A stretch of DNA of 64,000 nucleotides, taken from the NCBI GenBank assembly GCA_019636015.1, contig JAHBYJ010000002.1:1-64000 (forward strand). The letters are read 5' to 3'. Source of the DNA: Parvibaculaceae bacterium. GTDB taxonomy: Bacteria > Pseudomonadota > Alphaproteobacteria > Parvibaculales > Parvibaculaceae. Shown piece after piece: positions 1-64,000 of the stretch. The position numbers and the translations under genes were made by a program. Below the pieces are notes generated by a model, which did not search any database, was not told the DNA's origin, and saw nothing but the letters and a program-made list of their open reading frames with translations. Every line of letters starts with the position of its first letter. Within the stretch, counting starts at the first letter, position 1.

Positions 1-187
1 CAGTTGATAGTGCAGGCCTCTACCGGACACGCGCGGCTTTATTCAAGTTTGCCGGCCTTGTGTCAACTAAAATCCCGGTCCCGAAAGTGTAAACACCCCC
101 GCAGCGTGCCTCCAGCCGAATGGTCCGGCAAGGCATACTGTGCGGGGGCGTTTGCAAGAGCCCGGTCCGCACAATATAAGCCGCGGC

Positions 188-1030
188 ATGACCCGGCGCA
201 AGCAACACAACACCTCCCGCAACCGCGGCCCCGAAGGCAGCTCCCCTCGCCCCCAGCAGGCACCGCGCGGGCGCGGCCCGAAACCCGGCAAGCCGGGCGG
301 CGGCAGCGCGAACGACGCCTATCTATATGGTTTTCATGCTGTTTTGGCCGCGCTCGCCAATCCGGAGCGCTCGCCCGAGCGCCTGATTATGACAAGGAAC
401 GCAGAGGCAGATCTCGCGCGGCAGGATTTCCGCCCGGAAATCCAGCCCGAGATCGTGGATGGCGAGACGCTCTCGGCCCTTCTGCCGCCGGGTGCCGTGC
501 ATCAGGGCATCGCCCTCAAGGCCTCGCCTCTGCCCGACCTTGACGTTTTCGACGCCTGCGAGAGCGCCAGCCGTGTTGTCGTGCTCGATCAGGTGACGGA
601 CCCGCACAATTTTGGAGCGATTCTCCGCTCTGCGGCTGTTTTCGGCGCTGAGGCCCTCGTTACCACGGAGCGCAACAGCCCATCGCTCGGCGGCGTACTG
701 GCCAAGGCGGCGTCCGGCGGCCTCGAAAAGGTGAAGATCGCCCGTATCGCCAATCTGGTCCGGGCGATCGAGGAACTGAAGGAGCTGGGCTTCGAGGTCA
801 TCGGCCTCGATGGCGAGGGCGAGATGTCCCTCCCCGAGATGAAGCTCTCACCCAAGGTCGCACTGGTTCTCGGGGCCGAGGGGGCCGGGCTTCGCCGGCT
901 GACCCGCGAACATTGCGACCTTCTCGCCCGCCTGCCGGCGGCCGGCGGAATGAAGAGCCTCAACGTCTCGAACGCCGCCGCCGTCGCCCTTTACGAGCTC
1001 TTCCGGCGCAGCCAGACCCCGTCTGTGTGA
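188..1030 (+). CDS. rlmB: 23S rRNA (guanosine-2'-O-)-methyltransferase RlmB
   Basis: SpoU/TrmH-class (SPOUT) methyltransferase, 281 residues, which uses S-adenosylmethionine to 2'-O-methylate a guanosine of 23S rRNA. A basic, low-complexity N-terminal tail (about 1-40) is followed by the substrate-binding domain (from DAYLYGFHAVLAAL at about 43). The three SPOUT motifs are visible: DQVTDPHNFGAILRS (about 134-148), VLGAEGAGLRR (about 227-237) and SLNVSNAAAVALYE (about 257-270), which build the trefoil knot. An upstream GTG at 140 is in frame, but ATG 188 gives the usual family length. The stop at 1030 abuts the convergent glutathione transferase gene. The RlmB subfamily is inferred from the N-terminal domain; another TrmH-type enzyme is a minor alternative. 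Confidence 0.93.
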   Translation: MTRRKQHNTSRNRGPEGSSPRPQQAPRGRGPKPGKPGGGSANDAYLYGFHAVLAALANPERSPERLIMTRNAEADLARQDFRPEIQPEIVDGETLSALLPPGAVHQGIALKASPLPDLDVFDACESASRVVVLDQVTDPHNFGAILRSAAVFGAEALVTTERNSPSLGGVLAKAASGGLEKVKIARIANLVRAIEELKELGFEVIGLDGEGEMSLPEMKLSPKVALVLGAEGAGLRRLTREHCDLLARLPAAGGMKSLNVSNAAAVALYELFRRSQTPSV

Positions 1031-1031
1031 G

Positions 1032-1682
1032 TCAAATGCGGGGAACGGGCATCCTGTTCTCCGCCAGATAGGCCGAAAACCGCGACACGAGCGGCGCCAC
1101 GGCAGGCCGCGCAGCCACTCGCTTGCGCCAGCCATGGACATGAACAAGCCCCTCTTCCGGCTCATCCCCGAGGAACGAGGTAAAGAAGCTCGCGCAGAAC
1201 CAGGCAATATCCGCATAGGTGAATGGCTCGCCCGCGACATGGGCCTGCCCTGCGAGGATGCCGTCAAGCGCGCGATACTCGGCGGCTATCCCGCGAAGCG
1301 CCGCGTCTGCTTCGGGCTTCGACCGGTCGCCCAGCACCCGCATCAGCGCGATGAAATGCGGAAAGAAGATTTCGTCGGCGTGAAGCTCCGCCCGCCGCGC
1401 CCTTGCCCTGGCACCCGCTTCCCGCGGCCAGAGCGCCGGTGCCGGGAAACGGTCCTCGAGATATTCGAATATCTGCGTGGAATCGAATATTTCGAGATCG
1501 CCGTCGATCAGCACGGGCACCTGCCGCTTTGGATTGACCCGCTCCACATCCGGATGGAGCGGCTTGTAGCGTTCGAAAAGGGTGAAGGGCACAAGTTCCA
1601 CGTCGCAGGCAATGCCCTTCTCCGCGACGGCGATCTCCGCCTTCATGCCGAACATGCTGAGCGGACCTGACAGAAGTTTCAT
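1032..1682 (-). CDS. Glutathione S-transferase family protein
   Basis: 216-residue GST. The N-terminal thioredoxin-like domain (about 1-80) contains the typical run NPKRQVPVLIDGDLEIFDST, where the VPVL cis-proline and the E/D-S pair bind the glutathione gamma-glutamyl group. The C-terminal all-helical domain (about 90-210) includes the FTYADIAWF helix. An ATG at 1682 is preceded by a GAGGA ribosome site and fits the family better than the longer frame. It lies 10 bases downstream of the NTF2-like gene and is probably co-transcribed with it. Detoxification of electrophiles is the family role; the substrate is unknown. Confidence 0.88.
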   Translation of the reverse strand: MKLLSGPLSMFGMKAEIAVAEKGIACDVELVPFTLFERYKPLHPDVERVNPKRQVPVLIDGDLEIFDSTQIFEYLEDRFPAPALWPREAGARARARRAELHADEIFFPHFIALMRVLGDRSKPEADAALRGIAAEYRALDGILAGQAHVAGEPFTYADIAWFCASFFTSFLGDEPEEGLVHVHGWRKRVAARPAVAPLVSRFSAYLAENRMPVPRI

Positions 1683-1692
1683 GGCGTCCTCC

Positions 1693-2166
1693 TCACCAGC
1701 CGGTCGCGAGACGGAAAATCTGCTTCCATCCCTTCGGATTGCGCCGGGCCTGACGCAGCACGGCGCGTGAATCCTGGAAGAAAGCGATCCGCTCGATCGC
1801 CTCGCCATCGCGGAAAATGAAGCGGTCGACGCTGTCCCATGAAATGAGCTTGCCGCCCACGGTGGCGCTGAACGTCATTTCGATGAAAAGCACATTGCCG
1901 GAAGCCGCCCAGCGCTTCGACCGCGCATGAAGATCGGGAAAGGCCCGGAAAGCGCGGAGAAAGGCGCTGCGTCCCGCCGCCTTGCCGCGCGATACCGGCG
2001 GCCGCGTCGGCGCTTTCAGCACGATCTCGTCGCTCAGCAGCGCAAGCAGCCTTTCAAGCCGCTCGCGCGGCGCTTCCCACACCTCGTCGAACTGCCGCAC
2101 CCAATCCCCATAGCTGCCCCGCTCACCCGTCCGCACATCGAGGATCGCCGCATTCTTGTCGTCCAT
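1693..2166 (-). CDS. NTF2-like / SnoaL-like domain protein
   Basis: 157 residues with the cone-shaped NTF2 fold pattern: an N-terminal helix (VRQFDEVWEAPRERLERLLALLSDEI), then strands ending in the phrase DSVDRFIFRDGEAIERIAFF, which is characteristic of SnoaL-like and nuclear-transport-factor-2 families. Such proteins are small ligand-binding or isomerase-type enzymes; no catalytic residues can be assigned. The start at 2166 (MDDKNAAIL) is chosen because the upstream in-frame stretch is cysteine-rich and unlike the family. First gene of a two-gene operon with the GST. Confidence 0.75.
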   Translation of the reverse strand: MDDKNAAILDVRTGERGSYGDWVRQFDEVWEAPRERLERLLALLSDEIVLKAPTRPPVSRGKAAGRSAFLRAFRAFPDLHARSKRWAASGNVLFIEMTFSATVGGKLISWDSVDRFIFRDGEAIERIAFFQDSRAVLRQARRNPKGWKQIFRLATGW

Positions 2167-2283
2167 TTCAGCCTCCACACACACCAGCTTGCAGGGGCAT
2201 AATTGGGCGGCCCCACGCCGCATTTCAGGGTCCAATCCCGGAAAGGATGCAGGCCAGCGGCGCGAAGCGGATCAAGGCGCCGC

Positions 2284-2312
2284 TTGCCGCCATGGCGCTG
2301 CACCACTATGTT
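2284..2312 (+). promoter_or_regulatory. Probable promoter of tRNA-Thr
   Basis: TTGCCG (2284-2289) and TATGTT (2307-2312) are separated by 17 bases. A GC-rich discriminator (GCGCGCC) follows and the mature tRNA begins at 2326. This spacing and the GC-rich discriminator are usual for stringently controlled stable-RNA promoters. Assigned by eye only. Confidence 0.5.
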
Positions 2313-2325
2313 GCGCGCCACGGAT

Positions 2326-2400
<75 letters not shown>

Positions 2401-2401
<1 letters not shown>

Positions 2402-2451
2402 CGCTTCGCCCTGATGGGCTACGCGTGGCGCAGCCACGAGGAGACCATCAG
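2401..2451. repeat. Palindromic repeat, left part (interrupted by prophage)
   Basis: Left part of an element split by the prophage. The arm ACGCTTCGCCCTGATGG (2401-2417) is the exact reverse complement of CC (2445-2446) plus ATCAG plus GGCGAAGCGT (44547-44556), giving 17-base perfect arms once the prophage is removed. The centre contains the hairpin CGTGGC-GCA-GCCACG. Bases 2416-2448 are identical, over 33 bases, to 44860-44892 at the 3' end of the GIY-YIG gene. The last five bases, ATCAG (2447-2451), are the target-site duplication. Confidence 0.9.
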
Positions 2452-2491
2452 TGTAGCGCGCCACATGGTTTGAGGCAGGTGCGCCAGATGG
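2452..2491. other. Prophage left terminus with two transposase-binding motifs
   Basis: Phage end distal to the repressor. Two copies of an 11-base core lie in tandem 23 bases apart: GCGCCACATGG (2458-2468) and GCGCCAGATGG (2481-2491). The same cores occur at the opposite end of the prophage, inverted. By analogy to Mu att-end sites these are read as binding sites of the MuA-like transposase. From here to the first gene stop at 2548 nothing else is recognised. Confidence 0.8.
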
Positions 2492-2547
2492 TCAGCGAAA
2501 TTTCAGGGGGGCTGAAGCGGCCTTTCCGGAGCCGCTGAAAGGGCTCT

Positions 2548-3213
2548 TCAACGGGCGTTCAGGGGCTCGATGCAGGCCCGGTCGTCATGCCCGCCCTTCA
2601 CCTTGTTCACCCGGCTAGAGACCTCCTCGACCTTGATCCAGTCGGCCGGGCACGGCTTCAGGACCGCCTCGTCGGCCCGGCCGGCAAGCCAGCTCTCCAG
2701 GTCGTAGCGGCCGAGAATGACGGGCATCCGGTCATGGACTTCCGCCATCCGGCTATTGGCTTCGGTCGTGATGAGGGAGCAAGAGGTCACCTCCTCGCCC
2801 TCCGGTCCCGTCCAGCTGTCCCAAATCCCGGCAACGGCCATGGGCTCGCCTGACCCCATGGTGATGTAGAAGGTCCGCTTTGACCCCTTTTCCCCGCTCC
2901 ACTCATAGAAGCCAGACATGGGCAGGATCATCCGCTTCCGCTTGAAAAGCGGCCCCCACATCTTCGCCTGGGCGATGCCTTCGGCCCGCGCATTGATGGT
3001 GAAGGTGGGCGGCTTCTCCTGCTTCCACCATGAGGGGATGAGCCCCCACCGCATCCGGGAGGCATACCGGCCCTTCTCGTCGGCCCGGATCGCCCAGACG
3101 CGGTTTGTCGGGGCGACATTGAACCGCTCCTCGACATTCTGAGGGGAGCCGGTCAGCCCATAGAGCTCGACCAGCTCCGCCCAGGTGAAATATTGGGTGA
3201 AGCGCCCGCACAT
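2548..3213 (-). CDS. SRAP-domain protein (YedK/HMCES family), prophage-encoded
   Basis: 221 residues, full-length SRAP fold. After Met removal Cys2 (MCGRF) becomes the N-terminal nucleophile that forms a thiazolidine link to abasic sites in single-stranded DNA. The other conserved blocks are present: FNVAPT, RWGLIPSWW, INARAE, GFYEW and HDRMP. The family protects or processes abasic sites at stalled forks. It lies inside the prophage, only about 100 bases from its end, in the accessory block with the DNA methylases. A role in tolerating damaged or modified phage DNA is inferred, not shown. Confidence 0.9.
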   Translation of the reverse strand: MCGRFTQYFTWAELVELYGLTGSPQNVEERFNVAPTNRVWAIRADEKGRYASRMRWGLIPSWWKQEKPPTFTINARAEGIAQAKMWGPLFKRKRMILPMSGFYEWSGEKGSKRTFYITMGSGEPMAVAGIWDSWTGPEGEEVTSCSLITTEANSRMAEVHDRMPVILGRYDLESWLAGRADEAVLKPCPADWIKVEEVSSRVNKVKGGHDDRACIEPLNAR

Positions 3214-3222
3214 AGATGAAAC

Positions 3223-3624
3223 TTAGCCTTTGGTTGCCCCCTTGATCAGCACCTTGAGAAATTCCTCATATGTGCTGTAAACGCCATCCGTGAAGTCATA
3301 TACGCCCTTCGTTCCATCCCTCATAAGAGGAGGCAACCTCTCCCAAACGCCGAATGGGCTGGTGGGTGTGATGGGGGCGATATCCCCAGTCATCATTACC
3401 GCCCACGCAAGAACCGGCTCGAAATTCACGCTCGCCGTCGCCGCGTTCTCAACCACTACCGCGAACATCTTTCCGTCTGCGGGAAGGACCTGCGCCACCG
3501 TCATCGAGGCGTGCTCCTTGAGTTCGAAGGTTTTACCCGATTTGAGCATGATAGTTTTGCCGTCGGTCCACGAGATTTCATCCGCATTTACATAGCCGTT
3601 TGTTGTCTCGACGAAGTGAGCCAT
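3223..3624 (-). CDS. Hypothetical prophage protein
   Basis: 133 residues if started at MAHFVETTNGYVNADEIS; an ATG ten codons upstream (3654) is also possible. The opening looks like a beta-hairpin module (FVETTNGYVNADEISWTDG, ILKSGKTFEL-like strands), and the C-terminal part is hydrophilic. I recognise no family. It lies 9 bases upstream of the SRAP gene on the same strand, so the two may form a short late or accessory operon at the prophage end. Another 77 bases separate it from the Dam gene. Confidence 0.6.
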   Translation of the reverse strand: MAHFVETTNGYVNADEISWTDGKTIMLKSGKTFELKEHASMTVAQVLPADGKMFAVVVENAATASVNFEPVLAWAVMMTGDIAPITPTSPFGVWERLPPLMRDGTKGVYDFTDGVYSTYEEFLKVLIKGATKG

Positions 3625-3701
3625 TAGTGTCCTCTTCCATTTTGGCCGACTCATTGGGAACGATCGATCCTACCCCCCAGTCCCGACCGGGTGCACGTTT
3701 T

Positions 3702-4502
3702 TCACCCTGCCGGCGTCACGATCAGCTCCCCGGCGGATACCGCCTTCTTGCCGCCGCCCACCATATAGGTCGTCTTCACCTTGTGGAGGCGGAAGGCGGA
3801 GAAGGTCTCCCGGATCGGCTTCACGTCGTTGATCGACATGATGAAGCGGCCCTTGAGGGCTGCCAGCCGCTCGGCGAGCTCGGCATAGTCGTCCCGGCTG
3901 AAGAGGTCCCGGCCATAGACGTGCTCGGTGCCGTAATAGGGCGGGTCCAGATAGAAGAGCGTTCCCGGCCCGTCATAAGTGTCGAGCAGCTCCCGCCAGT
4001 CCAGGCATTCGATAACGACGCGGGTGAGCCGCCCATGCACGTCCTCGATCATCGGCATGACCTTCGTCACGTCGAAGCGCGCCGCCGCCGTCCGCTGCGT
4101 CCCGAAAGAGCGTCCCTCGATCTTGCCGCCGAAGCCCGTGCGCTGGAGATAGATGAAGCGCGCTGCCCGTTCGAGGTCGGTCAGGGTCTTGGGATCGGTG
4201 GCGGCGAGGCGCTCGAATTCGGCTCTCGTCGTGAGCTGGTGACGGAGGAACTCCGCGAACGGGACATAGTGGCGCTGGACGATCCGAAAGAGATTGGCGA
4301 CTTCCCGGCTCGCGTCGTTGATGATCTCGGCCTTGGGTTGCAATCGCCTCCTGAAAAAGATGCCGCCCATGCCCACAAAGGCTTCCACGTAGCAATGGTG
4401 GGGCGTTGCCTCGATCATTGGAACGATCCTTCCGGCGAGGTTCCGCTTGCCACCCATATAGGCGGCGAGCGGCTTCACCGGCTCGATTTCAACGTGCTGC
4501 AT
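3702..4502 (-). CDS. DNA N6-adenine methyltransferase (D12 class, Dam-like)
   Basis: 266 residues. The SAM-binding motif FVGMGG (about 42-47) precedes the catalytic motif DPPY (about 186-189, in YLDPPYYGTEHVYG), the order of the alpha/D12 amino-MTase class. The opening KPLAAYMGGKRNLAGRIVPMI is the usual D12 N-terminus. The start ATG lies inside the end of the upstream overlapping frame, which suggests translational coupling. A phage orphan methylase, with no restriction partner visible, most likely protects phage DNA from host restriction. Target sequence unknown. Confidence 0.9.
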   Translation of the reverse strand: MQHVEIEPVKPLAAYMGGKRNLAGRIVPMIEATPHHCYVEAFVGMGGIFFRRRLQPKAEIINDASREVANLFRIVQRHYVPFAEFLRHQLTTRAEFERLAATDPKTLTDLERAARFIYLQRTGFGGKIEGRSFGTQRTAAARFDVTKVMPMIEDVHGRLTRVVIECLDWRELLDTYDGPGTLFYLDPPYYGTEHVYGRDLFSRDDYAELAERLAALKGRFIMSINDVKPIRETFSAFRLHKVKTTYMVGGGKKAVSAGELIVTPAG

Positions 4503-5436
4503 TTTCAGCCTCCGAAGTCAGCCTTGAGAGTTCGATACGCGAGCGCTGCAGCCAGGCTGCAAACCCCGTTACCGGCCGCGCGCAGCTCGTCCATCCGATC
4601 GGCCACCCCATCATCCACTCCGTGAAGCGCGGGTTGTAGTGAAGGGTCCCTGCGGAGGCATGTGTGCCAAGCTGCAAGCTCACCCGGAGCGGGGGCAAAG
4701 AGCGGAAGATCATCTCGTCTCTCGTCCCCGGCCGGAAGCCGGTCGATTGCAGCAGGAGCCAGAAGAGCGTCCACACTTTCGACGCCTCCTTCGGCCCCTT
4801 CTGCTGACCCTTCATGCCCTTCGGAATTTCGAACATGAGGCCGCCCGGCCCGATGCGCAGTTCGACGCGGTTCCCGTTGTTGCTCGCGGTCGGCGTGGGC
4901 CAATACGAATAGCCGCTGCCTCCAGTGAGAAGCGCCCGCTTCAGCCGCGCTGAACAGGCCCGCTTTAACTCGGAAACCCATCCTCTGTAGTTCGCGGCCG
5001 ACATCGAAAAATCCCAGATCGAGGTGGCCGAGCACATTTTCGAGGAAGACCCATTCGGGCTCGGTCTCGCCGATGATCCGCGCGATGTCCGGCCAGAGGT
5101 GCCGCGGGTCCGCCGCCCCGCGCCGCTTGCCCGACGAGGAGAAGGGTTGGCAGGGATAGCCGGCAGTGAGGATATGAATGCGGCCGCGCCACGGGCGGCC
5201 GTCGAAGGACTTAACGTCGCTCCAGACAGGCGCGCGATCCAGCGCCTCGTCTTCCATGCGGGAGACGAGAGTGGCCGCAGCATGGGCTTCCCGCTCGACG
5301 AAACAAACAGTGCGATATCCCGGCTCAGCGATATGGATGCCGAGCTCGAGGCCGCCATAGCCCGCGCAGAGCGCGAGCCCGTTGAGCGGGGCAGAAATTC
5401 GGGTGGAATGTAGAGCCACAATTTGAGCCTCATGTC
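4489..5436 (-). CDS. Second reading frame overlapping the cytosine methylase gene
   Basis: Open frame on the same strand as the methylase gene but in another phase, from MRLKLWLYIPPEF to a stop at 4489, about 315 residues. It covers the whole methylase gene apart from a few bases. Its second half does not look like random shadow sequence: YRGWVSELKRACSARLKRA, then GYSYWPTPTASNNGNR, and near the end NPRFTEWMMGWPIGWT followed by GFAAWLQRSR. From memory, such phrases recur in phage proteins encoded beside or within Dcm genes. A shorter start is MSAANYRGW at 5004. It shows no methylase motif. The stop overlaps the Dam start. Function unknown; a dual-coding artefact remains possible. Confidence 0.5.
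   Translation of the reverse strand, partial: DMRLKLWLYIPPEFLPRSTGSRSARAMAASSSASISLSRDIALFVSSSGKPMLRPLSSPAWKTRRWIARLSGATLSPSTAARGAAAFISSLPAIPANPSPRRASGAGRRTRGTSGRTSRGSSARPSPNGSSSKMCSATSIWDFSMSAANYRGWVSELKRACSARLKRALLTGGSGYSYWPTPTASNNGNRVELRIGPGGLMFEIPKGMKGQQKGPKEASKVWTLFWLLLQSTGFRPGTRDEMIFRSLPPLRVSLQLGTHASAGTLHYNPRFTEWMMGWPIGWTSCARPVTGFAAWLQRSRIELSRLTSEAENAAR
4505..5419 (-). CDS. DNA (cytosine-5-)-methyltransferase (Dcm family)
   Basis: 304 residues with the ordered C5-MTase motifs: motif I GLALCAGYGGLELG (about 14-27, SAM binding), motif IV GYPCQPFS (catalytic Cys90), motif VI FLENV (about 125-129), motif VIII QRLFVLA (about 168-174) and a C-terminal motif X-like RAAGNGV (about 280). The segment between VIII and X (about 178-270) is hydrophilic and poorly conserved, and it is exactly where the overlapping frame looks most protein-like. 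Orphan phage methylase, presumably anti-restriction. It runs directly into the second frame and the Dam gene. Confidence 0.9.
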   Translation of the reverse strand: MALHSTRISAPLNGLALCAGYGGLELGIHIAEPGYRTVCFVEREAHAAATLVSRMEDEALDRAPVWSDVKSFDGRPWRGRIHILTAGYPCQPFSSSGKRRGAADPRHLWPDIARIIGETEPEWVFLENVLGHLDLGFFDVGRELQRMGFRVKAGLFSAAEAGASHWRQRLFVLAHADREQQREPRRTAHRAGRPHVRNSEGHEGSAEGAEGGVESVDALLAPAAIDRLPAGDERRDDLPLFAPAPGELAAWHTCLRRDPSLQPALHGVDDGVADRMDELRAAGNGVCSLAAALAYRTLKADFGG

Positions 5437-5567
5437 GGGCGCTCCTGGCGCTCCGGTTGCGGGCTCGGTGATGGCCTCAGGGAATTTATCGTGCCGCAGC
5501 GGCGGCACTTGATCTCGATGAGGCCAGCTATAGCGTTGCCCCCCGCCTTCGCGGGGAATGTCTCCAT
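5430..5567 (-). CDS. Com-like zinc-binding protein (truncated first knuckle)
   Basis: 45 residues from METFPAKAGG, ending in IEIKCRRCGTINSLRP and a proline-rich tail. This ending is characteristic of the Com family; in Mu, Com is the zinc-binding translational activator of the mom modification gene. Only one CxxC pair is present. The N-terminal half, where Com normally has a second CxxC, carries none, so four-cysteine zinc binding is not possible in one chain. An in-frame ATG seven codons upstream (5588) is an alternative start. Position just upstream of the methylases matches the com-mom arrangement. Confidence 0.6.
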   Translation of the reverse strand: METFPAKAGGNAIAGLIEIKCRRCGTINSLRPSPSPQPERQERPT

Positions 5568-5586
5568 GGGCTGGAAAGGTTCCACC

Positions 5587-5685
5587 ATGAAGAAACCCGA
5601 TTTCCTCATTGTCACCGTCGCGACGATCTCGATGGTTATCCTCGTCGCGGGGTTCCTTGTCGGCGTGCTAGGCCTCGCCTTCTGA
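5587..5685 (+). CDS. Possible 32-residue membrane microprotein
   Basis: Plus-strand open frame MKKPDFLIVTVATISMVILV..., one continuous hydrophobic segment (about 5-32) after a two-lysine start. A good ribosome site (GGAAAGG) lies 9 bases before the ATG. It runs against the late genes and occupies a stretch where the minus strand has no convincing gene. Too short to assign by sequence; it could be a small accessory membrane protein or a chance frame. Confidence 0.4.
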   Translation: MKKPDFLIVTVATISMVILVAGFLVGVLGLAF

Positions 5686-5922
5686 TGTCTCGGCGATCGC
5701 CGCGAGTTCGGCATCGGCCTCGATGAGGCGCACCTCGCAGAGCCAGAAGCCGGTCGGCTCTTCATCGTCGAATTCGGGCTGCGGGAAGGTGATGCGCGCT
5801 GCATCGACCGTCTTTCCGTCTTCATCGTCCAGCACAAAGGGCCGCTCCTTGCCCTCCTGCGCCGCTTCCAGCATCGCGATCAGCGCGGCTTCGCTCTCCG
5901 CGCGAAGTGTGTAGACGTGCAT
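5668..5922 (-). CDS. Hypothetical tail-region protein
   Basis: 84 residues (MHVYTLRAESEAALIAML...), acidic, with an alpha-helical start and a beta-rich middle (TGFWLCEVRLIEADAEL). The ATG overlaps the TGA of the upstream gene (TGATG), so translation is probably coupled. Small proteins of this kind commonly sit beside tail fibre genes as assembly factors; that role is only inferred from position. Confidence 0.6.
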   Translation of the reverse strand: MHVYTLRAESEAALIAMLEAAQEGKERPFVLDDEDGKTVDAARITFPQPEFDDEEPTGFWLCEVRLIEADAELAAIAETSEGEA

Positions 5923-7223
5923 CACGCCGCCTCCAGCAGTTGCAGATTTGCGATCCGGCCATTGAAGGGATTGGCCACCGAGAAATTCGAGCCGACGCGC
6001 AGAGTCGTCGCCGCGCCCGGAAGCGTCTCGCTGCTGGCGCTGGTGGTGCCTGCTACGCCCGTCGCATCGACCGCGTAGCCGCCGGGCTTCGCGCGCCATT
6101 CCACCTTCTTGAGCCCGGTTGTCGCGACGACGCCGCTTTGCAGCGTCAGCACATCCGAGCCGGACTTCCGGACGATCAGCTTGAAGCGATTGTCTGTGTC
6201 GAACACGAGCCGCCAGAGATTGCTTGCATCGGCGCCAGCACCTGCGATGAAGCGCACCGTGGGTGCGGAAAGGCGGTCGATCTCGACATTCACGACGCCG
6301 CGATGCGCGGCGTCGAGGCCGGCCGCCTCCCAGCCTGCAAATGGCTCCGGCTGTCCGTTCGAGGGCCGGGTGCCTTGCACGCCGAGGATGTCCGATGCAA
6401 GCAGCGTCGCGGTCGAGCCCTCGGTGCGGATCGCCGCTTCCGGTGCGAAGCCGAGGCCGTTGCCGGCAAAGGCATCGCGCACATAGACGGTCTCGGTGCC
6501 CGCGGGATTGAAGACGATGCCGGAGCTCGAAGGCATCTCGATCGTGGGATTGACCATCGCAAAGGAAAAGCGCTGCGTCGTCGTCGATCCGGCCATGGCG
6601 GTCGTCCAGACCCAGATGAGATAGTCAGTCAATGTGAGCCGCCGCACGGCGGCACCGGCAAGGGCACCGACGACGCTGCCAGCGCCGCTCAACTCGAAAA
6701 TCGCAAGCGCGCCGGACTCGGCGGAGGCGTTGAGGCCGGAGCTGAAGCCGAACTGAAACCGCGTCCAGTTCGTCGGCCGGACGACGAGACCGGCGGCGCG
6801 AAGTCCGGTATTGGCGACGATCGAGCCGCTGCTGCGGCGGAGAACGGGCGTGACATTCGATGCCGCCTGCGCGGTCAGAAGCGTGAAGCCGTCGGTCTTG
6901 GACCCGACCGTCAGATTGGTCTTGTCCCACCACGCATCGGAGAAGGTGTCGCTGTAGAGGCAGAGGTTCGCGATTTGCCCGTTCGCGTAAAGCCCGCGAT
7001 CGGAGCGGGGGAGCGTATTGTTGCCGAGCGTCTGCATGGCACCGGCGGCGTTGGGCAGGATGATGCCGGAGGAGCGCGTCACCGCCAGCACGTCGTTGTC
7101 CTTGCGGGGCACGCCGCGCAGGAAACTCCGCCCTTTCTCGAAATCGTAGGCCGCGATCGCGCGCGGGTGCCACCAGCCCATGGGATTGATCGAAAGCCGC
7201 TTGGCGGCGAGGCTCATGCTCAT
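5922..7223 (-). CDS. Putative phage spike/fibre protein
   Basis: 433 residues from MSMSLAAKRLSINPMGWWHP. Rich in beta-strand patterns, Gly, Ser and Thr, with repeated segments such as WRLVFDTDNRFKLIVRKSG and TTLRVGSNFSVANPFNGRIANL at the C-terminus, which resemble concanavalin/LamG-like and head-spike-fibre domains of phages. Likely an exposed adhesion protein contacting the host surface. ATG 7223 fits the point where compositional signal begins; the open frame upstream belongs to the shadow of the preceding gene. Last large structural gene before the modification block. Confidence 0.6.
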   Translation of the reverse strand: MSMSLAAKRLSINPMGWWHPRAIAAYDFEKGRSFLRGVPRKDNDVLAVTRSSGIILPNAAGAMQTLGNNTLPRSDRGLYANGQIANLCLYSDTFSDAWWDKTNLTVGSKTDGFTLLTAQAASNVTPVLRRSSGSIVANTGLRAAGLVVRPTNWTRFQFGFSSGLNASAESGALAIFELSGAGSVVGALAGAAVRRLTLTDYLIWVWTTAMAGSTTTQRFSFAMVNPTIEMPSSSGIVFNPAGTETVYVRDAFAGNGLGFAPEAAIRTEGSTATLLASDILGVQGTRPSNGQPEPFAGWEAAGLDAAHRGVVNVEIDRLSAPTVRFIAGAGADASNLWRLVFDTDNRFKLIVRKSGSDVLTLQSGVVATTGLKKVEWRAKPGGYAVDATGVAGTTSASSETLPGAATTLRVGSNFSVANPFNGRIANLQLLEAA

Positions 7224-7234
7224 GCCGTTTCCTT

Positions 7235-7756
7235 TCAGGTGCCGCCGACAAAGGCGCAGACGCGCAGGTCGTAGTCCCACGACCGCGAGAGAAGCCAGAG
7301 GTTGCAGGGCCAGTTCCGAAGCGGGCTCGACCCGGCGATGCAGCCATGCAGGAACCATTGCTCGCGCAGCACGATCCGGCCGGAATGGATGAGCGGCGTC
7401 AGCATGTGCCGTGCGGCCGTGGTGCGCGGATAGACGGGCTGGCCGCCGAAGAACTCGACCGTATTGCGCCACCACGCTTCCGCGAGCACGACCGTCCCGG
7501 AGAATTCCTGCCGCGAGCCGTCCTGCAGCGTGATCCAGCCGAGAATGAACTGCGCGCCGAGCGGCGCCGCGCCGAGGTCATGATCGATCGTGTGCCAGGT
7601 GTCGTAGCCGCTGGCCGGCGCATGGCGCTCGTCATTCGCCCAGGTGCCGGTGAACATGGAAAGCACCGCAACCTTCGCGACATTCGTGTCGAAGACGGTT
7701 TCTCCTTCCGCGTCGCGAAGCAGGATGCGTCCGGGCTCGATTTTGCTCTCGATCAC
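7235..7756 (-). CDS. Hypothetical tail-tip-proximal protein
   Basis: 173 residues starting at a GTG that overlaps the upstream stop (GTGA) and is preceded by GAGGTGG. The opening IESKIEPGRILLRDAEGETVFDTNV reads as a beta-rich virion domain. The middle has many aromatic residues (WHTIDHDLGAAPLGAQFILGW). Family not recognised. Encoded between the tip protein and the fibre, so probably a distal tail component. Confidence 0.6.
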   Translation of the reverse strand: MIESKIEPGRILLRDAEGETVFDTNVAKVAVLSMFTGTWANDERHAPASGYDTWHTIDHDLGAAPLGAQFILGWITLQDGSRQEFSGTVVLAEAWWRNTVEFFGGQPVYPRTTAARHMLTPLIHSGRIVLREQWFLHGCIAGSSPLRNWPCNLWLLSRSWDYDLRVCAFVGGT

Positions 7757-8553
7757 AGTTCCACCTCCACGCCATCGACGAGATGACTGCTCGACATATC
7801 GGCTCCGAACCAGCCGCTGAAGGTCGTCGAATTCGTCCAGGCTGAGCAATTGGTCGGGATGATCCAGCCCTTCTCGCCGTCCGAAATGTCGTAGTCGGAG
7901 ATCGTCTGCTCGCCGCCGATGACGCGGAAGGCAGGGTCCTCCGCCTGCGAGAGAAAGCGGTATTCCGAGCTCACCTTGCCCACCTGCGCGCCATCTATCT
8001 CGGCCGGGTCGAGATAGATCATGTAGTCGCCTTCGGAGCGCACCTGGAAGGCCTCCTTCAGCAGCAGCACTTCCCAATGGATGGTCATTGCCGGTGCGTA
8101 GCCGCCGCGCGTGCGCAGCATGACATTCGTGTTGTCCACCGCGATCGAGCAGATGCGCCAATTCGTGTTGTTGATGTTTCCGCCGGGCAGCGGCGTCATG
8201 CTGCCTGCCAGCGGCTGCCTGTAGCCGCTCACCTCGATCATGGCGATGATGAGGGGCGGCGGCGACATGCCGTGCGCGAAGAGCACGTCAGAGCGGTCGA
8301 TCACGGCGTCGGAACCCGTCGCGCCGATCGTCACCGCCGAGCGGCCGGCATCGGTGCTCTTCACCACGCCCACGCCGCGCGGATAATCGAAGTCAGTATG
8401 GAAGCGCACATCGGAAAGATGGTTCAGCGGGTCGATCGCCGGGTCGAAATCCGTTTTCGTGGCGCCCCGCCAGACGGCGATCGTGCCGGCGCGAATGCCC
8501 TCGACCGGTACGTCATCGGCGCCCGCAGCGAGGAAGAAATCATGCGCGGTCAT
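7753..8553 (-). CDS. Hypothetical distal tail protein
   Basis: 266 residues, start overlapping the tip gene stop (ATGA). Beta-rich with little helix; it contains GGNINNTNWRICSIAVDN and MIYLDPAEIDGAQVGKVSSEYRF. No family recognised. Its position directly downstream of TipJ and its coupling to both neighbours mark it as part of the tail-tip/fibre cassette. Confidence 0.6.
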   Translation of the reverse strand: MTAHDFFLAAGADDVPVEGIRAGTIAVWRGATKTDFDPAIDPLNHLSDVRFHTDFDYPRGVGVVKSTDAGRSAVTIGATGSDAVIDRSDVLFAHGMSPPPLIIAMIEVSGYRQPLAGSMTPLPGGNINNTNWRICSIAVDNTNVMLRTRGGYAPAMTIHWEVLLLKEAFQVRSEGDYMIYLDPAEIDGAQVGKVSSEYRFLSQAEDPAFRVIGGEQTISDYDISDGEKGWIIPTNCSAWTNSTTFSGWFGADMSSSHLVDGVEVEL

Positions 8554-11500
8554 GGTGCAGGTTTCCGCATCAGAATGTAGGGCGACTGCGTATCGACCAC
8601 CATGGCGGCGTCGTCGAGCGTCTCCTCTTCCTCGAGCGGAGAGGAAAGAATGAGCGCCTCAAGTCGGCCGACTGCGATGAGCGCGGCCCATATGACCTCT
8701 GCGGTGATCTCCGGCGCGACGAGACTGTTGAGCCGCACCCCTGCCTCGGTGACGGTGAAGAGAGGGAACGGCTCACCGCCATTGATGCCGGGCTTCACGA
8801 CCTGAAAGACATCGACCAGCAGCGTGAAGAACGACGAGCCCTCACCGCCATTGATCAGTTCGGTGCCGACAACATAGCCGTCCACATCGGTCTTCAGCGT
8901 GACGCGCGCCCCTTGCCCGGCGACCGCCTCCATCGTCTCTTCGATCGCGGTCGTGTGATCGCCCACGGTCGCTTGCACGGCGCTGATCGTGCTGGCGAGC
9001 GCCTCGTCGGCATCCGCGCGGGCGAGCGCCTCATTGACGATTGCCGCGCTGTTGCCGTCCACCACCGCCGACACCGAGCTGATCGACTCCGCCAGCGCCT
9101 CGTCGGCATCGAAGCGGACATTCTGTTCCTCGGTGATGGCCGTCTCCAGCACCTCGATCTTCGCGATCTCGGCCGCGAGGGCTTCGGAAAGGTTCGCGCC
9201 TTCGACCTTGGCCGCCGTGATCGAGACCTGGTCGGACCAGTTGAGGTTCACCTTTCCGAAACGGTTCCAGGCGGCCGCGCGGACATAGACGGTCGCATCG
9301 GCCGGGATGGCGATCGGCATGCGTGAGATCGGCGTGCCGTCGTAAACGACTTCGCCCGCCGCTTCCGGATCGAAGCCCGTCTCGGTCGAGACTTTTGCAA
9401 TGACCCCTTCAATGCCGTCTTCAGCGGGATAGGCAAGGTTGATCCAGGCGGACTTGAAGAAAATCTGGACGCCCGAAATCGTCACCTGCGCCGGCACCTG
9501 CTCGGTGGCGGTGAGATCGGCATACCACTCGACGGGCTCGCCGCGCAGCGTACCGATCGCGGTCCAGCGGAGCCAGACGGTCGTGGGCTCGACGAAGCCG
9601 GTCCACGAGATCACATCGCCCACGGAGAGCGTCCGCCAGCTCTGGTGGTCGTAAGAGAGCTGCAGGAGGTAGCTCTGAGCGCCGGGGCTCCGGTCGATCG
9701 AGGTCACGATCTCGGGCGCGAAGCGCGAGCCGCCCACCGTCACCTGCAGGCCGGTGACGGGCGGCGCTTCCGGCGCCACGGGGAGAATATCGAGGTCTTC
9801 TTCCTCCGGAGGCTCGCCATCTTCGCTTTCGTCATAGACGCGCGGGTCGTCCGCCTGGAGCTCCAGCACCATGCGGTCGCCGCCTTCGGGCCGAGCGCCG
9901 ATCAGAAGGCAGTCCTGGACGAACTCGCCGGCCTTGCCCCAGACAGCGGCCGTCGCCTCGCGGTCGCCCTCGATCGTCGTGACGAAATCCGCCCAGTCGC
10001 CATGGGCCGCGATCGCGCCGGCGAGATCCTCTTCATCGGCCACGAGCTCATAAGCGCCTGCGCCGGCCGCGACGAGCACAGGGCCCCAGGCGCGGCCGTC
10101 CGGCCGTTTCAGCACGAGGTAGTAATCGCCTTCCTCCTCGAGGCCGGCAGGCACGGTGAGGGTGAGCTGCCGCGTCTCCGGGTCGAAACCCGCCACATCG
10201 CCCGAGCGGCCAAGCGTGATCAGCGGGTGCGAGACCGGAATGAGGTCGCCGCGCTTCACGAAGCGGCCCTCGAGCTCGGTCGTGGCGCGCGGGAACATGC
10301 GGCGGTAGCGGTTCACTTTCACGCGGAACATGCCATAGCGCCACGCATTGGTGCGGTCGTTGATGCCGCGCACGGTGATGGTGGCGGGGTTTGCCTCCGT
10401 CGATCCGGGCAGCTTGCAATGGACGGTGCGCCACTCCCAGACGCGCTCGTCGAAATAGCGCACGATCACATAGTCGGGCGTGTCCGGCGTGAAATGTGCG
10501 AAGTCGACGGCGAAGCTGCCCCGCACGATGTTGCGCGGGGTGAGCATGAGGCGGGCTGCCTCGCGCGGCTCGTCGCGGACGAAACTCACCGACGAGCCGA
10601 CGCGAACGGGATAGGCCCGGCCCACATGCAGCACGTCGATCAGCGCGCGCCAGACATCGGTACGGCTGTCGAAGGCGCCGTCGAAGCGTTCGCCGCGCGG
10701 GCTCCACGTTTCCTCGTCGATCTGCCAGAGCGTTTCCCAGTCGACGCGATTGTCGGGCAGGCCCCATCCCGTCACCGGGTTGCGGATGATGTTGGCGGCC
10801 GCCGCCGCGATCGAGCGCGTCGCGACCGGCACGCTCCATGTGCCCGTCTCCGTGTCATAGACCGGCAGGCGGCGCGTCTGGATCGTATAGAAGCGGCGCG
10901 AGGTGACATTCGAGAGCTGGTTCGTCGCGCGCATCACGACCGCCAGCACAGTGACGCGGCTGAAGACATTGTCGTTCGGCACATAGCCCTTGAGGCCCGC
11001 CCACTGCACTTCGTCCTGGACGCGGTCCTCGTCGATCTTCTCGTTGGTGCGCATGCCGCGGACTTCGTAGCGGGCCTCGGGCACGTCCTGGAAGGCCGTC
11101 ACACGCTGCTGCTCGCGCTTGGCGAAGACATAGTCGCCGGAGGTGAGCTCGAACCAGTCGCCTTGCGGCGCCCCGAAATCGTCGATCTCGCGTGCCTCGT
11201 AGAGCACACCCGCCGTCACGCTTTGCAGCGCGCCCGTATCGCTCACCCGGAACGCGCCGTTCGGCCAGACGATATCGTTCGCGATCCGGTTGACCTTCCG
11301 GCCGGGCGGGCAGACGGCGAAGGGGCCGATCCAGCCGGCGCCGTCTTCATTGGTGCCGAGCAGCGTCTGGCCGGAGACCTCGACCGAGGTGATGACATTG
11401 CCCGCGATCAGCGTGACCGGCTCGCCCGGCTCGACGATCTCGATCTCCACGTCACTGAAGCGACCGGTGAAGCCCTCAAGCTCGGTCCAGAGCGGCGTCT

Positions 11501-12122
11501 TCTCGATGCCGATCTCGTGAATGTCGCTCCGGCCAAGGCCGAGACAGAAGAGCTGGTGCAGATAGAGGTCGTTGTCGCGGTACTCGACATAGGGTTGCGC
11601 GGCGAAGTCGGGCACGATCCGCATGTAGCCGTAATATTCGGGCTCCTTCTGCCCGAGCCGCGCCTGATTGCCCTGCGGCGTCAGCGAATAGGTGGGCGAG
11701 GCAGCTTCGTTCGAGAAGGCGGTGTGCGCGGAAGGCGTCTGCGGCGGCATGAGCGCGTTGACGAGATAGCCCGAGCCGATGATCGCGGCCGCCCTGGCGC
11801 CCCACATGGCGGCGCCCGACAGGTTGAGCCCGGCAGGCCCTGCGAAATAGATGGCGACGGCGACGATAGCGATCTGCAGCACGGTCCTGAAAATGTCCTT
11901 CGCACCGCCGCCGGCGGGCAGCGTGCAGAAGCCGAGCTCGTCGCCTTCCTCGAGCGCCCGGTCCCAGTCCTTGCGGAGCACAGGCTCTCCGTTCAGCAGC
12001 GCGAAAAAGGGCAGCACATAGTTCTGCCGGGCAGCGACCGCAGCCACGCTCTCGCCCGCGCCGAATTCGAAGGTGTCGAGCGCGAGAGCCTCGAATGGCG
12101 CATGGAGGTGAACGCCGATCAT
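8550..12122 (-). CDS. TipJ-like phage tail tip protein (lambda gpJ homologue)
   Basis: 1190 residues, the length of lambda J. An N-terminal part with a hydrophobic segment (about 80-130, FRTVLQIAIVAVAIYFAGPAG) is followed by the conserved tip-attachment region (PEYYGYMRIVPDFAAQPYVEY, LHQLFCLGLGRSDIHEIGIEKTPL). Beta-sandwich/fibronectin-III-like segments follow, then a coiled region rich in Ala, Glu and Asp (about 980-1080). The C-terminus matches the central-domain module common to J proteins. It forms the tip that recognises the receptor. Its presence shows that the tail is siphoviral, not the contractile Mu tail. Confidence 0.85.
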   Translation of the reverse strand: MIGVHLHAPFEALALDTFEFGAGESVAAVAARQNYVLPFFALLNGEPVLRKDWDRALEEGDELGFCTLPAGGGAKDIFRTVLQIAIVAVAIYFAGPAGLNLSGAAMWGARAAAIIGSGYLVNALMPPQTPSAHTAFSNEAASPTYSLTPQGNQARLGQKEPEYYGYMRIVPDFAAQPYVEYRDNDLYLHQLFCLGLGRSDIHEIGIEKTPLWTELEGFTGRFSDVEIEIVEPGEPVTLIAGNVITSVEVSGQTLLGTNEDGAGWIGPFAVCPPGRKVNRIANDIVWPNGAFRVSDTGALQSVTAGVLYEAREIDDFGAPQGDWFELTSGDYVFAKREQQRVTAFQDVPEARYEVRGMRTNEKIDEDRVQDEVQWAGLKGYVPNDNVFSRVTVLAVVMRATNQLSNVTSRRFYTIQTRRLPVYDTETGTWSVPVATRSIAAAAANIIRNPVTGWGLPDNRVDWETLWQIDEETWSPRGERFDGAFDSRTDVWRALIDVLHVGRAYPVRVGSSVSFVRDEPREAARLMLTPRNIVRGSFAVDFAHFTPDTPDYVIVRYFDERVWEWRTVHCKLPGSTEANPATITVRGINDRTNAWRYGMFRVKVNRYRRMFPRATTELEGRFVKRGDLIPVSHPLITLGRSGDVAGFDPETRQLTLTVPAGLEEEGDYYLVLKRPDGRAWGPVLVAAGAGAYELVADEEDLAGAIAAHGDWADFVTTIEGDREATAAVWGKAGEFVQDCLLIGARPEGGDRMVLELQADDPRVYDESEDGEPPEEEDLDILPVAPEAPPVTGLQVTVGGSRFAPEIVTSIDRSPGAQSYLLQLSYDHQSWRTLSVGDVISWTGFVEPTTVWLRWTAIGTLRGEPVEWYADLTATEQVPAQVTISGVQIFFKSAWINLAYPAEDGIEGVIAKVSTETGFDPEAAGEVVYDGTPISRMPIAIPADATVYVRAAAWNRFGKVNLNWSDQVSITAAKVEGANLSEALAAEIAKIEVLETAITEEQNVRFDADEALAESISSVSAVVDGNSAAIVNEALARADADEALASTISAVQATVGDHTTAIEETMEAVAGQGARVTLKTDVDGYVVGTELINGGEGSSFFTLLVDVFQVVKPGINGGEPFPLFTVTEAGVRLNSLVAPEITAEVIWAALIAVGRLEALILSSPLEEEETLDDAAMVVDTQSPYILMRKPAP

Positions 12123-12613
12123 GCGTCACCCGCAAAGCGATAGAAGCGGAGATTGTTCCAGCCGCAGCCGATGAGCGCGGAGCGGTCGTCCACAGCGAGC
12201 CCGGTGAAGCTCGCACAGTGAAGGATCACACCGCGATCGACATCGAGCCAGGTGCCGATATGGAAGGGCTCGCGGACATGGGTCATGGATACGATGTCGC
12301 CATGCCTGGGCCTGTCCTTCACCGGCCGCCAGAGCCGCCGCGCCTCATGGGTCGAGATCGCATCGAGAACGGCCTTGCGGCCCGCCTCCTTCGCCAGCCG
12401 GACCGCCGCCGTCTCCCGCCCGAAGAGCCAGAGCTGCGCGAGCTGCATCATGCCGTAGCAATCGAACTTGCGCGGGCCGCAGCCGCCGAGCTCGTGCACG
12501 ATGCCCGCCTTGAAGAGCGCGCGGATGAGCTCGCCCGGCTCGCAGCCTTGCGGCGGCAGGCCGGGCGGCGGCACGAGGCCGCTGCCTTCAGACGGCGAGA
12601 GAGGGGTATTCAT
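12119..12613 (-). CDS. NlpC/P60-like tail assembly protein
   Basis: 164 residues. The catalytic Cys lies in FDCYGMMQLAQ (Cys52) and the His in FHIGTWL (His118), with a further His at about 132, matching the circularly simple papain-like NlpC/P60 layout seen in lambda gpK-type tail proteins. Such proteins assist assembly of the tail tip and may cleave peptidoglycan at entry. The stop overlaps the tip gene start (ATGA). Confidence 0.75.
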   Translation of the reverse strand: MNTPLSPSEGSGLVPPPGLPPQGCEPGELIRALFKAGIVHELGGCGPRKFDCYGMMQLAQLWLFGRETAAVRLAKEAGRKAVLDAISTHEARRLWRPVKDRPRHGDIVSMTHVREPFHIGTWLDVDRGVILHCASFTGLAVDDRSALIGCGWNNLRFYRFAGDA

Positions 12614-13136
12614 CGGCGGTGTACTCGGTGCGGGGATAGGAGATCGAGAGCGGATCGAAAAAGCCTGCCCGCGCCTCGACGCGCAGCATGGTGACGCTGG
12701 TCCGCTTCAATGTGAGATCGCGCAGCACATATTGCGGGCCGCCCGGCGCATCCGCGAAATACTCCCGATAGATGACCTCGATCTCGCCGGGATCGAGTGT
12801 CGAGGCACGCAGCGCGGCGGCGAGATCGCCCGGCACCCCATCCACCGAAAGCGGGAAGTCCGGGATCGTGTCGTCGGAAGTCGCCGGCTGTTCGCTATTG
12901 AATGCCGCTTCGATGAAGGTCACGGTCTCGCCGGGATTGCGCGGGGCATCGCCTTCGAGCGTCAGCTCGCGCCCAAAGACGAGGGGCTCTTCGGAAAGCA
13001 GGACCCCGTGATCGCGCACGACGCGCGCCGGCACGTCGAAGCTCGGGTGCCAGAATTCGAGCGTCCGGAGCACCACCACGCCTTTTGGCGCGCTTGCATA
13101 GGCCTCGCGGATGGCATCGTCGAAAGGGTCGATCAT
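12588..13136 (-). CDS. DUF1833-type minor tail protein
   Basis: 182 residues. The opening DDAIREAYASAPKGVVVLRTLEFWHPSF and the closing YPRTEYTADEYP are typical of the DUF1833 family that stands in the lambda gpL position of siphoviral tail-tip cassettes. Overlaps the NlpC/P60-like gene by 26 bases. Predicted beta-rich hub component. Confidence 0.75.
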   Translation of the reverse strand: MIDPFDDAIREAYASAPKGVVVLRTLEFWHPSFDVPARVVRDHGVLLSEEPLVFGRELTLEGDAPRNPGETVTFIEAAFNSEQPATSDDTIPDFPLSVDGVPGDLAAALRASTLDPGEIEVIYREYFADAPGGPQYVLRDLTLKRTSVTMLRVEARAGFFDPLSISYPRTEYTADEYPSLAV

Positions 13137-13139
13137 GGC

Positions 13140-13886
13140 TTACTCCGGATCGAGGCCGTAAAAGACGAGGCCCGCATAGACGGTGGCGCCGCCGTCGCGG
13201 CTCACCACCGCGATGATGTCGGTCGCATTGCTCGAAAAGGCCGGAACGACGCCACCCGCCCACTTCCAGCTCGCCGGCCAGGTGATGGTGGCAAGCCCCG
13301 CCTTGCGCATCTCGAACATGAAACTCGCGACCGTGCCGGCGGCCGGCCAGCCGGTGACGGTCGGCGAGATCGCGCCGGCCGCAAAGGTCCTGGTGAACCA
13401 GCCGCCTTCGACGAGATCGATTTCGGTGCCGGCGACGGCGACCGCCGCCTCGCCGGCCGCCGCGATGGCCACGTCGCGCGCGGTCTCCGCCCCCTCACGC
13501 GCCGTCACCGCGCCGGCACGCGCGTCTTCGGCATCGCCTGCAGCGCCTGTTGCCGTGGCGGCCGCGCCCGTCGCCGTATCCCGCGCGGCCTCCGTCGCCG
13601 CTCGGTCGGCCGCCACATCTCCCGCGACATCGGCGGCGGCCGCCGCCGCCCCGATCGCCGCGTCGCGCGCGGCGATTGCATCGTCCCTCGCATCCTGCGC
13701 GACCGTGGTGGCGGGGCCGACGAATTCATCCTCCGCGTCCTTCACGAGCTTGGCGAGCGACTTCACATAGCCGCCATCGGTCTCGACCGTGGTTTCGTCG
13801 TCGCCATGCACGATGTCATGCGCAAGGCCGAGGTCCGTTTCGAATTGCGCGATCTTGTTTTCGAGTTCGGTTGCCATGTCTGTCAC
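13140..13886 (-). CDS. Tail-associated protein with alanine-rich coiled coil
   Basis: 248 residues. Residues about 50-150 are almost entirely Ala, Asp, Arg and Thr in helical repeats (DARDDAIAARDAAIGAAAAA and similar), as in the shafts of phage fibres. The C-terminal 90 residues form a beta-rich cap (WPASWKWAGGVVPAFSSNATDIIAVVS). Likely a trimeric fibre-like protein built into the tail tip. Coupled to both neighbours (3-base gap below, 4-base overlap above). Confidence 0.6.
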   Translation of the reverse strand: MTDMATELENKIAQFETDLGLAHDIVHGDDETTVETDGGYVKSLAKLVKDAEDEFVGPATTVAQDARDDAIAARDAAIGAAAAAADVAGDVAADRAATEAARDTATGAAATATGAAGDAEDARAGAVTAREGAETARDVAIAAAGEAAVAVAGTEIDLVEGGWFTRTFAAGAISPTVTGWPAAGTVASFMFEMRKAGLATITWPASWKWAGGVVPAFSSNATDIIAVVSRDGGATVYAGLVFYGLDPE

Positions 13887-14365
13887 GCCGGCAGGAGCTG
13901 CGGCGCCTCCTCATGAACGATGCGGTGAAGGGATGCTGCAATGGCGCTTGCGACGGCGGGCCCGTAGAGGCCTGCGAACCAGCGCGCCTCGTCGTCCATA
14001 TATTCGACGTTGCGGACCTCGACCTTGGCCGTCACATGCCACTCAACCTTGACGAGGCTCGGCTGATAGGCCTCCTTGAAGCGGCAAAGACCGAGCTGCT
14101 CGCGCCCGCCGATGAAGACCTTGGCCCAGAACCAGTCCTGCCCGTCATGCAGGTCCTTGTGATACCAGGCGCGGAAAACCTCGAACTCGTCGAAGCTCCA
14201 CGGCCAGACCGGCTGGATGAGCGCGGGCGAATTCTCGTAGACGCGCCGCTGGCGCGCGGGTCCCTGCTCCATGTCGGTCCGGAGGAGCGGATCGTGCGGC
14301 TCGAAAGTGTAGCCGTCCTGGAGAGGCCGCGAATTGAGCCCGGCGGGCATGCTGACGATCGCCAT
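13883..14365 (-). CDS. Minor tail protein
   Basis: 160 residues, located immediately after the tape measure gene where lambda-type phages encode gpM-like distal tail proteins. It contains WPWSFDEFEVFRAWYHKDLHDGQ, an aromatic-rich pattern seen in several phage tail proteins of this position. Start 3 bases after the tape measure stop. Confidence 0.65.
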   Translation of the reverse strand: MAIVSMPAGLNSRPLQDGYTFEPHDPLLRTDMEQGPARQRRVYENSPALIQPVWPWSFDEFEVFRAWYHKDLHDGQDWFWAKVFIGGREQLGLCRFKEAYQPSLVKVEWHVTAKVEVRNVEYMDDEARWFAGLYGPAVASAIAASLHRIVHEEAPQLLPA

Positions 14366-14368
14366 GTT

Positions 14369-17300
14369 CTACCTCTGCGTGCCCATCGCGGGGTTGAGCC
14401 CGAAGCGGCCGGCGATCGCGCCGGTGATCGGCCCCTGCCCGGAAGCAATGTCGCTGGCGATGCCTTCCTTCACCTCGCGCACAAAGTTCTCGATGATCGT
14501 CTCGCCACCCGGGCCGCGCCGCGTCTTGCTCTCGACCTTTGTGTTGGGCGCGGGGTGATTGATGATGGTGATGCGAGGTTCACCGCCCGGCGCCCCTCCT
14601 GAAAACCCGTTGTCGTTGCGAGCCATCCGTCGAAGATTGCGGACGTGGCGCGGATCGTCGGCGGTCAGCATCTCTTCACCGAGCTCGGCGATGATGACGC
14701 GCTCATTCGTGCCGATCGGGCCTCCCGTGTGGAAGCGCGGGGCCGAAGCCACGAGATGCGGCGGCACCTGGCGCCGCGGCTTGCTACCGGTGCCGATTAC
14801 GCCGCCATCGTGGAAGATTGCACCGAAGATGCCGCCGGCATCGTCGATCGTCGCGTAATTGGTGCCAAAGAGGAAGTTCGTGGCAGGCGCGGTGATCGAA
14901 AGGCGGGCGAGCTCCCGGATCACGTCCTGCAAGGCGGATACCGCCGTCGCGCCCCAATCCTCCCAGTCGAGCTTTCCCTGCGCGATCTGTTCGGTGACCC
15001 GGTTGAGAGCGTTCTCGGTCGTCCGCATCACCATGTCGCGGGTCGCGCCTTCGCGCTCCAGCGCGGCGGTGAGCTGCGTGATCGTGCGGCTGTGCTCGAC
15101 GATCGCCTGCGCTTCCGCAGACGATAGCGGAATGCCGGCGGCTGTGAGTTCGAGCTCCTTGCGCTTGACCGCGAGCGCCTCGTCGCGGACGCCCGCATTC
15201 TCCCACAGCATGTCGCGCTGCATCTGAAGGAGCTCGATCTCGCCCTTCTGCGCGTCATTCATCGAGAGCGCAGTCGCGCGCCAGCTTTCCGCGTTGTAGC
15301 GGCCCATGGCGGCGGTGAGCTCGTCGATGATCCGGGTCAGCACCTCCTTGGCGGTGCCTTCGGCATTGGCGGCCGCGATGAGGAACGGGCGGAGCTGCGC
15401 TTCCTTCTGCGCCTCGCGGTTTGCTTCGGCGAGCGTCATGGAGCCGCTGGCGACCGCCGCATTCATCCGGCCGAGCGCCGCCGCCTCGGCTTCGTAATGG
15501 GCAGCCGACTGCGCGCCCGAAAGCGCGGCCTGCGCCGCCTGCTCCTGCAGCGCGAGCCGTGACCGCTCCGCCGCATCTGCACCGCTGTTGAAGGCCTCGA
15601 TCAGACCCTGTTGCATGGCGGCGGCGCGCTCGCCGGCGGCCGCGCCCTGGAGCCACGCTTCCGCCGTCTCGAGCGTCAGCCGCGTGTTGAGGCCCATCTG
15701 CGCATTCTGTTCGGAAATCGCATGGGTGGCTTCGGCATAGGCTTTGGCGCGGGCCGCTTCCACCCGCTGGTCCGCTTCCGCCTGCGGGATCGCCTCGCCG
15801 GCAAGCTGCAGCCGCTCGCGCTGCGCCGCGATCTCGGCTTTCTGTGCCGGCGTCTTCGCGGCAATCGCCTCCATGTCGAGACGGTGCATGGCCGCCGCCT
15901 TCCCGGCCGGATCGAGCCAGGTCTCGATCGCCCGCCCGCTCGCGTCATAGGCGCGCTCGAGGCCGCGAAGATTGTCCACATTGTCCCGGATCGCCGGGTT
16001 CATGAGATCGAGCGAGGCGCGCTGGCGGTCGGTGCGAAGCTGTTCGAGCTTCGTCTGATCCGGCGAATAGCGCCGCGCCAGCGCGCCTGCCTGGATCGAG
16101 TTGAAAGAAATGTCCCCTGACACGCCGCGCTGACGGTCTCGGTCGATCTCGGCCCGCATGCGGGCGATCTCGGAATTTATCCATTCGAGGCTGCGGCCGC
16201 CGAACTGGTCGCCCGCCGCGGCCTTGCGGTCGCGCAGAGCAATGAACTGGTCGAGCCGCTCCTGCGTGGCCGGCGCGTCGCTGAAGCCCTTGTCGATCGC
16301 GGCTCCGAAGAAGTTCCACATATTGGAGCCGACCCTCAGGGCTCCGTTCCACGCCGCTCCCAAGGCGGTGACGCTATCCCGATGCTTGATGGTGCCTCGG
16401 TCCAGCGCCTCGATCATGAGGAGCTGCGCCCGCATCGTCTCGCCGCGCTCGATCATCCGGCGCACTTCCTGCGCCTCGGCATCGGTCAGGGCCTGCAGCG
16501 CCTTGTTGAAGTTCTCGACGCCTTTTTCCGGCTCGGCGAAGGCCTTGGCGAGATCCTCGCCGGCGGCGAGGAGGTCCATGCCCATGGTCGCGGCATAGTC
16601 CTTGGTGCGCGCGATGAGCTCGCCCATCACCTGCGTGCCGATGCGGCCGGTGCGGAGGTAAACGGTCTCGAGTTGACGCGCCTCGCGCACCGATATGCCG
16701 CCCTGCTCGGCGCTCGCCTGGGCAAGCTCCTCCATCTCCCCCTTCGTCGCGCCGATGCGCCGGCCGACACCCGCAAGCGCCGTCTCGACCGGCTTCACCG
16801 AGCCGAGATAGGAGCTCCAAGCCATCGCGCCGGTGACCAGCGCGCCCGTGAGCCCGGCGACGGCGAGGCGCGTCGGCGTGATGTGCTGGCGGGCCAGCGC
16901 CATGAAGTTCTGGAAGCCGCCCGTCGCCGAGACGATCTGCGGGCCCTGCTGCGCGGCGATCATCAGCGGGTTCATGCCCATGGCGAGCTGCACGCCCACG
17001 TCCTGGACCTGCTGCCCGAGATTGACGAGCTGCCACCGTTGAAGCTGGATCGCCTTCGAGCTGTCCATGACGGCGGCCGTCTGCGACCGGATGATCGGAA
17101 CCGAGGCGGCGAATTCGGCCTTGGTGCGCGCGATCGCGACGCGGGCCTGTTCGCGGGGAAGCGCGCCGGCGGCCTCCGCCGCGCGGATCGAGGCGAGCTG
17201 GTCGAGATAATGCCGCTGCGCCGCGAAGAGCGGATCGTGGGCAGCCCGCATTGCATCGAGCGCAGAGCGATTGCCGCCCAGCACGTCTTCAAACTTGCGG

Positions 17301-17587
17301 CCCGAACGCTCCGCCTCTTCGGCGACCGCCTTGAAGTCGGCGGCCGTCATGTTGATCCGCTCGCCCGGCCGCACATTGGCGAAGCTCTTCACCAGGCGGT
17401 CGACCTGCGTAGCCGCCTCGCGCGCTTCCTTCTCGACCTTGGTGAGGCCGCCGGCCGCGTCCGTCGCTTCCTTCTGCAGGCGGCCGGACTCGGCGGCGAG
17501 CTTCTGGAAGGAGGCAGCCGTGTCCTTCGACCCCTTGAGGAGGCCGGAGAAATCGCCGGTGATGCGGGCGGCGAGCACTAGCGCCAC
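14369..17587 (-). CDS. Tail length tape measure protein
   Basis: 1072 residues, mostly helical with long Ala/Glu/Gln-rich coiled stretches (about 30-180 and 520-900). A hydrophobic segment around 225-265 (RLAVAGLTGALVTGAMAWSS) is the usual membrane-interacting part of tape measures. The C-terminus (PATNFLFGTNYATIDDAGG and MARNDNGFSGG) resembles lambda gpH. It sets tail length and is ejected before DNA; at about 0.15 nm per residue it implies a tail near 160 nm. The start overlaps the GT stop by 10 bases. Confidence 0.9.
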   Translation of the reverse strand: MALVLAARITGDFSGLLKGSKDTAASFQKLAAESGRLQKEATDAAGGLTKVEKEAREAATQVDRLVKSFANVRPGERINMTAADFKAVAEEAERSGRKFEDVLGGNRSALDAMRAAHDPLFAAQRHYLDQLASIRAAEAAGALPREQARVAIARTKAEFAASVPIIRSQTAAVMDSSKAIQLQRWQLVNLGQQVQDVGVQLAMGMNPLMIAAQQGPQIVSATGGFQNFMALARQHITPTRLAVAGLTGALVTGAMAWSSYLGSVKPVETALAGVGRRIGATKGEMEELAQASAEQGGISVREARQLETVYLRTGRIGTQVMGELIARTKDYAATMGMDLLAAGEDLAKAFAEPEKGVENFNKALQALTDAEAQEVRRMIERGETMRAQLLMIEALDRGTIKHRDSVTALGAAWNGALRVGSNMWNFFGAAIDKGFSDAPATQERLDQFIALRDRKAAAGDQFGGRSLEWINSEIARMRAEIDRDRQRGVSGDISFNSIQAGALARRYSPDQTKLEQLRTDRQRASLDLMNPAIRDNVDNLRGLERAYDASGRAIETWLDPAGKAAAMHRLDMEAIAAKTPAQKAEIAAQRERLQLAGEAIPQAEADQRVEAARAKAYAEATHAISEQNAQMGLNTRLTLETAEAWLQGAAAGERAAAMQQGLIEAFNSGADAAERSRLALQEQAAQAALSGAQSAAHYEAEAAALGRMNAAVASGSMTLAEANREAQKEAQLRPFLIAAANAEGTAKEVLTRIIDELTAAMGRYNAESWRATALSMNDAQKGEIELLQMQRDMLWENAGVRDEALAVKRKELELTAAGIPLSSAEAQAIVEHSRTITQLTAALEREGATRDMVMRTTENALNRVTEQIAQGKLDWEDWGATAVSALQDVIRELARLSITAPATNFLFGTNYATIDDAGGIFGAIFHDGGVIGTGSKPRRQVPPHLVASAPRFHTGGPIGTNERVIIAELGEEMLTADDPRHVRNLRRMARNDNGFSGGAPGGEPRITIINHPAPNTKVESKTRRGPGGETIIENFVREVKEGIASDIASGQGPITGAIAGRFGLNPAMGTQR

Positions 17588-18338
17588 GGTTCGTCTCCCT
17601 TCGTGGGCGACGATCCGTTGAGAACCGGAAGCGCCGCGCCTTCCATCTCGCGCATCGCCTCGAACAATTCGCGCCTGCGCTTCTTGCCGGTCACGACCAT
17701 GCGGATCGTCGAGGCGACCGCGTCATAGTCGAGGCCGATCCAGATGAGCCGGCTGCCCACCGGCTCGAAGCGCCATTGCGTCCTGAACTTCAGGAAGAGC
17801 ATCAGCGCCTCGACATTTTCGGCCTCGACCCCGAACTCCCGCTTTTCCTTTTCCACGGGGGCGACATCGATGCCGAGATTTCTGAACTGGGCGGCGATCT
17901 CCTCGTCCACCTCGACCGGCCGGGAGAGATCGTCCTTGCCGGTGATCGCCGAGGCCCAGACGACCGCCGCCTGTCTCAGTTTTTTCTCGCGCGCTCGCGG
18001 CCGTTCTGCGCATCCGCCCAGGCCTCGTAGGCGGCGACCGAAAACCACGGGAAGCCGAGCGCCTGGACGAGCACTTCGTCGCTGAAGGGCACCTGCGTCT
18101 TGTCCGGTGCCACCACGTCCTTCCAGCCCTTGACGACGCGGCGAAGCAGCGCATGCGATTTCGAAGTGTCGCCCGCCCGTTCGGCGGCGGCGACCTCCTC
18201 CATGATGCGGCGCGCTTCCTCGGGCTCGATCGTCTCGAAGAGGAGCATGAAATCGTCTTCGACGATCTTGCCCTCGTCGGCCGGCACGCGGGCCGTGGCA
18301 GGCCACCAGAAAGTGTGGGACTTCTTCAGTACGAACAT
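17578..18338 (-). CDS. Tail assembly chaperone GT (frameshift product)
   Basis: Fusion made by a -1 ribosomal shift at 17979-17985. The first 121 residues are shared with the G product; translation then continues in the -1 frame as LRQAAVVWASAITGKDDLSR to the stop at 17578. The T part (about 133 residues) is helical and charged at its start (VEKEKREFGVEAENVEALML). In lambda the G and GT proteins coat the tape measure and recruit tube subunits; the arrangement before the tape measure gene is identical. A single annotated frame would miss the N-terminal half. Confidence 0.85.
17976..18338 (-). CDS. Tail assembly chaperone G
   Basis: 120 residues, MFVLKKSHTFWWPATARVPADE to ARKN, terminating right after the slippery heptamer. 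Acidic helical protein with FMLLFETIEPEEARRIMEEV and ALGFPWFSVAAYEAWADAQ. It is the main product of the G/GT gene pair, made when no frameshift occurs. Confidence 0.85.
   Translation of the reverse strand: MFVLKKSHTFWWPATARVPADEGKIVEDDFMLLFETIEPEEARRIMEEVAAAERAGDTSKSHALLRRVVKGWKDVVAPDKTQVPFSDEVLVQALGFPWFSVAAYEAWADAQNGRERARKN
17979..17985 (-). promoter_or_regulatory. Programmed -1 frameshift site A AAA AAC
   Basis: Read on the minus strand in the G frame the codons are AGA AAA AAC TGA, so the heptamer A AAA AAC is in exact X XXY YYZ phase and lies next to the G stop codon. After slipping, the next codon is CTG in the T frame. This is one of the strongest known bacterial -1 slippery sequences and it occurs where lambda-type phages have theirs. 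Confidence 0.9.
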
Positions 18339-18435
18339 GCTTCATCTCCCTTGAAGCGGTGTTGAAAGGGTGCTTGCAGGGGCAAGGTTGCGAGCCCGTT
18401 CTTGAGACAAGATGGCCGCAACCGCGCCCCCGCTC

Positions 18436-19365
18436 TTATTTGACCGTGATCACCAGCTCGTCATTGCCCTCGTCCGGGCAGAGCATCAGCGGCAGGGTGA
18501 GGTTCCTGATCTTGTCGGTCTCGCCATAGGTCGGGCGGCCCGTCTCGGTCGCCGGACAGGCGAGCTCGACGATATTGCCGGCCTGCGTGCCGTGGACGAG
18601 CGCGAGCGCGCCGCGCGTGCGCGCCTGGGCGACGGCGACCCAGTTCTTGACCGACATGGGCTTCGCCTCAAGGACCGCGCTGCCCGAGCCCAGGCGATCG
18701 ACGATAAGCACCGCCTCGTCGCCGATGAGGTTCCGGTAGACGACTTCATTGCCGAGATCGAGCTCGACGCTTTCGGCGATCGCCGCCGCAATGCCGTGGA
18801 GCGCCAGCGTCGTGTTTGCATTGTCGACGATGACGGGCTTCGCGAAGCCGGCGAAAGCCTGCGTGGGCATCGCCGCATCCGCGACCGGCACGAGGAGGCC
18901 GCGCATGTTGAAGCGGATCAGCGGAATGCTGTCCTTCGCCAGCGAGAAGCTCGCATTGCCGCGCGCGCCGAGCATGATGTGCAAGACGCCGTCGAGATTG
19001 AAATAGAGGGTCGCGCTTTCGAACGCGTCGGAGACCGGCGCATATTCGACTTCGACATCCTCCTCGATCGTCTCGCTCATGCCGCAGGCTCGGAGCAGCA
19101 CGCCATAGCCGGGCGCCGTGCCGGCCGCGCCGGAGCCGGTGAGCTCGACCGAGAAGGTTGCGCTGACATGGACCGCCGCGAGAAGCACGCCCTGCTGGCC
19201 CATATGCGTCTGGTAGAGGCCGCGATCGACTTCCTGACCTTCCATCGGCGTCAGGGTCACGTCGCGGCAGATCATCGCATTGGCGCCGACAGGGTTGGCG
19301 TCGGTGCCGTAGCTCGCCTCGATCTTTGCAAGCATCGCCAGCTTGCGGGCGCGTTTCACCGCCAT
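18436..19365 (-). CDS. Major tail tube protein
   Basis: 309 residues, beginning MAVKRARKLAMLAKIEASYGTD and containing PMEGQEVDRGLYQTHMGQQGVL and EVEYAPVSDAFESATLYFNLDGVLH, the pattern of Mu-like siphophage tube proteins (beta-barrel subunits stacking into the tail). The stop is followed by a 97-base gap before the chaperones, containing no gene. Position between terminator and chaperone genes agrees. Confidence 0.8.
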   Translation of the reverse strand: MAVKRARKLAMLAKIEASYGTDANPVGANAMICRDVTLTPMEGQEVDRGLYQTHMGQQGVLLAAVHVSATFSVELTGSGAAGTAPGYGVLLRACGMSETIEEDVEVEYAPVSDAFESATLYFNLDGVLHIMLGARGNASFSLAKDSIPLIRFNMRGLLVPVADAAMPTQAFAGFAKPVIVDNANTTLALHGIAAAIAESVELDLGNEVVYRNLIGDEAVLIVDRLGSGSAVLEAKPMSVKNWVAVAQARTRGALALVHGTQAGNIVELACPATETGRPTYGETDKIRNLTLPLMLCPDEGNDELVITVK

Positions 19366-19366
19366 G

Positions 19367-19531
19367 TCACTTCTCCTTCGCGGGCGCTTTCACAGGCGCG
19401 GCTGCGGTTTCGGGTTCGGGTGCGGCGGGCTTCACGGGCGCCGCCTGTGCTTCCTTCGTTTGCTCGGCGAGGACGCGCTTGCCGCCCTTCTTGATGTAGC
19501 GGCCGCCTTCGCCTGGACGTTTGTCAGTCAT
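19367..19531 (-). CDS. Small basic/proline-rich phage protein
   Basis: 54 residues, MTDKRPGEGGRYIKKGGKRVL then a Pro/Ala/Lys-rich low-complexity tail (APVKPAAPEPETAAAPVKAP). The start lies inside the end of the tail terminator gene (8-base overlap) and the stop is one base before the tube start. Probably an accessory protein of the tube gene; no family assigned. Confidence 0.65.
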   Translation of the reverse strand: MTDKRPGEGGRYIKKGGKRVLAEQTKEAQAAPVKPAAPEPETAAAPVKAPAKEK

Positions 19532-19970
19532 GTTCCTGTTCCTCTTCGATGCGGCCGGAGCGGAATTCATGCTCCCACCAGAGATGACCGTCACCGAAGC
19601 CGGTGACATTGCCGCCGCCATTCTCGAGCGGCTCCTCGAGCCCTTCCGGCACAAAGCCGACGAGCCGGCGCTTCGCCTCTTCCTTGAGGTTCCAGATATC
19701 GTCTAGCGCCTGGTCGCCTTGCCGCCCTGCAAGGTTCCGCGTGACGATGACGAGCAGGAAGCGGAAGCCCGTATCCTGGGCTACCGGCCCGGTCGCGCGG
19801 CCGCTCGGCTCCGCCGCCTCTTCGCCAAGCACAATGAAACAGGCAGGCACCGATGCGGGTGCCTTCTGCTTCAACGCGGCAAGCTCGGCCGCCGTGCCGA
19901 TATGGCGGAACACCGGGGCCCCGAGCTCTTCGTCCTTCATCCGCGCCGCGATCGACTGCATCGGGTTCAT
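19524..19970 (-). CDS. Tail terminator-like protein (Mu gp37 / lambda gpU position)
   Basis: 148 residues from MNPMQSIAARMKDEEL. Alpha/beta pattern with TGFRFLLVIVTRNLAGRQGDQA and ALDDIWNLKEEAKRRLVGFVPEGLEEPL, characteristic of the small neck/tail-terminator proteins that cap the tube. The start overlaps the upstream stop (ATGA). Encoded between the morphogenesis protein and the tube, the normal place for a terminator. Confidence 0.7.
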   Translation of the reverse strand: MNPMQSIAARMKDEELGAPVFRHIGTAAELAALKQKAPASVPACFIVLGEEAAEPSGRATGPVAQDTGFRFLLVIVTRNLAGRQGDQALDDIWNLKEEAKRRLVGFVPEGLEEPLENGGGNVTGFGDGHLWWEHEFRSGRIEEEQEHD

Positions 19971-20545
19971 TTCGAGCCCTCCGCCGCGCGCGCCAGATAG
20001 GCCTCGACCTTCGAGGCGACGAGCGCGCGATCGTCGGCATTGATGCCGAGATAGGGCCGCGCCGGAATGGTGATGCTGTGCGCGGGCACCTGCACCAGGC
20101 GATCCTGCCGGCTCTTCGCGCGGCTCGACTTCTTCGCAAAGCGCCAGGTATCGCGCCTGTTCTTCGCGTAGGTCACGATCCGCCGCGAAGTCATGCGCTG
20201 GAAGGTGTGGCCGAGCTGATGGACCGCGCCGTAACGGACATTCGTGCCCCATTCGACGCCGCCCGCTCCGAGCACGTTATGCGTGATCGAGCGAAAGAGG
20301 ATATTGGCAAGGCGCAGGATCGTCGCGAAGGGGCCGCGGCGCCGCTTCGTCGAGGGCGCATGGCGCTTCCAGAAGCGGTATTGCGGGTCCTTCTCTGCGA
20401 GAAATCGCTGCTGCGTCGAAACCACCATCGACGCGCCGATATCGTCCCAGAGCGGCTGCGGATCGAGGCCCGCATCGATCACGCGCTGAATGGCAGCGGA
20501 GATCTCCGCGTCGTCGATATCGATGACGATGCTGGCGCCCGACAT
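19967..20545 (-). CDS. Phage virion morphogenesis protein (Mu gpG family)
   Basis: 192 residues. It contains the family pattern QQRFLAEKDPQYRFWKRHAPSTK then RLANILFRSITHNVLGAGGVEWGTNVRYGAVHQLG, and ends with IPARPYLGI. These proteins join head and tail assembly (tail-completion type). The HQLG and RPYLGI phrases are the clearest family marks. Followed by the terminator gene with a 4-base overlap. Confidence 0.85.
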   Translation of the reverse strand: MSGASIVIDIDDAEISAAIQRVIDAGLDPQPLWDDIGASMVVSTQQRFLAEKDPQYRFWKRHAPSTKRRRGPFATILRLANILFRSITHNVLGAGGVEWGTNVRYGAVHQLGHTFQRMTSRRIVTYAKNRRDTWRFAKKSSRAKSRQDRLVQVPAHSITIPARPYLGINADDRALVASKVEAYLARAAEGSK

Positions 20546-20546
20546 C

Positions 20547-20966
20547 TCAGAAGCCCTTCAGCTTGTCGCGCGAAAAGAGACGCTCTGGCCCATCGAAACT
20601 TGCTGCGACACCGGAAGGCGCGGGCTCGCCCTGAACGTCGAGCTTCGCCTTGCCCGCAGACACGTCCGCGAGATACCTGACGGCAATGTCGTGGTTCTTC
20701 TGGACCGCTTCCGGCGCGCTGTCGCCCCAGAGATATTTCCACGCGATGTCGCAGCAATAGCGGACGAGCTGATGCGGCACGGTCGAGAGGGGCAGCGTAT
20801 AACGCCCGCCGATATAGCTGTCGATGAGACCACCCGCATCGGCAAGGGCCTTGCCGACCATTACCTCGTCGATCTCTTCCGGCGGCACGTTTGCATGATC
20901 GGTGAGCTCGATGAGCTCCTGCTCCTTGAAGCGAGCCTTCATGTCGTCGAGCGTGGCGTAGGTCAT
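20547..20966 (-). CDS. DUF1320 head-tail connector-like protein (Mu gp36)
   Basis: 139 residues from MTYATLDDMKARFKEQELIEL, a DUF1320/gp36 N-terminus, with helical DAGGLIDSYIGGRYTLPLSTVPHQLVRYCCDIAWKYLWG in the middle. Likely head-completion or neck protein. The ATG overlaps the stop of the upstream membrane-protein gene (TCAT/ATGA), which decides the start over the one five codons upstream. Confidence 0.8.
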   Translation of the reverse strand: MTYATLDDMKARFKEQELIELTDHANVPPEEIDEVMVGKALADAGGLIDSYIGGRYTLPLSTVPHQLVRYCCDIAWKYLWGDSAPEAVQKNHDIAVRYLADVSAGKAKLDVQGEPAPSGVAASFDGPERLFSRDKLKGF

Positions 20967-21184
20967 GCCGGCCACCCGCAAACGAAGAGAAACACGCCGG
21001 CCAGCAGGCAGATCGCGGGCCGGATGTAATCACCCACCTCGCTCACTTCAAAATGCTTGCGAGGCTCGAACCCCATCCCGCTCACTTCAAAATCCGAAAC
21101 GAACATGGCAACCGTGCCGAGCCCGCCGATGATGACGAGCACGAAGCCGATGCAGCCGAGGATGTAGAGGAGCGCTGTGGACAT
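20963..21184 (-). CDS. Small two-helix membrane protein
   Basis: 73 residues with transmembrane segments at about 4-30 (LLYILGCIGFVLVIIGGLGTVAMFV) and 55-70 (AICLLAGVFLFVCGW). Two imperfect copies of a short phrase, FEVSGMGFEPRKH and FEVSEVGDYIRP, lie between them. Unrecognised. It stands alone between head and tail genes after a long structured gap, translationally coupled to gp36. Confidence 0.65.
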   Translation of the reverse strand: MSTALLYILGCIGFVLVIIGGLGTVAMFVSDFEVSGMGFEPRKHFEVSEVGDYIRPAICLLAGVFLFVCGWPA

Positions 21185-21302
21185 GGTCGCCGGGTTTCCT
21201 TCGGGTGGTGAGGCTGCTTGCCTGAGCGACCTGGGCAGACCGGGAAGTCGGGCAGATCGCGGGAGAGACAAGCAGCCCCATAAGACCGTTACGTCGAGGT
21301 CC

Positions 21303-21434
21303 GGCGGCGGCGAGGCGGTACTCGAACTCAATGCCTCGCCGCCGCCCTCTCGGGTATTCCGTTCGGCGGCGGCCTACTGCGAAGCGGAGCCGCCGCCGAG
21401 GTGCCGGCGGGAAGTCCCCCCGGATACCGCCGGC
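21303..21434 (-). ncRNA. Three tandem GC-rich stem-loops in a late-operon gap
   Basis: The 256-base gap 21185-21440 has no gene but three perfect inverted repeats in a row: a 14-base stem (21303-21316 with 21333-21346), an 11-base stem (21363-21373 with 21389-21399) and an 8-base stem (21403-21410 with 21427-21434). The last lies 6 bases after the gp35-like stop. None has a following T-run on the minus strand. Could be a terminator/attenuator cluster, a processing site or a small RNA. Confidence 0.5.
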
Positions 21435-21440
21435 AAACGA

Positions 21441-21665
21441 TCAGGCGCTCTTGCCTTTGCCGTCGCCCTCCGCTTCGTCTTCGACTTCCACGTCCACTTC
21501 GACCACGACCAGCATCGGCTCGGCTTCGAGGTCCTCGCGCTGCTTCTTGCTGAAAGCGTCGAGTTCGTAGTCGGTCGCACCTTTCGGATGCGCGATGCCG
21601 GCGCGGCGGAACCCTTCCTGCGTCGAATGGATGCGCAGCATTTTCTTGGTCGGCTTCTTGGCCAT
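21441..21665 (-). CDS. Mu gp35-like / HI1506-related protein
   Basis: 74 residues, MAKKPTKKMLRIHSTQEGFRRAGIAHPKGATDYELDAFSKKQREDLEAEP then an acidic Val/Glu tail. The central phrase about recovering from FRRAG to the YELDAF-xxxQ helix is characteristic of the FluMu gp35 family, small proteins that follow the capsid gene in Mu-like phages. Role unknown. Confidence 0.75.
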   Translation of the reverse strand: MAKKPTKKMLRIHSTQEGFRRAGIAHPKGATDYELDAFSKKQREDLEAEPMLVVVEVDVEVEDEAEGDGKGKSA

Positions 21666-21680
21666 CGAGCGATCCTCCGA

Positions 21681-22571
21681 TCAGAGCCAGGGACAGACGA
21701 ACACCTCGGCGGTGTTCCGGTAGACGTTGGTGGCGCCGTTCGCGAGACGCTCGGCCTGGATAAGCTCCAGCGCCTTGCCTTCCAGCGACGGCGGCACGAC
21801 GAGCAGCTTCGGCCGCAGACCAAGAGGGCGCTCGTAGTCCCCCTTCATGCCCATCATCGCGGTGCGCGCGGCGGCATAGTTGGTCGCGTCGAGGGTCTGC
21901 TTCGATCCGTAGGCGAGCTGCCACAGGCCATAGCCGGAGTTGCAGCGCGTATCGACGCCATAGACATATTCGTCGCGGTCGAAGACGTTCTCGTCGGTCG
22001 GGCCCGTCTTGGCCTTGAAGTCGTACGGCCGGCGCGGCTGCCAGATGAACGGCCGGACAGCGCGCGTGGTGTCGAGCAGGAACCAGGGCGCACCGGAGCC
22101 GCCGCCGGAATTGGAGACGCTGACAGGCGCGCCGCTCTTGTCGAGCACCGGATGGTCGGTGTCGAAAAAATACTGGCCGTCGTAGCAGGGCGTGTCGAAG
22201 CCAGCCCCGAGCAACGGAAACACGAGCTCGTCCGGATGCACCTTGGAGGCGCGGCCCATCTCCGACACGAAGGGCGTGTAGACGCCATAAGTATCGTCTT
22301 CAACGGCATCGCGCGGCACCAATACCGTCATTTCGAACTTGCGGTTCCGGATGGTGAAGTCGTGAACTTCGAGGTTCTTGTAGACGCGGTCGCCGATCCA
22401 TTCGCGAAAGGCGGGAACGGAGCCGAGCCAGCCATAGGTTTCCTTCGCAGTTGTCGAAGGTGCCTCCATGGCGACCCGGTTCCACATGGGCTCGGTGCCT
22501 GCGAAGGCGTTGTTGAAGGACGTGCGGAAGCCGGTGTTCAGCGCGTCGATATTCTCGCGGTTGATGATCAT
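21681..22571 (-). CDS. Major capsid protein (Mu GpT family)
   Basis: 296 residues, the usual GpT length. The N-terminus MIINRENIDALNTGFRTSFNNAF and the segments VPAFREWIGDRVYKNL, VPRDAVEDDTYGVY and FPLLGAGFDTPCYDGQYFFD are strongly typical. HK97-type fold is known for the family. It builds the icosahedral head around the scaffold encoded upstream. Confidence 0.93.
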   Translation of the reverse strand: MIINRENIDALNTGFRTSFNNAFAGTEPMWNRVAMEAPSTTAKETYGWLGSVPAFREWIGDRVYKNLEVHDFTIRNRKFEMTVLVPRDAVEDDTYGVYTPFVSEMGRASKVHPDELVFPLLGAGFDTPCYDGQYFFDTDHPVLDKSGAPVSVSNSGGGSGAPWFLLDTTRAVRPFIWQPRRPYDFKAKTGPTDENVFDRDEYVYGVDTRCNSGYGLWQLAYGSKQTLDATNYAAARTAMMGMKGDYERPLGLRPKLLVVPPSLEGKALELIQAERLANGATNVYRNTAEVFVCPWL

Positions 22572-22586
22572 GGGTTCGGATCTCCG

Positions 22587-22991
22587 TTAGAGGATTTCGA
22601 CCCAGACGCCTTCGGCGTCGATGTCGATGATCTTGCCGGCCGCCGAGCGCGTGTTGGTGCCACTGGTGGCAGCCACGGTTTCGTCGTCGACGATGTAGGC
22701 GGTGCCGCCGATATGCGAACGCGCGATCGCGTCGGAGCCCGAGTTCTTGAATGCAAAGCAGCCGCGTCGCACCTGGACACGGACGGCACCATTGGCTCCG
22801 TCGGAGTTGTCCACCTGCTCTTCCGCGCGGCCACGTGCCTTGAGCGTGGTGGCGGTAGCGCCGGGCTGCGCCCAGCCGCTCGCGTCGAGGCACACGAGCG
22901 CCCCGGCGTAGATTTTCGTCGACGCCTTCACAGGGTCGGAAACGATGTCGCCCTTGCGATAGGGCGTATTGCGATCGGCGGAGAGCGCCAT
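22587..22991 (-). CDS. Head decoration / DUF2190-like protein
   Basis: 134 residues, beta-rich, with RKGDIVSDPVKASTKIYAGALVCLDASGWAQPG and HIGGTAYIVDDETVAAT, matching the small capsid-associated proteins encoded between protease/scaffold and capsid in Mu-like siphophages. Probably a head-stabilising decoration protein. Spaced 15 bases from the capsid gene. Confidence 0.75.
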   Translation of the reverse strand: MALSADRNTPYRKGDIVSDPVKASTKIYAGALVCLDASGWAQPGATATTLKARGRAEEQVDNSDGANGAVRVQVRRGCFAFKNSGSDAIARSHIGGTAYIVDDETVAATSGTNTRSAAGKIIDIDAEGVWVEIL

Positions 22992-22994
22992 CGG

Positions 22995-23633
22995 TCAGTG
23001 CTCCTTCTGTTTGTTCTTTTTGAAGTCTTCGACGGACAGGCCCATCGCCGAGCAAATCGCGCGCTCGGCATCGGTCAGCCCGTCTTCGCCGGCGGGTGGC
23101 TTGGCCCCGAGGCCGGAGGTGCCGGGCTGGAGCACCACAGGCGCCGCGCCGACAAATTCGTCGAACTTCGCCGGGTCGGCCTTGTGGAGCGCGATCGCCC
23201 AGTCCTTGAGAGCGGGTGTCAGCTTGCCTGCTTCGATTGCAGCATTGACGGCTGTGGTCGCCTTGTCGCCGGCGCTCGTCGCGGCAAGATCGTTCACCTG
23301 CTTCTGCAGTTCGGCGAGCGCCGAAGCAGGGACGTACTTCGTCGGATCGGGATTGCCCGTCGCGGTCTGGATCGCCTTCACCACATCGTCGGCCTTGTCG
23401 CCGTCCTTGCAGCCCGCGGCTGCAACGACCTTGCCATAGTTGGAGGCAAGCGCCTTGATGGCGGTTGCGACGGTTTCGGGCTTCTCGTCTTCCTTGCAGC
23501 CGGCAGCGACGGCGACTGCGGAGAATGCCGCCGCCCGTGCCATCTGCGAATTGAGCGCGGCGAGAATGTCCGCCTCGCTCGACTTGTCCGTCAGGCCGAG
23601 CCCCTTCAGGAGCTCCTGCAGAACTTTGTCCAT
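22995..23633 (-). CDS. Nested scaffold protein (Mu gpZ-like), internal start
   Basis: In-frame internal start at MDKVLQELLKGLGL (residue 174 of the protease). The bases CCGAGGACAAA immediately before this ATG form a clear ribosome site (GAGGA, 5-base spacing) inside coding sequence. It would give a 212-residue helical scaffold on its own, as known for Mu Z. Inferred from the ribosome site and the family precedent. Confidence 0.65.
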   Translation of the reverse strand: MDKVLQELLKGLGLTDKSSEADILAALNSQMARAAAFSAVAVAAGCKEDEKPETVATAIKALASNYGKVVAAAGCKDGDKADDVVKAIQTATGNPDPTKYVPASALAELQKQVNDLAATSAGDKATTAVNAAIEAGKLTPALKDWAIALHKADPAKFDEFVGAAPVVLQPGTSGLGAKPPAGEDGLTDAERAICSAMGLSVEDFKKNKQKEH

Positions 23634-24152
23634 TTTGTCCTCGGAGTTGGGGTGTTGGGCTGCGGCCACCGCAGCCAGCTCAAGGTTCGGATTGTTGGTG
23701 AGGCCGGCCCGCAGGATGCAGAGAACCTTGCCGTCCTTCGTGTGCTCGAAGACCGGGGAGAGATAGCGGTACTCTTTCCGCTGGACGGCCCCGGCACCGT
23801 TTTGCGTCCACTCGACGCGCGCCCAGATGCCGTCTTCTCGCATCTGGTATTCCTTCATCCAGGCGGCGGCAGGGGCCCGGCCCCCGACACCCGGCACGGC
23901 TGCAAAATCCGTCTGGTGGTCGTAATCGATGGGACGGTCTGCATTGGCGGCCCGTTCAAGCGTCGCCGCGATGATGGCCTGGGCGTCCTCTTGGCTGCCC
24001 ACCCGGAACCGGCGGCCGTCCCGACCGGGGACCTCGCCTAGCGGCAGAAGGTGCACCCATTCAGGCGCAAGCCCGTCGAGTGCCACCGACAGAACGGCTA
24101 TGCCCGTCTGGCCGGTCGAGTTCAGCGATACGAGATTTTCCGGGGGCTTCAC
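22995..24152 (-). CDS. Prohead protease with C-terminal scaffold (Mu gpI family)
   Basis: 385 residues, GTG start. The N-terminal half (about 1-165) is the gpI protease: PEWVHLLPLGEVPGRDGRRF, YDHQTDFA (His) and RKEYRYLSPVFEH with the conserved Ser. The second half (174-385) is Ala/Lys-rich and helical, the scaffold. As in Mu, protease and scaffold share one frame. First gene of the head operon; an 18-base dyad (24217-24234) lies 65 bases upstream. Confidence 0.9.
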   Translation of the reverse strand: MKPPENLVSLNSTGQTGIAVLSVALDGLAPEWVHLLPLGEVPGRDGRRFRVGSQEDAQAIIAATLERAANADRPIDYDHQTDFAAVPGVGGRAPAAAWMKEYQMREDGIWARVEWTQNGAGAVQRKEYRYLSPVFEHTKDGKVLCILRAGLTNNPNLELAAVAAAQHPNSEDKMDKVLQELLKGLGLTDKSSEADILAALNSQMARAAAFSAVAVAAGCKEDEKPETVATAIKALASNYGKVVAAAGCKDGDKADDVVKAIQTATGNPDPTKYVPASALAELQKQVNDLAATSAGDKATTAVNAAIEAGKLTPALKDWAIALHKADPAKFDEFVGAAPVVLQPGTSGLGAKPPAGEDGLTDAERAICSAMGLSVEDFKKNKQKEH

Positions 24153-24216
24153 TTGGCAAATCCGGGGGCGTCGTGGATGATGGCCCGACCTTCCCTGATC
24201 GCCGCCCTGCCGGGCA

Positions 24217-24234
24217 CCCTGACAAATGTCAGGG
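24217..24234. promoter_or_regulatory. 18-base dyad upstream of head operon
   Basis: CCCTGACAAATGTCAGGG, a near-perfect palindrome differing at one central base from the dyad at 31853-31870. It lies in the 269-base gene-free stretch 24153-24421 before the protease gene. Possible binding site for the Mor/C-like activator, or an operator for the divergent plus-strand gene at 24422. No obvious -10 follows it on the minus strand. Confidence 0.55.
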
Positions 24235-24421
24235 GCAGCCCGTTAACCATCGATTTTGGGGGTGGGTGCCGCCCGGACTGCTCCATATGGGTCCGGCCAC
24301 CAGATATGGGGCCCTGAGCGCCCAGGAACCGCTTGCAAAACGCGTTGCAGGATTTTTCCGCTGCGACGGGGCCTGAGAGCCGCCTCGCGCGCCAGCGGGC
24401 AAATGAGGGGATTTTTGGTTA

Positions 24422-24742
24422 ATGCGCCGGACAGGCCGATATGAGATGCGCCGCAAGGCCGAGGCGGCTTACCCCTTCAGGGCCACGGTGAGGGTCCCTG
24501 ACCAGGGCCTCGGGAGCCATATCAACGCCATGGCCGCCTGGGCCGTGGCCGAGGCCGGGCCCTGGGGGAAAGGCTATGAGCAGTACCCCGCTCCCGGCCG
24601 GCGCGGCGGGCCGGACGCCATCCGCTTCTATTTCCGGGACCGGGCCGTCAGGGACCGCTTTCTGGCCGAAGGCGTTCCGGCCGGGATCGAGGCCGAACCC
24701 GAAGACCGGCCGGCGCTTGAAGGCAGGGCGGGAAGGCCCTAG
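24422..24742 (+). CDS. Hypothetical plus-strand gene in the head module
   Basis: 106 residues (or 98 from ATG 24446). It reads FRATVRVPDQGLGSHINAMAAWAVAEAGPWG then DAIRFYFRDRAVRDRFLAEG, resembling small conserved alphaproteobacterial proteins with a V-P-x-x-G-L-G start and an AxxFxxRF-like end. It is transcribed against the late genes, between the protease and MuF genes, with its own upstream gap. Likely a lysogeny-expressed accessory (moron) gene; function unknown. Confidence 0.6.
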   Translation: MRRTGRYEMRRKAEAAYPFRATVRVPDQGLGSHINAMAAWAVAEAGPWGKGYEQYPAPGRRGGPDAIRFYFRDRAVRDRFLAEGVPAGIEAEPEDRPALEGRAGRP

Positions 24743-24842
24743 ACTCCTGACGTTGCGCCTGAAGCCGGGCCGCGCACCACCAAGGCTTCAGGAAGAGCGA
24801 ACGCAGGAAGCGCGGGCCTGCAGTTCACGTCCCTCACCGAAT

Positions 24843-26120
24843 TTACGACGAACGATAGGCCAGGACGCCGGACCGCAGATTGTCCAGCGCGGAACCGGGC
24901 CGTCCGGTGAACATGGTGAGCGCCTGCCACTGTCCGGCTTCCTCGTCCGCGACCAGGGCGACGACGCGATTGCCCGAGAGTTGCAGCAGCTTCACATAGC
25001 GCCGCCGCAGATAGACGCGGCCGCTCTCCTCGTGCCGCGAAAAGCCGACCCAGATTTCCTGCGGGGCTTCGACCAGCTCCCGGATGAAGGGCCAGTAGGC
25101 AGCGCGGTTGACCTCGCCCGGATTGCCCTTTGCCTTTTCGAGCAAATGATCGGTCACCGCCTGCGTGACATTCACCCTGTTGCCGAGCGGGTCGGTGAAG
25201 ATCGCCTCGTCACCGCCAAGCGCATTTCTGAAAGCCCGCTTCAGCGCCTCTTCATAGGGTGTGCCGTCGCGGTTCAACGGCGGCCGTGGCGCAGGCTGCG
25301 TCGCGGTCCCCTGCGGCGCGAGCGGCGCCACACTGTCGCGCATCGAGCTCTTGCCTTCGAGCGGCCTGAAATCGTCGCCATGGCGCGCGATGGCGAGCGC
25401 ATTGGGACCGCGGCCGAACGCGCCGGCGCCGGGATTGTAGGCAAAGCCCGGTGCGATGCCTGCCGGCGTCTCGATCTCGACCGGCCCTTCCGGCGTGTTG
25501 ATTTTTGACTTCTGCGTCCCCTTCGGCAGTTTGTCGTCCGGCGTCACCTTGAGGCCAAGCCGCTTCAGGTCGTCCTCGGAAAGCGACTGCACGAAGCAGC
25601 GGCATCCCCAGTCGTTCGGCGGAAAATAGGTCAGCCAGAAAGGATGATCGACCGGCAGCACGATGTCGTGGAGCTTGCGATGCGAGAAGCGCACCCGCTC
25701 GTCAGCCATCGTGATGTAGCGGATGTAGGGCCGGACATGTTTCAGCCGCTGGATTTGCGCCCAGCGCCCGGCCGAGAAGGCGGTGGAGAGGTTCGTCTCA
25801 TAGATCGTCCGGGAGCGCCAGCCCCGCGAGCCGTTGTAGCTCCAGCCATGCGCCGCGACGATACGGTCGAAGTCCTTCCGGAAATCCGCAAGCGTGCGGC
25901 CTTCCGCGATCGCCTTCGTCACCGCCTCGTGGAAGTCCTTGACCAGCGCATCCTTCATTGCGCCGGCGACAACGAACGCGCGGGAGTGCATGTCCTCCCA
26001 CATGTCGGTCCAGGCGCGCGTCGGCAGTCGTGTCTTGTTCCGCAGGAATTCGATTGCCTCGGTGAAGTGAACGGGCTCCGCGCGCGGCGAAGGCGTCGAC
26101 CCTGTCGCGACCGTTCCCAT
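24843..26120 (-). CDS. MuF head morphogenesis protein with C-terminal nuclease-like domain
   Basis: 425 residues. The MuF domain (about 1-210) is clear: helices FRKDFDRIVAAHGW and RTIYETNLSTAFSAGRWAQI, and the end signature HPFWLTYFPPNDWGCRCFVQ. After a linker, residues about 285-425 (EALKRAFRNALGGDEAIFTDP, ALTMFTGRPGSALDNLRSG) resemble the PBECR2 Barnase/EndoU/colicin-E5-like nuclease fold, seen fused to MuF elsewhere. The C-terminal assignment is from recalled pattern. The protein is packaged in the head and might be injected. Confidence 0.85.
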   Translation of the reverse strand: MGTVATGSTPSPRAEPVHFTEAIEFLRNKTRLPTRAWTDMWEDMHSRAFVVAGAMKDALVKDFHEAVTKAIAEGRTLADFRKDFDRIVAAHGWSYNGSRGWRSRTIYETNLSTAFSAGRWAQIQRLKHVRPYIRYITMADERVRFSHRKLHDIVLPVDHPFWLTYFPPNDWGCRCFVQSLSEDDLKRLGLKVTPDDKLPKGTQKSKINTPEGPVEIETPAGIAPGFAYNPGAGAFGRGPNALAIARHGDDFRPLEGKSSMRDSVAPLAPQGTATQPAPRPPLNRDGTPYEEALKRAFRNALGGDEAIFTDPLGNRVNVTQAVTDHLLEKAKGNPGEVNRAAYWPFIRELVEAPQEIWVGFSRHEESGRVYLRRRYVKLLQLSGNRVVALVADEEAGQWQALTMFTGRPGSALDNLRSGVLAYRSS

Positions 26121-27667
26121 TACTCGCCCGCAATGTCGTCGCGGCCCGTCAGCTCCGCGAGCACCATCCCGTCGCGCATCACAGCCGCAAAAGCGTTCAC
26201 CGGCAAGGAAGCGAACTCGCGCATCATGCGGTCGCGGAACTCATCGAGCGAAGAGCATTCGTCAAGGATGCCTCTCAGTCGCTCGACACTCGCGCCGGCT
26301 GCCTTGTCCGCATCGCTCTGCACGGCGTCGGTAAGACGAGCGACGGGATCGCGAAGCTGCTCCTTGTTCAGCGAAACTTGGGCAGCGGGCGGTCCCATGA
26401 CGGTCTCTCGCTCTCGCGGCGTCAGGAGATCGGCCCCATCTTCGGGATCGGGAAGGCCGAGCTTGTCGCGAATGACGCTTTGCTCGACCTTCAGGCCGAG
26501 CGGCACCAGATGCGAAAGCGCGCCGGACAAGGCAGTGATATCCGTCGCTTCGCGCAGGCCGATGCGCAACTTCGGATACTGCTTCTGCGGTCCCCGATTA
26601 AGATCGATGAGCGGGCGGATCAGGTCGCGGTTGAGCGTTGCAGCAAGTTGCTTCGCATCCGAACGGACAATCTCGCGTCGAACCTCGTCATGCTCCTTGC
26701 TGACCGCGTGACCGCCGGAAATCGCGTCGGTCGTCGTCGTCTGTCCGAGCACCGCCTTTGAAACCTGTTGATCGAAATAGGCGGCGAGCTTTCCGAAGAG
26801 CGATCCGTCTCCCGATGAACCTGAGCCGCTCGACCCGCCGCCGACGAATTCGATTTCCATGGACTTCGGAATGACGGCCGCCGCGTCGACCGACATGCCT
26901 GCAACTGCACGACGCAAAACCCGCACGTCGTCCTCGGTCGCGCTGGCGTCGTATTTGCCGATGCGAAACGGCATGCCGTAAATCTCGGCAAAGGAGACCC
27001 AGTCCCTGACGCCATAGTTCTTGAACATGTAGACCCACGCCACGATACGTGCGAGGCCGGAGCGGATCGGCAGGCCGCTCTTTGCGCGATGCACATGGTG
27101 GATGAACTTGAACGGGAGAAGCGGTTCGGCTGTGCCAATGCCGCGCACCAGCGGCGTGCGGCCGTCTTCCTTGTCGAGTTCAAACCAGCGCTGATCGCGC
27201 CATTCGAGACGTGCTGGCCACCATTGCCTTTCCGACATGTCCCAGATGATCTCGGTGAAGGAGAAGCCCTTGCCGATGCCATCGAGGATGTCGAAGAGAT
27301 CATCCTCCAGCTCGTCGCGATCGAGCCAGCCCCGGGCAAAGTCCGCATTCTCCTGGTCGAGCTTGTCGTCGCTCGCCGCCTCGATCGTAATGTCGAGCTG
27401 CGCCACCGCGCGCTTGCGGGAATTGAGGACCGCAAGATAATGCAGGTCCTTCTCCTCCATTTCCTCGGCGAGCTCGAAATAGCGGGTGGCATCGCCGTTC
27501 TCGGCATCCCGCAGAATGCCGGCAAGGCGGCGCGGCGTCAGTCCCTGCGCCGGATGTCCGGACACCACCTGGCGAACACCGGTCGTCTGTGGCGGCGCCT
27601 GCTCCTGTTTGAGCATAGCCGTTGAGACCGGCCGCCCGAGATGGTCGAGTAGCTGTGCCATTACCAT
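26120..27667 (-). CDS. Portal protein (Mu gp29-like, DUF935)
   Basis: 515 residues. It contains VVSGHPAQGLTPRRLAGILRDAENGD, the gp29 N-terminus, HYLAVLNSRKRAVAQLDITIEAAS, and IIWDMSERQWWPARLEWRDQRWFELD, all typical of DUF935 portal proteins of Mu-like phages. It forms the dodecameric DNA entry/exit ring. Coupled by one-base overlap to MuF below and 7 bases to terminase above. Confidence 0.93.
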   Translation of the reverse strand: MVMAQLLDHLGRPVSTAMLKQEQAPPQTTGVRQVVSGHPAQGLTPRRLAGILRDAENGDATRYFELAEEMEEKDLHYLAVLNSRKRAVAQLDITIEAASDDKLDQENADFARGWLDRDELEDDLFDILDGIGKGFSFTEIIWDMSERQWWPARLEWRDQRWFELDKEDGRTPLVRGIGTAEPLLPFKFIHHVHRAKSGLPIRSGLARIVAWVYMFKNYGVRDWVSFAEIYGMPFRIGKYDASATEDDVRVLRRAVAGMSVDAAAVIPKSMEIEFVGGGSSGSGSSGDGSLFGKLAAYFDQQVSKAVLGQTTTTDAISGGHAVSKEHDEVRREIVRSDAKQLAATLNRDLIRPLIDLNRGPQKQYPKLRIGLREATDITALSGALSHLVPLGLKVEQSVIRDKLGLPDPEDGADLLTPRERETVMGPPAAQVSLNKEQLRDPVARLTDAVQSDADKAAGASVERLRGILDECSSLDEFRDRMMREFASLPVNAFAAVMRDGMVLAELTGRDDIAGE

Positions 27668-29154
27668 GTTCCTCCACTGCGAAGCCCGCGCGCGCTCTCG
27701 TAGGAACCTCGGCCGCGCGGTTCATCGTCGTCCGGATCGTCGGGCCAGATGCCATAACGGTTGCGCACAGGCGAATAGGCATACTGGGTGACACCGCGGT
27801 CGGCAGCGCTGCAGGCAAGGGCCGCAGCCCAGAAAAGATCGGGATGGACCCCTCCCGCTTCGACGAGCCCGGAGCCCGATCCGCCGGTTCGCTTCACCGC
27901 CATGAGGTCGGAGCGGATGATTGGGGAGTGCGGCCAGCGGATCGTATTGCTTTCGACGCGACGGCGAAGAGCTGACGCAAGATCGAGCTTGCTCGGCCCC
28001 GTGAAGAGGACGCCCTCGACCCGGTCGCCATGCCGCGCCTGTGCGTCTTCCACAACCTTCTCGCCCATGCCCGTCTGGTCGACCCTTGCGCGCGCGACCC
28101 GATAGAAGCGAAACATTCCGTCCATCGCCTCGTCCTGGGCTGCAAAGGTCGCATTGCGCTCTTCGTAGCGCTCTCGCAGCCACAAGATGCCGCGCACTTC
28201 CTCGAACGGCCAGATCACCGCCTTGTCGCCGCGGCGCGCCACGTCGCGGCCGATATAGACGAGCCCGCCCTGATACAGCTCACGCTTGCCGGCGTCCGGA
28301 TGCTCGCAAGCCGCGATGTCTTCCGGCTTGAGCCATGCACCCGCACCCGTCTTCGGAACGCAGTCGAGTTCTTCTTCTGCATCCTCGCCATAGGTGTCGC
28401 GGATCGACTTGACCCACTCGTCTTTCGGCGGGACGCTGCCCGGCGGCGAGACCATCTTGACGCGCTCATAGAGCCCGTCCTCCAGCGCCTCGTCGAAGGT
28501 GATGCGCATCGCGCGCCCTTTGCGCCTGCCGGCGCGCACATCGTCGAGCAGCAGGTTGAAGGGATTATCGACGCCGTCATGTGTCGAGACGATCACGACG
28601 CGCCCGCCCCAGATCAACAGCGCCAAGGCCGCCTTGATGACTTCGGCGAGGTTCTTGTGGAACGCCGCCTCGTCGATGATGACGAGGCCCTGCTTGCCGC
28701 GCAGGACGCGGGCGACCGAGGGCAGCGCCACGACCTTGAAGCCCGATGCAAATCGGATGCGGAAGCCGGTGATGGCCTCCTTCTCGTTGCCGTCCGAGAA
28801 GACCTCCTCGTCCACTTCCATCGCGGCGGCGCCGAAGGCCTTGGCGAACATGGCGACGGCGTCGATGAATTCCGCCGCCATGTCCTTGTCATAGCCCATG
28901 TACCAGACATTCATGCCGCCCTGGGACTTCTGCGAGGCGGCAGTGAGCGCAGCATGCGCCGCGAGGCCCCATGTGAGGCCGATGCGGCGCGACTTCTCGA
29001 TGACGAGGAGCGCGGTGGTTGAGACGAGCTGCAGCGCCCGCGCCTGGTACTTCAACAGCACCTTGGCGATCGGCGCGCTTTTCAGCGCTTCCGGCAGCTC
29101 GGCCTTCTCCTGTTTGGGCAGGGGCCCGATACCGAGTGCGGCGAGATCGCTCAT
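27661..29154 (-). CDS. Terminase large subunit (Mu gp28-like)
   Basis: 497 residues. ATPase motifs: a Walker-A-like KSRRIGLTWGLAAH (about 54-67) and a Walker B GLVIIDEAAFHK (about 156-167). The C-terminal nuclease domain has YIGRDVARRGDKAVIWPFE (about 303) and further acidic residues. It pumps phage DNA into the prohead. Start overlaps the small-terminase stop by 4 bases. Confidence 0.93.
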   Translation of the reverse strand: MSDLAALGIGPLPKQEKAELPEALKSAPIAKVLLKYQARALQLVSTTALLVIEKSRRIGLTWGLAAHAALTAASQKSQGGMNVWYMGYDKDMAAEFIDAVAMFAKAFGAAAMEVDEEVFSDGNEKEAITGFRIRFASGFKVVALPSVARVLRGKQGLVIIDEAAFHKNLAEVIKAALALLIWGGRVVIVSTHDGVDNPFNLLLDDVRAGRRKGRAMRITFDEALEDGLYERVKMVSPPGSVPPKDEWVKSIRDTYGEDAEEELDCVPKTGAGAWLKPEDIAACEHPDAGKRELYQGGLVYIGRDVARRGDKAVIWPFEEVRGILWLRERYEERNATFAAQDEAMDGMFRFYRVARARVDQTGMGEKVVEDAQARHGDRVEGVLFTGPSKLDLASALRRRVESNTIRWPHSPIIRSDLMAVKRTGGSGSGLVEAGGVHPDLFWAAALACSAADRGVTQYAYSPVRNRYGIWPDDPDDDEPRGRGSYESARGLRSGGTW

Positions 29155-29759
29155 TCGCCCGCACCTTCTTCGTCCGGCTCCGCTTCGGGGACGCCGAGGA
29201 TTGCCTTCTTGACCGCCTCGATCGTGTCGGCGCCAAGCCCCTTCTGCTTCATCGCCTTCTCGACCTGCTCGGCCGCATCCTTGACGAACTTCTCGCGCTT
29301 GAGGGCGGCCGTCTTGATGTTGATACCCCGTGCCTGCTCGAGCCGCTGCAACGCATGCGCGGCCTGAGACAGCATCTTCAGCGACGCGGAGGCATCGTCC
29401 ATCGGCACGTCCGACACCGCCTCATAGATCAATGTCTTGATCGTCTCTCCGATCAGCAGCCCGACATCGCCGTCCGGTTCCTCGTCGAACTTCTCGGCCA
29501 TGGCGGCGGCGGCGGCGCGCACCTGCATCAAAGCCGCCCAGTGCTTGGCGAGCTTGAGGCTGTAGCGGTTGAAGGAGGTCTTCGCGACAGGTCCCGCGCC
29601 CTTCGACAGAAGCCGAAGATTGAACTCCTCGCGGATCTCGTCCTGCGTCCGCTTTCGCGCCTTGAGCTCCTCGATCGCCCAATCGACATCCACCCGGCAT
29701 TCGTCGGGCAAGGTGTCGATGAAACTGAGGCGGCCACGGCCGCGGGGAAGCGCGGCCAT
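29151..29759 (-). CDS. Small terminase subunit-like protein (Mu gp27, DUF3486)
   Basis: 202 residues beginning with RGRLSFIDTLPDECRVDVDWAIEELKARKRTQDEIREEFNLRL, the standard DUF3486 opening with an embedded helix-turn-helix, then long helices (KLAKHWAALMQVRAAAAAMAEKF). It recognises phage DNA for packaging. Next to and overlapping the large subunit. Confidence 0.9.
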   Translation of the reverse strand: MAALPRGRGRLSFIDTLPDECRVDVDWAIEELKARKRTQDEIREEFNLRLLSKGAGPVAKTSFNRYSLKLAKHWAALMQVRAAAAAMAEKFDEEPDGDVGLLIGETIKTLIYEAVSDVPMDDASASLKMLSQAAHALQRLEQARGINIKTAALKREKFVKDAAEQVEKAMKQKGLGADTIEAVKKAILGVPEAEPDEEGAGE

Positions 29760-29761
29760 GG

Positions 29762-30058
29762 CTATTTGCCGAGCGACGGCTTGGCGATGCCGTCGATAAA
29801 GCCTCGCCGCTCGACATGCTCCTCGCCGCGCGCCTTGAGCGTCGCGATGAGATAGCCGCCCACCTCGGTCAGCGAGACGGCGCCCACTTCGTCGAGCCAG
29901 CGAAGCTGAGCCTTGACCACGTCACGGCTGACGCGGTGCCCGAAGGTCTCAAGGGCCTTCTGCAGCATCACCTCGTTGAGCGTGGCGTCGAGTTGCTCTT
30001 TCAGCGACCGGAGGATGACGAGGCGGCGATCCTCCTCGAGATATTTGGAGAAGCTCAT
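29762..30058 (-). CDS. Winged-helix-like phage protein (Mu gp26 position)
   Basis: 98 residues, MSFSKYLEEDRRLVILRSLKEQL... with ETFGHRVSRDVVKAQLRWLDEVGAVSLTEVGGYLIATLK, a winged-helix DNA-binding pattern (often annotated ArsR-like in this position). Precedes the small terminase and overlaps the DUF2730-like gene (ATGA). Confidence 0.75.
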   Translation of the reverse strand: MSFSKYLEEDRRLVILRSLKEQLDATLNEVMLQKALETFGHRVSRDVVKAQLRWLDEVGAVSLTEVGGYLIATLKARGEEHVERRGFIDGIAKPSLGK

Positions 30059-30399
30059 TTGCGCTTTCCCTCCTGCATCAGATAGGCCTCGATCCGCTCC
30101 ATGCGCACATCCATGCCCTTCATCGTCGTGGCAAGACTTGCAAGCTCGCCATTCATCGCAGCGACGGCGACGGCGGACGGCAGGTGCTGCATTTCGGTTT
30201 CGACACGCGTCATGCGGTCTCGCAGCTCGCCCGCCTGGTCGCGGCGCCTGCCGGACTCCTCGTTGAGCCGCGCATACACGGCATCGATCTCGCCGCGCTG
30301 CGCCCTGTTCTTGTTCGAGTGCCAGGTGTAGGCAAAAGTGGCGAGCGACAGAGCGAAACTCGCCAGCGCCACTCCTGCGATAATCCATGCCGGCTCCAC
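30055..30399 (-). CDS. DUF2730-like membrane-anchored coiled-coil protein (Mu gp25)
   Basis: 114 residues, GTG start overlapping the upstream TAG. One N-terminal transmembrane segment (PAWIIAGVALASFALSLATFAYTW) followed by a charged coiled coil (ARLNEESGRRRDQAGELRDRMTRVETEM). Matches the gp25/DUF2730 position and architecture between lysis and terminase genes. Role in Mu unknown. Confidence 0.75.
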   Translation of the reverse strand: MEPAWIIAGVALASFALSLATFAYTWHSNKNRAQRGEIDAVYARLNEESGRRRDQAGELRDRMTRVETEMQHLPSAVAVAAMNGELASLATTMKGMDVRMERIEAYLMQEGKRK

Positions 30400-30677
30400 T
30401 AGTCCCCCTTGCCCTGCCGGTGCATCTCGCCGGCCTTCTTCAGTTTCTCCGCGCAGTCGAGCCGCGCGAACCACAGCTCGTTGATCCAGACGGCAAGCTC
30501 CGCGCCGTCGAAGGCGCCGGGCTTCGCCGGCGCATCGCGGCAGACGAAGGCTGCGTCCGGGATTTCCACCCCACGCTGCTCCAGCCGCACCGGCCCCATC
30601 GCCGTCCGCTCGGTCGTGCCGCATCCCTGCAGCGCGGCTGCGAGCAGGAGTGCAGCGCCAATGAAAGCCGCCTTCAT
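30399..30677 (-). CDS. Outer-membrane spanin lipoprotein (Rz1-like)
   Basis: 92 residues with a lipoprotein signal: MKAAFIGAALLLAAALQGCG, lipobox LQGC at about 16-19, then a short periplasmic domain with two more cysteines. Coupled to the inner spanin gene. Spanin pairs fuse inner and outer membranes at lysis; this fits the o-spanin, though it is not embedded in the Rz frame as in lambda. Confidence 0.7.
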   Translation of the reverse strand: MKAAFIGAALLLAAALQGCGTTERTAMGPVRLEQRGVEIPDAAFVCRDAPAKPGAFDGAELAVWINELWFARLDCAEKLKKAGEMHRQGKGD

Positions 30678-31048
30678 TGCGGACCTTCGCCATAAAGCGA
30701 CATCACCGTGTCGACGACCACCTTGGGCAGGGGCCCGTTGTCTTCCGGCGGCGCGCGGCGGATCGCCGCCGCAACCGCGCGCTCTTGCGCCGCGCGCAAC
30801 GCGATCTCCTGTTCGAGCTCCGCGAGAAGGCCGGAGACGCGCTGCTGGCCGGCGATGATCGAGACGGCCGTCTCGAAAGTGCGGATGCTCGTCTCAACGG
30901 CCGTATCGCGCTCCTCTTCCGCTTTGGCGAGCGATCCGGACAACTCCTCGATCTGGCCCGCGCCGATTTTCCATGCGGCGATCGCGCCGCCTGCCGTGCC
31001 CGCCGCGAAGATCGCGAACCCGATCAAGAGATAGCCCGTGAGCTTCAC
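30674..31048 (-). CDS. Inner-membrane spanin-like protein (Rz-like)
   Basis: 124 residues: N-terminal transmembrane anchor (LLIGFAIFAAGTAGGAIAAW, about 6-25), then a long periplasmic coiled coil (EELSGSLAKAEEERDTAVETS to about 100). Type and position (after the endolysin, before the lipoprotein) are those of an i-spanin. Overlaps both neighbours by 4 bases. Confidence 0.7.
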   Translation of the reverse strand: MKLTGYLLIGFAIFAAGTAGGAIAAWKIGAGQIEELSGSLAKAEEERDTAVETSIRTFETAVSIIAGQQRVSGLLAELEQEIALRAAQERAVAAAIRRAPPEDNGPLPKVVVDTVMSLYGEGPQ

Positions 31049-31635
31049 CGCGCACCTCCCGCCGCCATGCGCGCGCGGTGTTGCGCGATCAGGCGGACAT
31101 AGTCGATGGTCTCTTTCGAATGACGCCCCGTGATGCGCGGCAGGCAGGGCGAGATTTCATCCCAGAGCCTCGCCCCGCCGCAGAGCTTCTGCGCGCGCAG
31201 GATGTTGCCGAGCCCCGCGTTGTAGCTCGCCTGGGCAAGGCGGTGCCGCTCGGCCTGAGGGCGTGGGCTCGACCAGGAGCGCCTGAGGCGCGCCATGTAA
31301 TAGGCGCCCGCCTCGATCGCGAGCGATGCCTCATGCCGGCTTGCGCTGCGCGGCAGGCGGAGCTCGCGGACGACATCGGCCCAGGTGGCGGGCATGAACT
31401 GCGCAACGCCCGCCGCGCCTGCCGGCGAGACGGCGGCGGGGTCGAGCCGCGACTCCTGCCAGAGCTGCGCCTTCCATGCGAGATGGTCGGGATAGTCCGG
31501 CCACCAGCGCTTGACGGCCTGCTCGATCTCCGCGTCGTAGCGCGCGGGAAAGGCGTCAGCCGGCGAAGGCAGCAGCCAGATAGAACACAGCGAAAAAGCG
31601 AGCGCCGTAATAAATCGCGAGTGCCGTCGGATCAT
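31045..31635 (-). CDS. Endolysin: lytic transglycosylase (SLT domain)
   Basis: 196 residues. Signal-like hydrophobic start (ITALAFSLCSIWLLPSPADA, cleavage after about 28), so it may be exported by Sec. The SLT signature is clear: LWQESRLDPAAVSPAGAAGVAQFMP with catalytic Glu61, and ASYNAGLGNI at about 142. It cleaves the glycan backbone of peptidoglycan at lysis. Its first 80 bases overlap the preceding small membrane-protein gene. Confidence 0.88.
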   Translation of the reverse strand: MIRRHSRFITALAFSLCSIWLLPSPADAFPARYDAEIEQAVKRWWPDYPDHLAWKAQLWQESRLDPAAVSPAGAAGVAQFMPATWADVVRELRLPRSASRHEASLAIEAGAYYMARLRRSWSSPRPQAERHRLAQASYNAGLGNILRAQKLCGGARLWDEISPCLPRITGRHSKETIDYVRLIAQHRARMAAGGAR

Positions 31636-31774
31636 CGGCCATCTTCCTGCGGGCTTCGCCGAAGCTCGCGCAGAGCGTCCAGTCGAACCACTTCAGGAGG
31701 CCGACGGCGGCGCCGCCGGCAATCAGGAAATAGGCCACATTCACCAGGAAGCTGAGAAGCGCGAAGTCGGTCAT
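31556..31774 (-). CDS. Holin-like small membrane protein
   Basis: 72 residues, MTDFALLSFLVNVAYFLIAGGAAVGLLKWF..., with transmembrane segments at about 5-27 and 52-70. First gene of the lysis cassette, overlapping the endolysin gene by 80 bases. Holin identity is inferred from size, topology and place; the family is not recognised. An 20-base palindrome lies 78 bases upstream. Confidence 0.55.
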   Translation of the reverse strand: MTDFALLSFLVNVAYFLIAGGAAVGLLKWFDWTLCASFGEARRKMADDPTALAIYYGARFFAVFYLAAAFAG

Positions 31775-31851
31775 GGGTGGGCTCTCTTGTGAAGCGGCCT
31801 CGTTTGCCGCACTCTCTGACCCGAACCTGCCCGCCAATCCCGAAAATAGGA

Positions 31852-31871
31852 GCCCTGACAATTGTCAGGGC
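31852..31871. promoter_or_regulatory. 20-base perfect palindrome at the lysis-operon promoter
   Basis: GCCCTGACAATTGTCAGGGC is fully self-complementary. On the minus strand it is followed within 3 bases by TATTTT, a plausible -10, so the palindrome would cover the -35 region of a promoter for the lysis genes. A further half-site TTGTCAGA occurs at 31875-31882. Likely site for the Mor/C-like activator whose gene ends at 31878. A near copy stands before the head operon. Confidence 0.65.
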
Positions 31872-31877
31872 GATTTG

Positions 31878-32249
31878 TCAGAAGAGATCGCCTTGCCGGT
31901 CGTCCTTCTTGCGCGCCGCGACGCGATAGACCGTTCGCTGGTGGACGCCCGCGGCCCTCGCCGCCTCTGCGCGGCTGTCGCCCTGGTCGAGCCGCTCGCT
32001 TACGATGCGGCGGCGCTTGGCCGGCCCGGCCGCATCGCCCATAGGCACTTCGACATTGCCATGCCCGATCGCGGCGAATATGGCGCGCGCCTTCTCCTCG
32101 CCCAGGAGATAGACCATTTCATGCGTCGGCCGGAATTCCTTCGGCACATAGAGGACACGCCCGCCCCACGTCTCGGCGACGAGGCGCGCGGCATCGGCGC
32201 CGGCAACCTCGGTAATCCGAGAAAGGAGATCGGGCACCCGGTCCTTCAT
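31878..32249 (-). CDS. Mor/C-family late transcription activator
   Basis: 123 residues. N-terminal helical dimerisation part (MKDRVPDLLSRITEVAGADAARLV), the beta-segment GGRVLYVPKEFRPTHEMVYLLG, and a C-terminal helix-turn-helix (RRIVSERLDQGDSRAEAARAAGVHQRTVYRV, about 79-110). Mor and C of Mu bind dyads upstream of middle and late promoters. Located just before the lysis genes as C is in Mu, so it probably switches on late transcription. Confidence 0.85.
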   Translation of the reverse strand: MKDRVPDLLSRITEVAGADAARLVAETWGGRVLYVPKEFRPTHEMVYLLGEEKARAIFAAIGHGNVEVPMGDAAGPAKRRRIVSERLDQGDSRAEAARAAGVHQRTVYRVAARKKDDRQGDLF

Positions 32250-32434
32250 CCGTTTTCCGCCCTCAGGCATTCGGTCAGATAGTCGCGCACCGCTTCCATC
32301 CGCTTCATGTGAAATTCGAGTTCGGATTTCCGCTTGGGATGCGCGGCACCGATCCGCGCATAGACGGCCTTGCGCTGGCCGAGCTCGTATTCGACTTCCT
32401 CGATCATCGCGCGGAGAGATACGGTCCGTTTCAT
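32246..32434 (-). CDS. Small helical early protein
   Basis: 62 residues, MKRTVSLRAMIEEVEYELGQRKAVYARIG..., basic and almost wholly helical (KRKSELEFHMKRMEAVRDYLTECLR). Coupled by 4-base overlaps on both sides. Similar small proteins precede Mor in related phages; function unknown. Confidence 0.65.
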   Translation of the reverse strand: MKRTVSLRAMIEEVEYELGQRKAVYARIGAAHPKRKSELEFHMKRMEAVRDYLTECLRAENG

Positions 32435-32667
32435 GCGAAGCTACCTTCAACCTTGAACTGCCAGCCGCCGAGCCGTTCCGCGCGATCGAATTCGAAGACA
32501 TCGCAGAAGGCCTCGCCCGCGCGCTTTGCGGCACTGCCCGCCGCCAGAGCCTCTTCGTCGGTCGCGAGCGGCGTAAAAAACAGCACGCGGCGCACGATCT
32601 CGCCCTCGACATCGCGATAGACCGCGACATGGGTGAAGCCCGGATGCTTGAGCGGCGCCATGCTCAT
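32431..32667 (-). CDS. Hypothetical early protein
   Basis: 78 residues from MSMAPLKHPGFTHVAVYRDVEGEIVRRVLFF; MAPLKHP two codons later is equally possible. Alpha/beta, no family recognised. It ends overlapping the next gene. Confidence 0.55.
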   Translation of the reverse strand: MSMAPLKHPGFTHVAVYRDVEGEIVRRVLFFTPLATDEEALAAGSAAKRAGEAFCDVFEFDRAERLGGWQFKVEGSFA

Positions 32668-33104
32668 GCTGCACGCGCCTCCTTGTATCGCTCGACCTGT
32701 GCCCGCAACTCGTCGCGAGCGAGCGCGTAAGGCCCGGTCCACTTTGGCACTTTCCGGCAGGCATGCATGACCGTTGTATGATCCCGGTCGAAATGACGGC
32801 CGAGCTGCTTGGTCGAAAGCAGGGTGAAAGTGGCGCCGAGCCATATGGCGAGCTGGCGGGGTCTCGCGATCATCAAAGCCCTGCTTCGCTCCGCGAGCTC
32901 TTCCGGCGTCAGGCCGAAGTGCCGGCAGACGAGCCCCTCGATTTCCTCCAGCGTCTCGTATTCGCGCCGCGGTACGCCGAGCGCCGTCAGCCTGGCCCGC
33001 GTTCCCCGCAACCGGGCAATCAGCGCATCCATTTCGCGCAGCTCCGCCTGAAGCGCCGAGCGGCGGACCAGCAACATGGAAATCAGCGCGGCGTTCTCGC
33101 TCAT
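32664..33104 (-). CDS. Free-standing DnaA domain IV protein
   Basis: 146 residues. The N-terminal half is a helical linker (RRSALQAELREMDALIARLRGTR). From about residue 54 it matches the DnaA C-terminal DNA-binding domain: EIEGLVCRHFGLTPEELAERSR, RQLAIWLGATFTLLSTKQLG and the signature GRHFDRDHTTVMHACRKV (about 102-119). No AAA+ domain is present. It could bind DnaA boxes and interfere with or redirect host replication initiation, or act as a regulator. Confidence 0.85.
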   Translation of the reverse strand: MSENAALISMLLVRRSALQAELREMDALIARLRGTRARLTALGVPRREYETLEEIEGLVCRHFGLTPEELAERSRALMIARPRQLAIWLGATFTLLSTKQLGRHFDRDHTTVMHACRKVPKWTGPYALARDELRAQVERYKEARAA

Positions 33105-33403
33105 ACCTCTCCGCTCCGGTGAATGAAGGGCCGCGCCTCGAAGGCAACCGGCCCAAGGCAGGTCACAAGACACTTGAGTTCAGTGTCGTAGACGACCCGA
33201 AGAAATTGCCCGCCTGAAATGATCGTCAGGTTGTAGCGGTTCACGCCCTCCCGCTCGAAGGCGGGACGCATCCGGTCGATGCGCCTTTCGAGACGCTCGA
33301 TATCGGCATGGGTGAGCTGCGGCGCGCGCAAAGCCGCCCGCCTCGCGAAATGATTGCGGCAGTTCATCCGATGATCGGCATCGAGAATGTCCCGAAACGT
33401 CAC
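33101..33403 (-). CDS. Hypothetical early protein
   Basis: 100 residues from a GTG that overlaps the GemA stop (GTGA); an internal ATG at 33367 is possible. It contains ADIERLERRIDRMRPAFEREGVNRYNLTIISGGQFLRVVYDTELKCLVTCLGP, a helix followed by four strands. No family recognised. Confidence 0.6.
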   Translation of the reverse strand: MTFRDILDADHRMNCRNHFARRAALRAPQLTHADIERLERRIDRMRPAFEREGVNRYNLTIISGGQFLRVVYDTELKCLVTCLGPVAFEARPFIHRSGEV

Positions 33404-34068
33404 GAGGCCTCCTTCATCGCAGCGCGCAGCCGGTAGCCCCATTCTTCGGCCTTCGCCTGGGCGCGCTCGGCGGTCATATGGGCGACCGATATCAGCGCCA
33501 GCCGCTCTGTGGCATCGAGGAGGCCCCGGTCTTCGAGCTTGCGGCCAAGCGCGCGCACGAGCTCGCGCTTCGCCCGGAGGCCGGCAGGCCGCTCGGCCTC
33601 GTCGAATTCCGGCACGAGGAAGCCTTCGCGCGCGCACCAGTCCTTCAGCGCCTCGATCACCCGATGCGCCTGTTGCGGCCCAAGCCATGCGAGATGCGCG
33701 ATCCCGGTCTGCCGCTCCACGAAGGCGTCGAGCGCCTCGTCCGTCTTGTTCCGCACCGCGCCGAGCTGCCAGAGCGATATCCACAGCGCGGTGGCGAGCG
33801 CCTTCTGTCCCTCGCGCAGCTTGTGCCGCTTCCGCAGCCCTTCGCTCGCGACCTCGACCGCGCGCGGGCCCCGCTTCACCTTGAAGCCGTCACGCTTCAG
33901 CGCGGCGAGCACCTTGTCGAGCTCGGTTGTGTTCATGGCCGAGCACGAGCGCTTGCTTGTCTCCCGTTCGAGGAGATCGCGATAGGCGTCTTCGTCGAGC
34001 CCCCGCTCGTTCTTCGCGACATGGATGAGCTGGATCAGCCTCTTGCGGTAGTCGGGAGCGGCACCCAT
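33400..34068 (-). CDS. GemA-like regulatory protein (Mu gp16, DUF1018)
   Basis: 222 residues. The opening RKRLIQLIHVAKNERGLDEDAYRDLLERETSKRSCSAMN is the DUF1018 signature, followed by LDKVLAALKRDGFKVK. The C-terminal part is helical. GemA of Mu alters host gene expression and DNA supercoiling during the early phase. Strong family match. Confidence 0.88.
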   Translation of the reverse strand: MGAAPDYRKRLIQLIHVAKNERGLDEDAYRDLLERETSKRSCSAMNTTELDKVLAALKRDGFKVKRGPRAVEVASEGLRKRHKLREGQKALATALWISLWQLGAVRNKTDEALDAFVERQTGIAHLAWLGPQQAHRVIEALKDWCAREGFLVPEFDEAERPAGLRAKRELVRALGRKLEDRGLLDATERLALISVAHMTAERAQAKAEEWGYRLRAAMKEAS

Positions 34069-34223
34069 CAGCGGCCTCCGATCATCTTGGGCCCGGCCGC
34101 GCTGCCCACGCCACGGCTGAGCGGCACCGTGTCACCCGCCCTTCTGCCGGCAGACCAGGCCTCTTCATACCGCGGCTGCCGGCGAGGCCCATCGACCACG
34201 GTGAAGGAATGGCGCTCAGACAT
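34068..34223 (-). CDS. Very small early protein
   Basis: 51 residues, MSERHSFTVVDGPRRQPRYEEAWSAGRRAGDTVPLSRG..., overlapping the zinc-finger gene above and the GemA start below. Kept because the overlaps continue the coupled gene chain and both alternative frames here are implausible. Function unknown. Confidence 0.5.
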   Translation of the reverse strand: MSERHSFTVVDGPRRQPRYEEAWSAGRRAGDTVPLSRGVGSAAGPKMIGGR

Positions 34224-34647
34224 CGCCATTCTCCGCGTCCAGGCAGCCAGAGCAGAGATCGTCCTCGAGCCAGAAGCAGGGCCCGTCTTCGGTCTGGCAG
34301 GCGTTCTCCTGCGTGCAGCCGCAGACGCGGCATTGTCGCCCTGCCGGATCGGGCGCGCGCGCCTCGACAGGCAGCCCGCCCAGGATGCCGGCGAACTGCT
34401 GCAGGTCGTTGCCATCGGTCTCGACGCTGGCACAGGCCTCGCAGCTCGACCGAACCTCGACCGAATTCGTGGATTGGCACCAATCGCAGCGCCGCTCGCA
34501 AAGGTCGCATCCGTCCTCCGGGTTCACGCAGCCGATCTCGTCGAGGCAGGAATAGACGACGCCCTCACCGCCGCAATTGGGGCAGATATCGTCGAGTTCG
34601 GCTTCCGGGGCGCTCTGTCCGCCGGTTTCGTGGTCAAGGTGGGTCAT
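34216..34647 (-). CDS. Cysteine-rich putative zinc-binding protein
   Basis: 143 residues with 18 cysteines. The N-terminal block has CPNCGGEG, CLDEIGC, CDLCERRCDWC; the C-terminal block CRVCGCTQENACQTEDGPC and CSGC matches a motif common in Mu-like phages. Two or more structural zinc sites are likely. Perhaps a DNA/RNA-binding or adaptor protein; exact role unknown. Confidence 0.75.
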   Translation of the reverse strand: MTHLDHETGGQSAPEAELDDICPNCGGEGVVYSCLDEIGCVNPEDGCDLCERRCDWCQSTNSVEVRSSCEACASVETDGNDLQQFAGILGGLPVEARAPDPAGRQCRVCGCTQENACQTEDGPCFWLEDDLCSGCLDAENGDV

Positions 34648-35027
34648 GCCGCGTCGTCCTTCCTGTCCAGGGTGAGGCGCGCGGTGCGCAGGGCCGAACG
34701 GCCGAGAAGCGCCAGCGCGTCGAGGGGTTGCTTTTGCCTGGTGAAGCCGCCATCGGCCCGGTCGTTGAAGAGCGGCACGAGGTCGTGCGGCCTGACGCCG
34801 AGCCCGGTGCAGGCATCGAGCGTGTGGCGGAAAAGTTCGATCGCCGCCTCGCGCGGGGCTTTCACCGCCTCTTCATCCGGCTTGAAGACGCCGTTGCAGA
34901 GCGCGTCGGTGCCCGCCCGCCATGCCGCCATGAAGGCCGCGCGCGCATCGCCCTTCAGCACATTGCGGAGCGGCAGGCCGGCGAAGAGAAGATTGGAAAG
35001 CGCATCGGCGAGGGGCGAGGTGCTCAT
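34644..35027 (-). CDS. Hypothetical early protein
   Basis: 127 residues, all-helical by composition (RAAFMAAWRAGTDALCNGVF, EAAIELFRHTLDACTGLGVRPHDLVPLFND). Unrecognised. Coupled on both sides by 4-base overlaps. Confidence 0.6.
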   Translation of the reverse strand: MSTSPLADALSNLLFAGLPLRNVLKGDARAAFMAAWRAGTDALCNGVFKPDEEAVKAPREAAIELFRHTLDACTGLGVRPHDLVPLFNDRADGGFTRQKQPLDALALLGRSALRTARLTLDRKDDAA

Positions 35028-35341
35028 GCGGCTTCTTCCTCCGCCTCGTCTCGTGCGCGCGCCCGCGTAGCACGATCCGTGCCAGTTCTGCCTTCCACCC
35101 CGCGAAGGGCGCGCTCATAGGCGGCCAGCCGCTCGTCTTCTTCGTGCACGATGTCGCATTCGCGCTGGCGGCGGCCAAGCATGCGGCGGATCGTCTTCAC
35201 GTCGAGTTTCAGCGCGCGGGCCTCGTCGAACTTCTCACCCTTCTCGTCGGAAAGGGCCTGCCGCTGCACCTCGATATCCTCGATCTCCTTCACGAGGCGC
35301 CGGAGCGTCGAGGCTTGCTGCTTGTTGAGGATGACGCTCAT
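35024..35341 (-). CDS. GapR-like (DUF2312) DNA-binding protein
   Basis: 105 residues. Residues about 8-78 match the GapR/DUF2312 fold: coiled coil LRRLVKEIEDIEVQRQALSDEK, then EKFDEARALKLDVKTIRRML and RRQRECDIVHEEDERLAAYERAL, equivalent to Caulobacter GapR (FDVKVLKKVVRIRK and following). GapR tetramers bind overtwisted DNA ahead of polymerases. The C-terminal 25 residues (GRTGTDRATRARARDEAEEE) are an added charged tail. Confidence 0.85.
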   Translation of the reverse strand: MSVILNKQQASTLRRLVKEIEDIEVQRQALSDEKGEKFDEARALKLDVKTIRRMLGRRQRECDIVHEEDERLAAYERALRGVEGRTGTDRATRARARDEAEEEAA

Positions 35342-35544
35342 TCCCGGTTTCCTTTCGGTTGGTAGTTGATGGCCTCGCGTTTGCGAGAGAGGTCGGGGAG
35401 CGCATAGGCGTGCCGTGCTGCGTGGATGCCTCCCTGCTTAGCCGTGTGGACCGCGCCGCGCGGGCTGCGTCCGAGAACGATCGCGACCTGGTCGCCATCG
35501 GCGTCGGTGATACGAAAGACGATGGAAGGCTTCTTCCTGCTCAT
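35338..35544 (-). CDS. Hypothetical early protein
   Basis: 68 residues, MSRKKPSIVFRITDADGDQVAIVLGRSPRGAVHTAKQGG..., a short beta-hairpin-like start and basic end. Coupled to neighbours by 4-base overlaps. No family recognised. Confidence 0.55.
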   Translation of the reverse strand: MSRKKPSIVFRITDADGDQVAIVLGRSPRGAVHTAKQGGIHAARHAYALPDLSRKREAINYQPKGNRE

Positions 35545-35900
35545 GCGTTGCCTCCCGTGAGAAGCAACCAGCAGAGCAGCACGATTGCGACGGCTTCGGC
35601 CGCGACGCCTCCCACAAGGATCGTGGAAGCGATGGCCAGACGCTTGTAGCGATGATCGGCGGTGGCGAGTTCATGCAAGAGCTGTTCGAGCTCGTGCTGC
35701 TCGTCGAGCGCGCGCATCTTGTCTTCCACCGCGGGCGAAAGAACCGGGATGTTCTTTGCCACCCACCCCGCGAGGTCCTCGCGCTCCTTTTCCGTCAGCG
35801 CGCGGCCATAGGCCTCGACGCGGAAGTCTTCATGCGTGAGGTCGGGGTTCTCGTAGTTTGCCACGATCCAGCGGCGCAGCTCTTCTGCCTGATTGCTCAT
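35541..35900 (-). CDS. C-terminally membrane-anchored early protein
   Basis: 119 residues. The cytoplasmic N-terminal part has acidic helices (LRRWIVANYENPDLTHEDFRV, EDKMRALDEQHELEQLLHEL) and a single transmembrane segment ends the protein (about 88-115, IASTILVGGVAAEAVAIVLLCWLLL). Unknown role. Confidence 0.6.
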   Translation of the reverse strand: MSNQAEELRRWIVANYENPDLTHEDFRVEAYGRALTEKEREDLAGWVAKNIPVLSPAVEDKMRALDEQHELEQLLHELATADHRYKRLAIASTILVGGVAAEAVAIVLLCWLLLTGGNA

Positions 35901-36061
35901 AGGCCCGTACTCCTGTTGACTTCGATCCTGAGCGCGTGGCCCCGCGCCGCCCTTGCCGCCTCATGCCTGCCTTGCTGTTCGAGGCGGCGGGCAACGCGCT
36001 CCCACCGCCTCGCATCTGCGAGCCGCTTGCTGCCCGCGTTTCGCTTCACCGCGAGCCTCAT
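35897..36061 (-). CDS. Small basic protein
   Basis: 54 residues, MRLAVKRNAGSKRLADARRWERVARRLEQQGRHEAARAARGHAL, strongly positive helix, probably nucleic-acid binding. Start chosen to overlap the upstream stop by 5 bases; a longer frame has poor composition. Confidence 0.5.
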   Translation of the reverse strand: MRLAVKRNAGSKRLADARRWERVARRLEQQGRHEAARAARGHALRIEVNRSTGL

Positions 36062-36336
36062 GACGCCACCTTCCAGTCGCGCTTGCCGGGCGGCTGGTCG
36101 CAAACGATCCAGCGGATGAAATCCTCGACGGCCTCGCGCGCGGCTTCGGTCGTCGGTGCTTCCGGAACGCCGGGAACCAGAAAGGATTTGTTGTCCTGCC
36201 GGCTGAGCCGCGCGCGTGCTTCAACGAGCTTCGTGTTCGCGCGCGTTGCGGGGAAAAGCAGGACGGCACCCTTCGGCACCCGCTCGCCTTTCCCGATGAG
36301 GCCTGACCGCCAGCAGAAATAGACGCCTCTTGCCAT
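36058..36336 (-). CDS. Putative host-nuclease-inhibitor-like protein
   Basis: 92 residues. MARGVYFCWRSGLIGKGERVPKGAVLLF followed by VEARARLSRQDNKSFLVPGVPEAPT and a C-terminal helix is the pattern of proteins annotated host nuclease inhibitor in Mu-like phages. Function is by annotation habit, not proven by motifs here. Confidence 0.65.
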   Translation of the reverse strand: MARGVYFCWRSGLIGKGERVPKGAVLLFPATRANTKLVEARARLSRQDNKSFLVPGVPEAPTTEAAREAVEDFIRWIVCDQPPGKRDWKVAS

Positions 36337-36338
36337 GG

Positions 36339-37010
36339 TCAGCCCTCCGCCTTCTCAGGCGCTTCGGCGGAAGCGAGATCGATGGGAATGTGTCGCCAGG
36401 CATCGTTTGGCGAGGCGCGGTGATAGAAGCGGATATACTGCTTCGAACCGACGATGCGGATCGCATCGTTGATCGCGTCCACGGCGCGGCGCCACCGCGG
36501 GTCCTCGATATTGAGCGAGCGCAGGCGGAAGAGCGCCTCGCGGTTCACCTTGCCTTCCTTCTGCGGCTCGAAGGCATGATCGACCAGGGCGCGGATTTCA
36601 TCGCGCGCGCCGCCGGCCCATTCGACGATGCACTCGTCGATCAGCTCCTTCGCAATCTGGAGCTCGGCGCCGAAAGTGATCTGGTCGGCGATGGCGACCT
36701 GTATCTTGAAGCAGCCGTCATAGGTGACGAAGCTCATATTGCCCTTCGCCTCCTTTTTGGCCGTGACGCCGTACTCCTGCTTCAACAGGTCGAGAAAGCT
36801 GTTGATGTCGTCGAAGCAGTGCGACCGGAAGCGGGCGATCTGCGCGCTGAGATCGGTGGCATAGGCGAGACACTTCCGCACCATCTGGTCGCGGAGCTGA
36901 TCCTTCGGATCGACGAGGTCGCGTGCCGTCAAGCGGCCCTTCGCATCGCGCATGTAGAGCTTGCCGTCGAGTTCTTCGACGCCGTATTGACCCTGCTCGA
37001 GCGCATTCAT
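36339..37010 (-). CDS. DUF3164 family protein
   Basis: 223 residues with GKLYMRDAKGRLTARDLVDPKDQLRDQMVRK and NMSFVTYDGCFKIQVAIADQITFGAELQIAKELIDECI, marks of DUF3164, a conserved early protein of Mu-like phages. The family has no established function. A role in DNA handling in the early phase is only inferred from position. Confidence 0.85.
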   Translation of the reverse strand: MNALEQGQYGVEELDGKLYMRDAKGRLTARDLVDPKDQLRDQMVRKCLAYATDLSAQIARFRSHCFDDINSFLDLLKQEYGVTAKKEAKGNMSFVTYDGCFKIQVAIADQITFGAELQIAKELIDECIVEWAGGARDEIRALVDHAFEPQKEGKVNREALFRLRSLNIEDPRWRRAVDAINDAIRIVGSKQYIRFYHRASPNDAWRHIPIDLASAEAPEKAEG

Positions 37011-37228
37011 GAGAACTTCCTTCCTGCCTTGCGGGTTGAGATGCCGACCGACGAGCTGAGAAGAACGCCGTCGAATTGCTGTTGGCGGCGGCGGCGCGCG
37101 AGCTGCCGGCGGCGCATATTGCGTAAGGCGGCGGACGCCTCTCTGTTTGCCCGGAATGCACGCCAGCGAAGGCGGAGCGCGTGAAAGAGCGGGCGCAGCT
37201 GCGCGCGAAGATCAGGGATGCTGGTCAC
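37007..37228 (-). CDS. Arginine-rich small protein
   Basis: 73 residues from a GTG (TSIPDLRAQLRPLFHALRLRWR...), 22 percent arginine, with RRRQLARRRRQQQ in the middle. It overlaps the upstream gene by 17 bases and the DUF3164 start by 4. Probably binds nucleic acid. Confidence 0.5.
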   Translation of the reverse strand: MTSIPDLRAQLRPLFHALRLRWRAFRANREASAALRNMRRRQLARRRRQQQFDGVLLSSSVGISTRKAGRKFS

Positions 37229-37553
37229 CGTAAATCTCCATGTAGTTGAATGCCTGGAGCTGCTGTTCGACCTTTGTCGCCTGCACCTCGGCGCGGGCGG
37301 CAAGGCCGCGGCGCGCCTCTGCCGGTGCATCTCCAAGACGGTTGAGAAGGTAGATCAGCCCTGCCGCATCGACGCCGAGCTGGTTGAGCGCCATGATCGA
37401 TTGCGCCATGGCGCGGATTTCGCGCGTGGAAACCATCGTCGCGGCGCGCGGTCCGGAATGCGGCATGACGAGCTTCGTCGCCAGCTCGATCACATCGACT
37501 TTCGGAAGCCCGTCTTCCGCGAGCTCGGCTGGCTTCGCCTGGGCGGTGGTCAT
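37212..37553 (-). CDS. Hypothetical early protein
   Basis: 113 residues from MTTAQAKPAELAEDGLPKVDVIELATKLV; helical with STREIRAMAQSIMALNQLGVDAAGLIYLLNRLG. ATG overlaps the upstream stop (4 bases), which sets the start. No family recognised. Confidence 0.6.
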   Translation of the reverse strand: MTTAQAKPAELAEDGLPKVDVIELATKLVMPHSGPRAATMVSTREIRAMAQSIMALNQLGVDAAGLIYLLNRLGDAPAEARRGLAARAEVQATKVEQQLQAFNYMEIYGDQHP

Positions 37554-37864
37554 AACCGGCCCTCCGCGCGAGCAATCACCAAATCGAGCCATGCGTACTC
37601 TTTTGCGAACCGCTCCTCCGACATATGGGAGTGGTTGTCCTCCCAGAATTGGTGGCGGCATTCCCGAAGCACCTCGATCATCGCAGGAGCAGCGGCCATC
37701 AGTGTCGCGTTGGCTCGCGTTTCCGCTTCGCTTCTGAGGGGGGTCGGCCAGAGAAGCGCGCAGATGGGCTGGCAGTCGTGGGTGGGCGCGTTCTCGTACC
37801 CTGCGGGCACGACGAAAGCTGCCTTAGTGTGAACGCGCCATTCGCCCGGCGTATGCTTGCTCAT
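37550..37864 (-). CDS. Ead/Ea22-like early protein
   Basis: 104 residues opening MSKHTPGEWRVH, with ETRANATLMAAAPAMIEVLRECRHQFW in the centre. The HTPGxW start and the ANA-LMAAAP helix are typical of Ead/Ea22-like proteins in phage early regions. Function unknown. Confidence 0.7.
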   Translation of the reverse strand: MSKHTPGEWRVHTKAAFVVPAGYENAPTHDCQPICALLWPTPLRSEAETRANATLMAAAPAMIEVLRECRHQFWEDNHSHMSEERFAKEYAWLDLVIARAEGRL

Positions 37865-38115
37865 TGCTCGCCTCCCTGTGACCGCACGAGCTGAGGCTTC
37901 AGCCTCGTATGCGCGCGGATGAAAACCACCTTGTCGTCTTGTGCCTGGTCGGAGAGCTTGAAGCTTCCCGGCACAGGCATGCGCTCGAAGCGCTCGACCT
38001 CCTCGACGATCGCTTCGAGCCGCCCGAGAAAGAGCTTCATGGTGGCGGGCGAAACCGGTTCGTCGCCGAATGCGCGCATCGTTGAAGTGAGGTTGCGGAG
38101 ATCCGTTGAGATCAT
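37861..38115 (-). CDS. Hypothetical early protein
   Basis: 84 residues (MISTDLRNLTSTMRAFGDEPVSPATMKLFLGRLEAIVEEVERFERMPVP), two helices then DDKVVFIRAHTRLKPQLV. Coupled by 4-base overlaps. Unrecognised. Confidence 0.55.
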   Translation of the reverse strand: MISTDLRNLTSTMRAFGDEPVSPATMKLFLGRLEAIVEEVERFERMPVPGSFKLSDQAQDDKVVFIRAHTRLKPQLVRSQGGEQ

Positions 38116-38489
38116 TTCCCGTCTCCCAGCCTTGAGTGAGGACAGCCGCCTCTGCAGGCGCGATAGACGCGCGCGCTGAGCGCGTTGCCGAAGGAGAGCT
38201 TCTTGCCCTGCTCCGCGATGCAGCGGTCGCGCCCGATCTCTTCGAGCACAGGGCACATCACCGTCACCGAGAGCAGCGCACCGCGAACCTTCTCGGCGAT
38301 GCCTTCCGTGTCGCCGGCATAGCTGTTGCCGAGAACGCGAGTGACCACCGTGTCGGAGACGCCAAGCCGCTTGGCGGCGGCGCGCTGCGATGTCCGCTCG
38401 CACTCTTCGACCAGGGCTTGCAGCCAGTCTTCTGTGGCGCGGTCGCCCCACGCCTTGGCGACGCGATCTTTCAGGAGTTGGGCGCTCAT
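38112..38489 (-). CDS. Helix-turn-helix protein
   Basis: 125 residues. A compact HTH is visible: ECERTSQRAAAKRLGVSDTVVTRVLGNSYAGD (about 29-60). The C-terminal part has three or more cysteines (VYRACRGGCPHSRLG) that could bind zinc. Located among early genes downstream of MuB; probable regulator. Confidence 0.65.
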   Translation of the reverse strand: MSAQLLKDRVAKAWGDRATEDWLQALVEECERTSQRAAAKRLGVSDTVVTRVLGNSYAGDTEGIAEKVRGALLSVTVMCPVLEEIGRDRCIAEQGKKLSFGNALSARVYRACRGGCPHSRLGDGK

Positions 38490-39085
38490 GCCTCACCCCC
38501 GAACGCGATTTCCTCGCCGGTATTGGGGTCGTAGACCGCATGCGCCCGAATGACAGGCGCGCGCATGCCCGTCTTCCTCAGCAGAAGGAATTGCTTGTAG
38601 CCGTTGGACTCGGGTGCCGTGCCGGGCAGCCGCTTCGACAGCTCCCGGACATAGCCGGCCTTCGCGAGCGCGCGGGTGTAGTGCACGATGTTGGAGGCAG
38701 CGTCCTTCTCGGTGCCCTTGCAGGCGTTCTCGAGGAGGTCAGGCACGCTGAAGCGTCCGCGCATCATCATGGTGCGCCAGACGCGCTCGCGAAGCGTGTC
38801 CGGCCTGGGCTTTCTGGTGCCGGTGAGGGGCCGCTGCGGGCCCGGCCGGTAGCCGCGGCGATGGGCCTCGACGCCCTCCTTCGTCGCCTGATAACAGCCC
38901 TTGTCAGCGCGCTCGACAAAGCGCTGCGTGATGAGTGTGCTGACCGAGGCCGTGATCTTCTTGCGCGCGATGTCGCTGAGCTCATCGGCGAGCTGGTCGA
39001 GCGTGAGACAGACCTTCCGCTCGGAAAGCATGGCAAGGACGCGGGCCTGCGCGCCGGGCTTTGTGGTGCGGGGTGCGCGCATCAT
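38486..39085 (-). CDS. Winged-helix early protein
   Basis: 199 residues with two winged-helix-like parts: RVLAMLSERKVCLTLDQLADELSDIARKKITASVSTLITQRFVERA and RERVWRTMMMRGRFSVPDLLENACKG... NIVHYTRALAKAGYVREL. Immediately follows the MuB ATPase with a 4-base overlap, as in related phages. Possibly regulatory or a replication accessory. Confidence 0.7.
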   Translation of the reverse strand: MMRAPRTTKPGAQARVLAMLSERKVCLTLDQLADELSDIARKKITASVSTLITQRFVERADKGCYQATKEGVEAHRRGYRPGPQRPLTGTRKPRPDTLRERVWRTMMMRGRFSVPDLLENACKGTEKDAASNIVHYTRALAKAGYVRELSKRLPGTAPESNGYKQFLLLRKTGMRAPVIRAHAVYDPNTGEEIAFGGEA

Positions 39086-39828
39086 GCCCTCCGCTTGAGT
39101 TCGGAGGGAAGGCCGTCGCTCGTCAGCGCGGAGAGCGGCACCTCGGCGAGGCCGATCTCCTCGACCCCCATGCGAAGCGCAATGGCTTCCACATTCGCGA
39201 CCGCCTTCTTGATGTCGCGCATGCGTCCCCGGGTGCGGGAATGGATTTGCGTGACAAGATCGTCCTTGAAGCGGAGGTCCTTGCCGCCCTTCAGCTCGGC
39301 CAGCCGGCTGCAGACGGTCCGCACATCTTCAGGCGTGGCCGGGCCAAATTCCGTCACATCGGAGAGGCGCGAGAAAATCTGGTGATAGCGCTTGAGCTTG
39401 TTGCTCGTGCCGGCATGTCCGGCAACGATGATCGGTGTAAGCGTGAGGTCGGAAATGTCGCGCAGCATCTCGATGAGGCGGATGTCGCGCATCGCATGCT
39501 CGATCTCGTCGACGATGAGCGACCGCCCGCTGCCCGCTAGTGCGGAGAGCAGGATGTGAAGAAGATCATTGTTCTTCCCGATCGGCTGGTGGCCGACCGC
39601 AACGACCAGCTCGCGGAGCATCGCAGTAAGCGTCCACGAGCTCTTCGCGCGGAGCAGCACGTGACCGCCCTGCACCGCATGCCATTCGAGCGTCGATGTC
39701 TTGCCGAACCCCGCCTCACCCTGGCAAAGCTGCCAGCACGCCTCGGGCGCGCCGGACATTTGGACGCGCTTCGTCCCGGCAAGAAACCGCTGGACGTTCG
39801 TTACTTCAGTCAGAAACTTGTGCCGCAT
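39082..39828 (-). CDS. MuB-like transposition ATPase
   Basis: 248 residues. AAA+ ATPase with Walker A QGEAGFGKTS (about 36-45) and Walker B SLIVDEIEHA (about 103-112); the C-terminal part resembles MuB helices (DLVTQIHSRTRGRMRDIKKAVANVE). It selects target DNA and stimulates the transposase. ATG 39828 is preceded by GGGAGA; a GTG five codons upstream is less likely. Directly downstream of the transposase gene. Confidence 0.9.
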   Translation of the reverse strand: MRHKFLTEVTNVQRFLAGTKRVQMSGAPEACWQLCQGEAGFGKTSTLEWHAVQGGHVLLRAKSSWTLTAMLRELVVAVGHQPIGKNNDLLHILLSALAGSGRSLIVDEIEHAMRDIRLIEMLRDISDLTLTPIIVAGHAGTSNKLKRYHQIFSRLSDVTEFGPATPEDVRTVCSRLAELKGGKDLRFKDDLVTQIHSRTRGRMRDIKKAVANVEAIALRMGVEEIGLAEVPLSALTSDGLPSELKRRA

Positions 39829-39854
39829 AGTGTCTCCCTTCACTGCGGGTGGCC

Positions 39855-42227
39855 TCAGGCTCTCGCACTTGTCTCCGTTTCGAGGTGCAAGCGGATCACC
39901 GGATCGTCTTCAAGCGCGCGGAACGTCTCGCGCTGGATGTCGTTGAGCTGGTCGGGGTTGCGCCGTGCCCACTGGAACCACGTCCAGTCGTCAGTGAAGC
40001 GCGCCTGGTCTTCCGCCGTATCGCGGGCAGGCATGTCGATCACGAGCGCATCGCGCGCCGCCGCAGCAAGCGCCTCGTCGTCGTCGCTGAGGGCGGGCAT
40101 GGCCGGCATCGGATCGTCGATCGCGCGCGCCGCTTCCGCCGCCGCTTCGAGCGCGGGCGTGACGTGCGGTGTCGAGGGCCGCGCAAAGGCGATGACCGTC
40201 TCGGCCTCCGCCTTGCGGCGCTGGTCTTCGGCGATCTCGTCAGCGATGTTGTGGACGCGCTGGTCCCGCTTGCGCCGTTTCATCTCGTCACGCAGCTCGC
40301 GAAGATCGTCGCGCTGGATTTGCTTGGCCCGCGAGGCAACCTCGCGCCGGTCGATGCCGGTGCGCTCTGGTGCTTCCGCCACGCAGATGAATTTCATGTC
40401 CGGCGTGTAGACGACGATGCGGCCCATATCCTCGGGATCGAGCCGGACATGCACACGCTCGCCGACAAAGGCGCCAAGCTCCGGGGCGATGAAATGCGTA
40501 TTCTCGACGCGGATGCCCTTTTTCTGGACTGTCCGCCCGCCCGTGGTGTCCGGCGCTTCGGCCAGCAGCATGTCGAGCGCGCGATCGTCCTCGATCATCC
40601 GCACTTCGCCGAGCCAGCCGGCCGCCTGCAGAAGCGGCGAGGCCTTGAGCGCGTTGTGGCGCCGCCGGTGATACTCATGCGCTAGCCAGTTATCGATCCG
40701 CGCCTGCAGCTCTTCTGCCGTGATCTCGGCCGATATCACCTTGTCGGCTTCGCCAAGCCGTTGCGAGAAAGCGCGGCTTGCCTCGATACCCTTGCGCTGT
40801 TCGACATTGTGTCCGACGAAGCCGGGCAGCATCGAGACGAGCTCGTGTTGCAGCGTCTGGAAGAAGCGTTCGACGTGAGGCTTGCCTTCCGGCGTGAAGG
40901 GCGGGCAGAAGCGCTGCTCGATGCCGAGCGCACCAAGAGCGCGGGCGACATGCGCGGACGCAAAGTCCTTGCCGTTGTCCATCTTGATGATGTCGGGCAC
41001 GCCGAACTGCTTGATCGCGCGACGGATGACGAGCGTCGCGGCGGTCGCTTTCGGCGTCGGCGTCACCAGCACATTGGCCTTGCGCGAATAGACATCGACG
41101 ACCGCGACCAGCGTGTGCCGGCGCTTCCCGCTCTCGGTCGTCGGATCGAGCAATTCGAGGTCCGCCGGCGAGGCGTCGATTTCCCAAACGGCGTTGAGCG
41201 CGGTGGCGGCCGCGCTCTGCGAGCCGAAGGCGACGAGGCGGAGGTTCTTGTGCTGATCCGGGTTCTGCGCCTGCAGGAAGGCGTTCGCGTGGACCTCGCG
41301 GGCCTGCGCCATGAAGCGCTGCACCGTGCGCTTCGGAATGTCCTTGCCGAAGCGGGCCGAGATCGCCTGGACAAGCTGCGTTGCGATCAGGTGAGGCCGC
41401 GCCGCCATATTGGCGATGCAGAAATCGCGCAGCATCGGGTCGCCCTCGATCTGACCTTTCCCTTTGCGGTTGCCATACTTGCCGCCGAGCCGCTTTGCGC
41501 CTTCGCGCATAACCTGGGCTTGCCAGCGCTGCAGCGAGCCGACCGAGACCTTGCCGACCTCCTCTTGCACCCATGCTTCAACGGGGATTGCACCGCGATT
41601 GAAGAGGCTGCTGAAAGCCTGCCGCGCCAGCACCATCGACAGCCCGCCCTCTTCCTTGAAGGTGGCGAGCAGGTTGATGACGACGAGGCGCGCTGCAGCA
41701 CGGCGCGCTGCCTTGCCTGTCGGGATAGAAACCGCTCTCGCCGCCGTGGCACGGGCGCGAGTACACAGCGCCGGATCGTCGGCGAGAGCGGCCCCATGCG
41801 CTGCTGGCTGGGGGGAGGCCAGCGCGCGTGAAGAAGCGTGTCCCGCTACGGGGTCAACAGCTTGAGGGATGCTGACTGTCGCGGGACGCGCCGTCGCCAG
41901 GATCGAGGAGGACCCGTTTGGCGACATGCCGGCAGGGCCGGCATTGGAATGGGGTGCGGTCTCTTCGGGGAGGGAGGATGAAGAGACCGCCATCGGCGAC
42001 GGGGAGGAGTTCGGCACCGATGTTTCGCTAAGTGAGCGCAGCGCGAGATCGATCCGCGCGGCCTCGGGCAATGACGTGATGTGATATTCGCGTCCACCGC
42101 CGCGACCCTCGCGAGGCCGCGCCCGCCAGCCCTCACGCTCGGCTTGGCGGAATATGTCGGCGCGATCGCTGCAGATTGCGTCGAGCTTCAGCGCGGCAAG
42201 CTCCTGCGCGGTGAACCACTCCTTCAT
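39855..42227 (-). CDS. MuA-like DDE transposase
   Basis: 790 residues. The start is ATG 42227 behind GAGGTG. The N-terminal winged-helix end-binding domain (MKEWFTAQELAALKLDAICSDRADIFRQAEREGWR) matches MuA I-alpha, and RWQAQVMREGAKRLGGKYG lies before the integrase core. Catalytic residues: Asp351 (WEIDAS), Asp417 (KMDNGK) and Glu453 (HVERFF), a D,D-35-E triad. The Mu-type C-terminal domain follows. Insertion with a 5-base duplication agrees. Confidence 0.95.
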   Translation of the reverse strand: MKEWFTAQELAALKLDAICSDRADIFRQAEREGWRARPREGRGGGREYHITSLPEAARIDLALRSLSETSVPNSSPSPMAVSSSSLPEETAPHSNAGPAGMSPNGSSSILATARPATVSIPQAVDPVAGHASSRALASPQPAAHGAALADDPALCTRARATAARAVSIPTGKAARRAAARLVVINLLATFKEEGGLSMVLARQAFSSLFNRGAIPVEAWVQEEVGKVSVGSLQRWQAQVMREGAKRLGGKYGNRKGKGQIEGDPMLRDFCIANMAARPHLIATQLVQAISARFGKDIPKRTVQRFMAQAREVHANAFLQAQNPDQHKNLRLVAFGSQSAAATALNAVWEIDASPADLELLDPTTESGKRRHTLVAVVDVYSRKANVLVTPTPKATAATLVIRRAIKQFGVPDIIKMDNGKDFASAHVARALGALGIEQRFCPPFTPEGKPHVERFFQTLQHELVSMLPGFVGHNVEQRKGIEASRAFSQRLGEADKVISAEITAEELQARIDNWLAHEYHRRRHNALKASPLLQAAGWLGEVRMIEDDRALDMLLAEAPDTTGGRTVQKKGIRVENTHFIAPELGAFVGERVHVRLDPEDMGRIVVYTPDMKFICVAEAPERTGIDRREVASRAKQIQRDDLRELRDEMKRRKRDQRVHNIADEIAEDQRRKAEAETVIAFARPSTPHVTPALEAAAEAARAIDDPMPAMPALSDDDEALAAAARDALVIDMPARDTAEDQARFTDDWTWFQWARRNPDQLNDIQRETFRALEDDPVIRLHLETETSARA

Positions 42228-42353
42228 GCGCGCACCTCGCGCGCAGGAAGAAGCCCGGAAATGTCCGCGGCCGGACGGAACGCAACAAGCCCGGCCGCGC
42301 CTTCCCCTATACTCAGAGAACCACCAGTGAGTCGGGAGAAGAGGGAGAGGGAG

Positions 42354-42731
42354 ATGGAGATCGACATCAGAGCGGAGCGCGTGAGCCGCATCCTGGGCGC
42401 GTGGGCTGACCGTCGCATCCGGCCACACTGCGCACCATCGAGCGAACCACTGGACTTCTCGCAGGAACCGGCTGCGACGAGGCTCCTGCTCGATTTGGCA
42501 GGCGACCCGGAGGCTGACTTGTCAGCGGTCCCGGGGGCTGTGCTTCGCATCGTATGGGCCCGCGTCTTGTTCGGCGCCGGCGTCGCGAAGATGATGCCTG
42601 ACACAGTCATGCTGAAGGCCCCTTTCGGGATTTCAGATGACGAACTGCTGCCGCATTTAATTCGGGACGTACTTGCTCAAACGACGCTCCCGACTGAATG
42701 GCGGCGAGAACAATGGCGCCGACTTCAGTGA
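42354..42731 (+). CDS. Unrecognised plus-strand gene between ner and the transposase
   Basis: 125 residues, MEIDIRAERVSRILGAWADRRIRPHC..., with ATRLLLDLAGDPEADLSAVP and FGISDDELLPHLIRDVLAQT, compact helical composition. A very strong ribosome site (GAGGGAGAGGGAG) precedes the ATG and TATACT lies about 45 bases upstream. It runs opposite to the early transcript that must cross it from ner to the transposase. No family known to me. Confidence 0.65.
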   Translation: MEIDIRAERVSRILGAWADRRIRPHCAPSSEPLDFSQEPAATRLLLDLAGDPEADLSAVPGAVLRIVWARVLFGAGVAKMMPDTVMLKAPFGISDDELLPHLIRDVLAQTTLPTEWRREQWRRLQ

Positions 42732-42785
42732 CGAAGGCAGGCGGCACACACAAGGCGCTCCAGCATCTCGCTCCCCCCGCCTTGC

Positions 42786-43067
42786 TCATGCCGCGTCCCT
42801 CGACTTCTGGTCGCGCTCCTGATGGATGCGGCGACCCTTGCCGTCGAAGCGTTCGGGGAAAAGCTCTTGGACGCGCATGCCGAGCGCATCGGCCAGAGCG
42901 CGCTCAAGCTCGGCGCTCGGCTGATACATCGCCTGCCGGGCTGCGAACCGGGACTTGCCGAGCTTCCGGCTGATCGAGGCGAATGACTCGCCGCGAAGCC
43001 GCAATTGCCCTAAAACCCAGACAGCTCGTTCGTGAGGTTCCGTAGGCACTGTTTTCTGTGTGTTCAT
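42786..43067 (-). CDS. Ner-like early regulator
   Basis: 93 residues from MNTQKTVPTEPHERAVWVLGQLRLRGESF; ATGs at 43073 and 43079 are alternatives. The helix-turn-helix SFASISRKLGKSRFAARQAMYQPS and the ending LGMRVQELFPERFDGKGRR are the Ner/Nlp family signature. It turns down early transcription and opposes the repressor. First gene leftward from the switch region. Confidence 0.88.
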   Translation of the reverse strand: MNTQKTVPTEPHERAVWVLGQLRLRGESFASISRKLGKSRFAARQAMYQPSAELERALADALGMRVQELFPERFDGKGRRIHQERDQKSRDAA

Positions 43068-43111
43068 ACCCATGTGCATTATCAGATACACAAAAATAAT
43101 GCCGATCCAAG

Positions 43112-43141
43112 CTATTTTTGTGGCGTTAACCACAAAAATAG
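43112..43141. promoter_or_regulatory. Switch-region operator dyad
   Basis: Perfect 12-base inverted repeat, CTATTTTTGTGG (43112-43123) and CCACAAAAATAG (43130-43141), around a 6-base centre. Further half-sites occur at about 43089-43101 (ACACAAAAATAAT) and about 43193-43205 (TATATTTTTGGTG). The region 43068-43226 is strikingly AT-rich compared with its surroundings and separates divergent ner and repressor genes. Expected operators for the repressor and/or Ner. Confidence 0.75.
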
Positions 43142-43226
43142 AAACCTCTTGCCACATCAATGGGTTAAGTGGTCCGATTTTTATGCACGGGAAGTATATT
43201 TTTGGTGACGGACCGGGGGAGGGCTC

Positions 43227-43934
43227 GTGACAACGCTTGGGGAGCGGTTCGAACTCGTCCGAAAGCACCTCGGCGGATCGCAGCGCGCGGTGGCGGAAAT
43301 GGTTTCCGTCTCGAAGAACACTTGGCAGAGATACGAGAAGGGAGACGTGCCGACAGGCGCCACGCTACTTGCTCTAGCGGCGCACGGCATAAACACTGAT
43401 TGGCTGCTGACCGGAGAGGGCACAATGCTTCGCGGAGCATTGGAAAGAGAGGCCGCAAGCGGCTTCAGCGACCTTCCACCCGCAGAGCTGGAAGGCAGCG
43501 GCTTTGATCGGGGCGGCTTTGTCCGCATCCCGCGTTACGACGTGAAGGTAGGCGCAGGAGGCGGCACCTTTTATGAGGAGCAGAACCTCTTGGGCGGCGT
43601 GGCCTTCAGCCGCGAATGGCTCCATAGAGCCTTGCGGGCGAACCCGGCGGACCTGATGATCGTCGAAGCGGCCGGCGACTCCATGCCGGGCATCGCGGAT
43701 GATGGAGCGCTGTTGTTGCTGGACAAGAGCGACCCGGTATTCCGGGGCGATGGTGCCTATGTCTTCGTGGTGGATGGGCTCTTGCTGGTGAAGAACCTGC
43801 GGCTCCTGCTGGATGGCTCGCTGGAGGTGACGAGCGGCGATGATCACCAGTCCACCAGGGAGGTGATCGCGCGCCGCGACCTTGATAAGGTCAGGATCGT
43901 GGGAAGGGTAATCTGGAAGGCCGGCAGGGCCTGA
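43227..43934 (+). CDS. LexA-type (S24) phage repressor
   Basis: 235 residues, GTG start behind GGGGGAGGG. Residues 1-65 are an XRE helix-turn-helix (GSQRAVAEMVSVSKNTWQRYEKGDVPTGATLLALA). The C-terminal S24 domain has Ser152 (EAAGDSMPGI) and Lys189 (LLLVKNLRL), so RecA-stimulated self-cleavage is expected; A110-G111 is a candidate cleavage bond. It keeps the prophage silent and would be released by the SOS response. Mu itself uses a different repressor type. Confidence 0.9.
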   Translation: MTTLGERFELVRKHLGGSQRAVAEMVSVSKNTWQRYEKGDVPTGATLLALAAHGINTDWLLTGEGTMLRGALEREAASGFSDLPPAELEGSGFDRGGFVRIPRYDVKVGAGGGTFYEEQNLLGGVAFSREWLHRALRANPADLMIVEAAGDSMPGIADDGALLLLDKSDPVFRGDGAYVFVVDGLLLVKNLRLLLDGSLEVTSGDDHQSTREVIARRDLDKVRIVGRVIWKAGRA

Positions 43935-43944
43935 GGGGGAAGAG

Positions 43945-44217
43945 ATGTCCGAAGCAGTTCAGCAGTCCGAGCGCCGCAAACACTGGCGCGATGCAGCTAT
44001 GTGGATTATCGGAATTCCGCTGTTCCTATTCATCATCATCGTTATTGCAGAAGGGCCGAAGACCCAGATTGAGATCGACACGGAGCAGTGCATCCGGGAA
44101 AAGGGTTTCGGGAATTGGCGGGGGTCACTCGGCATATCTCTGGAGCAGTTCTGCAAGGCCTCCGCCCAGTACAAGGCCATCCTGCAGCACCGCCGCGACC
44201 ATCCGGAGCTGTATTAA
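43945..44217 (+). CDS. Small membrane protein next to the repressor
   Basis: 90 residues. A basic start (SERRKHWRDAAMW), one transmembrane segment (about 18-36, AMWIIGIPLFLFIIIVIAEG), then a polar tail with two cysteines (TEQCIREKGFG, LEQFCKAS). RBS GGGGGAAGAG. Ten bases after the repressor stop, so expressed in the lysogen; candidate superinfection-exclusion or other lysogenic accessory protein. No family recognised. Confidence 0.6.
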   Translation: MSEAVQQSERRKHWRDAAMWIIGIPLFLFIIIVIAEGPKTQIEIDTEQCIREKGFGNWRGSLGISLEQFCKASAQYKAILQHRRDHPELY

Positions 44218-44541
44218 GCCCCCACAACTTCGTCCCATCCGGATGATCATTTTTGGCGGATTTCTGGGGTTTCCTGCCTGTGGGCAGGGTCCACAACTTC
44301 GCGCCAGATGGATTGATTTCCTTAGCCGCGCAAAAATGGGCTAAGTCGTTGCGGCGGCGCGTGTTTCGGGTGATTTCCATCTGGCGCGCCGTCCGGCCCT
44401 GCGGCCGCCACCGGGAATGTTTCACGCGAAACCATGTGGCGCGGCGATTTTTCGCCCGATGCCCCTAAATCCCGGCAAATACTACGAAATCCCGCCTAAT
44501 CCCGGAATTCCCCGCCTCCTCAAACCATCTGGCACAGCACA
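44218..44541. other. Gene-free prophage right terminus with transposase-binding motifs
   Basis: Phage end next to the repressor. Cores of the 11-base motif: GCGCCAGATGG at 44301-44311 in plus orientation; inverted copies at 44377-44387 (GCGCCAGATGG), 44432-44442 (GCGCCACATGG) and 44525-44535 (GTGCCAGATGG). A degenerate copy with the same CCACAACTTCG flank may lie at about 44231. A six-base-stem hairpin occurs at 44273-44288. The last three bases are ACA. No gene is visible. Confidence 0.8.
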
Positions 44542-44556
44542 ATCAGGGCGAAGCGT
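44542..44556. repeat. Target-site duplication and right arm of palindrome
   Basis: ATCAG (44542-44546) repeats 2447-2451 and marks the right boundary of the prophage. The following GGCGAAGCGT (44547-44556) completes the 17-base arm whose partner begins at the tRNA end (2401). Confidence 0.93.
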
Positions 44557-44597
44557 GCCCGGCGAAGCCGCCAGGCGAAGACGGGCGGGAGCAGCGA

Positions 44598-44860
44598 ATG
44601 TGGTACGTCTACATCATCCGCAGCGTTAACTTTCCCAGTCAGGAATATACCGGCATGTCTACCGACCTCCGGCAGCGCATGACGGATCACAATGCCGGAA
44701 AATCTCCACACACATCAAAATATGCCCCGTGGGATTTGGTGTGGTACTGCACGTTTCCAGAGAAGCACACAGCCCTCGCCTTCGAGAAATATCTCAAATG
44801 CATTCCGGCCGGGCCTTTGCCAGCAAGCGGCTCAAAATCACGCAAACGGATCATCCTTAG
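44598..44860 (+). pseudogene. GIY-YIG nuclease gene with a frameshift
   Basis: MWYVYIIRSVNFPSQEYTGM, then STDLRQRMTDHNAGKSPHTSKYAPW and FEKYLK are the standard UPF0213/GIY-YIG nuclease layout. After FEKYLKC (about 44801) the reading frame is lost. One base earlier in phase, the sequence continues HSGRAFASKRLKITQTDHP and stops at 44858-44860, exactly the conserved ending of the family. A single-base deletion near 44799-44801 is the simplest cause. The open frame as it stands runs on to 44951 through the repeat and terminator, adding unrelated sequence. Confidence 0.85.
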
Positions 44861-44910
44861 GGCTACGCGTGGCGCAGCCACGAGGAGACCATTAGGACGA
44901 AGCGTGCCCG
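44851..44910. repeat. Second copy of the tRNA/GIY-YIG palindromic repeat
   Basis: 33 bases (44860-44892) are identical to 2416-2448, followed by TTAGGACGAAGCGTGCCCG-like sequence equivalent to the right arm of the first copy. It begins inside the original 3' end of the GIY-YIG gene and supplies part of its TAG stop. The inner hairpin CGTGGC-GCA-GCCACG is conserved; the outer arms pair less well than in copy one. Confidence 0.88.
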
Positions 44911-44912
44911 TC

Positions 44913-44939
44913 AAAAAGCCGCCCCGACGGGCGGCTTTT
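44913..44939. terminator. Rho-independent terminator (bidirectional)
   Basis: AAAAAGCCGCCC - GAC - GGGCGGCTTTT: a nine-pair GC stem flanked by A-run and T-run. It stands between the GIY-YIG remnant and the convergent Rap1a-like gene, so can serve both. Confidence 0.85.
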
Positions 44940-44962
44940 CCTTTCGGGTAACGGTCCGAAGC

Positions 44963-45382
44963 CTATTCCGGGCAGGGATAGTTTTCCGCGAGCGTACGCG
45001 CGCCCATTTCAAAGGCCGACCGCTGATAAAGCTCGGAATGACCCGGCGCAAATTCCGTCACCTGCTTTGCGAACTCCTCGAAGGTGAGCCGGTCCGGCAG
45101 GCGGAAACAGACTTCCTCGTCCATGTTCTCTCCGAGGCGCCGCACGACCATCGGCGCACCCTTGTCCACCGAGGCGTAGACACCGGCAACAAGTCCTGCA
45201 AGGAACTGGTGGCAGGACGCACGTGCGATCCGGTCCTCGACATCCTGACTTGTGCCGAGAGCGACCGTACAAGCGGAGACGAGCTCCGCGCCGGTCGTGA
45301 TGCGCGGCATTTGCGCGAGGGCAGCGCCTGCCGGCATCATCACGGCGATGAGGCTCGCGGCAAGAAATCCTCTGACTGTCAT
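44963..45382 (-). CDS. Secreted Rap1a/Tai-like protein (copy 1)
   Basis: 139 residues from ATG 45382, preceded by GAGGAGGAAA. Sec signal peptide (FLAASLIAVMMPAGAALA, cut near 24). The mature part has TGAELVSACTVALGT, SCHQFLAGLVAGVY, EEVCFRLP and ends ENYPCPE, with four conserved Cys, the pattern of Rap1a/Tai-type immunity proteins. Immunity function is by family name; here no T6SS effector is seen nearby. About 30 percent of the pattern is shared with the paralogue at 48279. Confidence 0.75.
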   Translation of the reverse strand: MTVRGFLAASLIAVMMPAGAALAQMPRITTGAELVSACTVALGTSQDVEDRIARASCHQFLAGLVAGVYASVDKGAPMVVRRLGENMDEEVCFRLPDRLTFEEFAKQVTEFAPGHSELYQRSAFEMGARTLAENYPCPE

Positions 45383-45540
45383 GGCTTTCCTCCTCTTCAT
45401 CGTTGGCGGAATCATCGTTGCACGGATGGCGGCGAATGGCGAACCGGACAGCCTGCCGCGCGTCCTTTCGGCGCAGCCCCGCTAGCCTCTACCCCTCGCA
45501 ATGAGTTAAAGAGAAGGGCTTTCCCCTGGGAGACCCTTTC

Positions 45541-46911
45541 ATGCCCATGCCGACGGAAATCCGGCAGCGCGCCGAAGCCCTGATTGCCGCCGAAAAGACC
45601 CGCTATGCCGAGCTCCACCCCCGCTCGAAGCAGATGGCGGCGGAAGCAGGCGCGCATTTCCCGGGCGGCGTACCGCTGCACTGGATGCTCGATTGGGAAA
45701 CGCCCTTCCCGCTTTTCGTTCGCAGCGCGAAAGGCTCGACCGTCACCGACATCGACGGCAACACCTATAGCGATTTCTGCCTCGGCGACACCGGCGCCAT
45801 GTTCGGACACTCGCCCGAGCCGGTCGCACGGGCGATTGCGGTACAGGCGGCGCAGGGCCTCACCGCCATGCTCCCCTCCGAACTCACGGCGCAGGTGGGC
45901 CGCCTTCTCGCCACCCGCTTCGGCCTTCCTTACTGGCAGGTGACGGCAACGGCGTCCGACGCGAACCGGGCGGTCGTGCGCTGGGCCCGCGCGCTGACGG
46001 GACGGCGAAAGGTGCTCGTCTTCGACGGCTGCTACCACGGGCAGGTGGAAGACGCATTCGTGAAGCTCGAAGGCGGTGCCACAAGAATGAAACCGAGCCT
46101 GCTCGGTCAGGTGGTGGATATCGCCGAAAACAGCATCGCCGCTCCCTTCAACGATCTTGAAGCCGTGGAAGCCTTGCTCGCGCAGGAAGACATCGCACTG
46201 GTGCTGACCGAGCCGGCGCTCACCAACACGGCCATGGTGCTGCCGAGAGAAGGCTTCATCGAAGGGCTCATCGCCGCCGCACGCCGCCACGGCACGCTCG
46301 TCTGCATCGACGAAACCCATACGATCTCGACAGGTCCCGGCGGCTTCACCCGCGCACGAAACATCGATCCGGATTTTTTCGTGCTCGGCAAGCCGGTGGC
46401 GGGCGGCCTTCCCGCCGCCGTTTTCGGCTTCACGGAAAAGGTCGAAGCGGAAATGAACCGTGTCCTCGAAACGAAGACGCCCGGTTATTCCGGTATCGGC
46501 ACCACGCTGTCGGGCAACATGCTCGCGCTGGCGGCCATGCGCGCCTGCCTCGAAGAAGTGATGACGCCGGAAAACTACGCCCATATGACGAAGCTCGCCG
46601 AAAAGCTCGCCGAGGGGCTGCGCCGCGAGGTGACGCGCCATCATCTTCCATGGACGGTGACGCAGATCGGCGCGCGCGCCGAACTCGTCTTCTCGAGGCG
46701 TCCGCTCGAAAGCGGCGCGGAAGCCGCTGCCGCCATCGATCACACGGTCGAACGTGCCATCCACCTCTTTCTTCTCAACCGGAATGTGCTCGTGACGCCG
46801 TTCCACAACATGACCCTTGTCGCGCCTTCGACGACGGAGGCCGATGTCGAAAAACTCGTCGCCGGTTTCGGCGCTGCGCTCGATGCGCTTTGCGGCAAGG
46901 AAGGACACTGA
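45541..46911 (+). CDS. Class III PLP-dependent aminotransferase
   Basis: 456 residues. It has the class III markers DGCYHGQ (about 160), CIDETHT (about 258-264) and the PLP lysine in VLGKPVAGGLPAAVFG (about 281). Closest in feel to glutamate-1-semialdehyde/omega-amino transaminases: a mobile N-terminal part (HFPGGVPLHWMLDW) similar to GSA family. GGGAGA precedes the ATG. Two bases from the glutamine-synthetase-like gene, so likely in one pathway for a small amine or amino acid. Confidence 0.85.
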   Translation: MPMPTEIRQRAEALIAAEKTRYAELHPRSKQMAAEAGAHFPGGVPLHWMLDWETPFPLFVRSAKGSTVTDIDGNTYSDFCLGDTGAMFGHSPEPVARAIAVQAAQGLTAMLPSELTAQVGRLLATRFGLPYWQVTATASDANRAVVRWARALTGRRKVLVFDGCYHGQVEDAFVKLEGGATRMKPSLLGQVVDIAENSIAAPFNDLEAVEALLAQEDIALVLTEPALTNTAMVLPREGFIEGLIAAARRHGTLVCIDETHTISTGPGGFTRARNIDPDFFVLGKPVAGGLPAAVFGFTEKVEAEMNRVLETKTPGYSGIGTTLSGNMLALAAMRACLEEVMTPENYAHMTKLAEKLAEGLRREVTRHHLPWTVTQIGARAELVFSRRPLESGAEAAAAIDHTVERAIHLFLLNRNVLVTPFHNMTLVAPSTTEADVEKLVAGFGAALDALCGKEGH

Positions 46912-46913
46912 CC

Positions 46914-48275
46914 ATGACACGCGCCAGCGAACGCGAAGCAGCGGATTTCCTCGCAGCAAATCCCGACATCGTGCAGATACAGGCCTATCTCACCGATCCG
47001 TCCGGCGTGGCGCGCGGCAAGGTGCTGCGGCCCGAGGAAATCGAGACCGCCTACCGCGACGGGCGGCCCCTGCCCTGCTCCATTCTCTCGCTCGACATGC
47101 TGGGCGTGGACGTGCTGGAAACGGGTCTCGTCTGGGAGGAAGGCGACAGCGACCGCCCCTGCCTTCCCGTGCCTGCGACGATCACCCATGCGCCCTGGCA
47201 TGACGTTCCGACGGCGCAGCTGATCCTCACCTCATATGAGCGCGACGGATCGCCGACGCGCGCCGATCCGCGTCATGCGCTTCAGCGCACGGTGAACCGG
47301 CTCGAAGGAATGGGCCTCAAGCCTGTAGTAGCCATCGAGCTTGAATTCTATCTGGTGGACCGGGAGGCTGCGGCGAACGGCAAGATCAAGCCGCCCGCCG
47401 CGCCGAACGGCTACGCGCCCGCGCATCACCAGGCTTATCTCATGCAGGATCTGGAAGATTTCTCGCCCTTCCTGAACGATGTCTTCGCCGGCGCGAAAAA
47501 GATGGGCCTGCCCGCGCGCACGCTGATTTCAGAATATGCACCCGGCCAGTTCGAGATCGTGCTCGAACACCGCGCCGACGCCATGCGCGCCGCAGACGAC
47601 GCCATTCTCTACAAGCGGCTCGTCAAGGGCATGGCCGAGCGCCACGGTCTCACAGCCACTTTCATGGCAAAGCCCTATGCCGATCTTTCCGGCAGCGGCA
47701 TGCATGTCCATGTCTCGCTTGCCGATGAAACGAGCAGAAATCTCTTTGCCGGCGAAGGCACGGAGCTCACACCGCATCTTGCTCATGCGATTGCCGGCCT
47801 CGAAGCGACCATGGCCGAGAGCATGGCCTTCTTCGCGCCCAATGCGAACTCCTTTCGCCGCTTCCGTCCGAATTCCTATGCGCCGCTCGCGCCCGCCTGG
47901 GCGGTGGACAACCGTTCCGTACCACTGCGCGTGACGGCCGGCCGCGCGGAAACGCGCCATCTCGAACATCGCGTCTGCGGCGCGGACGCCAATCCCTATG
48001 TCGCACTGGCGATTGTGCTCGCGGGTATCGCCGAAGGTATCGAGAAGAACCTCGAGCCGAGCGAGCCTGTCACCGGCGACGGCTATGGCAAACGGGAAGC
48101 GACCCTGCCGATCAACTGGTGGAAAGCGCTGGAAGTCGCACGCAACTCCGCCTTCATCGAGACGCATCTCGGCGAGTTCGCGAAAATCTTCCTGACCATC
48201 AAGGAAGCCGAATGCGACCGCTTCTTCGCGGCGGTGAGCAGCACCGACATCGAATGGTATCTGCGAAACGTCTGA
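46914..48275 (+). CDS. Glutamine synthetase family protein (gamma-glutamyl-amine ligase type)
   Basis: 453 residues. Beta-grasp N-terminal domain, then catalytic domain with IELEFYLVD, PGQFEIVLEHR, HVHVSLAD (GSGMHVHVSL) and NRSVPLRV, RVCGADANPYVALA. It lacks the regulatory adenylylation region of GlnA and fits PuuA-like gamma-glutamylpolyamine synthetases. With the aminotransferase upstream, a gamma-glutamylation route for an amine (for example putrescine or ethanolamine) is likely but the substrate is not determined. Confidence 0.88.
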   Translation: MTRASEREAADFLAANPDIVQIQAYLTDPSGVARGKVLRPEEIETAYRDGRPLPCSILSLDMLGVDVLETGLVWEEGDSDRPCLPVPATITHAPWHDVPTAQLILTSYERDGSPTRADPRHALQRTVNRLEGMGLKPVVAIELEFYLVDREAAANGKIKPPAAPNGYAPAHHQAYLMQDLEDFSPFLNDVFAGAKKMGLPARTLISEYAPGQFEIVLEHRADAMRAADDAILYKRLVKGMAERHGLTATFMAKPYADLSGSGMHVHVSLADETSRNLFAGEGTELTPHLAHAIAGLEATMAESMAFFAPNANSFRRFRPNSYAPLAPAWAVDNRSVPLRVTAGRAETRHLEHRVCGADANPYVALAIVLAGIAEGIEKNLEPSEPVTGDGYGKREATLPINWWKALEVARNSAFIETHLGEFAKIFLTIKEAECDRFFAAVSSTDIEWYLRNV

Positions 48276-48278
48276 TCG

Positions 48279-48695
48279 TTACTGCAGGTAAACCGGATCG
48301 CAGGGATAGTTCGCCTCGAGCGCCCGCACCGCAAGTTCATGCGCAGGCCGCGAGGTCATGTCCGGCTGCCTCTCCGCATAGGTGAGGACGTGCTGCGCGA
48401 ACTGGCGATAGGTAAGCTGGTTGGGCAGATCGAAACAGGCTTTCTGGTCCTGGTTCGGCCCGAGCCGCTCCGCACGGAACGGCTCTCCCATGGTCAGCGT
48501 CTCCTGTTGCGGCATGATGAGCCCGATCAGGAACTGCTTGCAGGGCTCGCCGCTGCTTCCTTCCGCATGCCCGTTCTCGATCAGGTTACGGCAGGCCGAA
48601 ACAAGCTGGGCGCCGGTCTCGACCGCCGCGGCAGCCGGTGCGGCGGCGCCAACAGCGATGAAGGCGGCAAGGGCGAGAGCGGCGAGGCTTTTCAT
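48279..48695 (-). CDS. Secreted Rap1a/Tai-like protein (copy 2)
   Basis: 138 residues, signal peptide MKSLAALALAAFIAVGAAAPAAA. Mature part: ETGAQLVSACRNLIENG, PCKQFLIGLI, KACFDLPNQLTYRQFAQHVLTYAE, ANYPC; four Cys aligned with the other copy. Convergent to and 3 bases from the glutamine-synthetase-like gene. Paralogue of 44963-45382. Confidence 0.72.
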   Translation of the reverse strand: MKSLAALALAAFIAVGAAAPAAAAVETGAQLVSACRNLIENGHAEGSSGEPCKQFLIGLIMPQQETLTMGEPFRAERLGPNQDQKACFDLPNQLTYRQFAQHVLTYAERQPDMTSRPAHELAVRALEANYPCDPVYLQ

Positions 48696-48783
48696 TCTGA
48701 CTTTCTCCGGGTGGCGAAACGGGCGGCGATACTCAACACCTAGCCCATTCCCACATGCCGTCAAGCGCCGCCCCGCCCCTTGG

Positions 48784-49665
48784 TTAATCGACCATCCGGA
48801 TTTCCGATGGCGAGCGAAACTCGACGCCTTTCAGCGCCGTGCTCTCCGCCGCATGGGCGAACGCCGCCTCGATGGCGCGGGCGCGCGCCTCGAAGAGCGG
48901 CGCCATGTCGGGATGGGTGAAGATATAGAGTTCGTTGTCGAGAATGGCTTCCACCACCCGGGCGCCGACGCGATCGGGATCGATGCCTGCCAGCACGAAC
49001 TGCTTGGCGATTTCGGCCCGTTCGGGATCTCGGTCATCATTCGCTGCACCATACTTTGCCTGCCGCGCGCGGTCGCTTTCATAAATGCGCGTCTTCACGA
49101 AACCGGGGCAGAGAACCGACACGCCGATATTTTCCGGAGCGAGCTGCTGCACCCAGCCTTCCGACATGCCGACAACGGCATATTTCGACGCTGTATAGGG
49201 CTCCATGCCCGGCGCGGAGATGATGCCCGCCATGGAAGCCGTGTTCACATAATGCCCGCCTTCGCCATGCGCGCGGATATGCGGCAGGAAAACCTCCATG
49301 CCATAAACCACGCCCATGATGTTGACGGCGATGGCCCATTCCCAATCGCCGGGCTTCATCGTGCCGATGGCGCCGCCGGCCCCCACGCCCGCATTGTTGC
49401 AGACGACATGCACCTTGCCGAAGGCATCGAGCGTCGCCTTCGCCGCCTGCTCGACGGAGGAACGCTCCGCCACGTCGCAGCGCACGCCCTCCACCTTGAT
49501 CTGCCTCTCGCGCAATTCGGCGACCGCGACGCCGAGATCGTCTTCATTGATGTCCGCAAGCATGACGTTCATGCCCGCCCGCCCGAAGGCCCGTGCCATG
49601 GAGAGACCGATGCCGCTCGCGCCGCCCGTCACGAACGCCGTCTTGCCCGAAAGATCCTTCATCAC
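48784..49665 (-). CDS. Short-chain dehydrogenase/reductase
   Basis: 293 residues. Rossmann motif TGGASGIG (about 14-21), NNAG (about 90-93), catalytic Ser (NTASMAG) and YTASK (about 157-161, Tyr and Lys). It reduces or oxidises an alcohol/ketone with NAD(P)H. Coupled to the ferritin-like gene by overlap. ATG 49662 is an equally good start. Confidence 0.88.
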   Translation of the reverse strand: MMKDLSGKTAFVTGGASGIGLSMARAFGRAGMNVMLADINEDDLGVAVAELRERQIKVEGVRCDVAERSSVEQAAKATLDAFGKVHVVCNNAGVGAGGAIGTMKPGDWEWAIAVNIMGVVYGMEVFLPHIRAHGEGGHYVNTASMAGIISAPGMEPYTASKYAVVGMSEGWVQQLAPENIGVSVLCPGFVKTRIYESDRARQAKYGAANDDRDPERAEIAKQFVLAGIDPDRVGARVVEAILDNELYIFTHPDMAPLFEARARAIEAAFAHAAESTALKGVEFRSPSEIRMVD

Positions 49666-50696
49666 GCCGCCTTTGCTACATCGTCGAGCGCATCGAACTT
49701 GGCAAAAAGCTGTGCCCCGTTCGGCGCCTGTTCAAGCCCCGCGCGAATGGCATCGCGCGTCTGTTCCTTCGAAAAGTCGGCCTGCGTCACCGCATGCCAA
49801 TGCACCATGCCTTCCCAGATCGGGTCGATCAGGTCCTTGCCTTTCACGGTACCGCCATCGACGGTCTTGAAGGTGAAGCTGCGCATCTCGGAGACCGTCG
49901 TCTGCAGATAACCGACATGGATCGCCTCGTCGGTGCGGATGCGCTCGACCATCGCCGCCGCTTCCTCACCTTCCTTCTGGAGATTCGGGAAGGCTTCCTT
50001 GTCGCGCATGATCTCGCAGCAGAAGGCGAAGAAGCTTTCCGCGCGCACCTCGATCATCAGCACATTCATCAGCAGCAGGATGAGTTGCTCGAAGCCCGCC
50101 GGAAGCTGCGGCATCAACCGGCCCGTATCCGGACGGGCAATGCTTTCCGGCACCTCCGGCAGCGGATAACGATCCTTGCCGAACAGCAAATCGCGCGCGG
50201 CAAACCACATGGCGTCATGTGCGCCGACATCGGGCTCCGCCGGATCGCCGCCTTCATCCGCGCCATGCGCGTAAAGAAGACCCTTGTGCAGATGCCCCGT
50301 GCAAGTCTGCGAAATATCGTCGACGATGATCTGCTGGAAGTCGGGCGCCTGCAGGTCGCACAAGGCGCGGCCGCGCGCTTCGATCACGCCGGTGATGGTG
50401 AGCGAATTCCAGAGCGGCTGGCCGATGCCGTTGGAAAGAAGGAAACGCTCCTGCGGAATATTCGGATAGTTGCCGCGCTTGAGAAGCTGGACCGTCGCGT
50501 CGATGAGCGGCCAGCCTTTCGCGGTCAGCGCCTCCTGCCAGGCATGAACCGCCGGCCAGCGGTGAAGCACACGCGGCGATACATAGCTGCCATCTGCGAG
50601 AAACCCGCCATGCAGACGGTAGCCTGCGCGCTCATGCGGCCGCGCATAATCGTGGCTCGCCATCAGCTCTTCACGTGTATAGGTGAGCTTCGCCAT
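49662..50696 (-). CDS. Possible ferritin-like di-iron protein
   Basis: 344 residues, unrecognised by name. Helical with candidates for metal ligands: VIEARGRALCDL, VDDISQTCTGHLHKG (His), MNVLMIEVRAESFFAFCCEIM and RIRTDEAIHVGYLQ (ExxH). Spacing of an E-containing helix followed by ExxH is like ferritin-like di-iron enzymes. It is an operon partner of the SDR under a TetR-type regulator. Metal binding is inference. Confidence 0.5.
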   Translation of the reverse strand: MAKLTYTREELMASHDYARPHERAGYRLHGGFLADGSYVSPRVLHRWPAVHAWQEALTAKGWPLIDATVQLLKRGNYPNIPQERFLLSNGIGQPLWNSLTITGVIEARGRALCDLQAPDFQQIIVDDISQTCTGHLHKGLLYAHGADEGGDPAEPDVGAHDAMWFAARDLLFGKDRYPLPEVPESIARPDTGRLMPQLPAGFEQLILLLMNVLMIEVRAESFFAFCCEIMRDKEAFPNLQKEGEEAAAMVERIRTDEAIHVGYLQTTVSEMRSFTFKTVDGGTVKGKDLIDPIWEGMVHWHAVTQADFSKEQTRDAIRAGLEQAPNGAQLFAKFDALDDVAKAA

Positions 50697-50726
50697 TTCT
50701 TCCTCCTCCCTTGGGCCTTGTGGCCC

Positions 50727-51425
50727 TTATTTCTTCAGGGCCCGGACGAACAGCCAGGTCATGCTGTCGATCATCTTCTTGCGGTCGAGCTTGCGGCGGA
50801 AACCGTAGGCCCCACCCTGCTTGATCGCACCGACGATGAGATATCCCGCCATGCGCGTATCGACTTCCGCCGAGACCTCGCCCGTCGACTTCCACTTCTC
50901 CATGAGTTCCGCCCAGACCTCCGCCCAGCGGTCCACCGGCCCGCGCCGCCCCACACCGCCGGTGCTAAGCACGTCGATATCGGTGAGCGCCGCGCCGAGC
51001 ACGCCCGGATTGCTGTCGGAATATTCGAAGACGGCGATCAGCAATTCGCGGATCCCCTCCTCCAGCGAATGCGCCAGTGCCATGTGCCGCTCGACGAATT
51101 CATGCAGTTCGTCCGCCGCCTCGTCGGTGAAGGCGAGGAAGCAGTCGAGCTTGTCCTCGAAATGGAGATAGAACGTGCCATGGCCGACGCCCGCTTCCCG
51201 GGAAATGTCCTGCGGCCTCGTCTCGTGATAACCGCGCTCGACGAAGAGCTTGCGTGCGGCTTCCATCAGCTTGCGCCGGCTTTCGAGTTTGCGCTTTGCG
51301 CCGCCGCTCAAGGGCGCCGCTCCCGCCCCGCTTGCCTGCAAGGCCGGCTCCTCCTGGCTGCTCTCGTCCAGAATGGCCGCTTCTGCGGCTTCTCGGGTTC
51401 TGGACCCCGTTTCCTCCATCGTCAT
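50727..51425 (-). CDS. TetR-family regulator
   Basis: 232 residues. After a disordered 45-residue lead (MTMEETGSRTREAAEAA...), the TetR helix-turn-helix is evident: RRKLMEAARKLFVERGYHETRPQDISREAGVGHGTFYLHFEDK (about 50-90). The C-terminal ligand domain follows. Probably controls the SDR/ferritin-like genes 30 bases downstream, and the upstream MFS gene may be included. ATG 51425 chosen for its spacing to the dyad and GAGG site. Confidence 0.85.
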   Translation of the reverse strand: MTMEETGSRTREAAEAAILDESSQEEPALQASGAGAAPLSGGAKRKLESRRKLMEAARKLFVERGYHETRPQDISREAGVGHGTFYLHFEDKLDCFLAFTDEAADELHEFVERHMALAHSLEEGIRELLIAVFEYSDSNPGVLGAALTDIDVLSTGGVGRRGPVDRWAEVWAELMEKWKSTGEVSAEVDTRMAGYLIVGAIKQGGAYGFRRKLDRKKMIDSMTWLFVRALKK

Positions 51426-51445
51426 GGGTGAAAGCCTCAGCCTTA

Positions 51446-51462
51446 ATTGACATTTTGTCAAT
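51446..51462. promoter_or_regulatory. Candidate TetR operator
   Basis: ATTGACATTTTGTCAAT, two perfect 7-base arms around TTT. It lies 21 bases upstream of the TetR gene, between it and the MFS stop, and contains a -35-like TTGACA. Position suggests autoregulation by the adjacent TetR. Confidence 0.65.
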
Positions 51463-51500
51463 AAGAATGACCTCACTTTGCATGGGGTTCGATGCGCCGT

Positions 51501-52952
51501 TCAGTCGAGCGAGGCAAGCGGCTTCGCCACGCTCTCGAGCGGCTTTCGCTCTGCCGCAATGCCCCACACCGCCTGCACCAGCGCCGCGAGAAGCATCAGC
51601 GCCGCGCCGAAGAGATAGCCGCTGAACACCGCTTCGCGCGAGCCTGTTTCGATCAGCTGGCCGAATATGATCGGTCCGGCTATCCCGCCAAGCCCGGTTC
51701 CCACCGCATAGAAGACGGCAATGGCAATGGCGCGGATTTCGAGCGGAAAGGTCTCGCTCACCGTCAGATAGGCGGAGCTCGCCGCTGCCGACGCAAAGAA
51801 GAAGATCACCATCCAGGCGGCCGTCTGCGTCTGCGCATCGAGCAGTCCTTGCTGGAAGAGAAACCCGCTTCCCGTCAGCAGCACACCCGAAATGGCATAG
51901 GTCGAGGCGATCATGATGCGCCGCCCCACTGTGTCGAAGAACCGGCCGAGCAGCAGCGGCCCGAGGAAATTGCCCGCGGCAAAGGGCAGGATGTACCAGC
52001 CTACCTGCGCTGACTGGATGCCGTAGAAATCGGTGAGCACCAGTGCATAGGTGAAGAAGATCGCATTGTAGAAGAAGGCCTGCGCCGACATCAGCGCCAG
52101 GCCGACAAGCGCCCGGCGCCGATGCGCTTTAAACAGCGTATGGGCGATCGCGCGCAAGCGAAGCGGCCCGCGCGGAGAAAATCTCATTCGCACGAGGTCC
52201 GCTTCGGCCAGCATATGGCCCCTTTCGATATGGCGGCCCTCGATGCGGCCGATGATTTCTTCCGCCTCGCGCACGCGGCCATGCGTGAGCAGCCAGCGCG
52301 GACTTTCGGGAATCCAGAACCGCATCGCGAAGATGAAGAGCCCGAGCACGGCGCCGATGAAAAAGCAGAGCCGCCAGCCGAGATCTCCGTCGCCTGTCAC
52401 CGCGGGATCGAGCAGCAGGATCGACAGGCCGGCGCCGAGCGCCGCGCCGACCCAGAAGCTTCCGTTGATCGCAAGGTCGGTCCAGCCGCGATAACGCGCC
52501 GGAATGAGTTCCTGAATGGCGGAATTGATTGCCGTATATTCGCCGCCGATCCCCGCGCCCGTGAGGAATCTGAAAAAGGCGAAGCTCCACAGGTCCCATG
52601 AAAAGGCGGTGGCGCCCGTCGCGGCGATATAGAGCGTGAGTGTGATGAAGAAGAGCTTGCGCCGCCCGAGACGGTCGGTGAGCCAGCCGAAAAACAACCC
52701 GCCAAGCACGGCCCCGGCGAGATAGGCACCGGCAGCAAAGCCGATATCGGCGGCGCTCATTCCAAGCGTCGGGCTGTCTCGAAGCGCGCCGGCGACCGAG
52801 CCCGCCAGCGTCACCTCAAGTCCGTCCAGCGCCCAGGTCACACCAAGCGCGATGACGACCAGCGTGTGAAACCGTCCCCAGCGCAGCCGGTCGAGCCGCG
52901 AGGGAATGTCGGTTTCGAACGCTCCGGCCGCTGCTTGCGCCTGATTTGCCAT
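51501..52952 (-). CDS. MFS transporter
   Basis: 483 residues with 12 hydrophobic segments. It has the sugar-porter-like GWLTDRLGRRKLFF (motif A, loop 2-3) and RFLTGAGIGGEYTAINSAIQELIPARYRG, which suits the AAHS/SP type of aromatic-acid or sugar transport. A cytoplasmic charged loop follows TM6 (PESPRWLLTHGRVREAEEIIGR). Substrate unknown. 76 bases upstream of TetR on the same strand. Confidence 0.88.
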   Translation of the reverse strand: MANQAQAAAGAFETDIPSRLDRLRWGRFHTLVVIALGVTWALDGLEVTLAGSVAGALRDSPTLGMSAADIGFAAGAYLAGAVLGGLFFGWLTDRLGRRKLFFITLTLYIAATGATAFSWDLWSFAFFRFLTGAGIGGEYTAINSAIQELIPARYRGWTDLAINGSFWVGAALGAGLSILLLDPAVTGDGDLGWRLCFFIGAVLGLFIFAMRFWIPESPRWLLTHGRVREAEEIIGRIEGRHIERGHMLAEADLVRMRFSPRGPLRLRAIAHTLFKAHRRRALVGLALMSAQAFFYNAIFFTYALVLTDFYGIQSAQVGWYILPFAAGNFLGPLLLGRFFDTVGRRIMIASTYAISGVLLTGSGFLFQQGLLDAQTQTAAWMVIFFFASAAASSAYLTVSETFPLEIRAIAIAVFYAVGTGLGGIAGPIIFGQLIETGSREAVFSGYLFGAALMLLAALVQAVWGIAAERKPLESVAKPLASLD

Positions 52953-53056
52953 GGTGACCCGCCGCCTCTCCAGCGGGTCAACGCTCCGGCAAGCGTTTCG
53001 TTCAAGACGAATTTCGGGCGGCCCGCCTATCCTCCGCGCGAAAAGGAGAAATATCC

Positions 53057-53719
53057 ATGACCGCGAAACGCGACTTCGTGCCCGCTCTGGGCAAGTCCGA
53101 ATTCACCAACGCCTATGACAAGGTCATTGCCGTCATGACGCGCGAGAAGCGCTGGCGGCCGCTCGTTGCGAAGGCACTGGCGCTCAATCCCGGGGAGACC
53201 GTGGTCGATATCGGCGCCGGTACGGGCAGCCAGGCGATCCTGTTGAAAACGCAGACGCCAGGCATCCGCATGATCGGGATCGACCCCGACCCGCAGGTCC
53301 TCGCCATTGCGCGCGCCAAGGCCGAGGCGGCGAGCGCCGCTATCGAATGGCATGAAGGCTTTGGCGACGAGGCGCATCGGCATCTCGGCGAAGGCTTCGC
53401 GGATGCCGTGGTCTCGAGCCTCGTGCTGCATCAATGTCCGATGGAGGTTAAGTCAGGCATTCTCGCCTCCGCTTACCGCTTGTTGAAACCGGGTGGCCGT
53501 CTCGTCATCGGTGACTACGGCCTGCAGCGCACCTTCCTGATGCGCACCCTCTTCCGGCAGGTGCAGATGGCCGACGGATTCGAATATACGCAGCCGAATG
53601 CGGATGGCATTTTGAATGAATTGATACCGGCTGCAGGATTTGCCGGACTCGAAGAACGCAACGTCTTCCCGACGCATACCGGTTCGATCAGCGTCTATCA
53701 CGCCGTGAAACCGGCTTGA
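53057..53719 (+). CDS. Class I SAM-dependent methyltransferase
   Basis: 220 residues. Motif I VVDIGAGTGSQAI (about 52-64), motif II-like MIGIDPDPQVL, and DAVVSSLVLHQCP then KPGGRLVIGDYG, a UbiE-like small-molecule methyltransferase. Ribosome site AAGGAG upstream. Convergent with AraC gene. Confidence 0.85.
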   Translation: MTAKRDFVPALGKSEFTNAYDKVIAVMTREKRWRPLVAKALALNPGETVVDIGAGTGSQAILLKTQTPGIRMIGIDPDPQVLAIARAKAEAASAAIEWHEGFGDEAHRHLGEGFADAVVSSLVLHQCPMEVKSGILASAYRLLKPGGRLVIGDYGLQRTFLMRTLFRQVQMADGFEYTQPNADGILNELIPAAGFAGLEERNVFPTHTGSISVYHAVKPA

Positions 53720-53721
53720 GC

Positions 53722-54423
53722 TCAGTTCAGCGTTTCCGCCGCCACGCGCGGCGTGACGCCGAACATGCGCCGCATGGTGCGTGAGAAGTGTGCCTGATCC
53801 GCAAAGCCGCCCGAAGCCGCCGCCTCCGCGAGCGAGGCGCCGGCGGCGATCGCCCGTGAGGCGCGGCCAAGCTTCTGCCAGAGCAGCCATTGCGACAACG
53901 CAATGCCGAGTTCACTCCGTGCAAGCTCCCTGAGGCGCGGGGCCGAGAGCCCGGCCGCCTTCGCTGCCGCACCGATGGCTCCCGGTTCGCCGGGGCTCCG
54001 GCGAAGGCTCGCAAGCGCCGCAGCGAGACGCGGGTCCGGCGCTTCCTGCGCGCCCATGTCGAGAAACGCCGTGAGTGTGGCGACGGTCTCTTGCGGATCG
54101 ACCGTGGACAGGACCCGTGCGAGACTTTCGGGAAGCGGCGCGATCTTGTCGCCCATCAGCCGCCGCAATGCGCGGCCTGGCGGCAACTCAGCCTCGAGAT
54201 AGAGCGCCGTCACTTCACCGCCGGCATTCAGGAACTCATGCCGCACCATCGGCGGAATGACGATCGCCCGCGCCTCCAGCACCACGCCATCACTCCGCAT
54301 TGCAATTCCGGAATCCCGGCCCGCCGCGATCTGGATCGCGGCATGGCGATGCGGCGCATTGACATCCGTTCGTCCGCGATAGACGGCCCAGCCTTCGCCG
54401 AACTCGAAGCGCCCGGCCCACAT
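53722..54423 (-). CDS. AraC-family regulator
   Basis: 233 residues. A cupin-like N-terminal sensor (DVNAPHRHAAIQIAAG, FLNAGGEVTALYLE) and C-terminal double HTH (GLSAPRLRELARSELGIALSQWLLWQKLGRASRAI, GFADQAHFSRTMRRMFGVTP). Six bases after the molybdenum hydroxylase gene on the same strand; may regulate it. Confidence 0.88.
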   Translation of the reverse strand: MWAGRFEFGEGWAVYRGRTDVNAPHRHAAIQIAAGRDSGIAMRSDGVVLEARAIVIPPMVRHEFLNAGGEVTALYLEAELPPGRALRRLMGDKIAPLPESLARVLSTVDPQETVATLTAFLDMGAQEAPDPRLAAALASLRRSPGEPGAIGAAAKAAGLSAPRLRELARSELGIALSQWLLWQKLGRASRAIAAGASLAEAAASGGFADQAHFSRTMRRMFGVTPRVAAETLN

Positions 54424-54429
54424 GGCTCG

Positions 54430-56769
54430 CTATTCCGCCGCCTTGCGGCCCCGCTGCAGGATTTCCCAGAGCTTGAGCGGCGTCACCGGCATGTCGATTT
54501 CCTCGATGCCGTAAGGCGCAAGCGCGTCGATCATCGCGTTGATGAAGGCCGCCGGCGCTCCGACCGTGCCGGCCTCGCCCGCGCCCTTCACGCCAAGCGC
54601 ATTGGAGCGTGCGGGAATTTCATTGTAGCTCACATCGAAATCCGGGAAGTCGGCCGCGCGCGGCATCCAGTAATCCATGAAGGAGCCTGTGACGAGCTGC
54701 CCGTTCGCATCATAGACCGCATGCTCGCCCATCGCCTGGCCAAGCCCCTGCACGATGCCGCCATGCACCTGCCCCGCGACAAGCAGCGGATTCAGGATCT
54801 GCCCGAAATCGTCCACCGCCGTGAAGCGCGTCACGCGATAGACGCCGGTATCGCCGTCGATCTCCACTTCGCAGATATGCGCACCGTTCGGAAAGGTATT
54901 GCCCTTCTGCGTATATTCGCCGTCTCCTGCAAACTCGCCCAGATCGGCCTGGCCTTCCGCGATTTTCGCCACGGCGAAGAGGTCGATCGCCTTGTCCGTG
55001 CCCGCGACCGCGAACACTGGTTCGCCGTCCGCCCCGCGATATTCGATATCGGCCTTCGCCGCTTCGAGTTCGTTTGCCGCGATCTCGCGGCCCTTCTCGA
55101 TCAGCTTGTCGGAAGCGTCCGAAATCGCGCCGCCCGCCATGTAGAGCGCCTTGGAGCCGCCGGTCCCCGCACCGCCGGGCAGCACGTCGGAGTCGCCGAG
55201 ATGCACCTTGATCTTCTCGCCATCGATGCCGAGTCGCGAAGAGACGAGCTGCGTCCAGGCCGTCTCATGCCCCTGCCCGTTCGTCTGCTGCCCGGTCCAC
55301 ACATGGACGAGCCCGTCCTTCGGATCGACGGAGATGCGCGCATAATCCGCCATACCCGCCGCCGTACGCTCGACATAATAGCTATAGCCGATACCGAGAA
55401 GCTTTCCGTCTCGCTCCGCCGCCGCGCGCCGCGCGGCAAAGCCCGCCACATCGGCGCGTTTCATCGCATCGTTGAGATTGCGCTCGAAATCGCCGGAATC
55501 GAAAGGCAGCGACGGGGCCGCATTGAGCGGCATGGCGCTTGGCGGCACGAAATTGCGGCGGCGGATGTCGTCGGGCGAAAGTCCCATCTCCCGCGCTGCC
55601 TTCTCCATCAGCCGTTCGATCACATAGGAAGCTTCCGGCCGCCCCGCACCGCGATAGGCGTCCACCGGCACCGTGTTCGTATAGACTGCGCGCACGTGAT
55701 TATGCATCGCGGGCACCATATAGACACCCACATGCATGCCGCGCGGCGCGAGGGAGGGAATGAACGGCCCGAACTGGCTCTGATAGGCGCCGAGATTGGC
55801 GATCGTGTCGACCTTCACGGCGAGAATCTTGCCGTCCTTGTCGAGCGCAAGCGCGGCTTCCGTCGCATGGTCGCGGCCCTGGCTGTCCGTGAGAAAGCTT
55901 TCCGAACGATCCGCCGTCCACTTCACCGGGCGGCCGATCGCTTTCGAGGCAAACAGCACCAGCGGATATTCGGGATAGACGAACGTCTTCATGCCGAAGC
56001 CGCCGCCAACATCCTCCGTCACCACGCGCAGCTTCTCGACAGGGATATTCAGCGAGTGCTTCGCGATATTCGTGCGCATGCCATGCACGCCCTGGCTGCA
56101 CACATAGAGCGTGTAGTGATCGCGATCAGCCTCATAATTCCCGAGCGCCGCGCGCGGCTCCATGGCAGCCACGACGATGCGGTTATTGACGAGATTCACC
56201 CGCGTCACGTGATGCGCGGCCTTCATCGCCGCTTCGACGGATGCGGCATCGCCGATCGACCAGTCATAGGCGAGATTGCTCCCATTCTCTTCCCAGATGA
56301 CCGGCGCATCCGCCGCAAGCGCGCCCGCCGTATCCGCGACCACGGGCAGGTCTTCATAGTCGACCATCACGAGGTCCGCCGCATCGCGCGCCGGCGCCGG
56401 CGTTTCGGCCACAACCATCGCCACGAGATCGCCGACATGTCGCACGCGGTCGCGCGCGATCAGCCAGCGCGTCGTCTTGTAGATCGGCGTGCCGTCCTTG
56501 TTCTTCAGCATGTCGGCAGCAGGTGAATAGACCGTGCCGAGCCCCGCCTCTTCCGCGTCCTTGCCGGTATAGATGGCGACGACGCCCGGCGCCGCCTTCG
56601 CATCCTCCGTATCGATGCTCACGATCCGCGCATGGGCATGGGGACTGCGCACCATCACTGCATAAAGTTGACCGGGCAGCGAGATGTCGTCCGTGAACCG
56701 CCCCTGACCTGAAATCAGCCGCATGTCCTCGACGCGCCGCGCCGGCTGCCCCACACCGAACTTCACCAT
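54430..56769 (-). CDS. Xanthine dehydrogenase/CO-dehydrogenase-like large (Mo) subunit
   Basis: 779 residues, full length. Molybdopterin-binding motifs GGGFGMKTFVYPEY, AYRGAGRPEA (the loop typical of form II CoxL-like proteins, not AYRCSFR of true CO dehydrogenase), QTNGQGHETAW and VKGAGEAGTVGAPAA with the catalytic Glu. Oxidises an aldehyde, purine or similar. Small (2Fe-2S) and medium (FAD) subunit genes are not adjacent, so it must take partners from elsewhere or the gene is an orphan. Confidence 0.88.
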   Translation of the reverse strand: MVKFGVGQPARRVEDMRLISGQGRFTDDISLPGQLYAVMVRSPHAHARIVSIDTEDAKAAPGVVAIYTGKDAEEAGLGTVYSPAADMLKNKDGTPIYKTTRWLIARDRVRHVGDLVAMVVAETPAPARDAADLVMVDYEDLPVVADTAGALAADAPVIWEENGSNLAYDWSIGDAASVEAAMKAAHHVTRVNLVNNRIVVAAMEPRAALGNYEADRDHYTLYVCSQGVHGMRTNIAKHSLNIPVEKLRVVTEDVGGGFGMKTFVYPEYPLVLFASKAIGRPVKWTADRSESFLTDSQGRDHATEAALALDKDGKILAVKVDTIANLGAYQSQFGPFIPSLAPRGMHVGVYMVPAMHNHVRAVYTNTVPVDAYRGAGRPEASYVIERLMEKAAREMGLSPDDIRRRNFVPPSAMPLNAAPSLPFDSGDFERNLNDAMKRADVAGFAARRAAAERDGKLLGIGYSYYVERTAAGMADYARISVDPKDGLVHVWTGQQTNGQGHETAWTQLVSSRLGIDGEKIKVHLGDSDVLPGGAGTGGSKALYMAGGAISDASDKLIEKGREIAANELEAAKADIEYRGADGEPVFAVAGTDKAIDLFAVAKIAEGQADLGEFAGDGEYTQKGNTFPNGAHICEVEIDGDTGVYRVTRFTAVDDFGQILNPLLVAGQVHGGIVQGLGQAMGEHAVYDANGQLVTGSFMDYWMPRAADFPDFDVSYNEIPARSNALGVKGAGEAGTVGAPAAFINAMIDALAPYGIEEIDMPVTPLKLWEILQRGRKAAE

Positions 56770-56862
56770 GAACGGACCTCACTCGAATGCGTGAAGGGTG
56801 CGAGGATTGGAGCCCGCACCCGGAATGGAATATCGCCGGCGCAGGACGCGCCGGAGCGCGGA

Positions 56863-57639
56863 TCAATCGCGGAACGTGGGATCGATCCGGTCGAGCGTGC
56901 GCAGAAGCGCCGGCCAAGCGAGATTGCCGATGCCGTGCTTCTTGTGGAACATGCCCTGATCGGCCGTCTTCTCCGGCACGCCGGGATTGGGCATGGTGAG
57001 CTTCACGCCGCCCGAAAGCGCGCGCACCTGCATGGTGCAGGCCCGCTCCAGGAAATAGAGCCGCAGGAAAGCATCGGCACAGGTTGCGCCCGCCGTCAGC
57101 AGCCCGTGATTGCGCAGGATCATGCAATGTTTGCTGCCGAGATCGGCGACAAGCCGCTCGCGCTCGTCATGCTCGAGCGCGATGCCTTCATAGTCGTGAT
57201 AGGCGAGGTCTTCGAGCACGATCATCGCCGTCTGCGACAGGGGCAGCAGCCCGTCCGCCTGCGCCGATACGGCCACGCCATCGTCGGAATGCGTGTGGAT
57301 CACCGCATTCGCATTCGGCACGGACATGTGCACCGCGCTGTGGATGGTGAAGCCTGCCGGATTCACCGCATAATCCGTCGGCATGACGATATTGCCGTCG
57401 AGGTCGATCTTCACGAGGCTCGACGCCGTGATCTCGTCGAAGCTCATGCCGTAGGGATTGATGAGAAAGTGGTGCTCCGGTCCCGGCACGCGCGCCGAGA
57501 TATGCGTATAGATGAGGTCGGACCACCCGTAATGCGCGACCAGCCGGTAGGTGGCCGCAAGGTCCACACGCACCTGCCACTCCGCCTCTGTCACCAGTTC
57601 GCGAACGGGAACGTCTCTGAAATCTGCAGCCACGGACAT
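56863..57639 (-). CDS. Class II aldolase/adducin family protein
   Basis: 258 residues. Zn-binding histidines in VIHTHSDDG (about 114) and RNHGLLTAG (about 180), plus TYRLVAHYGWSDLIYTHISAR. Family members are sugar-phosphate aldolases and related lyases. ATG 57639 sits 5 bases after GGAGG; the upstream frame is cut off as non-coding. Substrate unknown. Confidence 0.88.
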   Translation of the reverse strand: MSVAADFRDVPVRELVTEAEWQVRVDLAATYRLVAHYGWSDLIYTHISARVPGPEHHFLINPYGMSFDEITASSLVKIDLDGNIVMPTDYAVNPAGFTIHSAVHMSVPNANAVIHTHSDDGVAVSAQADGLLPLSQTAMIVLEDLAYHDYEGIALEHDERERLVADLGSKHCMILRNHGLLTAGATCADAFLRLYFLERACTMQVRALSGGVKLTMPNPGVPEKTADQGMFHKKHGIGNLAWPALLRTLDRIDPTFRD

Positions 57640-57727
57640 GGCGCCCTCCACTTCCTGAAAACCGGATTCTTCGTTCCGGTCAGTGTGGCACGAGGCGGGG
57701 CCCGCCTGCAAACCGTGAGCCGCCCGA

Positions 57728-58027
57728 TCAGGGGAATCCGGGCTCGCGCGCCTCAGCCGAGCCGAGTTCCTTGTCATAAAGACAGGCCCAGTCCGTCACG
57801 CGACCCGCCGCCTCCGACGAAGCCGGCCATTTGCCATGCACGACGACAAAGACATGCCGCTCGAAATTCGTCACTGGCGTGTCGATTTCCGGCTCGTCGA
57901 GCCCGGAGGCGGCGATGCAGGCAGCCTTTGCCGCCTCCTCCAGCTCCGCCCAGGCATCCGGCGACGAGGCAAGCGCCCCGGAAACGGAGAGGGCGAACGC
58001 GCCCGCGGTGATCGCAATCCGTTTCAT
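57728..58027 (-). CDS. Small secreted hypothetical protein
   Basis: 99 residues with signal peptide MKRIAITAGAFALSVSGALA and a mature part holding two Cys (KAACIAASG, DWACLYDK). Overlaps the FAD oxidase stop by 4 bases, hence in its operon. No family recognised. Confidence 0.6.
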   Translation of the reverse strand: MKRIAITAGAFALSVSGALASSPDAWAELEEAAKAACIAASGLDEPEIDTPVTNFERHVFVVVHGKWPASSEAAGRVTDWACLYDKELGSAEAREPGFP

Positions 58028-59433
58028 TCCGCCGCCCTCGCCTGGGGCACGGGCTCAAGCACCTTGCCGGGGTTGAGAATGTTTTTCGGATCGAGCGTGC
58101 GCTTCAGCAGCCGCATCAGTGTCACTTCCTCAGGGTTGCGCGACCAGTCGAGATAAGGCCGCTTTTCGAGCCCGATCCCATGTTCCGCCGAGACGGAGCC
58201 GCTGCGCTTGCGCAACTCTCCATACACGACGGCTTCCACGCCGCGCCGCGTCTCGATATTCGCATCCGGAAAGCGCCCTGGAATGACATGCAGATTCCCG
58301 TCGCCGAGGTGACCGAACACCATCAGCGAACTGGAAGGCCACTTCGCAGCGAGGCCCTTCCGCACTTCTGCGATATAGCTCTCCATATCGGCAATGCCGA
58401 GGCTCACATCGAAGGTGAACATCGGATAGGTGTGCACCACCTGCCCCACATCGTCCCTGAGCGCCCACATCGCATCGCGCTCCGCCTGGCTCTTGGCGAT
58501 CACCGCATCCGAAATCTCGCCCGCCTCCAGCGCCTCCATCATCGCCGCCTCGAAGCGCGCCGAGTCCGCCTCCTGATCGCCGCCCATCGACTCGACCAGC
58601 ACATAGTAAGGGTGGCCATGCGCGATGATCGGCTTCCCCTTGGCGGGCTCCATGGTCACGAGCTTGTAGAAATCCTCCCACATCACTTCGAAGGCGGAGA
58701 GCGTGCCGCCAAGCGCGCGCTCCATATGCCGCAGGAATTTCGGCAATTGCTCGAAGCTTTCGACCGCGACAAAGCCCGTATCCTGCGAGCGCGGCTTCGG
58801 CCAGACGCGAAGCACCGCCCGCGTGACGACGCCGAGCGTGCCCTCCGAGCCGATGAACATGTGCTTGAGGTCGTAGCCCGCATTATTCTTGATGAGCTTG
58901 TTCATCGAGGTCATCACCGTGCCATCGGCAAGCACCGCCTCAAGCCCGAGCACCATGTCCCGCGTCATGCCATAGCGGATCACGCGGTTGCCGCCCGCAT
59001 TGGTGGAAATATTGCCGCCGATGGTGGCGGAGCCCCGCGCGCCGAGATCGAGCGGGAAGATGAGCCCTTTTGCCTCCGCCGCCTCGCAGACCGTCTGTAG
59101 CACGCAGCCCGCCTGCACCGTGATCGTGCCGCCCGCCTCGTCGATCTCCTCGATCTTGTTCATGCGTTCGAGCGACAGCGCGATATGCCCGTCCGCCTCG
59201 CCGCCTTCGACCAGCCCCGTCTTGCCGCCCCACGGCACGACCCCCTCGCCCGCCGCGTGGCAGAGCTTCAAGGCCGCAGACACCTCTTCCGTTGTCGCCG
59301 GGCGCAGCACCGCCGCAGGCACGCCGAGCTTGCTCCAGCCGCCCTGCGCCTTCTCCGCCGCATCCGCCCCGGTCAGCACGCCCTGGGGGCCGAGCGCCGC
59401 CTTCAGCTTCGAGATGAGATCGTCCGATGCCAT
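58024..59433 (-). CDS. FAD-binding oxidase (GlcD/D-lactate dehydrogenase-like)
   Basis: 469 residues. FAD-binding type 4 domain: VPWGGKTGLVEGG, ATIGGNISTNAGGNRVIRYGM, GSEGTLGVVT; C-terminal FAD-oxidase domain with VFGHLGDGNLHV and EHGIGLEKRPYL. It oxidises a 2-hydroxyacid such as glycolate or D-lactate and passes electrons to the respiratory chain. Operon with the small secreted protein below. Confidence 0.9.
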   Translation of the reverse strand: MASDDLISKLKAALGPQGVLTGADAAEKAQGGWSKLGVPAAVLRPATTEEVSAALKLCHAAGEGVVPWGGKTGLVEGGEADGHIALSLERMNKIEEIDEAGGTITVQAGCVLQTVCEAAEAKGLIFPLDLGARGSATIGGNISTNAGGNRVIRYGMTRDMVLGLEAVLADGTVMTSMNKLIKNNAGYDLKHMFIGSEGTLGVVTRAVLRVWPKPRSQDTGFVAVESFEQLPKFLRHMERALGGTLSAFEVMWEDFYKLVTMEPAKGKPIIAHGHPYYVLVESMGGDQEADSARFEAAMMEALEAGEISDAVIAKSQAERDAMWALRDDVGQVVHTYPMFTFDVSLGIADMESYIAEVRKGLAAKWPSSSLMVFGHLGDGNLHVIPGRFPDANIETRRGVEAVVYGELRKRSGSVSAEHGIGLEKRPYLDWSRNPEEVTLMRLLKRTLDPKNILNPGKVLEPVPQARAAE

Positions 59434-59495
59434 GTCGTCCTCCCGGGGTCACGTTCTTGGATGCGACTATAGCGCGAAAGCGGTGCGCATGCGCC

Positions 59496-60986
<1,491 letters not shown>

Positions 60987-61094
60987 GGGCCTCCCCTTTT
61001 TCTTGGGGCTGAGGCTAACCCGGCGCGCGGCCCGGCAAAAACCCCTTTAGCGCAAGGGGGCGAAATTTCGCTGACCCGATGCTATATTCCGGTC

Positions 61095-62117
61095 ATGGAC
61101 ATGGACCGCCCTGCCGCAAAGCCGGAAATGATCGACCCCTTCGGGCGGACGGTTTCCTATCTGCGCGTCTCGGTGACCGACCGCTGCGACTTCCGCTGTG
61201 TCTATTGCATGTCCGAACATATGAGCTTCCTGCCGAAGCGCGACCTGCTGACGCTGGAAGAGCTTGACCGCCTCTGCTCGGCCTTCATTGCCAAGGGCGT
61301 CCGCAAGCTCCGCCTCACGGGCGGTGAGCCGTTGGTTCGCCGCGATGTAATGGTGCTGATCCGCGCGCTCGGCCGCCACCTCGAAACCGGCGCGCTCGAC
61401 GAACTGACGCTGACGACCAACGGCAGCCAGCTCGCTCGCTATGCGTCCGACCTATTCGCCGCCGGCATCCGCCGCATCAATGTCTCCGTCGACACGCTGG
61501 ACGAGGCCCGCTTCCAGGAGGTCACCCGCTGGGGCCGCCTCCCCCAGGTGCTGGAAGGCATCGAAGCGGCAAAGCGCGCCGGGCTCAAGGTGAAGGTCAA
61601 CACGGTGGCGCTGAAAGGCGTGAACGAGGCGGAAATTCCCTCGCTCATCGAATGGGCGCATGGCGAGGGACACGACCTCACGCTGATCGAAACCATGCCC
61701 ATGGGCGATATCGACGGCGACCGGACGGACCAGTATCTGCCGCTGTCCGACGTCCGCCGCTCGCTCGCACAGCGCTGGACGCTGGACGATCTCGCCGAGC
61801 GCACGGGCGGTCCCGCTCGCTATGTCCGCGTGAAGGAAACCGGCGGCAAGCTAGGTTTCATCACGCCGCTGACGCATAATTTCTGCGAAAGCTGCAATCG
61901 CGTCCGCCTCACCTGCACGGGCACACTCTATATGTGCCTCGGCCAGGAAGACGCGGCAGACCTCCGCGCACCGCTCCGCGCCAGCGAAAGCGACGACCTC
62001 CTCCATGCCGCCATCGACGAAGCGATAGGACGCAAGCCCAAGGGCCATGATTTCGTCATCGACCGCGCCAGCAATCGCCCCGCCGTTCCCCGCCACATGT
62101 CGCTCACTGGCGGCTGA
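61095..62117 (+). CDS. moaA: GTP 3',8-cyclase MoaA
   Basis: 340 residues. Radical SAM cluster CDFRCVYC, second 4Fe-4S cluster near the C-terminus [18 protein letters not shown] and the terminal Gly-Gly (SLTGG). First step of molybdopterin synthesis, from GTP. Relevant here because a molybdenum hydroxylase lies 4 kb upstream. ATG 61095 selected to start directly with the conserved N-terminal segment. Confidence 0.95.
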
Positions 62118-62120
62118 ACC

Positions 62121-62462
62121 TCACCTCTTCGTCTGCCCCCTTGCCCAATCAAGATAATCCTCGTTCCCGCCAAGGATCGGCAGCACCAGCATGGCTGGCA
62201 CTTCATAGGGGTGGAGCGCCCGAAGCCGCGCCATCGCCTTCTCCTTCAGCGCCTCTTTCGTCTTGATGAAGACGGCTACTTCCTCGGTCTTTTCCACCGC
62301 CTCCTTCCATTCGTAGACGGAGCGCATGCCGGGATGGATGTTGACGCAGGCCGCCAGCCTCTCGCGGACCAATGCCTCGGCCGCCTTCTCGGCCTCCGCC
62401 ACCGAGCCGAAGGTCGAATAGAGGAAGATGAACTCACCCTCCGCTTGCTTATCGCCGCTCAT
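62121..62462 (-). CDS. cutA: CutA divalent-cation tolerance protein
   Basis: 113 residues. Typical trimeric CutA1 pattern: AEALVRERLAACVNIHPGMRSVYEWKEAVEKTEEVAVFIKT and HPYEVPAMLVLPI. Convergent with moaA, 3 bases apart. Exact role in metal tolerance is debated for the family. Confidence 0.93.
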   Translation of the reverse strand: MSGDKQAEGEFIFLYSTFGSVAEAEKAAEALVRERLAACVNIHPGMRSVYEWKEAVEKTEEVAVFIKTKEALKEKAMARLRALHPYEVPAMLVLPILGGNEDYLDWARGQTKR

Positions 62463-62524
62463 ATGCTTACCTCTGCTGACACTGCGGGGCCCCGCCCCTA
62501 ATATGCCAGCGCAAGCAGCGAAAG

Positions 62525-63301
62525 ATGAAGCCGATGAGTTTCGACAAGATCGCCTTCGTGGCGACCGAAATGCCCGAGGCCCAGGCCGCGCTGGCCCGCC
62601 TGACCGCGCAATATGGCGCCGCCTCTCCGGACGAGGCGGATGTCATCGTCGCGCTGGGCGGCGACGGCCTCATGCTGCAGACGCTTCATGAACACATGAA
62701 CCGCCGCATCCCGATCTACGGCATGAACCGGGGTTCCGTCGGCTTCCTGATGAACGAATATCGCGACGACACGCTGAAGGAACGGCTTGCGGCCGCCGAG
62801 CGCGCGACCATCCATCCGCTGAGGATGCGCGCCACGCTTGCCGATGGCAGCCGCCAGGAGGCGCTGGCGATCAATGAAGTATCGCTGCTCAGGGAAACCT
62901 ATCAGGCCGCCAAGATCCGCATCTCCATCGACGGCAAGACGCGCATGGAAGAATTGATCTGCGACGGCGTGCTGGTCGCGACGCCCGCGGGCTCGACCGC
63001 CTACAATCTCTCCGCCCAGGGCCCCATCGTGCCCATCGACGCCGCGCTTCTCGCGCTTACGCCGATCAGCGCCTTCCGCCCCCGCCGCTGGCGCGGCGCG
63101 CTGCTCTCCCACAGGGCGAAAGTACGGTTCGACATTCTCGAAGCGGAAAAGCGTCCCGTCAGCGCGGTTGCCGACCACACTGAGTTCCGCCGCGTCCGCG
63201 ATGTAGAAGTCGAGGAGGACAGCTCCATCGACCTCTACATGCTCTTCGATCCCGACCATGGGATCGAGGAACGCATCATCACCGAACAGTTCCTCTACTG
63301 A
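62525..63301 (+). CDS. nadK: NAD kinase
   Basis: 258 residues. [13 protein letters not shown] (GGDG motif, about 43-47), [13 protein letters not shown] (NxGxxGFL), NEVSLLRE and [24 protein letters not shown]. Makes NADP from NAD. Length matches the short alphaproteobacterial form. Start at 62525 or at MSFDK nine bases later. Confidence 0.93.
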
Positions 63302-63313
63302 GCGGCTTCGTCT

Positions 63314-64000
63314 TCAGCCGGCCTTCGGCTTCGCCACATTCGCGGCGGAGGAAAGCGGCTCGTCCGTCACGCTGTAGCCTGCTTCCGCCGGAATGCGCAG
63401 CACGGGCTCGCCCTTCTCGTTCTTCGTCACCTGCGGCTCCACCGTCACGACGGGCGTCTTGCGCGCAGTTTCGATGGCATGGGCCACATTCGGGCTGCGG
63501 CCGACCTTTTCGACGTTCATCCGTGTCGGGAAGATGATGGTGCGCGTGCCTGCATCCGCTTCCTGAAGCGCAAGTTGCGGCCGGATCCAGACGCTGTCGA
63601 CCGACTCCGACCCGTCATGCACGGCGAGATGATCTTCCGGCGCGCTTGCGAGATAGAAGCGCGTGTCGAAGCGCTTCGGCATCATGTTCGGCGTGATCCA
63701 GTGCGCAAACGGCGTCAGTGCATCGCCGCAGAGCCGCAAGCCTTCCCTCGCCAGAAAATCGGCGATGCCGATTTCGCCCCGGTTGAGCGGGTCGCGATAG
63801 TGTTCCAGTTTCTTCAGCCGTCCGGCATCGATCAGCGAACCCGTCTGCTCGCTGCGGGCCAGCAGGACGCCCGATTCCTCGAACGCCTCGCGGATCGCCG
63901 CCACGCGCATCGAAAATTCCCAGTCGTCGAGGCCTTCCATGCCGTCCGCGCGCTCGCGCACGCCCGGCGCCATGTCGAGCTTGTCCACCTTGCCGCCCGG
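63314..64000 (-). CDS. Nudix hydrolase (5' end beyond the window)
   Basis: At least 229 residues, truncated by the window edge: the visible sequence starts PGGKVDKLD, the beginning of the Nudix neighbourhood, and continues AAIREAFEESGVLLARSEQ, the Nudix-box core REAFEESG. The following FAHWITPNMMPKRFDTRFYLA is typical of larger Nudix proteins of the NUDT19-like group. Hydrolyses a nucleoside-diphosphate derivative, substrate unknown. The C-terminus has an added hydrophilic tail. Confidence 0.85.
   Translation of the reverse strand, partial: PGGKVDKLDMAPGVRERADGMEGLDDWEFSMRVAAIREAFEESGVLLARSEQTGSLIDAGRLKKLEHYRDPLNRGEIGIADFLAREGLRLCGDALTPFAHWITPNMMPKRFDTRFYLASAPEDHLAVHDGSESVDSVWIRPQLALQEADAGTRTIIFPTRMNVEKVGRSPNVAHAIETARKTPVVTVEPQVTKNEKGEPVLRIPAEAGYSVTDEPLSSAANVAKPKAG

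Follow-up and report, generated by a model that had tools for sequence, protein, structure and literature searches.

A Mu-type prophage from a clade whose insertions appear to favour the flanks of tRNA genes

Mu-type phages are the textbook case of near-random insertion. In the available part of the work on phage Mu itself, the phage inserts widely, avoiding mature tRNA while entering the leaders and trailers (PMC7350765). For the alphaproteobacterial Mu-like phages of Citromicrobium, the accessible text reports a single 40-bp integration zone for phage A (n = 24) and six integration hotspots for phage B (PMC12486242). Among Tn7-like elements, the CAST I-D and I-B2 systems are described, in the portion of the source at hand, as inserting 30-33 nt behind tRNA-Leu by TnsD homing (PMC10293859). 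As far as the accessible texts go, we found no description of tRNA-directed insertion of a Mu-type phage in the open-access literature searched.

Here, we describe a 42,090-bp Mu-type prophage at positions 2452..44541 of the window, by which we mean the whole 64,000-nucleotide stretch of DNA that was analysed. The prophage lies in inverse orientation, with its transposase end at the window's right end, and its insertion starts 45 bp behind the 3' end of a tRNA-Thr (TGT) gene identified by ARAGORN (2326..2401, + strand). From sequence comparison, we think it probable that this DDE-transposing prophage belongs to a clade whose lysogenic insertions go just behind tRNA genes. Such adjacency is unexpected, since Mu-type phages insert near-randomly, and the preference for tRNA flanks went unseen by the first-pass annotation of this DNA.

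The Mu-type character of the phage is evident from its genes. A 790-aa DDE transposase (39855..42227, - strand), with rve, Mu-transpos_C and HTH_Tnp_Mu_1 domains and a match to phrog_310, adjoins a 248-aa MuB-like AAA ATPase (39082..39828, - strand; phrog_296, DNA transposition protein), and directly after the latter comes the gene for a 199-aa regulator-like protein (38486..39085, - strand; phrog_2030). A CI-like repressor with an S24 peptidase domain is encoded at 43227..43934 (+ strand). Ten Mu-family Pfam matches were obtained beyond the transposase and the ATPase; portal, F, protease, gpT, Gp27, Gp36 and GemA are all present, and the prophage combines Mu-like head genes with lambda/siphovirus-like tail genes.

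The termini are also those of a Mu-type element, with a 5-bp target duplication, TG...CA ends and several inward end sites. As first annotated, ATCAG stands on both sides (2447..2451 and 44542..44546) of a block running from TGT to ACA, and the two ends read inward are alike, with 19 of 24 bases identical. This pair has the top score among 4,029,149 pairs with a common 5-base duplication, with a lead of one; 12 of the 15 pairs listed have a score of 18. Given so small a lead, the end match and duplication taken alone are not decisive, and we dropped them as self-sufficient proof. The motif GCGCCASATGG, also noted at the ends in the first-pass annotation, has five exact copies in the window, a number reached by none of 100 shuffles (mean 0.34); a scan of the window places all five close to the two prophage ends. 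At up to two mismatches the motif is not enriched in the window (98 matches vs 86.35 shuffled; 13 of 100 shuffles reach 98). Sites R1 (2458..2468) and R2 (2481..2491), both on the + strand, lie at offsets 8 and 31 from the R terminus. At the L end, sites at 44377..44387 and 44432..44442 (offsets 156 and 101) are accompanied by a terminal site L1, a GTG variant with one mismatch (44525..44535; offset 8), all on the - strand. Every site points inward, as had been claimed, save one near the L end (44301..44311, + strand). Diverged relatives keep end sites at matching offsets: G028 and G032 share those of R1 and R2, and G032 also has a site of the opposite orientation at the same offset. In G192 the strict pattern matched only at L offsets 8 and 144 and at R offset 30, and in G206 it had no match.

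A prophage adjoining a tRNA gene invites the thought of site-specific integration by a tyrosine recombinase, which for this element is hardly credible. No tyrosine-recombinase Pfam match was obtained for any of its 61 predicted proteins (E<=0.001), and we conclude that insertion was not integrase-mediated; no att core shared with the 3' end of the tRNA occurs at the two edges, which have only the 5-bp repeat in common, 45 bp off the tRNA; the 5-bp duplications differ among related elements; and a Mu transposase and its end sites are present. Integrase-type tRNA attachment is thus ruled out for the window prophage by the structure of its ends, and finding a tRNA gene next to a prophage does not in itself mean that a site-specific integrase was used. 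The earlier verdict of transposition rather than tRNA attachment is sound in its first half, given the Mu transposase, the MuB-like ATPase, the Pfam matches, the end sites and the empty sites described below. The contrast that it drew is misleading, because a tRNA gene does lie 45 bp off, and all five readable members of the clade sit a short way behind one.

The transposase clade (SH-aLRT 100) comprises the window prophage, G017, G028, G032, G192 and the viral contig L063, the last being left out of the count as its R end lies beyond its contig. All five readable insertions are 18-50 bp behind a tRNA gene, with five different 5-bp duplications. The gap from the tRNA 3' end to the duplication is 45 bp in the window prophage (tRNA-Thr), 34 bp in G017, 50 bp in G032 and 40 bp in G028 (each at tRNA-Arg) and 18 bp in G192 (tRNA-Gln), where the L end faces the tRNA instead of the R end. 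Among seven further genomes with a transposase match, G192 and G206 are the two whose ends entered the analysis; G274, G358, G360, G411 and G441 were left out of the counts. The five sites do not show the near-random target choice that is typical of Mu, if not of every relative, and insertion next to tRNA genes seems to be a target preference of this phage lineage.

Could ordinary random insertions simply have fallen beside tRNAs? The set is small and partly non-independent: three of the five sites are at tRNA-Arg(CCT) and two of these are inside relics, so that independence is imperfect. G028 and G032 inserted separately, at different points of an older R-end relic at tRNA-Arg. An unrelated pattern match also lies 68 bp behind a tRNA. 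However, only some 0.1% of the host positions sampled would count as such a site, and the tRNA of G017 and the whole of G192 turned up after the idea had formed, through tRNA-blind searches; that both post-idea sites are at tRNAs has a chance of ~1e-6. We therefore regard coincidence as very improbable. The duplications fit NYSRN in one of five cases within the clade vs two of four outside it (G161 by eye), numbers too few to weigh.

Outside the clade, none of the four fully read insertions (G171, G206, G161 and BD1-7) is within 100 bp of a tRNA. Both ends and the duplication were read in the first three, and no tRNA was found in their available flanks; G161 was located by motif and its duplication read by eye. 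The BD1-7 insertion, a single locus on two contigs that was counted once, is 345 bp behind tRNA-Leu, within an integrase gene. An end-pair search of 27 viral contigs accepted only G171 (20/24), pairs scoring 18 and 17 being taken as chance. These relatives bear on the suggestion that insertion is near-random and that prophages persist mainly where they are harmless, for example at tRNA 3' flanks, where genomic islands commonly reside according to the available part of one source (PMC7344871). We find this quite improbable, since the non-clade relatives persist elsewhere, one of them within a gene, and since 5/5 would have a chance of ~1e-10 to 3e-9 if 1-2% of positions were harmless flanks. 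Counting against a tRNA-directed reading are the number of fully read clade sites, which is only five, the variation of the gap over 18-50 bp with orientation reversed in G192, and the lack of a tRNA within 100 bp of the four related non-clade insertions.

Several partial cases were kept out of the count because only a single end was available or no transposase was known. In G015, an R end lies 25 bp behind tRNA-Leu(CAA); the genome has no transposase at E<=1e-30 and the adjoining 6.6 kb no homologue of the proteins of the window phage. In L215, whose 9 kb hold no homologue of the window phage proteins, an R end lies 90 bp behind tRNA-Thr, and in L137, outside the clade, an L end lies 59 bp behind tRNA-Phe (all three distances include the duplication). 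L217 and L218, which speak against the tRNA-directed reading, have the R-end motif and no tRNA in the available flank, and the flanks of L214 and L216 are too short; no transposase was seen for any of these four. L126 and L147 contain tRNAs to which no prophage end could be tied. With up to three mismatches allowed, the R-end pattern matched 50 times across 40 genomes vs 23 times for a reversed control pattern, so most loose matches are chance. Six of 27 R-end-pattern loci scanned had a tRNA: L156, L175, L170 and L171 are R ends, the tRNA of L163 is ~870 bp distant, and L165, an R-end-like match in G011 68 bp behind tRNA-Phe, was rejected as lying, by eye, inside coding sequence. That a chance match can fall so close to a tRNA means that single cases mean little.

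Natural uninterrupted versions of the site exist in two same-genus genomes, G021 and G011, where the tRNA and a long hairpin are followed by a GIY-YIG gene, host-side in the window (44598..44951, + strand). Their joint reads CCGTAAGGGCG vs the CCATCAGGGCG named in the first-pass annotation, which took a strain lacking the latter as grounds for refutation. The letters do differ, but both hairpin arms are altered together, and so the substance of the claim is untouched. Removal of the 42,090 bases was also said to restore a perfect palindrome; the 18-bp arms are indeed perfect, but the inner stem is not, and 'perfect' was overstated.

As the window insertion lies in an arm of this hairpin, the phage might be blind to the tRNA gene itself and drawn to a physical state common behind tRNAs, such as hairpins or overwound DNA past strongly transcribed genes, with a GapR-like protein perhaps as mediator. 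Hotspots of the Pseudomonas phages Ab30 and 2P1 lie near hairpin-forming BIMEs in the text available (PMC5977238), GapR builds up downstream of highly transcribed regions according to the accessible part of another study (PMC8360656), and the phage does encode a GapR-like DNA-binding protein (35024..35341, - strand; PF10073), found in the clade and, beyond it, in 3 of 16 other elements. We consider this explanation rather unlikely, because the gaps of G017 and G192 lack such a hairpin (by eye), because the GapR-like gene also occurs in G206 and G171, neither of which is at a tRNA, and because such a mechanism should also draw insertions to rRNA and ribosomal-protein operons, none of which was seen at the five sites.

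In the reading that we favour, of a clade inserting just behind tRNA genes, the transposition machinery of the phage would pick the site during integration, probably through the MuB-like ATPase and a factor, from phage or host, marking the 3' flanks of tRNA genes. More tentatively, a tRNA-directed mode of integrative transposition may have arisen within the lineage, guided by a selector that the phage itself encodes and that is not related to TnsD/TniQ; no Pfam match to TniQ/TnsD (E<=0.001) was obtained for any of the 61 predicted proteins. The candidate target factor is a 127-aa protein without a family match (34644..35027, - strand), which could act on the ATPase alone or with the GapR-like protein. 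It was found in all six clade members and in none of 16 other elements (E<=0.001), with weak matches in G441 (E 0.006 and 0.02). It had no match in a phage database, a scan of viral contigs matched only the contig of L063 and one 5-kb fragment, and AlphaFold gave only a low-confidence model of it (mean pLDDT 60.8). It is not the sole clade-linked gene, as those at 37212-37553 and 37861-38115 are in five of six clade members (not G192) and in none of the 16 others.

A clade at tRNAs with relatives elsewhere is a natural comparison for what steers a MuB-like ATPase. If the targeting is real, it would offer a compact, CRISPR-free route to the directed insertion of large DNA, and tRNA flanks would stand out as landing pads through the repeated use of old R-end relics as insertion sites. 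Yeast also has retrotransposons that target tRNA genes; a phage-encoded selector, if true, would represent convergence independent of these and of Tn7-like homing.

The window phage shares with phage Mu and with the transposable siphophages RC1 (of Rhodobacter) and HS6 (of Pseudoalteromonas) a Mu-type transposase (34-35% identical to those of RC1 and HS6), a MuB-like ATPase, Mu-like head genes, several sites per end and a 5-bp duplication. Mu differs in that a preference for tRNA flanks is unreported in the available part of its study (PMC7350765). The Citromicrobium phages are likewise alphaproteobacterial and Mu-like with biased integration, but the target of phage A is a hypothetical gene and, in the accessible text, their duplications fit NYSRN, whereas four of the five clade duplications do not (PMC12486242). 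For phage A, direction is reported of integrative transposition only. Ab30 and 2P1 are Mu-type phages with hotspots near hairpin-forming repeats, but in the part of the source available these are few, on a mostly random background, and its main text does not mention tRNA (PMC5977238). The CAST I-D and I-B2 systems also pair a DDE transposase with a MuB/TnsC-type ATPase and insert shortly behind a tRNA, but the portion at hand describes the use of TnsD/TniQ and a rather fixed distance (PMC10293859). In contrast, the window phage has no TniQ/TnsD Pfam match, and insertion in its clade, with a gap of 18-50 bp and no fixed orientation, is looser than TnsD homing.

The first-pass annotation had placed a prophage between two copies of ATCAG, and its coordinates are correct: the duplication lies at 2447-2451 and 44542-44546 and borders an element of 42,090 bp (2452-44541), in an assembly of 2.88 Mb and two contigs. 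The two ends are alike, as had been proposed, matching at 19 of 24 bases, and of the 4.03 million pairs sharing a 5-base duplication in the window, theirs has the top score. Since 12 of the 15 printed end pairs score just one point lower, end match and duplication alone are no proof. The end motif, GCGCCASATGG, is stronger evidence for the boundaries; scanning the window returned five exact copies against 0.34 expected, every one of them near the element ends. Taken alone, this boundary finding is correct and ordinary.

The neighbourhood of tRNA-Thr (2326-2401), with a hairpin and a GIY-YIG gene, is present without the element in two genomes of the same genus, G021 (81% identity across 709 alignment columns) and G011 (76% across 711, where a stretch inside the GIY-YIG gene is deleted). 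The duplication and the empty sites together establish transposition, as the first-pass annotation had held. The hairpin stands directly behind the tRNA; next come the small GIY-YIG gene and then another, partial copy of the hairpin sequence (2398-2451 and 44542-44951; second copy 44860-44923). Both hairpin arms are altered together in G021 and G011, and a similar unit (71% identity) lies behind a different tRNA in G022; together, the hairpin and GIY-YIG gene may form a mobile unit of their own, associated with tRNAs.

The element is a Mu-type transposable phage. A simple codon-usage script predicted 61 phage genes, and all of their proteins were scanned against Pfam and some against PHROGs. 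From the window's right end, the transposase or L end, the order begins with a repressor, a Mu-type transposase, a MuB-like ATPase and a regulator-like protein, continues with GemA, a Mor-like activator, Mu Gp27, terminase, Mu portal, Mu F and Mu protease, and then reaches gpT, homologues of Gp36 and virion-morphogenesis proteins, tail tube, tape measure and a lambda J-like tail protein. The tail-protein matches suggest a siphovirus-like tail. The Mu F-like head protein (24843-26120) carries a C-terminal PBECR2 nuclease-like domain, and a further protein (32664-33104) a DnaA C-terminal helix-turn-helix domain. Cargo at the R end comprises an SRAP-domain gene (2548-3213) and a D12-class adenine methyltransferase gene (3702-4502), homologues of the latter also lying near the R ends of the related elements in G192 and G206.

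Related transposases (55-61% identity in the best BLAST segments) are encoded in G017, G028 and G032, the last a genome of the window's own family. The ends of these three were located by the same motif plus a duplication. All four elements share L-end sites at offsets 8, 101 and 156 or 157; the three relatives have one further site, at 133. At the R end, sites lie at 8 and 31 in the window, G028 and G032. In the more distant G192, the same strict pattern gives L offsets 8 and 144 and R offset 30. This conservation supports the earlier view of the motif as putative transposase sites.

In a tree of 46 transposases, built by a quick method with SH-aLRT as its only support, these five elements and a viral contig, L063, form one clade (support 100). 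All five fully read clade insertions lie 18-50 bp behind a tRNA, measured from its 3' end to the duplication, the window's gap being 45 bp. G032 (gap 50 bp, duplication CATGT) and G028 (40 bp, ATTGC) each entered, at a different point, an older phage R-end relic already behind tRNA-Arg(CCT); given the differing duplications and entry points, they are separate events. After the pattern was noticed in these two, a tRNA-blind R-end search of 40 genomes of the order recovered the missing R end of G017, again behind tRNA-Arg(CCT) (gap 34), where the duplication GGTTG agrees with the L end on another contig. A transposase search of 385 genomes of the class yielded G192, which belongs to another family; there the element sits 18 bp behind tRNA-Gln(CTG) and is flanked by the duplication AAAAC. 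In four insertions it is the R end that faces the tRNA, in G192 the L end. In L063, a tyrosine-integrase gene starts 51 bp from the L end; the R end is off the contig.

Four tRNAs were counted in 400 kb sampled from G028 and G192, which puts about 0.1% of positions in the 100 bp behind a tRNA. The chance probability is about 1e-6 for G017 and G192, both recovered once the idea had been formed, and 1e-15 for all five if they are independent, an imperfect assumption as three of them are at tRNA-Arg(CCT) and two sit inside relics.

Insertion at tRNA flanks is not a trait of the whole family. Outside the clade, none of four fully read insertions lies within 100 bp of a tRNA: G171 is in a coding sequence read as an MBL-fold hydrolase (ACCGG), G206 (GTGAC) has no tRNA within the 60 kb examined, G161 (CATCC, by eye) has none in the flanks examined (8 kb and 300 bp), and BD1-7 is 345 bp behind tRNA-Leu, within a gene that encodes an integrase arm domain. 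Among one-ended cases, L137, L215 and G015 stand beside tRNA-Phe, tRNA-Thr and tRNA-Leu, respectively, and L217 and L218 are not beside a tRNA in the flanks scanned. Two further related transposable phages, also outside the clade, come from the contigs behind L085 and L093. Their insertions are in near-identical host sequence (L085 1-126, L194 1-300) and face opposite ways, separated by about 10 bp as judged by eye, a hint of a different kind of hotspot.

The clade's 5-bp duplications vary in sequence; four of the five do not fit NYSRN, a consensus described for Mu-like phages (PMC12486242), and two of the four outside the clade do. The transposition machinery would pick the site during integration, most simply if the MuB-like ATPase responded to a factor marking the tRNA flank. 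Comparing the window's early-region genes across 22 elements (E<=0.001), we found the transposase, MuB-like, 199-aa, 125-aa, GemA and Mor-like genes in all 22. A GapR-like gene occurs in 6/6 clade members and 3/16 others, and the gene overlapping its end by four bases (34644-35027, 127 aa) in 6/6 and 0/16; G441 gives two weak matches to it (E 0.006 and 0.02). The 127-aa protein, predicted with low confidence to be all-helical, has no match in Pfam, PHROG or NCBIfam. As a candidate selector it is a lead only, given that a gene common to one clade represents one evolutionary event and that two other genes are similarly linked (5/6 clade members, no others).

Mu avoids mature tRNA and enters leaders and trailers (PMC7350765), hotspots close to hairpins are described for the Pseudomonas phages Ab30 and 2P1 (PMC5977238), and GapR accumulates downstream of highly transcribed regions (PMC8360656). 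CAST I-D homes by TnsD to 30-33 nt behind tRNA-Leu (PMC10293859); in contrast, the clade's gap is variable and its orientation reversed in G192, which disfavours a rigid TnsD-like ruler. The open-access literature searched contained no report of a group of Mu-type phages targeting tRNA flanks. Citromicrobium phage A uses a single 40-bp zone for integration and transposes chromosome-wide in lytic growth (PMC12486242); Mu-like phages with biased integration are thus already known, at other targets. From a small sample, the clade's preference for tRNA flanks is well supported as a pattern, and it is this choice of target that we consider the interesting part.

Follow-up and report, generated by a model that had tools for sequence, protein, structure and literature searches.

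Does the cytosine methylase gene (dcm) of a prophage encode a second protein in another frame of the same strand and, if it does, what would that protein do? The gene in question lies in the window analysed here, a stretch of 64,000 nucleotides that forms the first 64 kb of contig C2 in a genome assembly of 2.88 Mb. The prophage extends leftward into a tRNA-Thr gene (2326-2401), which stands at the prophage end and is the probable attachment site. A small gene on the minus strand near this end is listed between the SRAP gene and dam. Two further Dcm-family genes are present in the same genome (G000:C1:728511-729518 and G000:C1:1689196-1690188). The neighbouring genes and the parts of the methylase frame, termed A, are as follows.

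2548-3213, minus strand: SRAP (abasic-site protein) gene, near the prophage end and close to the Dam and Dcm genes
3702..4502, minus strand: Dam, adenine methylase of the D12 class (PF02086, E 3e-27)
4505..5419, minus strand: frame A, C5-cytosine methyltransferase of 304 aa with a GTG start (PF00145, phrog_363)
5339-5380, minus strand: motif I of A
5138-5164, minus strand: motif IV (PCQ) of A
5033-5044, minus strand: motif VI (ENV) of A
4898-4936, minus strand: motif VIII of A
4562-4612, minus strand: motif X segment of A, DGVADRMDELRAAGNGV, overlapping motif IX of frame B (see below)

Frame A matched PF00145 with an E-value of 4e-29 over residues 15-181 and phrog_363 with an E-value of 9e-52. 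The original prediction had placed Dcm motifs I, IV, VI, VIII and X in one frame, and all five were located in A, including the SAM-binding motif I. As a PF00145 protein, A is complete in these motifs, but its chain contains neither a recognition domain nor motif IX, and its match is confined to profile positions 4-167 of the family. While motif IX is absent from frame A, a motif IX-like sequence sits in the second frame, B, where it overlaps motif X of A, the shared bases thus bearing two motifs. Frame B and its segments are listed below.

4489..5421, minus strand: frame B, +1 frame, 310 aa from TTG 5421, proposed target-recognition / motif IX subunit (from conservation, wB and PHROGs matches)
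4873..4911, minus strand: segment YSYWPTPTASNNG of B, where the constrained recognition region begins; in A, the stretch right after motif VIII
4588..4638, minus strand: motif IX-like segment YNPRFTEWMMGWPIGWT of B (conserved residues and profile match)
4519..4575, minus strand: C-terminal segment PVTGFAAWLQRSRIELSRL of B, kept in relatives

B overlaps the whole of A. As originally predicted, the +1 frame is open over the entire gene, from 4489 to beyond 5508; the four peptides that had been singled out in it are present, and the frame ends 14 nt into dam, which is located downstream of A and B. Homologous loci (308) were gathered from IMG/VR, species genomes and phage records, and 228 phage-type dcm genes were kept after duplicates and other Dcm families had been dropped. 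Expected stop numbers were derived from synonymous-codon shuffles of the same genes, preserving A and its codon use, and the first 30 and last 90 nt of each gene were left out of the counts. The 228 homologues contained 4 stops in the +1 frame, compared with ~682 expected, and the frame was fully open in 224 genes, compared with ~17 expected. No depletion was seen in frame +2 of the same genes (2540 stops versus ~2232 expected). Four Dcm genes of other families had 66 +1 stops (67 expected), and the Dcm-family gene at G000:C1:728511-729518, used as a control, likewise carried the expected number. For the window gene alone, 0 stops were found where 4.2 were expected, and about 1 shuffle in 300 was equally open. 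Homologues with a GC content of 45-50% were also open in +1. Openness by chance or codon bias is ruled out by the synonymous shuffles and by frame +2, and the view that the second frame is more than noise was borne out. Pairwise B-frame scores between the window gene and its homologues were not relied on: the median z was 3.8 for +1 and also 1.8 for +2, the latter being partly raised because related genes share codons.

For the analysis of selection, 89 disjoint pairs of relatives were formed, 54 of which, with at least 75% identity, were used for rates. Single substitutions were classed by their effect in each frame. These four-class rates replaced raw codon-position counts, which were dropped since their control was contaminated by spurious frames. 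The rates are simple pair counts rather than a full likelihood model, and the set of type II genes, to which the window gene belongs, comprised 10 pairs. Among substitutions that change A, the B-changing to B-silent ratio (NN/NS, here wB) was 0.17 (0.14-0.19), whereas the same count in flanking genes gave 1.08 (0.72-1.64). A-silent changes that create a stop in B were seen once, with ~74 expected; in the count by region, none was seen before motif VIII, with ~95 expected. The original prediction would have been refuted by unconstrained synonymous variation; instead, the A-synonymous sites proved to be strongly constrained by B.

The two frames are not constrained in the same places. In the catalytic part, selection was strong on A (wA 0.06-0.13) and weak on B (wB 0.4-0.8). 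Between motifs VIII and X, A was near neutral (wA 0.6-1.2) and B constrained (wB 0.09-0.22), with a wB of 0.09 and a wA of 0.61 in type I genes and of 0.22 and 1.17, respectively, in type II genes. Here, too, the prediction held, which had described the Dcm part between VIII and X as weakly conserved exactly where the other frame looks best. In the motif X region, both frames were constrained (wA 0.15-0.25, wB 0.19-0.47). The region-wise pattern was found in each of the two gene types, I and II, when they were analysed separately. Both frames are thus selected, and in the recognition region the constraint moves from A to B. Two long members of the family, L031 and L033, contain VADADG-like repeats in A that are mirrored by WPTPTA blocks in B; it is B that seems to drive the repetition. 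Purifying selection and stop exclusion in both frames are what is demanded of a same-strand overlapping gene pair, and both were found. B is a conserved coding gene along the full length of A. That it is a selected protein-coding gene we regard as practically certain, its translation being inferred.

How both frames might be initiated is suggested by two elements at the upstream end of the gene.

5417..5421, minus strand: dual start TTGTG, in which the TTG of B (5421-5419) overlaps the GTG of A (5419-5417), assigned from the arrangement in homologues
5428..5447, minus strand: Shine-Dalgarno-like AGGAG and GAGG, read from the sequence and an inference

The start of B in the window is ambiguous between TTG 5421 (TTGTGG) and the in-frame ATG 5433, which would give 314 aa. 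GAGG lies 6 nt upstream of TTG 5421 and 8 nt upstream of the GTG of A, and AGGAG lies 8 nt upstream of ATG 5433; judged by position, the Shine-Dalgarno-like element could serve both frames. In the homologues, two starts 2 or 4 nt apart were found in 199 of 228 genes and follow two patterns, ATGAATGAG and TTGTGG being examples. The first, NTG-N-ATG (variants ATGAATG, GTGAATG and ATGCATG), occurs in 161 genes, with A starting at NTG and B at ATG 4 nt on. The second, NTGTGG (variants TTGTG, GTGTG and ATGTG), occurs in 38 genes including that of the window, with B starting at NTG and A at GTG 2 nt on. By this comparison, TTG 5421 fits the dual-start rule of the homologues and ATG 5433 remains the alternative. 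The reading of B originally proposed was retained, while its start, placed at 5436 or upstream, was refined accordingly.

Codon choice in A reflects the start of B. Where codon 2 of A provides the ATG of B and encodes Asn, it is AAT in 112 of 112 cases, compared with 39% of the Asn codons elsewhere in the same genes; where it encodes His, it is CAT in 19 of 19 cases, compared with 50%. The locus meets the description of an ambiguous start, namely close start codons in two frames that are kept by selection; use of both by ribosomes is inferred. In E. coli, initiation of two frames has been shown at AUGUG and GUGUG (PMC9841429). The Thermus rnpA-rpmH start (AUGGAUG), the sole described bacterial case known to that review, and the E. 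coli sites resemble the arrangement described here in having starts 4 or 2 nt apart in two frames and probably a single Shine-Dalgarno sequence (PMC9841429). They differ in that the second frame of dcm is conserved in many phages as a partner gene of full length.

We next consider the nature of the B protein. Its C-terminal part matched phrog_1008 ('DNA methyltransferase') with an E-value of 6e-17 and phrog_27243 (unknown function) with an E-value of 2e-10. No significant match or family was found in Pfam, no model in NCBIfam, and a tblastn search of phages with the C-terminal half of the window B returned nothing; gamma-type B as the query retrieved 341 phage records. The best-conserved segment of B, LNP.F.EWLMGWP.GWT, agrees in form and position with motif IX of C5 methyltransferases. 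It occupies the same place as L.PR.....MG.P (motif IX) of canonical Dcms, and its N, P, M, G, W, P and W are kept in at least 90% of the alignment rows. AlphaFold models of B without a partner, built from alignments that left out rows from annotated phage records, were weak. The mean pLDDT was 62.9 for the window B, with mostly <50 for the N-terminal 130 residues and mostly higher confidence for residues ~140-220, and 55.7 for gamma B. Fold searches with these models gave no PDB or viral match. A TRD-like fold of B is not shown, and the weak predicted model neither supports nor refutes a recognition domain.

Homologues of B outside Dcm-overlapping positions, whose absence would also have spoken against the original prediction, were found both as C-terminal halves of longer chains and as separate genes. 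Gp70 of mycobacteriophage ShiLan is a single chain of 390 aa in which the catalytic half, of A type, is followed by LLPTP repeats, LAPAFSEWMMGWPAGWV and motif X in that order; it matched phrog_363 (A family) over residues 1-385 and phrog_1008 (B family) over residues 196-388 (E 2e-61). Aggie gp53 shows the same kind of fusion. In Ovechkin, a relative of Aggie, the halves are separate genes, gp69 and gp70, and in Juno112 (gp41/gp42) they are partly overlapping genes. Downstream or partly overlapping B homologues are represented by Ovechkin gp70, Eagle gp77, Juno112 gp42 and EdgarPoe gp80. The actinophage proteins (Eagle gp78/gp77, Ovechkin gp69/gp70, Juno112 gp41/gp42, ShiLan gp70 and Aggie gp53) share with the window gene an A-like part with motifs I-VIII and, with frame B, a B-like LLPTP...FSEWMMGWPAGW part. 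They differ in that the two parts form one chain or lie in genes that adjoin or partly overlap, and in that the C-terminal half also bears motif X, which here is in A. In hhalign comparisons with the actinophage C-terminal parts, the gamma-type B profile scored an E-value of 6e-15 and window-type B 5e-11, the window-type match being limited to the motif IX segment. Thus, B-like and A-like parts make one chain in actinophages.

Several records illustrate the variety of these arrangements. Aggie (L309 1038-2690) and Ovechkin (L312 447-1157 and 1240-2061) have a near-identical Dcm N-terminal half. In Eagle (L062 1221-2316), gp78 is the A half with motifs I-VIII and gp77 the B half plus motif X, both named DNA methylase, and the same pair is present in many related records. 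The Paenibacillus phages Diva (gp50) and Redbud (gp51) carry an annotated 'internal gene', which lies in the B frame of dcm and shares WPTP repeats and LNPDWVECLMGFPIGWTD with B but starts within dcm, stops well before the end of A and has been given no function. A alone is annotated in most records, e.g., in E. coli prophages. In Pseudomonas phage phPA-G (L064 1501-2229), B is annotated as 'hypothetical protein' and the dcm frame A is unannotated. One E. coli prophage copy (L314 1201-1978) is interrupted in A and in B alike, by stops that lie within a few bases of each other. A metagenomic contig (L027 2638-4164) resembles an A-B fusion, but the N-terminus of A is joined to B by a one-base shift after PCQ, which may be a sequencing error or a real fusion; the contig was excluded. 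Dual coding has been kept in hundreds of phages, with hosts from many phyla.

By analogy, the distribution of motifs I-VIII and X on one polypeptide and of motif IX on another is of a kind already known from M.EcoHK31I, whose small subunit we take to be encoded in another frame within the large one. In this YGGCCR enzyme, the larger polypeptide contains motifs I-VIII and X and the smaller one motif IX (Lee, Kam, Shaw 1995, cited in PMC3404938). A corresponds to the larger polypeptide; the presence of motif IX in B rests on pattern and profile only, without a Pfam-level match. The likeness fails for the predicted recognition domain, which the literature places in the larger subunit of M.EcoHK31I, whereas here the region between VIII and X is constrained in B. 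Also unlike M.EcoHK31I, the two frames here share a dual start and B extends over all of A. M.AquI (CYCGRG), with alpha and beta subunits, is naturally split between motifs VIII and IX (PMC3404938); its small subunit contains both IX and X, a division not matched here, where X is in A. Fragment complementation has been amply documented for C5 methyltransferases that were divided between VIII and the TRD (PMC3404938, PMC5944983). Judged by these analogies, A and B most likely work like M.EcoHK31I as a kind of enzyme, membership in that type being untested. The differences are the recognition region selected in B, the dual start with full span, and the spread over phages of many host phyla. In the open-licence literature, the only kind searched, we found no description of this phage family as two-frame methylases.

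We propose that one phage cytosine-5 methyltransferase is made as two polypeptides from two overlapping frames. Ribosomes would load at a single initiation region and begin at one of two start codons, that of B or that of A, which lie 2 nt apart here and 4 nt apart in most relatives. A would provide SAM binding and catalysis through motifs I-VIII and X, and its stretch between VIII and X would be a loose linker, read from the codons of B. B, whose N-terminal half is under weak constraint and whose C-terminal part, with the WPTPTAS region and motif IX, would serve in recognition, would pair with A, complete the enzyme and pick the DNA target. With this enzyme and the adjacent Dam, the prophage would probably mark its own DNA against host restriction. 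We consider it probable that A and B constitute a two-polypeptide cytosine methyltransferase with B as the recognition partner of A; translation of B, pairing, specificity and the protective role are inferred. B is read as the recognition partner because motif IX is present in B and absent from A, and because of the fused actinophage chains.

Three other explanations were weighed against this proposal. If B were merely a shadow of A, conserved A residues and GC-rich codon use would hold the +1 frame open and similar. The genomes are indeed mostly GC-rich, and motif X of A, DG.A.RVDRL, gives MGWP.GWT in +1, meaning that part of the B similarity follows from A. Yet shuffles that preserve A and its codon use still predict the ~682 stops, the homologues of 45-50% GC are open as well, wB is low, and B is conserved where A is not; we regard this explanation as refuted. 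Ribosomal frameshifting from A into B could instead yield a second methylase, a single chain to which A contributes motifs I-VIII and B the recognition part. Fused chains of such a kind are known in actinophages, and the N-terminal half of B is weakly constrained and predicted to be disordered. A shift after motif VIII, however, would need neither the exclusion of stops from the start of B onward nor the ATG of B that is kept through codon choice, and its product would lack motif X, which A alone bears. Since stops are excluded from the first B codons on, separate initiation fits better than a mid-gene frameshift, which we consider quite improbable.

It also remains conceivable, if unlikely, that B is a genuine overlapping gene for an independent accessory protein outside the methyltransferase, e.g., an anti-restriction protein or a regulator. 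Such genes often adjoin methylases in phage genomes, and B alone has no annotated function, with phrog_27243, phrog_26627 and phrog_35493 all being of unknown function. This is difficult to reconcile with the B-type sequence found in-frame between motifs VIII and X of ShiLan gp70 and Aggie gp53, with the resemblance of the best-conserved B segment to the motif IX missing from A, and with the lack of constrained sequence in A at the expected place of the recognition domain. Of the original suggestion that an overlapping gene might be tied to methylation or anti-restriction, the existence of the gene is supported and the tie to methylation is favoured, given the resemblance of B to a target-recognition/motif IX part; an independent anti-restriction role is without support, although not excluded.

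Long same-strand overlaps have rarely been proven in prokaryotes and phages, and here the comparative evidence spans hundreds of genes. For the dcm overlap, the proposed start mechanism is explicit and the function open to testing, and the family is a rich natural source of dual-start sites (NTGNATG and NTGTGG). We lean, with some reserve, towards the broader view that a large family of phage methyltransferases has its catalytic and recognition halves written in the same nucleotides, in two frames from one ambiguous start, that the annotated Dcm frame is only a linker in the recognition region, and that many annotations have taken recognition domains from the wrong frame. If the two-polypeptide reading is true, many annotated phage Dcms would be half an enzyme, A expressed alone would fail or lose specificity, and predictions of specificity from A between motifs VIII and X would rest on near-neutral sequence.
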